Made by a program: the position numbers and the translations under genes. Below are positions 1 through 28,904 of a DNA stretch of 28,904 nt, one piece after another. Source of the DNA: Pleurostoma richardsiae (taxonomy: Eukaryota > Ascomycota > Sordariomycetes > Calosphaeriales > Pleurostomataceae); the NCBI GenBank assembly GCA_030052745.1, contig JANBVO010000100.1, positions 1 through 28,904 of the forward strand, in the 5' to 3' direction. The notes below the pieces were generated by a model. That model saw nothing but the letters and a program-made list of their open reading frames with translations. It searched no databases and had not been told where the DNA came from. Each line of letters starts with the position of its first letter. Position 1 is the stretch's first letter.

Positions 1-566
1 GATATGAGGAATTGGGATGTGTGCGGGGAGATGAAAAAAGTGGGGGGCGAACACGAGCTTGCAATAGACAGTAACAGCCAATAAGGTCTGCAGCCCAAGA
101 CGACGCCCGCAGGCTATACGTGTTCCGATCCTCGACATTAAGTAAAGCCACGACTATATCCTAGCCGAACAACCCAAGTCTAGGACACCGGCTCGTCGCT
201 TGAGCAAGCCCAGCTCCCGGATTGAGTGACAGGCGGGGTCACCAGCACTGACCGACCTCCTCTCTAAGTTGTAGAATGTCACCGCGAGGCTGCCCCATCC
301 CGGATCGTCGAGTCCGTCCTCCAGCGTCGCAGTATCACGCTCAGAACCATCGAAGTTCCCTCGTCCACGGGTCCTAGAGCACGACGCCGCCCGGGAGACC
401 ATACACGGTCCCAGCTACGAGGCAGCCCGGCCAGCACTGATCGCCAGAAGCCTATATAGCTGCCGGCCATCTCTAACATTAGCCCATAGACGAGACAAAG
501 CCGTTTCCGTGCGCATCTAGCAATCAACACGCTGCTCTAGATCTTACCTTACTCCTCTCTACGACG
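1..566. other. Upstream region without a supported gene
   Basis: Neither strand gives a convincing protein here. The open frames are short, and the predicted peptides are Arg- and Ser-rich in the way GC-rich shadow frames usually are. A TATATA-containing stretch near 462-468 lies about 100 bp upstream of the gene that starts at 567 and could be part of its promoter. That is inference only. Confidence 0.4.
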
Positions 567-1204
567 ATGAGACCTCTCCTCTACTTGCTTATGGTTTTTG
601 ACCTTACTACTTATCTCTCCGCGTACTCTATCCCCTACGTCTCCTTACTACTCGCCGGGCCGCAGAGCGCAAAGACCCTCGACGTTCCGGTATTCTCGGA
701 CTGTAGATATTTGGAAGAAGCAAGGCCCGTCACGTCAAGTAAGAAGCCTCACGAACCCTACTGTCATCTACGCTAAATGCTAATCGGCTCCCAGGCGACA
801 ACGTCACTACGTTAAGCTTCGACGTGCTATACTTTATGGACTCGGACGGGCTATCCCTCAATACGGCAAATCTCACCTAATCGCTTAGCCATGAACTCGG
901 GACGTAGATCGACGCAGACATACTCCTCCACCTAGTCCTCTACACGGCTTCCTCGGCTGACGGCCGGAACTTCCCCTTCACGGCCAACAGCACCGTAGAC
1001 TTCAGTAGCGCGTCCATCCTCCTAACCAACTACTCCTACTTCATTTCCCTACCGTATACGCAGAGATAGTCAACTACTATCTATGGCGTTTCTACTATTT
1101 CCAGCACCGCGGACGGTGCGTCGACGTCCGACAGTGTCTCTTCCTCTACTGTCCTGTCTTCCTCTACTTCGAGTACTACTCCCACAAGCCTAGCTGGAGG
1201 ATGC
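567..1204 (+). pseudogene. RIP-mutated secreted or surface glycoprotein gene
   Basis: No named family recognised. The ATG at 567 opens a hydrophobic N terminus (MRPLLYLLMVFDLTTYLSAY) that looks like a signal peptide. Exon 1 (567-738) is followed by a 56-nt intron (739-794) with a GTAAGA donor, a GCTAAT branch-like site and a CCCAG acceptor. Splicing keeps the frame into exon 2 (795-1204). Exon 2 encodes a Tyr/Leu-rich domain with several NxS/T sequons, then a Ser/Thr-rich stalk near 1085-1195 of the kind found in fungal wall or plasma-membrane proteins. Three in-frame stops interrupt it: TAA at 878, TAG at 905 and TAG at 1067. Each is one CpA-to-TpA change from a Gln codon. After about 1204 the frame loses its character and the expected transmembrane segment is absent, so the gene is truncated or rearranged. 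Mutation and splicing are clear; the family is not. Confidence 0.7.
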
Positions 1205-1726
1205 AACAAGCGACGGACTTGATAGAGCGATAGAGTCTCGTCGCGTGGACTGTCTTCTCGAGGCAGAACGTCATGAAGACGTGGCCTTATGTCACTGTAT
1301 TCTTTCCGGGTGATGGGTCTCTATCAGGCACAGATGAGGCAGCTAGATGAATAGAGCTCGTCCATATGCACCAATCATATCGTCTTTGACTATTCGCCAA
1401 TAGTGTACTAAACCAGGCCTTTCCTAGTGGGCGCGCGGGTCGAGCATGTGCCCCGCGAGGCAGGGCCTGTCACCACCGTGGTGATACCCCTTCTGTTGGC
1501 GTCTGCGCCTGCCTGTGAGAGAACATCGCGTGATGCGCTGTACAAGACTTGTGGTGAGGTCGCACCGTACCTGAAGCGGCCTCCCAAGACCGAGCCCTCG
1601 GCAACCTGATGCCCTGGCACATGGTTTCAGGCACCATCACGCAGACTCCGGGCCGCTGCATCGCAAACCCGGATCGTGGCTGAAGCCGGACTCGGGGGTC
1701 CTGGCAGCACGCGAGTCGATCCGCAT
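1205..1726. other. Intergenic stretch containing the end of a mutated tract
   Basis: The first part (to about 1400) still has frequent TAG and TA. From about 1420 CpA and TpG become common again, so the mutated tract seems to end near 1400. An open frame continues upstream of the next gene from a GTG at 1676, and a TTTCAG at 1624-1629 could be a splice acceptor. An unseen 5' exon of the 1727 gene is therefore possible. Confidence 0.4.
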
Positions 1727-2227
1727 ATGAAGAGGATTGCCCCTCTGCACCAAGTCCCAGCGTTCCACATCTCAGAGGCTCTGAACATTTATCAGCTTCA
1801 ATTCATTCAGCAATACGTCACGAACATGCCCGACCGGCAGACCGTTATTCTCTGTCAGTGCGTCGACGGAACGGTGGCAGTACGCGAGGACGGCTGCTTT
1901 CCCGAAGCGGGAAGCATGAACGAAGCGGCGCAGTTATACGGGGATAACGTGTGGTTCGTCAGATTCGTCGACATGACGGCCGCGATGCTGGTGTGGCTGG
2001 CGAAGTTCCGCACCTTCCAAGAGGTCCTCGGGAGCCTCTGCTCGAGAGCGATGGACGGCCCTCGCTACTCCTACATCCAGCTGCTCGCCATAGAGGTCGC
2101 CGAGAAGCTCGCCATCCTCAAGACGATGAGGCGGACATACGACACAGACTGGCACCTGGATATCGTCCCCATGCTTCATGAGCTTGCGCGCATCTCCGAC
2201 AGGGGAGCGATCTACGAAGACAAGTAG
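1727..2227 (+). CDS. Hypothetical fungal protein, 166 aa, intact
   Basis: I do not recognise the family. The frame is uninterrupted and ends in TAG. It has balanced codon use, normal CpA/TpG and a natural amino-acid composition. The ATG at 1727 (MKRIAPLHQV) is chosen because the same frame upstream lacks an ATG; the first part of the protein could instead lie in an upstream exon. The product looks soluble and mostly helical, with Trp/Phe-rich segments (DNVWFVRFVD and MLVWLAKFRTF) and an acidic C-terminal end (RGAIYEDK). No signal peptide or membrane helix is evident. It is one of the few genes in the left half without premature stops, and it lies between a mutated gene and a small Cys-motif gene on the opposite strand. 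Function unknown. Confidence 0.6.
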   Translation: MKRIAPLHQVPAFHISEALNIYQLQFIQQYVTNMPDRQTVILCQCVDGTVAVREDGCFPEAGSMNEAAQLYGDNVWFVRFVDMTAAMLVWLAKFRTFQEVLGSLCSRAMDGPRYSYIQLLAIEVAEKLAILKTMRRTYDTDWHLDIVPMLHELARISDRGAIYEDK

Positions 2228-2663
2228 GCCTCGCAGCCAATCTCAGCGAGGCAGTGTGGCGGAAAGGAGCGAACAGGGCATCTTAAATTGCTTGCGAGAG
2301 AGCGTTCTTCAAACCTTCGAAGACAGCACAGCTCAGATACGAAAATTGTGACTCCGAAGTCGCCTTCAGTCGTCAATCGAGAGGTTTTGATGTAAGCCTA
2401 TTGCTACTTGTGATGCGCGGAAGTCCAGGCACAGCCCGGCACCCCGCTTCTCCACCGTAGACTTACGGCGCCATTGCGCGCTGTCTTCCGCCTCCCCACT
2501 TTCCCTCCCGCGCTCCTCCATCCACGCGGTGTCCGGCACCGCCATCCATCACTTCTGCCGCATCTATCGCCAGGCCTTAAGTGTCGTTGCGCGTAGGCGT
2601 CTGTAGAGTACAGTGCGTATTCTCTCGAGCGAAGCAGGCTGGCGCAACGGACTGTGAAACGCT
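2228..2663. other. Intergenic region, nothing recognised
   Basis: The only frames are short and Arg/Ser-rich, consistent with GC-rich non-coding DNA. The sequence is only lightly mutated. It lies at the 3' ends of two convergent genes and probably carries their 3' untranslated regions. Confidence 0.4.
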
Positions 2664-3137
2664 CTAAAAAGTGGCCGGTCCACACGCAAGGGCCGCTTTC
2701 CATTGTTGCGAGACGGAGGCCGAAACGGTCATCCGCAATGGTGGCTCGATCGTGCTGGGCCGTCTGCGATGCGGTCGGGCTAGTCGGGCCCCTGCGTTCC
2801 TTCCCCTATACGAGACGGATCCTTCGATCGAAATCTGGACCTGGAGTCGCGCGATCCCTTTCTGGATCTCGAGGATTTCTATCTTTGCAGCCTCGACTGA
2901 CGTTGGGAACTGTCCGTCTCGTTGCCAGCGGTCGACAGCGTCCTGCAGCTTTCGCACTCGGCGTTTCTTTGTAGAAATCTCCGTGCACAACCTACACAGT
3001 CCAGGCGCAGGAACAGTGGCGAAGACAAGCCGAAGGCCGCAAGTCTCACCGACTCGGCGTTCCTTAGGGTATTGCTGACGAAAGAGGCCCCATCTCCAAT
3101 GTTTACAAGTCCAGCGAACGTGGTCATAGAAGTACAT
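2664..3137 (-). CDS. Small fungal Cys/Trp-motif protein (hypothetical)
   Basis: Read on the minus strand from the ATG at 3137. The N-terminal half resembles a small protein type I recall as recurrent in filamentous ascomycetes: a Trp-rich start (RWTCKHWRWGLFRQQ), then GETCGLRLV, then a CRLC pair, then a basic, probably coiled helix (KKRRVRKLQDAVDRWQRDG). The paired Cys residues may bind zinc; the role is unknown. In the FRQQYPKE segment the Tyr stands where I would expect Cys, which a TGC-to-TAC RIP change would explain (inference). The conserved part ends near 2830. The remaining 50 or so residues look unlike the rest and may be read-through past an unrecognised intron or stop. There are no premature stops. 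The 3' end is uncertain. Confidence 0.55.
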   Translation of the reverse strand: MYFYDHVRWTCKHWRWGLFRQQYPKERRVGETCGLRLVFATVPAPGLCRLCTEISTKKRRVRKLQDAVDRWQRDGQFPTSVEAAKIEILEIQKGIARLQVQISIEGSVSYRGRNAGARLARPHRRRPSTIEPPLRMTVSASVSQQWKAALACGPATF

Positions 3138-3681
3138 CTTAACGAACTTACGATATTCCCGAGCTTACACTGGGCTGCTCCGATCGGCGGGCGAACGACC
3201 ATCTTATCTTACAGGCAACGACTGCATAACTACACGGCCCGTAGATGTCTATCGTGTCTGTAGAAATAATCAGTCGTCGAATCAGAGACACGGATTCGAC
3301 GCAGCCTGGAGGCCACCGAATGAGACAGCAAATGTCCTTACGACGAAACGACCCATCGTTGAAGATGTACGGATTATGCAGCAGGGGGGACGTTAATTAA
3401 CCAAGGGCCCGCCGCTTAACGCTGGAGACCTACGAATCTCGGGTGAACGCCACTATCTGCTAGAGAACTACATTACCGGGTTTTGGTGGGCGACACTTAT
3501 AGACGCTATTAGCCTCGCTAAAAGTAGAGGAGGTAATACTTACGAACAGCAATAGAGGACTAACAAGAACGTAGAACGACTCCGTATTCTACTATCGCAT
3601 GCACAATCAACAACGGACGACGTCAGGGGCATCGGCCAATGACAAAATAGAGTATACTAAAGACGAACGCTACGAAACATG
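3138..3681. other. Intergenic region, entry into a heavily mutated tract
   Basis: Around 3270 the sequence changes to frequent TAG, TAA and TA with retained CpG. No frame can be followed with confidence. The minus-strand frame of the coiled-coil gene can be read past its TAG at 3682 for some way, so part of this could be its C terminus or 3' untranslated region. Confidence 0.4.
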
Positions 3682-4330
3682 CTAAAAGTACATCATGACT
3701 AGACGTAGTTTGCTAACCTTGCCCTTGAGCTCCGTGAGCTCCTTCTCCAACGAAGAAATGCGTCCGTCCCTTTCGATGATCTGAAGGCGTAGCTTGTAGT
3801 TTTCCGTAATCTCTTCATCTAGATCCTCTACGACTTCTTTCTGTTGAAGCTAGAGATCCGCGTACGCGCCCGTAGACCTTACGTAACTCGACTCCTGCAG
3901 AATTAACGCCCTCTGCGCCTCCTACGATTGGCCGATTGCCTTCGAATAAGCTGTCGCCATCTCTACATATTTCTATAGTAGTAGCCGTATCTTAGATTTA
4001 AACAAAGGAAGGAGGGAATTACTGCGGTACTTCTTCTCTATTATAGACAGGAACGAGGTAATGTGTTCCTAGATGTATTAGTAAGACGTAGCCGTGTGTG
4101 GAGAGCTCACTCACGAAGATATTTTCCCCGGGGAGCGGTGGAAGCATTGGGTTCTGCACCTCCGGGATCGGCGTGGGGACGTGCACCGGGCGGTACGACT
4201 CCAGCTTGAGCAGCGGCGTAATTTCGCCTACGGAGTCGGGAGCCGGACACGGCGGGGGAGGATCAGGCATGATCGCATCTGTATGTCCGAGCAGCCGCCG
4301 AACACCGAGACCAAGTTTGAGGTCTGGCAT
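3682..4330 (-). pseudogene. RIP-mutated coiled-coil protein gene, two exons
   Basis: Exon 1 runs from the ATG at 4330 to 4115 (72 codons). It encodes a Pro-rich N terminus (MPDPPPPCPAP, then VPTPIPEVQNPMLPPLPGEN). A 46-nt intron at 4114-4069 has a GTGAGT donor, a TACTAAT branch site and a CTAG acceptor. Splicing enters exon 2 in frame (EHITSFLSIIEKKYRS). Exon 2 is helical and ends in a clear coiled coil of charged heptads (EDLDEEITENYKLRLQ, then ISSLEKELTELKGKVSKLR). Three TAG stops at 3973-3975, 3922-3924 and 3850-3852 fall in this frame, each readable as Gln. A fourth TAG at 3682-3684 may be the true end or another mutated Gln. A Pro-rich head with a coiled-coil tail suggests a scaffold or adaptor, but I recognise no named family. 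The in-frame intron makes the gene model strong. Confidence 0.7.
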
Positions 4331-4346
4331 GGTGAGAGTATCGTTG

Positions 4347-4410
4347 GTTATGAAGTAGCGTCGTTATGTAGTAGTGTTGTTACGAAGCGGCGTCGTTACG
4401 GAGCAGCTTC
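4347..4410. repeat. Four tandem 16-bp repeats upstream of the coiled-coil gene
   Basis: Four adjacent 16-bp units with consensus GTTAYGNAGYRGYGTC occupy 4347-4362, 4363-4378, 4379-4394 and 4395-4410, starting 17 bp upstream of the ATG at 4330. They differ at a few positions, mostly C/T and G/A. They could be a leader repeat or clustered binding sites. No function can be read from the sequence. Confidence 0.6.
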
Positions 4411-4499
4411 GGTTATGGGCACGTACCGCTGGCGGTCGGTTCTTATACACCTCTCGGAAGCTCCTAGAGAGCCCGGCTTGCTCTTCGCCTAAATTAACA

Positions 4500-5040
4500 C
4501 TTTTAAGAGGAAAAAATAGAAGTCACTATATATAAGTTTAACCTGTTAGACGGCGATGCGAAAACATGGGTAGGGTAGTAGAGGTATGCCTTTGTGCGAA
4601 GAAATAGCGAGATAGTAGAGGTGTTGATAGTTTAGCGTTAGTTGTGTGCCAATTATGGTAACGGTGCCGTAGGCCGATAACTGATTAGTTGTATCTTACT
4701 TTAGTTACTACAAGACGCCGCCTTGATTGGCTTATTCCTGTAATAGTGACTGCTTCGGGAGTTGAGGGCAAGCTTGTATTAGAGTGGTGATGTAGTTCGT
4801 AAGTATGCTCTAGTTACGACCGTGAGTAGGGTCCAAGGCCGACCTATTGTACTGGCGTATACCCTTTATGGTGTATCTTATCGGTACTAGTGGGCTGACG
4901 CTTTGCACGTATAGTAGCGCGTTCGTGTGGCGGAGTGGTGCACCATGCGTGCGGCTTAGACGCTTGATGTTACTAACGCCCTGTTGGGTTCATTAGTTAC
5001 CTGTAGAGAGGATGCTATAGCATCTGTACATTCCAACCTA
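4500..5040 (-). pseudogene. Possible RIP-mutated gene remnant, unresolved
   Basis: On the minus strand one frame stays open apart from TAA and TAG over most of 5010-4530. It reads as a hydrophilic His/Thr/Ser-rich protein (for example LEHTYELHHHSNTSLPSTPE). A plus-strand frame also gives a hydrophobic stretch, but it contains several TGA stops. I prefer the minus strand because its stops are nearly all TAG or TAA and the neighbours on both sides run the same way. No family, start or intron was found. The plus strand has almost lost CpA but keeps TpG, so mutation here was confined to plus-strand cytosines. This may be a gene or merely low-TGA mutated DNA. Confidence 0.3.
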
Positions 5041-5790
5041 TAGCCGGGATTTCGGCAGCTGGGATTTGGGCAGCTGGGATTTGGGCAGCCGAGATTTCGA
5101 CAGCCGGGATTTCGATAGCTGGGATTTCGACAGCTGGGGTCTCGACAGCTGGGGTTTCGATAGCTGAGATCTCGATAGTTAGGATTTCGACAGCTAGGAA
5201 ATCTCCAAGCTGTTAAATTCTAAGCTGCTAAATCCCAAGCTTCTAAATTTACAAGCTGGGAAATCTAACAGCTGGTAAACCTTAAGCTGGCAAACCCTAA
5301 GCTGGGGAATGTACAAGCCGGCAAATCTGCTAGCTGGTAAAATTCAAGCTGGGAAATTTGTAAGCTGCTAAGCAGGCATGTCTGCGAGCGGGGAATCTCG
5401 AGCTGGCAAAACCTAAGCTGTTAAATCCAACAGCTGGTAAATCTGTAAGCTGGTAAATCTACAGCTGGTAAAACTTAAGCTTTTAAATCCAGTAGCTGGT
5501 AAATCTGTAAGCTGGTAAATTTATAGTTGGTAAAACTTAAGCTGGAAAATCTGTAAGTTGGGAATGTTAATAGCTGGTAAAAGTCTAGCTGGATAACTTT
5601 ACAGCTAGTAAAACTTAAGCTGGGAAAGTTAATAGCTAGTAAAACTTAAGTTGGAAAATCGACAGCTAGTAAAACTCAAGCTGGGAAACTAACATCTAGC
5701 ATCTTAAGCTAGTAATCTTAGTTAGTAATTTCAGCTAGTAAAGCCCGTAAGCTAGGAATTTAACAGTTAGATATTATAAGTTAAGACTAG
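5041..5790. repeat. Minisatellite of about 50 units of 14-17 bp
   Basis: About 750 bp consist of degenerate tandem units. The first ten (5041-5190) are exactly 15 bp, with consensus CAGCTGGGATTTCGA. The rest drift to 14-17 bp, with consensus near AAGCTGGTAAATCTG. One longer unit near 5356-5400 carries an insertion. The core GCTGG is kept on the left. On the right (beyond about 5590) it becomes GCTAG or GTTAG, which is the TpG-to-TpA change expected of RIP. The exact 15-bp period on the left could encode five-residue repeats (QLGFR or SWDFD forward), but the indels elsewhere break any frame, so I treat it as non-coding. It ends just before the 3' end of the next minus-strand gene. Confidence 0.9.
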
Positions 5791-5795
5791 AAGTC

Positions 5796-5867
5796 TCACC
5801 GCCTTTTAGTTTATCCGGATAAGGCAATAGCTTCAAATGAACTGCCTGGATTAATTTAAGGCGGTGA
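5796..5867. repeat. Imperfect inverted repeat at the minisatellite edge
   Basis: A perfect 10-bp arm TCACCGCCTT (5796-5805) pairs with AAGGCGGTGA (5858-5867). The loop contains a further palindrome (TTATCCGGATAA) and a weaker complement (TGCCTGGATTAA). It spans the stop codon and 3' flank of the minus-strand gene ending at 5851. It could be the end of an old inverted-repeat element or a chance fold. No second copy was noticed in the window. Confidence 0.45.
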
Positions 5868-6941
5868 AATCTTAGAGTACTCGACTTACGTCTAAGCCTA
5901 GGGCGAACTTCATTAACGCGTCTTTAATTGGACGTATATTATACGTCGTGCTTAAATTGACCTCTAACCTTCCCACCTCTTCCAGCTCAGCAGCCGTATA
6001 GATTAACTCAGTAGGACATGCCCGTTAAATCTCCTACGTTATCGTCTTGAGGGTTTCATTTGTAATGTAGGTGTTCCTTCTTTAAGGGAGCATGTTAACG
6101 TAGATTGCTAGCGTTTAAGGGCGTGTACGTACATGAGTATTTCCGTTTTGTTAGAGTACGTTATTAGTAAGAGCAACGAACGTTCGATAAAAATAAACGT
6201 GCGCCTGCTTAGGCGTATACGTCTCTTTATTATCCGTCGGACGGGTAAGTCGAAGACTGACTTCTACGTCCTAAGGTATATATTAAGGGCGATTGTAGCA
6301 TCCCTACGTCCGACCGTACTAAAAACCGCGCTATCTCGCCTATTCCGGCGGATGATTTCTCGAAGAGAAGCTAGCATTTATAGTAGCTACGCATACGCAA
6401 GCCTTAATAGGAGAGGGCCGCTCTCGTCGCCGGCGATAGCATCGTCTACGGCCTTAAAGGCGGCTTAGACGTGCTTATCTATGCATATACCGTCGTATAG
6501 TAGAGCGGTCTTATGCAAGAGCGTGACTTATGATCGATAAATCTCTTCGCAATAGTTTATAAAGAAGAGCGCAGCGTCGGGTCTAACTAAACTTAGCGTA
6601 AGACTGCGCTCGAATTCTTTTAGAGGCATGTTCATTAAGCGATTCGGGTTTCGTTTAGCGACATAATACTCTAGCGTTGATAAGTAGAAGAAGAAGTTAA
6701 GCGAGTTTCCTTCTCTCGATGCTTCCTCGACTTATTTTTAAGGCTTTAGTTTCCGGTTTACTCGTGGTTCGAGGTCTAGTATTCCGGCCGTCGAAGCCCA
6801 GGTCTCGGCTCATGTGCTCCGCAGTGGCCCGGTCTCCGGCCCTTGCGCCTGCTCCGAAGCCCCGTACCCGACTACCTGGCCCTCCACTTCCGAGCTAAGG
6901 ATCAGCGTCCGACAACCGGACAGCGAAAAATATATAGCCAT
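5851..6941 (-). pseudogene. RIP-mutated gene of unknown family, at least two exons
   Basis: On the minus strand one frame runs from a candidate ATG at 6941 to 6133. It then crosses a 56-nt intron (6132-6077; donor GTACGT, branch-like GTTAAC, acceptor AAG) into an exon ending at a TAA at 5851-5853. The join restores a continuous frame (TEILM then NTYITNETLKTIT). The protein starts with a Gly/Gln/Glu-rich, probably disordered segment. A helical domain follows (NSLNFFFYLSTLEYYVAKRN, then FINYCEEIYRS), then a basic region, then AELEEVGRLEVN and PIKDALMKFALGLDVSRVL. About ten TAG or TAA codons interrupt it. The one TGA, at 6810-6812, may be a mutated CGA. I do not recognise the family. Start and N terminus are the weakest parts. 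It is divergent from the BTB gene at 7053. Confidence 0.65.
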
Positions 6942-7052
6942 AGCTAATCGGTAGCCTCTAATCTCACGATCGCCGATTACATAAACTAGATACAGGAAGA
7001 AGCAAACTTTCATTGGCATCGAAGACAGTATCTCGTGAACATAACATATAAC
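6942..7052. promoter_or_regulatory. Short divergent promoter region between two mutated genes
   Basis: If the starts at 6941 (minus) and 7053 (plus) are right, only 111 bp separate two divergent genes, suggesting a shared promoter. The segment is AT-rich, with ATAACATATAACATG immediately before the plus-strand ATG. The minus-strand frame stays open through it to an ATG at 7067, so an overlapping minus-strand start is the alternative. Confidence 0.35.
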
Positions 7053-8136
7053 ATGTCGTACTACCAAGCCCCGCCGAACTATAATCCGCTGGACATAAAG
7101 CCCGAGGAGTTCAAACAGTAAGCATACCTATACCGAACAAGACATTCGTCGTTACTAAGGAACGTACCCCAGATTTCTAAAGACGAAGCTATTTAAGTTT
7201 ATTGTAGGACGTAGCAGAGCAGAAATCTACATCCACGAAGGCTTACTATCTCGCTTATCGCTCCCACTCCGTTCCCTAATCAGGGGCGGCGCGGGGTCTC
7301 TAGAAGGGTATGTAGTCTACGAAGAGGTCGACGAGGACGTCTTTACGCGTTTCGCCTAGTTCTTCTACGCCGAGACGTACAAGAACTTTGTACCCGTGGA
7401 AGATAGCGACCGTGGCAGCCGCCCTGGCAGAGCTACCTACATCTCGGTAAATACGGAGGCGCGGCAGGGCAACATCGACCCTAGCGGTTCTATATTCCCG
7501 GAGGCGTCCCCCATAGTCGCACAGCCGGTTCAAATCCAGGACGCCTTCCAGCTGCCTTACTCGCTGGCGTACTATATGATGACTGCAGACCGTACACACA
7601 GCCTGTTCTGCAGATTTTACGGGTTCGACAGGCTCGATACTATAACGTACGACTACGGTTTCAAGAGCGAAGGCGGTCCTTCTAAAAAGAAACGAGATTT
7701 TATCTTAGCCTTCATGGCGAAGCACAGAGGCCTCACCGATGTTAAAAATATAAACGTCTAGCTAACCATCTAGAAGACTAAACGAGCATCCCCAGTCATA
7801 TCGTACAAGCGTATCTTCATTGGCCACGCGAAGGTCGCGGCCCTAGCGGACCGGTACGCCATCGCCTCGCTCATAGACCTTATTTGCGCGCACTTGGTCG
7901 ACGAACTGTCTTAGTAGACTATCTCGGCGTTAGCGTTCGTCTCGGACTTCGGAGGACTTATCTACTACGTATATAGTCGCGTGGCCAGAGGATGCGAGCT
8001 ACGCCTGCTTGTGGCGCAGTTCGCCGCTTGTGTGATAGAGGACGTGTTCGGTTTGGAAGGTTGGCTAGCCTTACTGTATAAGGTTCCCGACTTTACGGTG
8101 GACTTAGTAAATCAGATGATAAAACGGTTCGGTTAA
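7053..8136 (+). pseudogene. RIP-mutated BTB/POZ-domain protein gene
   Basis: BTB/POZ domains mediate dimerisation and often link substrates to cullin-3 ubiquitin ligases. Exon 1 (7053-7117, MSYYQAPPNYNPLDIKPEEF) is followed by a 55-nt intron (7118-7172; GTAAGC donor, TACTAAG branch, CCCAG acceptor) and exon 2 (7173-8136). Exon 2 begins with the typical fungal BTB core: LFKFIVGRSRAEIYIHEGLL, GYVVYEEVDEDVFTRF, then FFYAETY. A long variable insert follows, then the usual C-terminal helices (IGHAKVAALADRYAIASLID, LLVAQFAACVIEDVFG, MIKRFG). Five in-frame stops, all TAG, occur at 7357, 7759, 7771, 7912 and 7915, each one change from CAG. The final TAA at 8134 may be natural. Domain order and length fit the fungal family, so the assignment is firm; the gene is not functional as it stands. 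Confidence 0.85.
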
Positions 8137-8690
8137 GCGGTAAAGCAAGTCTTCAATACTTGTAACTTAGTCTCCCTCTAGTCTAATAGTCGCAAAGGGC
8201 CAAAGGACAAAATACGGAGGAACGATATGTGTAAACGCCTGATTCCCGTTCTTAGAGGTCGGGATCTCGAATGTCGTTTTCCGGTATTCCGTAGTATAAC
8301 AACTGTCTTCGCCTTTCTTTCTCAAGCTCTTCCTACAAACAGCAATATTTAGAATCGTTTATCGCCGTTACGTTCCCTCGTACGAAATAAGAGTAACTTC
8401 TGCTATCCCTATAACTCGCCAAAGGCGACAGTCAAATTTAAAGGTAACGAAAGATACTATCTATTTTCGAGATCATCTACGTTGCCTTTGAGGCGATCTT
8501 TAAGGTCACGCCTCAAGAGTAGTCAAGCGTCAAGGGCAGCCAAAAGGGCTCACATTGAGAGGCCGATGCTTGTAGTATTAACGAAGCAGCGTAAAATTAT
8601 CCTTCAGAAGTTATTACTGAAGATTTAAGTGTAGTAAAGCTTAGTCGAGTAGAACTAGAAATGTATGCGTGTGTGGTCGCAGCTGAGCAC
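8137..8690. other. RIP-mutated intergenic region between convergent genes
   Basis: This TA-rich, TAG-rich stretch lies between the BTB gene (plus) and the large minus-strand gene. No frame of useful length could be followed in either direction. It probably holds both 3' untranslated regions. Confidence 0.4.
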
Positions 8691-10800
8691 TCATTTGCTC
8701 GTTACTTTGCCTAGTAGATTCGTATGATGCCCCGGCCTTTCTTTACTCTTTCCTTCATGTTTCTTCTCCGTTTTATTTTCCTAAACGGATGGTTCGGTAT
8801 CTGGCTATAGGAGGATAGGACATGAACTTATGTACACTTTTTAAAGAATGGATAGTAGTTATAGGAATAAACTAGCTAAATTAATTTGTAATTCTTTCGA
8901 AACTATCTTTAAGATAAAGAAGGGCTGTAATATTGCCGACCGGTAAACTGCTTACCGGTACGTTAAATACGCTAGCTAATTGATAGTCGTATTAATAAAT
9001 TGCGTCGGGTCTTTAACTATAACCTTCATACTTTCCTACGAAACGATAAGAGTCTTATCCTACATAGGACTCTGAAATCGCTCGGCTTCCGGCTTAAAAA
9101 AGAAAGTAACTTAAGACTCCTGTCCGTGTTCTCCCGTGGGCCGAACTGTAGGCCTTATGATCCGAAAAGAGTCGAGAAACAATAATGTCACATCAGCGTC
9201 GTTCCCGTCAGTATCTTCCTAGGTTCGCTCGCGTCGGTTCCAGTTGAACTTCTCCCCTTCTTTGAGGAGTAGCTTTACTTGAAGAAGTCGAACGCGTACG
9301 GTACCTGTCCTACGACGCTTCTGTGGCGGTCGCCGTCGGCTTTTGGAACGGCTCCTTTTGCGATGGCCGTGGCCGGGCCTGTCGGTGTCGGGCACGGATT
9401 CAGCTCTATCAGCTTCGACGCCTTGATAAGGACTGATTCGGGTCGGAGAGGAGGTGAGTAGCCTACCTAAGCTGCTGTCATCCGTGCTTGACGAGTCCGG
9501 CGTATGTGTCGAAGTAACTGGAATGTCGGCCACTAGATCGGAATACTCATCCTTAATGACGATAGGATTTATATAGGAGCCGAGTGCAGAAATAGGAGCT
9601 AAGCTGTTACTTCTAATACCTGACGTAGTCCCTGCCGCTGACAGATCAGCCAGTTCGGGTGCATTACAATTCGTTAAAGGGATGTGGCTGGTTTCGGTGC
9701 ATAACGCGAATGCAAGAGGAGCATTTATATTACGACGATCAGGCCATCGAGACGTGGCCTTAGCTCTAGACTCCTTCCCTGGAAGATGACCAATTACAGT
9801 AGGAGACGATGTAAGAGGTGTCGGCGGATCTTGTCGCAGATCTTGCCTATTGGCGGTCGTGGCAGTAGCTGAATCTGCGCCAACTTCGACGGTCCGAGCA
9901 TTATCCCCGCTTATAGGTTAAGAGATGGAGGTCGGGGTGGTAAGGTTGATGTAAGGAGAGCGGCTACCGGAAGGTATGTCCATATATGCGTTCTCGACAT
10001 TGTTAGCCATCTTGTTACCTGCCTCACTCTATGCCTCCTCTCGAGAAGGGAGAATAAAAGTAGCTGGAGAGACAGCGAATATACTTTAGTCGGCTCCTTA
10101 ACTAGCCCATAGAATGACGAAAGGCACGGCGTACTCCAACGCCCCCCGGTATTCAGGACGGGAACTATTTTAGTTACAGTCTTCGGTAAAGATCGTGAAT
10201 ATGTCCGAGAGATTGTTATTATTACCGTAGGTCATATCTTTATCCGTAAACGTAGTCGGATTGAATAGGTTAAGGATTGTATCGAAGTAATTAAATGGAT
10301 AAAGAGCCATCGATGAGAAACTATTAAGATACACGGCTTGAGGACGTTGAACGTGTAAGATCAGAAGATAGTTGGCGGAAGAGCTTTAGAGCCAGGAGGG
10401 AGAGCAGGTCTTTAAGTACTCGAGTAAGGGAACCCGGTCGGACTTTCGGGGTAGCTGGAAACAGGAAAGATACGCCGTCTCAATCCGACAAGGCAAACGA
10501 CGAGTTTACAGTTAGAATGTTTCATAGGCCCGATTGAACCATTCCCCCGCGCTTGGTAGAGCAATCCTTTCCGCCCCTGCTCGTCAGTACGGGCCATATC
10601 TAAGAGGCGAGGAGTCCGTTGATATCACTCGGCGTGGTACAAGCCGTGTTCCAGGCAAGGAGAGACCTCGAGCCAGTCACCGAGCCCTGAGTGGACGTAG
10701 ATGAGGAGCCTTCTGCCTCTCTCTGCGCTCCCTTCAGAAGAGTTTCTACAACGAAGAAAAATAGGTTCAGACAAGATCGTAGCAAGGTATCTCGCTGCAT
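8691..10800 (-). pseudogene. Large RIP-mutated gene, about 685 codons, unknown family
   Basis: One minus-strand frame runs from 10454 to a TGA at 8691-8693, 587 codons, interrupted by sixteen TAG or TAA codons and no TGA. An upstream exon (10800-10510, starting MQRDTLLRSCLNLFFFVVET) joins it in phase across a 55-nt intron (10509-10455; GTAAAC donor, pyrimidine-rich CTGTTTCCAG acceptor). That exon has one TAG (10600) and one TGA (10522). Order: hydrophobic or signal-like start; Tyr/Phe-rich globular region (ANYLLILHVQRPQAVYLNS, YPFNYFDTILNLFNP, ALEYAVPFVILWAS); a long Ser/Thr/Pro-rich disordered region; a bipartite basic nuclear-localisation-like stretch (RKRSRSKSRRRPPQKRRR) near 9330-9370; a C-terminal domain (NADVTLLFLDSFRI-like start, then ESMKVIVKDPTQFINTTIN); and a Lys-rich tail. 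I recognise no family. The basic region suggests a nuclear protein. A further 5' exon beyond 10800 is possible, because GTAAGT at 10858-10863 (minus strand) followed by GACTGAC and ATGCAG looks like an intron. Confidence 0.65.
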
Positions 10801-11139
10801 ATGCGGAAAACTCGTCAGTCTAAGCCACCCGCCAACAAGAACTATGTAGGAGTGAACTTACGGAAGATAAGGAGTCCGCGCAGGCAGGAAAGGCCGAACG
10901 CCCGTCACGGGGTCACCCAGCCACTCCTGAATGCTCAAGCATGAGGATTTCGTCTGTCGGAGTCGGAGTCGGAATCGGGCCGCATGAAGTACCACCCAAG
11001 AGGAGTCCTCCCTAGTGGGCTAATAGCACGAAACAATCCATAGGGATCATAAATACCCCCTTTCCCGAGACCCTACCCTCCTCAGTTCCTAAATCTGTCA
11101 TGATCGTCAACGACCGTCGCTTACTTTATACGTACGCGC
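10801..11139. other. Region between divergent genes, possible 5' exon of the large minus gene
   Basis: On the minus strand a probable intron (GTAAGT donor at about 10863, acceptor just before 10800) would place a short 5' exon near 10865-10960. Two frames there are plausible and I could not choose. A short GGAGTC triplet-like repeat lies near 10957-10975. The right part should contain the promoter of the RING gene that starts at 11140. Confidence 0.35.
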
Positions 11140-11993
11140 ATGATATACCGCACCGGGCATAGCCCCCACGAAAATAACAACGGTCACTCCCCAAGGACAA
11201 TACGCCGACGACTACAACAACGGTCAGCTATCGAAAAGCAGAAGAAGACTAGCAGATATCGCCATCTTAGCCAACCAAAGCACGTTATTAACCTAACAAG
11301 TCACTACGTCTGCGGAATAAAGCTTCTAGAAAATAAGCAAGACAGGTTCATTCTTTCTTCATGCCTTTACGTAGGTAAACGAGTCTTGCGGTAGAGGGCA
11401 ATCTAACATAGGTAAGTCATTTACACCTATTATAAGATAAGATTTGCCGGTACTAGACGGCGTATTACTTGCCTAAAAACTTCCCATTTAGGACAACAGT
11501 TTACAACGTAGGCTAGGGGTGAATGCCAGCTCTATTACGACAGCCAGACCGAGGTCATTTTAGAATGTAGTAAGGAATCCGCACCATCTTCACATCAACA
11601 GACAGTAACGTCGCAGGCCATGACTTTTGCGCTTCCTGCCTGGACAAGTAGCAACTTCAGGAAGACATGGAAGGGCATATAGACTGCCCGATTTGCCGGT
11701 AGAAGAATGTAGCTGTGCAGCGACTCCGGCAAGGGGTTCTAACGGTGGAGTGGCTATTTCAGGTTAGCCCCAGGCGCTAGGTCAACGGCGGCTCCGTATC
11801 GAGCACTAGCGCATATAAAGACAGAATCATTAACCTAACGACAGACACCAATGCCTAGGATAAGGGGCTTAGTTACTACGAGCTTGGTACTCATACTAGT
11901 AACTATTTCATTATTAATATGTATATTAGGAGGCGCTTATAAGAGATTTATATCTCAACGATAGAATCTTAATATACTGGTGGTGCTCACTGA
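11140..11993 (+). pseudogene. RIP-mutated RING-finger (E3 ligase-like) gene
   Basis: RING domains bind two zinc ions and recruit ubiquitin-conjugating enzymes. Exon 1 (11140-11569) has a basic, Gln/Asn-rich N terminus and the first half of the finger. A 47-nt intron (11570-11616; GTAAGG donor, AGTAAC branch-like site, CGCAG acceptor) lies inside the finger. Exon 2 resumes in phase to a TGA at 11991. The spliced finger reads C (11524), CxH (Cys 11566, His 11619), HxxC (11628), CxxC (11637), then CPIC (Cys 11685 and 11694). The second ligand position is TAT (11533), a Tyr where Cys is expected. About ten in-frame TAG or TAA codons occur (11392, 11404, 11413, 11509, 11649, 11700, 11778, 11856, 11940, 11970) and no TGA before the end. 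The finger is confident; the region after 11800 is less so, because a second frame there encodes a hydrophobic helix. Confidence 0.8.
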
Positions 11994-13037
11994 TAGTCTC
12001 GAGTTATGCGATTCATTCGGTTGTTTCCTCGTAGTCGAACAATGGTAAGAGAGATTCTACCTGCGTCGTTAAAAAACGGCTGTTGCTTACGGGGCCTTCG
12101 CGGAAGTCTTATCGTTTATGCATCCGCTAGTGCCATGGTGGGTTGGTGTCTTTACGGAGGAAGGTTTCTCCATCTCCGCCATGGTCCGTGCTCCTGACGG
12201 CCCGCTTATTTATCGGTTGGTATTCGGTCGTTTCGAATGAGTGTTAAACATGAGCGGGAATGACTGTACATGTTCGTCCGCGAGCCTTACAAACTAGCTG
12301 CGGATGAGCTTGACGACCTCCTAACCCTGAATGCCAGCTATTCAGCTTAGATTTATAAGTTACGGAAGGAACTCCGCTTATGTAGGACGGACACAGACAA
12401 ATATACATTTATCACAGACCCGAGGTGATCTCCTTCATCAATGAGAGAAAAGGGGGGACCTCATCCACACTGCCGACAGAAGTACAAAGCCGAGGTAGCT
12501 AACAACTGGAAGTAGATCTGCAGTAGACCGTTTCCAGAGGGCCTAAAGTATCGAATAAGCGTTGATCCTCTAGGTTAATATCACCCTCTCCTTAAAGACT
12601 GGGCCTGTCGCTGCTGAAGCGCCCGCAATCGTCTTTTTCCGTCGGCATCTGCCAGATAGGAACAAGAGGGAACAGGCCCTCAGCACGTCGCTCCCGCCCT
12701 GTGACATAGACAAGCGTACCGTATATATTACCGCCGGGTCCTACTCTAATCCAGGCGGGACAATGCGACGGAACAATCTCACCATCAATTGTCGCTCGTC
12801 ATTGAATAAGCCGGGGATCCGAGGGCCTTCCAGAGGTGGCACGAGTGCAGAAGAACATCTGGCCTCGGCAGAACAGCAGTATGGTCATATGAGCCCCATG
12901 GTGTAGGCTTGCGGCCGGACGCCGATTAAAGGCCTTAGCCGTTATCAGTGACGTCTTTAGCGACATTTTAAGAGGAAAAGAGCACTTACAAGTCTCGTGG
13001 TACTATAGTCTTAGCTAGAGAGACTAAGGAGACCTGC
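11994..13037 (+). pseudogene. Mutated coding remnants, frame unresolved
   Basis: Several plus-strand segments look protein-like but in different frames: around 12090-12237 (MHPLVPWWVGVFTEEGF), 12270-12426 (VREPYKLAADELDDLLTLN), about 12500-12600 (PFPEGLKYRISVDPLG) and about 12920-12990 (AVISDVFSDILRGKEHL). A long frame with only TAG and TAA stops also runs from about 12470 to 13078. These could be exons of one gene, a continuation of the RING gene, or partly chance. No domain was recognised. TAG and TAA are frequent to about 12600; the segment 12600-12900 is less mutated. Confidence 0.3.
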
Positions 13038-14132
13038 TTACATCCCCTTAATTACAAGTAAGCGACGGTCTCTTGGATAACACGGTGCCGGAAGCGGCTC
13101 CTCATGAGCGAAGTAGCTGCGGAAGTCGTCCGCCTCGTCGCTAAAGTCCCAGGTTTTTGTTTTCCCTTCACACGTGACAGCGATGCTACCCTAAAAGGAG
13201 GTCTGTAATGTAGGCATCTTCCCGAGGGCGTTCCGCAGCGCCTCCCAAGATCCCTCAAAGCTGGCGTCCCCTGGCTCAACAGTCTCCAACGTGTCACTGT
13301 GTCTCTCTAGAAGAGGCATAAGATCCTGGTGACAGGGCAGGTTTATGATAGTAAGATGTTTCAGGCCTTTCCATGTCTTTCCGCGATCCACAATAAAGGA
13401 CAGTGCACAGTGCCGCTGCTGCTGGTCCATACGGAAAAAATTAAGCGATAAGGTCTCCAGCGTATCAAGCTGGGAGAAGAACGGCTTCAGCCCCTTTTTT
13501 AATGCTTTCGAGATCCGAACACCTTTTCTCTTCTGTCGCTTGCCGTCGGGTTTAATAGACAGACGCACTGCTGTGAGACGGGCCGCCGCCTCCTTCGGAA
13601 GGGAGGCGTGTCTGAAGAACGTCCAAGCAAGCTCGAGATCGAGAGATCGTAATTGAGCATTGCTCAGGAGGATATCCTGAAGGAGGCTCCTAGTTCGGCG
13701 GTCGAGTTCAGGGGTACCGTGGGTGAGCGCAAGCTCGACCGGCTCAAAGCTCGTTAATCCTTCCGTGGAATCGGTAACAGGACGCATGACTGCTGGGTTA
13801 AGCGGCTCGGGCTCTGCGGTCGCAATCCGAGGCTATAGAACGAGTGTCGACACCTCGCCCGCGACGGTGAATTGCGCGATATGCGCGAGCCTCTTGGCTT
13901 GCTGATCGCCGATAGCAGAAAACCTGAGCGTCTCGAAAAGGATCCTGGTGACGAAGCCGAAAGATTTTGAGCAAGAACGGAGTGCTGCGAACGCTGAAGT
14001 GTCTAGATGCGCAAAGACGCGCTGACGGATCTCTACGGGCAAGTCTCGAAGGTCCATCTGGGGTGGTCGGCCACGAAGATAGACTGGCGGGGGAAGTCTG
14101 GGACGAGGCGAGAGGGGGCGAGACGAGGCCAT
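13038..14132 (-). pseudogene. F-box protein gene with two premature stops
   Basis: F-box proteins are substrate receptors of SCF ubiquitin ligases. The minus-strand frame starts at 14132 (or at the internal ATG at 14057, directly before the F-box). The F-box reads MDLRDLPVEIRQRVFAHLD, with the LP..I...VF..L pattern, then LRSCSKSFGFVTRILFETL. Downstream, irregular Leu-rich segments (LRSLDLELAW, LETLSLNFF, LKHLTIINL) resemble the leucine-rich tail of fungal F-box proteins. A single frame continues through TAG at 13833-13835 and TAG at 13191-13193 to a TAA at 13038-13040, 364 codons in all. Protein-like sequence after each stop (for example CEGKTKTWDFSDEADDFRSY) shows both are premature. Both are one RIP-type change from CAG (or TGG). 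CpA and TpG are otherwise well kept, so mutation was much lighter than in the flanks. Confidence 0.8.
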
Positions 14133-15128
14133 TTCGTGTCCGTATGTCTTGCCTGTGGACTTCAGCGAGAGGAGTCAGTGGTTTGCCGAGCCTGCGTGAA
14201 GGTAGGAGGTGACAAGAGGGGTGGGATGAGCCTAGGGGATGGCACACGGTGTTGGAGAAACGAGGCCCACCGTGCAAGCCGCCAGGAGTAACTGCACAGC
14301 GCTATTACACTACCGCCAGGGATCAGTCATCTCACTCCGATAAGGCGCTAGCGATGGCTGTCCTGCCCCTCGGCTATAGGGTATGACGGCAAGTACGGCG
14401 AGCTTCCTTATGGGGTGAGGCGTACTTTATCCTAGCTACGCAGGCGCGCTTTTATTTCGCTTGTAACGGTATGAAGAGCGAAAAGTTATTTCCGCTAAGA
14501 GCAGGATCCGATAGGCACGGGCTTCCGTGGTGGGTGAGGTGTTGGCGTGCGAGTCGAGGTATTCGCACCCTCTACAGGGCTACCCCTTATAGGCACGCTG
14601 ATGCTAGTATTAATTCGTCCAGATCGTGTAGACCTAATGCCTCCGGGGTCATCCTCGATGGCCCGGTCAAGAGTGGTTGCGACCAGGGCCTCTCCTAAGA
14701 TGGTATAGGAGCTACGACGGCCCTCCTGATACCATGAACGGCTACTAGAGTGGTTATTTCGACAGCGCGACGAGCCACTCGATATCCCCCGGCCATAGAG
14801 CCTAACTTGTAGGATTCGGGTCTCCCTGTAGCTGATAAACCTGAGCTTCCTTCATCTTGCTGAGCGCCCCTGCGCAGCGATCGGCGATCTGAGGATATAT
14901 AAGACTAGCCGGATGGTTTCTTCTTTCCTCAGGTTCCATGTTTGGTTTCCACCGTCCAGTCTCTTCTACTTCGAGTTTAATACAGCTTTAGTTTTGTATC
15001 TGAAGCCGTCTTTTCCGTAGTCTTGTCCTGTAAGTTTATCCTTTATTCGAACAGATATTTCATTTAGGACTATTCTAATGTATAGGTCGCGTTGAGCTGT
15101 CCTTAAAAGAGCCGATCCTAAAGGCATA
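14133..15128. other. Intergenic region with a TATA element, heavily mutated on the right
   Basis: The left part (to about 14290) is the little-mutated promoter side of the F-box gene. From about 14300 TAG and TAA become frequent. A TATA element (GATATATAAG, about 14894-14903) lies upstream of the zinc-finger-like gene at 15129. An ATG at 14939 followed by a Phe-rich peptide could mark an earlier first exon of that gene. No other gene was recognised. Confidence 0.4.
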
Positions 15129-17845
15129 ATGGCGGTCATTACGCGAGGCGGGGATGGCTACGTAGACGAGTTCGAGAGATGCCCGGTCGTAAGTTGTAAT
15201 ATATTTGCTGAACTTAGCGATATGTGGGAACATCGCTTATTACATTTCCGGGGAACCGTGCCGTGTAATTCTTGCGGTACGGTTATACCCTCGGCATCTT
15301 TCCCGGAGTATGTAGCGAAGGAGGGCTATGAGCATAAGTCCGAGACTATAGCCATCATGGGTTGCAATCTATGCTTTGCAGGTGTGATATATAGCGACTT
15401 AACGAACCATCTTCGCTCCTGTAGTGTTGCTAACGATGTTTCCCTAAATCTAACGCGGTAAAATTTAAAGGTTCTACGATTGAAAGCAAAAATTAAGCAA
15501 CTAGAAATTATAAAGCAATAAGGGGTAACATGGCTACAACAAGTGGAAGCAGCAGTTAAGGCAGCTTAGGAGGAATTGGATGAGTTAGAGAACGCGTCGT
15601 CCTTTACAAATGCCGGTATAATTGAGAATTAGAAACCTACTATACTACAACTAGAAGCCATGAGGAAGAGGTAAGCTTCCAGTACGGGAATGCCCGAAAC
15701 CCAAATTGCGAGATTACCGAGCATGACATACGTGCACCATTCTAATGTATTATCTTAAAGGATCATGAAACTAGAGGTACGATCTATCGCCGTTTATACT
15801 AGGATACGCGCTCTTGCTTGAGCTAACATATTTTTAGCGAAACAACGTAGAGCCCCCGATGGTGCTACTACCGTTACGAAATTCGATAGACGTCTATCTA
15901 GATTGAACTGGGACCGAAACGGCCGGTATATTCCTCGGCCGATGACGACGTCGACATGTTTATAGGTAATCACCTTTAGTTACGCGAAGTACTCTGTCTA
16001 TTTTCTGTAACTATGGCAATGATAGACTAAGATTTACTCGACGTTCCTATTGGAGGTTATCTCATTAAAACTATGGCGAATTGGATTGCAGAATGAGATA
16101 TATGCAACAGGGCGGCCAGGTTAAAAAGACTTAGGTGTTAGAACGAGCGCGCCGGACAAACCGTGCGTTGAAGTTAAGAAGGTAGACAGCACGACGCTTA
16201 GGAAAGTAATATGTGTCGTAGTCATTAAGGGACATAGAAAAGCCTACTCTCGAGATATTCCATGTAAAACCCTATAGTAGTAGTTATGAGAGTACTATTA
16301 ATGCTATCTTCTGTTCTATGGCATTAGGCAGGCTACAGTGACTGGCTTATTATAAAAGATCGAGCCTAGGGTTTATGTTATTGAGTGCCTCTCCGTAAGG
16401 CAGCGACATTAGACCGCTACCCGGTGCTCAGACGAGCCTTTGACGTCGTAACGAGGCTCCGTCAGTCACATAGGGATACGTCAAGGTTACTTATTATATT
16501 GATCAAGGGCATCTACACCGCTCTTCAACGCAAGGCTGTTAACCCAAAAGGAGGCCACCCTCCATCCGAGATGTAGCCGAGTCCTCGATATCGGCGAGCA
16601 TCTAAAGCATCCTCGTCTAGACAGCCTCGACGATAGCGTTAGAAGCTAGAACGTTCTAGGATACTCTTACCAAGCTGCATACAATGCCTAAGATAAGTGT
16701 ACATCATCACACGTCAAGACATAACGCCCAGCTACAGAGACGACAAGGTCTTATCCTGCACCAGGCCCAAGACGTACTCCTCCGGCGAGTTCTAACATCA
16801 ATTGCCACGTCTACAACACCGCCAGACTCGGTAAGGCTTTACGACAACTAACCCTACACATCTACTTAACATACACACGATCCGAGACATTGCTTGACCA
16901 AGCCTATCAATATAAGCCGATCATGATCGTACTGCTTCGCCTCGTACTATCCGAAAGACGATACCGCACTATTTATATAGTAAGAGAACGTTCTATTGAG
17001 CTATCGGCTACTTCATAAAGGAGGCTAGGCGGAGTATATTAAAGCGAGCCCTTATCATCGCTAGAGTATACGCTAGACCGCGTACAAAACATCTAGAATA
17101 TGCCTATCTATATAATAACTAACGTTAACACGATGAACTCGAATGAATGCCGATTATACTTAGGTCAAAAATAGCAGTGGTCGTACATAAAGTACTAAGT
17201 TCGACTCATCAGCAAGGGAACTACTAAAAACGTATACAGAATTATCTAACACCGTCTAATACACCGAAGCAAAGAGTACCAGGGTATCCGCCACCGCAAT
17301 CAAATACTCCTCAAGTTAGTCGAGTAGCACAAGTGTCCAGTTCTAACAACTATACTCGGTTAACAGTTATGCCTTAAATAGTCACTAAGCGAGTAAATAA
17401 GCGAGGACGGGCGTACACAGTCAGTCAAGATGTAGTTGACGATAAAACTTCTCTCAGCGTAACTAGTAACGGGCCGTTAGCTAATAAAGGAACATCCGTC
17501 TCAATAAGTAGATAAGCCCTATAAAGGACATCATCGTCGTCTCAGGCTAGAGAAATATTATTGTTAGCTTCTCATCCCTCTTCTCGCAATCTTATAGGCC
17601 TAGTCATGCAGCAAGTCGTACGTATAATATTCAAATCATTATCGCTTAACCTATCCAGCTTCCCTAAGATAGCGACAGGATTTCAAATCCAGCCCGCTTT
17701 CAAACCTCCACGAGACCCATCCACACTAGCCGTAGTCGAGGCCGGAAAATGTCAGCTCGTATTGTCTAAAATTAAGTACGTTCTTCCCGCCCAAGCCTTC
17801 TCTGTGGTTCGCCTCCATCGACAGTACTACCGACAAGACACGTAG
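15129..17845 (+). pseudogene. RIP-mutated zinc-finger-like, coiled-coil gene
   Basis: From the ATG at 15129 the N terminus holds Cys/His clusters reminiscent of degenerate C2H2 fingers: a CPVVSC pair followed by EHRLLHF, a CNSC pair ending EGYEH, and a CNLC pair followed by SDLTNHLRSC. The same frame continues past TAA at 15459 into a coiled coil (KAKIKQLEIIK, VEAAVKAA, EELDELENA) and a basic region to about 15965, through TAA 15519, TAG 15567, TAG 15630, TAA 15672, TAA 15756 and one TGA at 15819. Between about 15965 and 16385 the frame shifts, presumably across one or more introns. A second frame then runs from 16385 (TLDRYPVLRRAFDVVTRLRQ) to TAG at 17843, well open after 17180 with a Ser/Pro-rich region and a final domain (LIGLVMQQVVRIIFKSLS). 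I infer a nuclear regulator-like protein; no exact family. The joining of the two halves is inferred. Confidence 0.55.
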
Positions 17846-19246
17846 ATTTAACCTCTTAACTCGTAGTAGGTATCCAAGGTTGTCTCCCTAAAAGCGGAAC
17901 TCTAAATGAGTCCCGTCTCTGCTAGCAACAATCTCGAGATAGATTCCGGGCGCAAGAACGTACTTCCCGACGTAGCCAAGGAACCTGCTCGGCAAGGCGA
18001 GCACCTGCTCGTACTCGGCGCGCAGCAGAGCACCACAACGCCTATATTCAAGTCCAGAAACAACTCAGCGAACCGACGTTACTCCAACCATGTTGCCCCC
18101 GTGGTAGGTGGTTAGATGCCGTATCTCCTGAGATTCTTTGGCGGAGAAGGGCAGGTGGTTGCCGCTTTGGGGGCATAACCTCCCCGCAGCCTCCAGTCGC
18201 CCGTGGTTCTCGCCGTCGGCTCCTGGAGCCCGCTGCCGTGCGTCCTACGGCACATTGACGACGTTCTAACCGCTCGCGTAGGAGTACGTACGGTCCTCGG
18301 CTCTTTTTCGCAGGTACTGCTGGAAAGCAACGATCCCATGGTCCAAGTCCGAGCCTGGGTCTCTTCTGCCGTTCTACAAGTCGAGATAGCGACTGCTGAA
18401 CTTGAGCATATCGGCAGTCGTAGAATAGATCCCGGCAACTGCCGCGACGGCCGTCCGCCCATCGCCAACCTGGGACGGCTTGATGCGTTTAGCTGCTGTG
18501 GCTGAGCGTCTTATAACCTGTCGGAACACGTCTTCATCTGTGGTCGCTTCTGGGAGATCATGGAGTGCTCTGTCGACGCCGGCGCAGTACGCACTAGCAA
18601 CATTGCCGTCTCGCGGACACCGGGCTCTCTTATCGGCGGTCGATCGTATCATCTCCAACTCGTCGAACATCTCGTACGCAAGCTCGCTCCAGTGGGAACC
18701 ACTGACCCTCTAGATGATATGTCCCAAGATCGCATATACTATATTCGAATAGTTGCGGGTATTGCGGAAATCGGAGTCGTCGGCATACTAAGGATTGGGC
18801 GGGAGATGCCAGAACAGCTCCAAGAAGGTGTCGCCGTCCGAGATGTTGATTTTCCCTTAACGTCCCTCCCATAGCTTATCGCACCTATAGAAGTTAATGC
18901 AGTAGTTAAACAGGTCGACGACTCGTAAGTCTTGGCCATTACGAACTAAAGGGTACGGAAGATTCAGGAGACGCTAAACGGAATCATAGAAGTCGATCTT
19001 GTACTAGTACTGGAGAGTAAATAGGATAATCGCGACGAAAGGTTTCGTCAACGAGGAGATCAGGACGACGGTGTTTTCGTCGATCTCTTCGCCTATTACC
19101 GAATCACGAACACCAGCGCGCTAGTACTGCTTCTACCCGTCGTAGAGGACACCGATTAACACGCCACAGTTGCCTCTCTATACGAGGTACTCGATAGCGG
19201 ACGTGTAACTATCGAGCACCTTGGCCAAAGGGACATCTAATGCCAT
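17726..19246 (-). pseudogene. RIP-mutated beta-lactamase-family serine hydrolase gene
   Basis: Fungal members of this family (class C beta-lactamase, esterase and LovD-like proteins) use a Ser-x-x-Lys nucleophile, a Tyr-x-Asn motif and a third H/K-x-G motif. One minus-strand frame from the ATG at 19246 (MALDVPLAKVLDSYTSAIEY) shows all three in order: SLTK (Ser 19052-19054, Lys 19043-19045, preceded by VVLIS), YSN (18743-18751, followed by IVYAILGHII), and HGG (18095-18103, followed by NMVG). A characteristic AGIYSTTADMLKFS segment lies between the last two, and a C-terminal strand region follows (GKYVLAPGIYLEI, then HLEFRF). Premature stops are TAG or TAA at 19178, 19133, 19121, 19004, 18974, 18857, 18788, 18710, 18374, 18266, 18245 and 17888, plus one TGA at 18065. 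The substrate cannot be told. The 3' end is uncertain between about 17860 and 17726 and overlaps the tail of the plus-strand gene. Confidence 0.8.
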
Positions 19247-19758
19247 GGAAACAGAGAGTGCAGGCTAGACAAGGTGTAGATCGAGTGGAAGTGCCCGGGG
19301 CCAGAACAGCTCGACCACCTGGGGGAAGGCGTACCGCTACTGCGGGGAGAGCTCTTATAAGTCAGGGGGCTCTATCTTATCAGGCTCACAAGGTCATGCC
19401 CCGCCGTTGCCCGCCTTCGCTCCCTCCCGCCGGAGCTATCCTACACGTTGTCTCCTGTCTGCGCCAATAGGTGTCTCTGTAGACATGATCTTAATGCTAC
19501 AACCTGCGTACGCTGTTGCCGAGGGCAGCCCATGCGTCTCCAACCACGTTGTTTCTCCTATCCCGTCGCTGCCGCGGTGGTCTCGCAGCTTGCCATGGGG
19601 TTGGGAACCTGATGTCAAGTCTAGAGGCGGGATTGTGTATACAAGACTGTAGGGGCTATGAAGGTCGCTATTCGTACAGAGGAGCTCTAAGCAGTAATAT
19701 ACACAGTACCGTATCGTACATGTCTAGAAGCCATACTGTTCAACAAACCAGCCGAAAT
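19247..19758. other. Intergenic region at the left edge of the unmutated island
   Basis: CpA and TpG are normal here, in contrast to the beta-lactamase-like gene beside it, so the mutated tract ends close to 19,250. It should contain the promoter of that gene (reading left) and the 3' region of the C2H2 gene. The open frames are short and not convincing. Confidence 0.45.
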
Positions 19759-21153
19759 TCAAATGCCCAGATTCTCCATATGCCCGGACATCGAAAACAG
19801 AGCGGGATCGATGAGTTGGAGAAATGATGTGCAGCTATCAAGGGAAGATACGGTCCCGCAGCTGTCCATTCTACTCGATAAGTTTTTGCCCCCTGGGCTC
19901 CCTAGATCCATCTTTGTCTTCTTCGACATATGACGTCCGTCCTCCCAGCTAGGCCTGCGCTTGGTCCCGTCTGGCCTGCCCTCGGCTACCTGCGCGGTTT
20001 CGTGATATTGAAACGAAGAGGCACATGCGTCCTGCGACTGGAAGAGGAAGTTCCTGGAACTCGAGAAGCTGCCGTTCGTCGCATGGGACAAGGACAGGCA
20101 GTCGTCCTCGGAGCGTGGCCCGAATCCTAAGGCTAATTGCGAGAGAGCTGGATCGGCAAGCATCCGGTCCGCAGAAGCGCACAGGTCTGCTCTCTCTAAG
20201 TCCTTCTGTTCACTTCCTCTTCGCGGCTGGTCGGGCAGTCCTTTGAGACAGGGGAGATCCCCGGCAAGGCACTCTGCCCCCTCTTCCAAGTGTGCAACGT
20301 GATGGTCGTCTTCACCCTTGATCCGTTCGCGGGCCGGAGGATCTGAGCCGTTCTCAGTCCGAGCGTTGGAGTCGGCGGACAGGAGTGGTACATTCGGCGG
20401 GGAGTCGTGCTTGTCGACCTCAGACTGCGAGCCCATGGCTTCGACTGATGAGCTGGGGGGGTAGTCTTGTGCTATGGCTGTGTACTTCTTGACGACCCTT
20501 TGAAGCATCGCAGGTAGTTCAGCCCAATCATAGATATTATTAATCCCCGAGATCATTCTTTGACTTAATTGAATTGCTTGCCAGAGCGTAGACTGCTTTT
20601 GTACGGCGCTGATTGAGGCCTTGTGGCACCAAAGAGCGTTTCGGATGCATCTGGAATCGTCCTCGGGAAATGGCTCTTGTATCCCGAGAAGCAGACTGAT
20701 TAAGTGCCTGAAGTCACATGCCGTAATAGCGAAACCCTCCCCGTTTTTCCAGCAGCGGATGCGGGTGATCTCTGATCGCCCTCTGGGAGTGTCAAGATGA
20801 AATTTCAGTGAGAGCTCATTTGGGCTCTTATCTGGACTCTCATCTGGACTCTCATCTGAGCTCTCTTCCGATGTGGTGACAAACGCGATACGGTGGCACT
20901 TCTGCTGCATTTCCTCTGTCCAGTTTTTCGTGAATGCGTCCAGCGGTCCGCTGATGATCAGCTTTGCCGGCGTGCCGACTCCTCCGTTGATTCGACGAAA
21001 CTTGGGACTCCTAGACGGAGCATCCGGCTTAACGCTGTCATGATGTCTCCGGTGTCTCCGTAGGTTAGCCATAGTGCTGTAGGCTTTTGGGTAATCTTTT
21101 GGGCAAAGATCGCAGTGGAACTGGCCGTCTCGAAAACAAGATGCACGCAACAT
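19759..21153 (-). CDS. C2H2 zinc-finger protein, 464 aa, intact
   Basis: Probable nuclear DNA-binding regulator. The uninterrupted frame starts at ATG 21153 and ends in TGA. A single C2H2 finger lies at residues 12-38: Cys14 and Cys17 (HCDLC), then His34 and His38 (LRRHRRHH). The Cys-to-His spacing is 16 residues rather than the usual 12, so the finger tip is enlarged. Then come a basic linker, an acidic repeat (SSDESPDESPDKSPNE, near residues 97-112), a globular helical middle (DFRHLISLLLGIQEPF to LQRVVKKYTAIAQD), a Ser/Asp/Glu-rich disordered half, and a basic stretch near residue 415 (KRRPSWEDG, then KKTK) that could be a nuclear localisation signal. A one-finger protein with a long disordered tail is common among fungal accessory regulators. 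Codon use is normal and there is no sign of RIP. The exact start could differ if an upstream exon exists. Confidence 0.75.
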   Translation of the reverse strand: MLRASCFRDGQFHCDLCPKDYPKAYSTMANLRRHRRHHDSVKPDAPSRSPKFRRINGGVGTPAKLIISGPLDAFTKNWTEEMQQKCHRIAFVTTSEESSDESPDESPDKSPNELSLKFHLDTPRGRSEITRIRCWKNGEGFAITACDFRHLISLLLGIQEPFPEDDSRCIRNALWCHKASISAVQKQSTLWQAIQLSQRMISGINNIYDWAELPAMLQRVVKKYTAIAQDYPPSSSVEAMGSQSEVDKHDSPPNVPLLSADSNARTENGSDPPARERIKGEDDHHVAHLEEGAECLAGDLPCLKGLPDQPRRGSEQKDLERADLCASADRMLADPALSQLALGFGPRSEDDCLSLSHATNGSFSSSRNFLFQSQDACASSFQYHETAQVAEGRPDGTKRRPSWEDGRHMSKKTKMDLGSPGGKNLSSRMDSCGTVSSLDSCTSFLQLIDPALFSMSGHMENLGI

Positions 21154-22300
21154 TCTGGTGAATATCTGAGCAGGAAGATGCTGCTCAACACCATGCGTGG
21201 TCTGGCCTTAGACTGATAACAAAGCGGAGAGATGGTTGATTCACCAGAATCCTCGCGTCTGGCGCAGTTATATCTCCTAGCCTGCGTGACGGCGGAACGT
21301 AGCCGTCCGGAACCAGGGGCTGCTCCCTCCAGATCCGACCCCTGACCAGCACGAAATGAGAGGAGGCGGAACCATTGTTGGCCACCCAGGCTGTGATCAC
21401 CGTGGTGACTCCATGTCCCAGCCGAGCGCAAGCCGAGACGCCAGGGAAGTGCGTCGCTCCGCTGGCCGACGAATGAGAGGCGGCAGCGAGATGAGGCGGG
21501 TAGTGTGCCCGCGAGTCCTGGCCGGGATGTATATCGTATCGGACGCTGCAGTTGCTCCAGGAGGATGGCAGGACGTGTTATGGAAGCTGCAGGGTTAGAT
21601 AAGCATGGCGGCGCCACGACCCTGGTCTCGATTGGGTGGGCCGTTCTGGAGTCCTGCAAGAGTACCCGGAGAGGCCTGCATCTTGTGCCGCTAGCGAGGC
21701 CCTATTTGACGCTAGCACATGGTGGGCCAGCTCGACAAGGACCGCCGTGTCCCTATCTGACCCCCTGCGGCTCTGCACCCCGGTGCCCTCCATATGAGGC
21801 TTAGGGCGGGACACTGTGTACACCATCCACCAGGGGTGATCGGCGAGCGCGAGGTCTCCACCGCAGGACGGCGCTCACCACGGGTCCATGGCTCTGCAGA
21901 ACAGCGGCCTGCAGGCTGGCCATCTACCTCCGGCTGGCCTGACATGACTGGGCAAAGTGGCTTCCTGCGGTGTGCCTATCACTCCGAGAGCTGGCGGTCA
22001 GTGAGACCTCTGGGCCGCCGTGGGAAGCCCGCATCCACCTTCCCCTGCCTATCAGAGTGTACTGCTGCTGAAGGGGAAGCAGTCCGCGCAGCCGATGCAG
22101 CTGGTCACCTCCTTCTACCGCGGCCGGACTACCAAAGAGGGCTAAAGTGAGGGGTAACCGTCATGTCCTCATCGAGACACCTGGATGCTTCTACAAGCCT
22201 TGCAGACATCTGCTGGCGAAAGACATCCTCCTTCGGCTGCCGCGGAGAACGCAGCCTGCTCGGCCCTTGTCTGGTTCGCCTCACTTTGCAGGCTCTGTTC
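21154..22300. other. Intergenic region, GC-rich and unmutated, no gene recognised
   Basis: CpA and TpG are abundant. Open frames exist in several phases, but all are Arg/Pro/Ser-rich and lack domain-like segments, typical of shadow frames in GC-rich DNA. A near-palindrome (ATCACCGTGGTGA, about 21396-21408) resembles one at about 1470-1482. A non-coding RNA cannot be ruled out. Confidence 0.4.
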
Positions 22301-22416
22301 CTTCGTCTATTCTTTTTATACCCGAGACAGCCCAGGTCCATTCCTCCATCAATCTTTTTTCTTTATTGCATTCCTCGCTTCATTCTTAGCATACGCAAAC
22401 CCCATCAACATCTACC
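22301..22416 (+). promoter_or_regulatory. Core promoter and leader of the TSD-repeat gene
   Basis: A TATA-like TTTTTATACCC (about 22312-22322) is followed by a C/T-rich stretch (22338-22390) with runs such as TCTTTTTTCTTTATTGC. The ATG at 22417 follows in the context CTACCATGG. TATA, pyrimidine tract and a purine-poor leader ending in ACC-ATG are typical of well-expressed fungal genes. Confidence 0.6.
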
Positions 22417-23301
22417 ATGGACATTGCCATCCTGCGAACTGCACATCTTCAGGGATATCTACGCGTAGAAAAAGGAAACGCCGATGGCAATGTCAGCGCC
22501 ATGGATCTTATCCTCAGGGCCATTGAGCAGACACTCCATTTGGATAGCCCTGATCCTAGCTATGTGCCAGATGAAAGCGATGTGATAGCTCGCGCCGCCA
22601 CTGCCTACGGTTTCGTCTTGAATGCCATTTTCAAGATAACGGTCTCATTCAACGATTGCGACTACAACACAGACTACGCTACTATCCAGCGCGCCTTCGC
22701 GACTATGGTCCAGCTGCCTGATACCGAGCCGGAGCATGGTGGTCGCATCACAGCCGCCGCCGCTCTTGCCAGACATAGTGGTAAGGCTAGAATAGCCTTG
22801 CCTCCACTGGACGAGCGGTTCACGTATGGTCACCTACTCTGCTGGATGAAAGCTTTCAAACATCCGGTTACGAGATCGCTTGGACCATCACACGGACCGC
22901 CATATGGCCTCCCACATGGACGGCCCTGTGGACCGCCATGTGGACAACCAATGCCTCCGAATGGAGTGGTTCCACATCAGCCACCAACCGTCCGTCCAAT
23001 TCAATATCGGCCTCACGACGAGCGTGAGCCGGATACTGAGAGTAAAATGTCCGATAGTGGGAGTCAGACGTCCGATAAGGGGAGTGAGACGTCCGATAGG
23101 GGGAGTGAGACGTCCGATAGGGGGAGTGAGACGTCCGATAGTAAGAGCCAAACATCCGATACGAGTACGATTGTGGAACGACCTGGGTTCTTTGCATCAA
23201 TCTTTAGGTGCTTGCGGTCTTGTTTTTCTGGAGATGGTCACGATGATAAGGAGCGAATGCCCCCTCCTACCTTGAAAGAAACTTATGTGGATAGGATTTG
23301 A
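22417..23301 (+). CDS. TSD-heptad-repeat protein with Cys-rich tail, 294 aa
   Basis: No family recognised. The intact frame has a good start context and ends in TGA. The first 150 residues look like a folded, mostly helical domain (DLILRAIEQTLHL, ATAYGFVLNAIFKITVSF, YATIQRAFATMVQL, YGHLLCWMKAF). Then follow a Gly/Pro/His/Cys segment of short repeats (GPPYGLPHGRPCGPPCG, about residues 158-175), a charged linker, and about six seven-residue repeats of the type TSDRGSE (residues 211-250) encoded by 21-bp DNA repeats at 23047-23166. The C-terminal end carries a short hydrophobic Cys-containing segment (FFASIFRCLRSCF), which could be a palmitoylated membrane-binding helix. The repeats are Ser/Thr/Asp-rich and may be phosphorylated. 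No signal peptide is present. Repeat number is likely to vary between strains. Role unknown. Confidence 0.75.
   Translation: MDIAILRTAHLQGYLRVEKGNADGNVSAMDLILRAIEQTLHLDSPDPSYVPDESDVIARAATAYGFVLNAIFKITVSFNDCDYNTDYATIQRAFATMVQLPDTEPEHGGRITAAAALARHSGKARIALPPLDERFTYGHLLCWMKAFKHPVTRSLGPSHGPPYGLPHGRPCGPPCGQPMPPNGVVPHQPPTVRPIQYRPHDEREPDTESKMSDSGSQTSDKGSETSDRGSETSDRGSETSDSKSQTSDTSTIVERPGFFASIFRCLRSCFSGDGHDDKERMPPPTLKETYVDRI
23047..23166 (+). repeat. In-frame 21-bp repeats coding for TSD heptads
   Basis: About six 21-bp units, consensus ACGTCCGATAGGGGGAGTGAG, lie head to tail inside the preceding gene. The third and fourth units are nearly identical; the outer ones have diverged. Because 21 is a multiple of three, gain or loss of units keeps the frame. 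Confidence 0.9.
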
Positions 23302-24877
23302 GCATTAACCGACGAATTACAAACTGTCGTTTTGTCTAGGTCACAATCGCCGGCTATGTTGCGTGTTTGTCCTTTCTACCGCCTTCGATCCGGCATCTCG
23401 TCAGCCTCTTCCGGGATGTCAGACTCTGCCCCGGTCATCATCATCGCTCCTCCCAGCGACGTAGCAAGCAGCATTTATCGGGAGGGTTGACAGCTGCTTG
23501 GTTGGCCCAGAGGCTCAAGCAGACGGTTAGGTGCTAGCCGTAAGGAGCGAAAAGGTACTCGGGCAAGCCTGAAAATTACCCTTTTTGGTAAAGCTAGAAC
23601 CTATGATTGGTCAAATTTGACAACGTCAGGCTACGTCTCCTGCTAGCCGAACAGCCTACTGCCGTGACCATCTACCGCTTAGACGAAGACCGTCAGCTTT
23701 GGCCGCAGGGAGGCCGAGGGCCGAGAAATCTGTGCTTGCCTCGTTTCGCTCGCGGCTTTGACTCGACACAGCATAACACCGGTAAGGAAACCCGCTGCAC
23801 GGCCCCACATCGGCTCCGCCGGGTGCCGCACCCCGGAAGCGTCTCCCGGAAGCGCCTCCAGAGGCCTGACAAGTAACACGGTCGTCGCACGTCATCGTCA
23901 AAACCCCTGATCATGTTGTATCCCACGACGGAGAGGGTCCCACCTTGGACTGCTCTCCGACGAGCAGATGAGGGAAAGGCTGCGAGGCCTCGCCCGATTT
24001 GAGTAACCTGCTACTCAGTCAGGCGCCCACGGTTGTCGGGCGGCAGTCTATACAGCGCGTGTGTCGGTGTGCACTCCGTTTACCCACTTTGCCTACTGCG
24101 ACAGTGGTACAAGATCAGTTCCTGGAGTGTTCTGGCGACGGGAACCTTGGTACATCGTCTGATGCCACATGCAGCCCTCCTAGACACGCCCGTCCTGGTT
24201 AAGCCAGACAACGAGTAGATCCTTGTCTCTGCCATGAGAGAGCAGCCTGACCAGACAGTTTTCTATCCAACTACAAGCCTCCGGCATTCAAGGCACATGC
24301 CGCTGTCGCGTCTGTGTCGTGAGGGCCTCCCCTCCCCTGTCCTTGTCGTGATCAGGAATCCCGGCAGACAACTCATCCAGAGCTACATACAATTTCTGTT
24401 TTCAGTTCATTGCAGACAAGGCTGCGGATGGCGGTGAGCTTTCCTGCGTCGATGCGACAACCCACGCTGCAAACATGCGTCTGCTCGGGCGCAGCGGCCA
24501 GCGACGAGGCCCTAGCTTTGTCAATAGCTTCATTTGGAGACAAATGATTGGCACTAAAACGTCCTGTGCGGCACACAAGGATGGCAGCGTGCGTCGGGGC
24601 CCTGTTTCTGTCAGGCGTAAATGGCACCTTTTCGCTGTCACTATCGAATCCTCAGGCATGCGCCGACGGAATGCAAAGAAGGTCACAGAGCCTCATGGCC
24701 TGTGCCAGATACAAAAGGCGCCTCCGGGTAGGGCACAGATGGCATTCCATTCCCCAGTCAGCAGCCGATCCCTCTTCAAGAACCTTCGAGAGCCCCATCC
24801 AAGAGTTAAGAGGTGAGAGAGGGAACCACAGAATTCTACCGGAGGCTAATCTTCACTCTAGATCCCCTGCGAAAAAG
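23302..24877. other. Intergenic region, no supported gene
   Basis: Unmutated, with normal CpA and TpG. Frames are open in places, but the translations are Arg/Pro/Ser-rich and alternate between frames. An inverted CCAAT (ATTGG at 23606-23610) is present. The frame of the next gene is open upstream to an ATG at 24548, but this extension looks like low-complexity read-through rather than protein. Confidence 0.4.
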
Positions 24878-25159
24878 ATGTGTCATTATTCCAGGCCGCA
24901 AGTTCTATACGTGGACTGCCTAAATAATCCACAACACACCGGGGAGGGCCCAAAAATGAAAGTGGACTATTATGAAGGAGAAGAGTGCGATGCCAGAAAG
25001 GGGCCGGACGGTCTGTGCCGTGGGGCGGTCCCTGTCAGTATGAAGTTAGGTCCTAGGGTGTTTATTGCCTCTAGAGTACCAGTGGAGGGGCCATGCCCCG
25101 AGTGTGCGAGAATGATATCGGGGACACCTACACGTGGCGGGGCTTCAGGTAGCAACTGA
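24878..25159 (+). CDS. Small Cys-rich fungal protein, 93 aa
   Basis: Starting at the ATG at 24878, the protein begins MCHYSRPQVLYVDC and has a spaced Cys pattern: EECDARKGPDGLCRG in the middle and GPCPEC near the end. This resembles a loosely defined class of small cytosolic fungal proteins that start with MC and end in CPxC. I know of no established function; metal binding through the Cys pairs is plausible. No signal peptide is visible. The upstream in-frame extension to 24548 is rejected as start because its sequence does not resemble the conserved part. The frame ends in TGA, only about 160 bp before the kinase start on the same strand. It is intact and shows no sign of RIP. Confidence 0.6.
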   Translation: MCHYSRPQVLYVDCLNNPQHTGEGPKMKVDYYEGEECDARKGPDGLCRGAVPVSMKLGPRVFIASRVPVEGPCPECARMISGTPTRGGASGSN

Positions 25160-25184
25160 TTCGTCGAGTCACATCGCTCAGCCA

Positions 25185-25321
25185 CAATCGGGATATTTAA
25201 AGACAGCTAGGCCCATTCAATGACCACTTTTTTTCTACACTGCTTCCAGCCCATTGCATGCTTGTACTGCCTGATAACGATAGCGCCCTTATCCAGCCTC
25301 GTCTGGCTTCGACTGTTTCAC
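25185..25321 (+). promoter_or_regulatory. TATA element and leader of the kinase gene
   Basis: GGGATATTTAAAGAC (about 25190-25204) is a good TATA-type element. An ATG at 25220 lies only about 20 bp downstream, probably upstream of or at the transcription start, so it is unlikely to be the translation start. The C/T-rich stretch after it suits a leader, which favours the ATG at 25322. Confidence 0.5.
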
Positions 25322-26204
25322 ATGGAGACGGTGGCAATGCCTGTGGGCTCAGGAGGAACAGCCGTGATTCATCGCGTCTCTCCCAGCCATGTACGCAAAG
25401 TACCGCATCGGGGCCATGCTCATGACATCGAGCACGAACGGCGAGTTCTGAAGCGGCTGGGACGTCATCCTCGTATCATCAAACATCTCGATGCAGGAGG
25501 ACCTAGCGAACTCACCCTAGAATACCACGAACGCGGGGATCTAAGAAGCTATCTCTCCTCCGGCCGGACGGCTCCCGTCCGGAAGTTTGCAGTACAGATA
25601 ATTGAAGGGCTGGCATATCTGCACTCTAAAAGTGTCATCCACTGTGACTTGAGCCCGCGCAACATTCTGGTCACTGCCGATATGGATGTCGTCCTCATCG
25701 ACTTTGCCGGTTCTTCCTTAGATGGCAGTCCACCCTCGATGGTGGCCGAGTCGAGGTTCTACCGGCCGCGTCGTCGGTGGAAGGACGCGATGACGGTTCA
25801 GGATGATCTTTTTGCTCTGGGCTCGACTCTCTATGAGCTGTTCAAGGGAGAGATGCCGTATCCGAATCGCACGGATGATGAGGTTGCTCAGTTGTACCAT
25901 GTCGGGTCCTTCCCCGCCGTCCATCAGATACCGATTGGAAGAATCATCGCCAAGTGTTGGTCCGGTGGCTATGGTAATGCCACAGATGTCCTAGATGACT
26001 TCAGGCTGGTATGTCCCTTATTTCCCACGCCTGACACGGCGCTAACTAGCAGATTTACAGCAAGATGGGCCACAACCAGTCGCTCTTGCCGGATCGACCG
26101 ACTCGGTATTTGGCGGCCTTGGTCTCGTCGTGTCCCTCTACCATGCACTTGGTAGTTGGTTCCGTGTCGCTGCCAGTATCATTCGGAATCTGAGAAGCTG
26201 GTAA
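25322..26204 (+). CDS. Small protein kinase-like gene with one intron
   Basis: Exon 1 (25322-26008) and exon 2 (26061-26204) flank a 52-nt intron (26009-26060; GTATGT donor, GCTAAC branch site, TTACAG acceptor). The kinase landmarks are a Gly-rich loop (VGSGGTAVIHRV), a probable beta-3 Lys (HVRKVPHR), a Glu-rich helix C (DIEHERRVLKRL), the catalytic loop HCDLSPRNILV (HCD in place of HRD, with Asp and Asn kept), DFAG in place of DFG, ESRFYRPRRR in the activation-segment position, and DDLFALGSTLYELFKGEMPY in the F-helix region. All residues needed for phosphotransfer seem present. The enzyme is small, without regulatory domains, of a type common as accessory genes in Aspergillus and Penicillium. 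With the chosen acceptor, exon 2 encodes a hydrophobic tail (VFGGLGLVVSLYHALGSWF) that could be a membrane anchor. An alternative AG at 26051-26052 would give a different tail. No sign of RIP. Confidence 0.8.
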
Positions 26205-26590
26205 CACTCTTCTGGTCCCCCCTCACAAGGCGCGGTCCCGAGTCTCGGTGCCCGTCTTTCTGTTGAGCGGGCATCTCGTGGCTTAGGTGCCGGCGCGGTC
26301 AATGGTCAATGGGATGAAAGGTCACTCGTCTCAAGCTCCCCAGATTGCGGACGTGGAGAGCGCTGGATGACCTGAGGGGGGGAGAAGCAGAGGCAAGGTC
26401 ACGGCATCGCTTCGGGGCGCATATAGAGAAAGCAACCGACGCCGCTAGTAGACAAAATGAACTGGCAATGTATAAGCAAATCGGGCGAGGATACAATTTC
26501 GGAAGGCCATCACGGGGTCCCGCCCTCACACCACAAGTACACCATACAGAGCAGGTACCTCTTAGACCGCGGGCCACATTATAGATTTAA
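26205..26590. other. 3' flank of the kinase gene, right edge of the unmutated island
   Basis: CpA and TpG are still common to about 26,580, then fall. Several short frames are open but none looks like a protein. The mutated tract to the right starts near 26,590. Confidence 0.4.
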
Positions 26591-26812
26591 CTCTTGCTCC
26601 CGGAGAAACATCCTTCCTGATAGTGTAGTCAGTTCGACGCGAGAATCCAGATACGTAGCATGTAAACTACGGCCGGTATTTCGTACCGCGTCCTCTAAAC
26701 TGCCATTTGAATCTCTCTAGCCCTTTATTCTCAGAGTTCCGCTAAGTATTTATCCAGACTTTCAAATTGCTTCAGATAGCCGCTAAAAATCACGAATCCA
26801 GTACCAATATTA

Positions 26813-27442
26813 TCATATCGTCAGGAGATAGTTCCGTAAATATCCACGCAGAGCACCCGAAGAGATCCTAAGACATGCTAGCAATGCAGTTATCGTCGTA
26901 GAACGATGTAATAAATACGATTTTAAGGTAAGGTTGTGTTCTGTTATCTAATCGGCGTCTCTTCTCTTAACTAGCCTCGAAAGAACTATATCGTTTCCTA
27001 CTGATACAAGTTAGCGGCCTACCAGAAGTGCGCACGCTTAAGCGACATACCTCCCTCCCCTAGAGAGCTTTAATGTTGACGAAAGAGTCGTGGGAATCGG
27101 TAGCTCCATATCGTAAACCAGACGTTGAGCCTGTAACGATCCCTTACGCGTTAAGGAAGACGATAATGCTTATCCTGACGGAGGTTATTGCTAGGAGACG
27201 CGGATCTCGATGCGCGAGATATTAGGAGCGTCGGGTACGTTAATGTAGTTAGGGAGGAACAAGGCTGGCCCGAAGAGTACTAGTGTCCGGGGTTAGTCTG
27301 GAACAATTTAAGTTACAGGAGTAGGACATCGTACGTAGGTGTCGCATCCGCTGCCGTCTTCTGTCGGGCAGTACTACAGGTTGGACCCCATGGATAGCCT
27401 CTTTAGACAGGGCGTCGCCACGTCCTGAAGGCGACGGGTGGA
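26813..27442 (-). pseudogene. Possible RIP-mutated gene remnant on the minus strand
   Basis: Between a TGA at 27443-27445 and a TGA at 26813-26815 one minus-strand frame carries nine TAG or TAA codons but no TGA over 210 codons. Parts read like protein (PALFLPNYINVPDAPNISRI, QAQRLVYDMELPIPTTLSS, NDIVLSRLVKRRDAD). A different minus-strand frame farther left (26760-26900) contains a good-looking segment (LSPDDMIILVLDS), perhaps another exon. No domain, start or intron was established. Because mutated DNA is poor in TGA anyway, this is suggestive only. Confidence 0.35.
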
Positions 27443-27705
27443 TCAAGGAGCGGAAGAAAGAAGGCGCAGAAATGAGCGGCGGGAAGGGTGGGAAGGCGGA
27501 AGATACACTCCCACTAGCACTAACAGCTCGAACAGACTCTCCTCGGTTAAACCGGCATAAGACTCAGGGGGTCTCGCAGGCACCGGAGGACGGGCCCCCC
27601 TCGCACCGTCTCACCAACCAACGCCTGACCTGATCTAGTCATACATCTATTAATCTTGTCCCGGTATTTGAAAGAGCACCGAACAGACAAGGACGGGAGA
27701 GGAGG

Positions 27706-27879
27706 ATGGCATTCTCTAGGGATTCGGTCAAGTTTCCACCTCTAAATACATGCTTCGACATACGCTTCCCGCGTTACTTGTCCAACGCTGGCTTTGTTGA
27801 GGCTGCTCAAGCATTTTTTTATACTATGATGGGCGACCTTCTTCTGGTCGGTAATCGGGGCAGACCTCATAATCCCTGA
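27706..27879 (+). CDS. Short open frame, 57 aa, possible first exon
   Basis: The ATG at 27706 opens a 57-codon frame ending in TGA at 27877, with plausible composition (TCFDIRFPRYLSNAGFVEA, then FFYTMMGDLLLV). A GTAATC near 27851 followed by CTGAT and GTTAG looks like a short intron, and protein-like sequence follows in more than one frame to about 28060. It may be the first exon of a mutated gene. No family recognised. Confidence 0.35.
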   Translation: MAFSRDSVKFPPLNTCFDIRFPRYLSNAGFVEAAQAFFYTMMGDLLLVGNRGRPHNP

Positions 27880-28904
27880 TTAATGTCAGTTAGATCAGCT
27901 GCTATCCTTTATAGCCTCACTGACCTGTACTCGTAACTCGTTACATTAAGTGTGTACCTCCGCTGGGTTCTCCAGTACTCTGAACACTACTCTCTGGTAA
28001 CGTACCGCAGGTGGAGACAGGAGAATTCAATCTAGCGATGTTAGGACGATCGTTACTGGGACAGCACGGCATACTTTATTCCATCCACACATGGTAAGAG
28101 ACCTCTAACGTGCGAACCATACGGACCATTTCCGGACCACGGCAGCGGACCACGAAGGCGCCCTTAAATGAGAAACTACGAGGGGTACTAATGCTGAACC
28201 CGTGTTAGCCAGCTAGGATCAGCCCTTAGCTACGGGAGATAGCGGCCCTGGCGTGAGGAGACCAGCCCCGGTAGAGGCGAGAAACGAAGTACTCTCCTTC
28301 TTAACTCGGACTACCTAAGATAGCTCCTACGCTACAGAAGCGATATAGCCTATGAGCTCGATAGCCGGCAGTAGGACAGTACTGCCGGTCGAGGAGGGCT
28401 ACCCTGGTACTATTGGAGCCGTCCGCCGGTAACAAGTCTTTACGCGTGGTTACTAGGTACATACCACCCGGCTAACATGTAATGTCGCTAACCGAGCTCG
28501 TCTGTTTGGCCTAGTGGTAGTAGCCACCCTTAGGTGACGCCCTTATAACTTCGGAACTGGCGGGCGCCCCTTAGCAACTCCGAGGCAAGATGCTCCGCGC
28601 CCAGGAATCAACACACCCTCGGCACAAGTCCATGTCTAAGTTAGCTCCGAATCACCCCAATGCAGAATACGGCGTCACGAAGGGAGGCCGTCGAGCTTAT
28701 GTACTGCCCTGAAGACGCCGGTCTGCCGCTGAGCTCTATGGACGCGAGCGCAGCAATGCCACGTCGGCAGCTCTTCAGATGCGGACTACTCTCCGGTCAC
28801 CTTACGAGATCCTTGCAATCGCATCTACAAGTATGCGGACCACATGCCGTCCTCCCCGGCAGGCGAATTGACTCGCGAGGTGCCTATCCCCTTCTCGGAC
28901 GGTG
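27880..28904. other. Mutated region, no gene resolved
   Basis: TAG and TAA are frequent to about 28,560 and less so beyond. Plus-strand frames between 28,600 and the window end stay open in two phases (for example a phase with VELMYCPEDAGLPLSSMD), so a gene may enter from the right, but no domain is recognisable. Near 28,508 TGGCCTAGTGGTAG resembles a tRNA A box, but no matching B box follows. Confidence 0.35.

What the first reader, a model, noticed from the sequence alone, without database searches (positions are those of the whole stretch)
1..28904. RIP-type hypermutation recorded as TAR-only stops inside readable frames
In the best models nearly all premature stops are TAG or TAA and very few are TGA: large minus gene exon 2, 16 TAR and 0 TGA; BTB, 5 and 0; RING, about 10 and 0; beta-lactamase-like, 12 and 1. 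CAG/CAA to TAG/TAA, or TGG to TAG, are the products of CpA-to-TpA change on either strand, while TGA cannot arise that way. This points to RIP rather than neutral decay, and lets the original proteins be followed by reading TAR as Gln or Trp.
Basis: partly seen in the sequence, partly recalled or inferred. Interest (0 to 1): 0.8.

Follow-up and report, generated by a model that had tools for sequence, protein, structure and literature searches.

The report
One-sided hypermutation of duplicated fungal DNA
This piece of what looks like a fungal genome is a second copy of another stretch of the same genome that has been riddled with C-to-T changes by the fungal anti-duplication defence called RIP, while its twin stayed clean.

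Summary
The window is a whole 28.9-kb contig (C3) of a 39.4-Mb genome. Both RIP indices are shifted where predicted and normal at 19.3-26.5 kb. Decisive is a sister copy, contig C121, with normal indices. Over window 75-19316, 1578 of 19140 aligned bases differ: 1506 transitions, 72 transversions. CpA sites differ at 857 of 2585, with the T in the window at 848 of 857. In 24 frames open in C121 the window has 109 premature stops, 105 TAR and 4 TGA; C121 has Gln or Trp at 101. Context-free mutation gives 33% TGA.

The block continues in contig C9 across a transposon and spans 43.9 kb of C121. The clean 7-kb centre is where the copies are diverged.

I read it as RIP of an ectopic duplicate whose native partner was renewed by outcrossing (inferred, 0.45). 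A RIP-exempt compartment for C121 is the main rival (0.27). RIP is ordinary; the clean one-sided pair is the interest.

The parts
1..74 (+). Outer end (about 73-bp terminal inverted repeat) of a roughly 4-kb TA-flanked DNA transposon; the assembly breaks here and the other side continues in contig C9
   Evidence: 38 matches in the own genome, several 100% identical, several as inverted pairs about 4 kb apart; 14 of 14 inspected ends (8 elements) are followed by TA, and the C9 and window flanks join to the C121 site
75..19316 (.). RIP-mutated copy of C121:16295-35668
   Evidence: 1578 of 19140 aligned bases differ, 1506 transitions; CpA 857 of 2585, window carries T in 848 of 857
1501..3000 (.). 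RIP cold stretch inside the duplicated tract
   Evidence: CpA mutated 11 of 200 in three 500-bp bins, against 22% to 42% in the bins on either side
8979..10385 (-). Frame of 469 aa open in C121, with 9 TAR and no TGA in the window; no Pfam match
13041..14174 (-). F-box protein frame (378 aa, open in C121), 2 TAR stops in the window
17642..19264 (-). Serine beta-lactamase-like (PF00144) frame (599 aa, open in C121), 14 TAR and 0 TGA in aligned codons
19317..26327 (.). Centre without RIP: only patchily alignable to C121:35669-46962 (72-88%), transversions 4.5-6.4% in aligned pieces against 0.27-0.65% outside, different gene content
19759..21207 (-). Open frame of 482 aa with a DUF7082-like match below the curated cut-off; C121 has a 928-aa DUF7082 frame
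25211..26155 (+). Open frame with a protein kinase domain (PF00069); no aligned counterpart in C121
26328..28904 (.). Second RIP-mutated tract, copy of C121:46963-49444
   Evidence: 26328-28400: 165 of 2057 differ, 155 transitions, CpA 90 of 271, T in the window at 89 of 90; the last piece, 28463-28904, is less clear (44 of 418 differ, 37 transitions, 7 transversions; CpA 12 of 55, CpT 9 of 55)

Best explanation
The window is the RIP-mutated member of a two-copy segmental duplication (contigs C9 + transposon + C3 against C121, spanning 43.9 kb of C121, of which 11.3 kb is a diverged centre). RIP recognised the pair where the copies were near-identical and changed C to T, mainly at CpA on either strand, in the C9/C3 copy. 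That broke its frames with TAR stops. The 7-kb centre was left clean because the two copies were already too different there (shown: it is diverged and unmutated; inferred: that this is the cause). C121 is clean most likely because the C9/C3 block is ectopic and C121 is the native locus. RIP acts before karyogamy in the nucleus that holds both copies; progeny can then inherit the mutated ectopic copy from that nucleus and an untouched native allele from the mate, so an outcross renews the native copy however often RIP has struck (inferred, about 0.45). The transposon landed in a TpA that C121 lacks, so probably after RIP there. The confidence figure is for RIP of a duplicate; the outcross step alone is 0.45.
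For: Sister copy and extent. One search found no third copy for the 5 kb of C121 used as query. Spectrum, context and direction; the same in the 1.5 kb of C9 compared base by base (140 transitions, 3 transversions, 62 CpA changes all in C9). Stops map to Gln 79, Trp 22 of 109, against 33% TGA in the context-free control. Strand patches: 341 runs against 475.6 +/- 15.8; same strand 0.60-0.62 up to 50 bp, falling to 0.5 at about 1 kb. C121 indices normal (0.62/1.23 and 0.62/1.25 in the paired parts). C121 has T at 4 of 949 CpA sites outside the frames and 7 of 1960 inside, against 303 and 645 for the window, so site-by-site purifying selection is not the cause. RIP-like change elsewhere: transposon copies differ by transitions only in 7 of 12 compared pairs. 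A DNA methyltransferase with BAH domain (DIM-2-like by my reading) and a second partial DNA methylase that may be RID. The same cross design (extra copy in one parent only, on another chromosome) gives heavy RIP of the extra copy in N. crassa: PMC11969663 section 25.
Against: For RIP: 4 of the 500-bp bins reach 50% of CpA sites or more, the others less, and CpT is also hit (12%), so it is milder than classic N. crassa RIP. RID is not proven; only a half-match was seen. For the outcross step: no population data, no chromosome positions, and read depth of the contigs is unknown. If the native allele at any RIP round had shared the window's centre, the centre should have been mutated; it was not, so the partner always carried a different centre or the centre was exchanged later.
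Confidence: 0.9

Rival explanations
1. C121 lies in a RIP-exempt compartment (a supernumerary chromosome or block) and C3/C9 in the RIP-competent core, so every round mutates only the core copy.
For: Published precedent: in Fusarium poae RIPped transposon copies were detected only on the core genome, and supernumerary blocks have moved into the core (PMC4994206 passages). C121 has normal indices over its 50 kb. Several rounds are suggested by the mixed strands.
Against: Chromosome assignment of C121 is unknown. Apart from C9/C3, the parts of C121 used as queries found only 66-74% relatives elsewhere, and no transposon load like that of F. poae was seen, though none was specifically sought.
Confidence: 0.27
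2. The two contigs are alleles of one locus (two nuclei, strains or haplotypes in one assembly); the window haplotype was mutated in its own past against a duplicate since lost.
For: Only two copies over the part searched. Small contigs that begin at transposon ends. A centre with different genes flanked by about 1% non-RIP divergence looks like an idiomorph.
Against: It needs an additional lost duplicate. RIP in the window stops where homology to C121 stops, as expected if C121-like DNA was the partner.
Confidence: 0.15
3. Neutral decay or CpG-deamination of pseudogenes.
For: Frames are broken and the copy has no evident function.
Against: 21 transitions per transversion, CpA preferred sevenfold over CpG, direction 848 to 9 at CpA, 105 TAR to 4 TGA against 33% TGA in the control.
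Confidence: 0.01
4. Both copies were mutated and C121 kept clean by purifying selection on its genes.
For: Proposed for histone H3 in Pseudocercospora fijiensis (PMC6710886 passages).
Against: C121 is as clean outside the chosen frames (T at 4 of 949 CpA) as inside (7 of 1960). The non-frame set may hold some unrecognised exons.
Confidence: 0.04

Closest known systems
Repeat-induced point mutation (RIP), as in Neurospora crassa
   Same: C-to-T at CpA on either strand, strand patches, confined to duplicated DNA of high identity, TAR stops
   Different: Only one of two copies is mutated over about 21 kb of compared window; moderate level (33% of CpA sites) with a CpT component (12%)
[quoted passage not shown]
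   Same: RIP in one part of the genome and not in another; large blocks shared between the parts
   Different: There shown for transposon families by compartment; here for one multi-gene segmental pair, and the compartment of C121 is unknown
Histone H3 capture and RIP in Pseudocercospora fijiensis (PMC6710886, passages seen)
   Same: One intact original beside RIP-broken copies
   Different: There hundreds of copies and an original said to be held by selection; here one pair, clean outside frames as well
RIP-mutated rRNA pseudogenes beside functional rDNA (PMC5555474, passages seen)
   Same: Mutated and functional paralogues in one genome
   Different: Multi-copy rDNA, not a single segmental pair

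Membership tests
RIP-mutated duplicate | Excess of C:G to T:A transitions | tested here: met
   1506 transitions, 72 transversions of 19140 aligned
RIP-mutated duplicate | CpA preference on either strand | tested here: met
   CpA 857/2585, CpT 307/2605, CpC 112/2246, CpG 125/2751
RIP-mutated duplicate | Shifted RIP indices | tested here: met
   compared with C121
RIP-mutated duplicate | A duplicate of more than about 80% identity and 400 bp in the same genome | tested here: met
   C121, 90-92% identity over about 21 kb of the window
RIP-mutated duplicate | Confined to the extent of homology | tested here: met
   Clean centre where alignment fails or is 72-88%; within the homologous tract there are also cold stretches
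RIP-mutated duplicate | Strand-biased clusters | tested here: met
   25 of 118 clusters single-stranded against 8.5 +/- 2.5 shuffled; far weaker than the 91.9% reported for one generation (PMC7296669 passage)
RIP-mutated duplicate | Both copies mutated | tested here: not met
   C121 has T at 9 of 857 differing CpA sites. Usual for a fresh RIP pair; I treat it as not required after segregation
RIP-mutated duplicate | RID methyltransferase in the genome | tested here: inconclusive
   A partial PF00145 match on C49; that it is RID is inferred
RIP-mutated duplicate | Mutations arise in the sexual phase | not testable with these tools
   Needs crosses
RIP-exempt supernumerary sequence (C121) | Located on a dispensable chromosome with unmutated repeats | not testable with these tools
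   Contig of 50,153 bases, no chromosome map

The most novel reading that the evidence does not exclude
RIP in this fungus is directed at one member of a pair by location: the partner serves as the template for recognition over several rounds, yet is itself exempt, giving a stable sacrificial/protected pair of a multi-gene block.
Probability: 0.2. Interest if true: 0.65.

Novelty: new member of a known kind. Interest (0 to 1): 0.4.

Why it matters
A pair with one mutated and one clean copy gives polarity to the changes without any reconstruction. It can calibrate RIP context, strand patches, cold spots and homology limits over about 21 kb of natural sequence. It also makes testable whether one-sided RIP comes from outcrossing or from a RIP-exempt part of the genome, which bears on how fungi keep gene duplicates despite RIP.

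Tried and rejected
Neutral decay and CpG deamination: rejected by spectrum and direction. Per-site purifying selection on C121: rejected by clean non-frame DNA. BTB and RING names: not found by Pfam. A plant-type transposase family (PF04827) for the transposon gave nothing and no control rang, so it says nothing. One search did not list C9 as partner of C121:120-10000 (one of 10 candidates was left unscored), with a shorter query, showed the match, so my first idea that the duplication began at C121:16295 was wrong. In one search, 8 of 16 transposon loci lay in the other orientation, so their 'TE-side' label is wrong and only the other 8 were compared. In one search, 6 of 17 BLAST rows were dropped (four secondary hits of the repeat near 5.1-5.5 kb, the transposon end, and one short hit in the centre); one kept centre row pairs the window with the second unit of a tandem duplication in C121. 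No two-unit TTAGGG telomere repeat was found in either contig.
Full report
What the window is. The window is the whole of contig C3 (28,904 bases) of a 39.4-Mb genome in 136 contigs.

The indices. [quoted passage not shown] CpG is not depleted in the shifted tracts (observed/expected 1.06-1.20), which argues against CpG deamination. The first 1.5 kb is also shifted; 1.5-3.0 and 13.0-14.3 kb are not.

The sister copy. A search of the same genome found contig C121, 50,153 bases. Window 75-19316 aligns to C121:16295-35668 and 26328-28904 to C121:46963-49444, at 90-92% except the last 442 bases (85%). C121 has normal indices (0.66/1.20 overall; highest 1-kb TpA/ApT 1.11, lowest second index 1.00). 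With C121:20001-25000 as query, only these two copies were found.

The mutations. Between window 75-19316 and C121, 1578 of 19140 aligned bases differ, 1506 transitions and 72 transversions (11 of 17 BLAST rows kept). By context: CpA 857/2585, CpT 307/2605, CpC 112/2246, CpG 125/2751. The window has the T in 848 of 857 CpA differences. Over both mutated tracts, 1601 of 12314 C/G sites are C-to-T or G-to-A in the window. Transversions are 0.27-0.65% per block in the tracts, so the copies were probably about 99% alike before RIP (my estimate). The last piece, 28463-28904, is less clear (37 transitions, 7 transversions; CpA 12/55, CpT 9/55).

The stops. In 24 largely non-overlapping frames of at least 100 aa open in C121, the window has 109 premature stops: 68 TAG, 37 TAA, 4 TGA. 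C121 has Gln at 79 (CAG 50, CAA 29), Trp (TGG) at 22, Arg at 7 and Ser at 1. A control with the same number of transitions at random C/G sites gives 60.2 +/- 7.2 stops, 33% TGA. The result stands without two frames in a repeat with many Gln codons (85 of 89 TAR) and in the 4 frames of at least 300 aa (30 of 30 TAR). Some of these frames may not be genes; the PF00144 and F-box frames have Pfam matches over the curated cut-off.

Strand patches and cold spots. Mutated CpA sites form 341 strand runs against 475.6 +/- 15.8 by shuffling. Mutations within 50 bp share the strand at 0.60-0.62, declining to 0.5 near 1 kb; 25 of 118 tight clusters are single-stranded against 8.5 by shuffling. In N. crassa 91.9% of clusters from one generation were single-stranded (PMC7296669 passage). 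The weaker purity here suggests several overlapping rounds, roughly four or five if equal (my estimate); they may fall in one or several crosses. Cold spots at 1.5-3.0 kb (11 of 200 CpA), 13.5-14.0 kb (6 of 54) and 18.0-18.5 kb (4 of 62) are unexplained; the 13-14 kb frame has two stops, so it is not preserved as a gene.

The clean centre. Window 19340-26000 aligns only in pieces (2937 bases), with 218 transitions and 155 transversions, no CpA preference and little direction (CpA 23 to 12). It holds a kinase frame and a DUF7082-like frame; the C121 centre has an AAA ATPase and a longer DUF7082 frame. RIP falls off within about 300 bp of the homology edges, with a mixed bin at 19300-19599 (1.17/1.19) and a normal one at 26200-26499 (0.60/1.24). 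Either the centres differed before RIP, or the centre was exchanged later; I cannot tell.

The rest of the block. Contig C9 begins with the same transposon end and then matches C121 leftward: C9:76-10876 to C121:16290-5502 at 89-90%. The pair thus spans C121:5502-49444, 43.9 kb, of which 11.3 kb is the diverged centre. The 1.5 kb of C9 that I hold is mutated like the window (140 transitions, 3 transversions; 62 CpA changes, all in C9); the rest of C9 was seen only as match positions. So a transposon lies between C9 and C3. All 14 inspected ends of 8 other elements are followed by TA. The target TA of this insertion is absent from C121 and fits a RIP product, so the insertion probably followed RIP there; 992 of 1593 TA in the window tracts are absent from C121, so this alone is not surprising. 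Other copies are themselves mutated: 7 of 12 compared pairs differ by transitions only; one copy (L015, contig C45) shows none of the CpA changes against three others (0 to 80, 113 and 138).

Machinery. PF00145 gives two places: C24, with BAH and methylase domains and a strong match to a solved 1456-aa DNA (cytosine-5-)-methyltransferase (9bap; that this is DIM-2 is recalled), and C49, a half-match that may be RID (inferred).

Why one side only. RIP is described as altering both copies of a pair (RIPCAL paper PMC2621366, passages). Purifying selection does not explain C121, which is equally clean outside frames: T at 4 of 949 against 7 of 1960 CpA. Two accounts remain strong. Outcross renewal: RIP acts in the haploid nucleus before karyogamy, so a cross to a mate without the extra copy can give progeny with a mutated extra copy and the mate's clean native copy; if unlinked, half of the carriers get it at each cross, whatever came before (inference; the cross in PMC11969663 section 25 has the same design, though that section does not report the state of the other copy in progeny). 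Exempt compartment: in F. poae mutated transposons were detected only on the core genome (PMC4994206 passages). I prefer the first (0.45) to the second (0.27).

Literature. Nine searches did not list a paper whose title or abstract start describes a multi-gene segmental pair with RIP confined to one copy, but most were narrow and the library is open-access only, so I do not claim it is unreported. Segmental duplications and RIP in Colletotrichum higginsianum (PMC5576322, passages) were looked at; the passages seen do not say whether one copy was mutated.

Verdict. The observation and the RIP reading are right; the phenomenon is known; the one-sided, homology-bounded pair is a useful natural experiment.

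Noticed in passing
window 1-74; loci L006-L031: A roughly 4-kb transposon with about 73-bp inverted ends and TA flanks; ends are often 100% identical while several interiors are heavily RIP-mutated, as if RIP fades at the very ends. One copy (L015, contig C45) looks unmutated against three others.
   Followed up: partly
window 1501-3000, 13501-14000, 18001-18500: Cold stretches for RIP inside the duplicated tract, not explained so far.
   Followed up: partly
window 19317-26327 and C121:35669-46962: Idiomorph-like centre: diverged DUF7082 frames, a kinase seen only in the window, an AAA ATPase seen only in C121.
   Followed up: partly
L049:4485-6833 (C121): NACHT/NPHP3_N NLR-like frame of 783 aa on the clean copy, outside the window's part of the duplication.
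   Followed up: no
window 5100-5700; C121 21229-22023: Imperfect tandem repeat with many Gln codons in frame; its two frames yield 20 of the 109 stops.
   Followed up: partly
C121:3632-4321 (L049): Tandem array with a 126-base offset, with about 70% relatives on contigs C68, C60 and C56.
   Followed up: no
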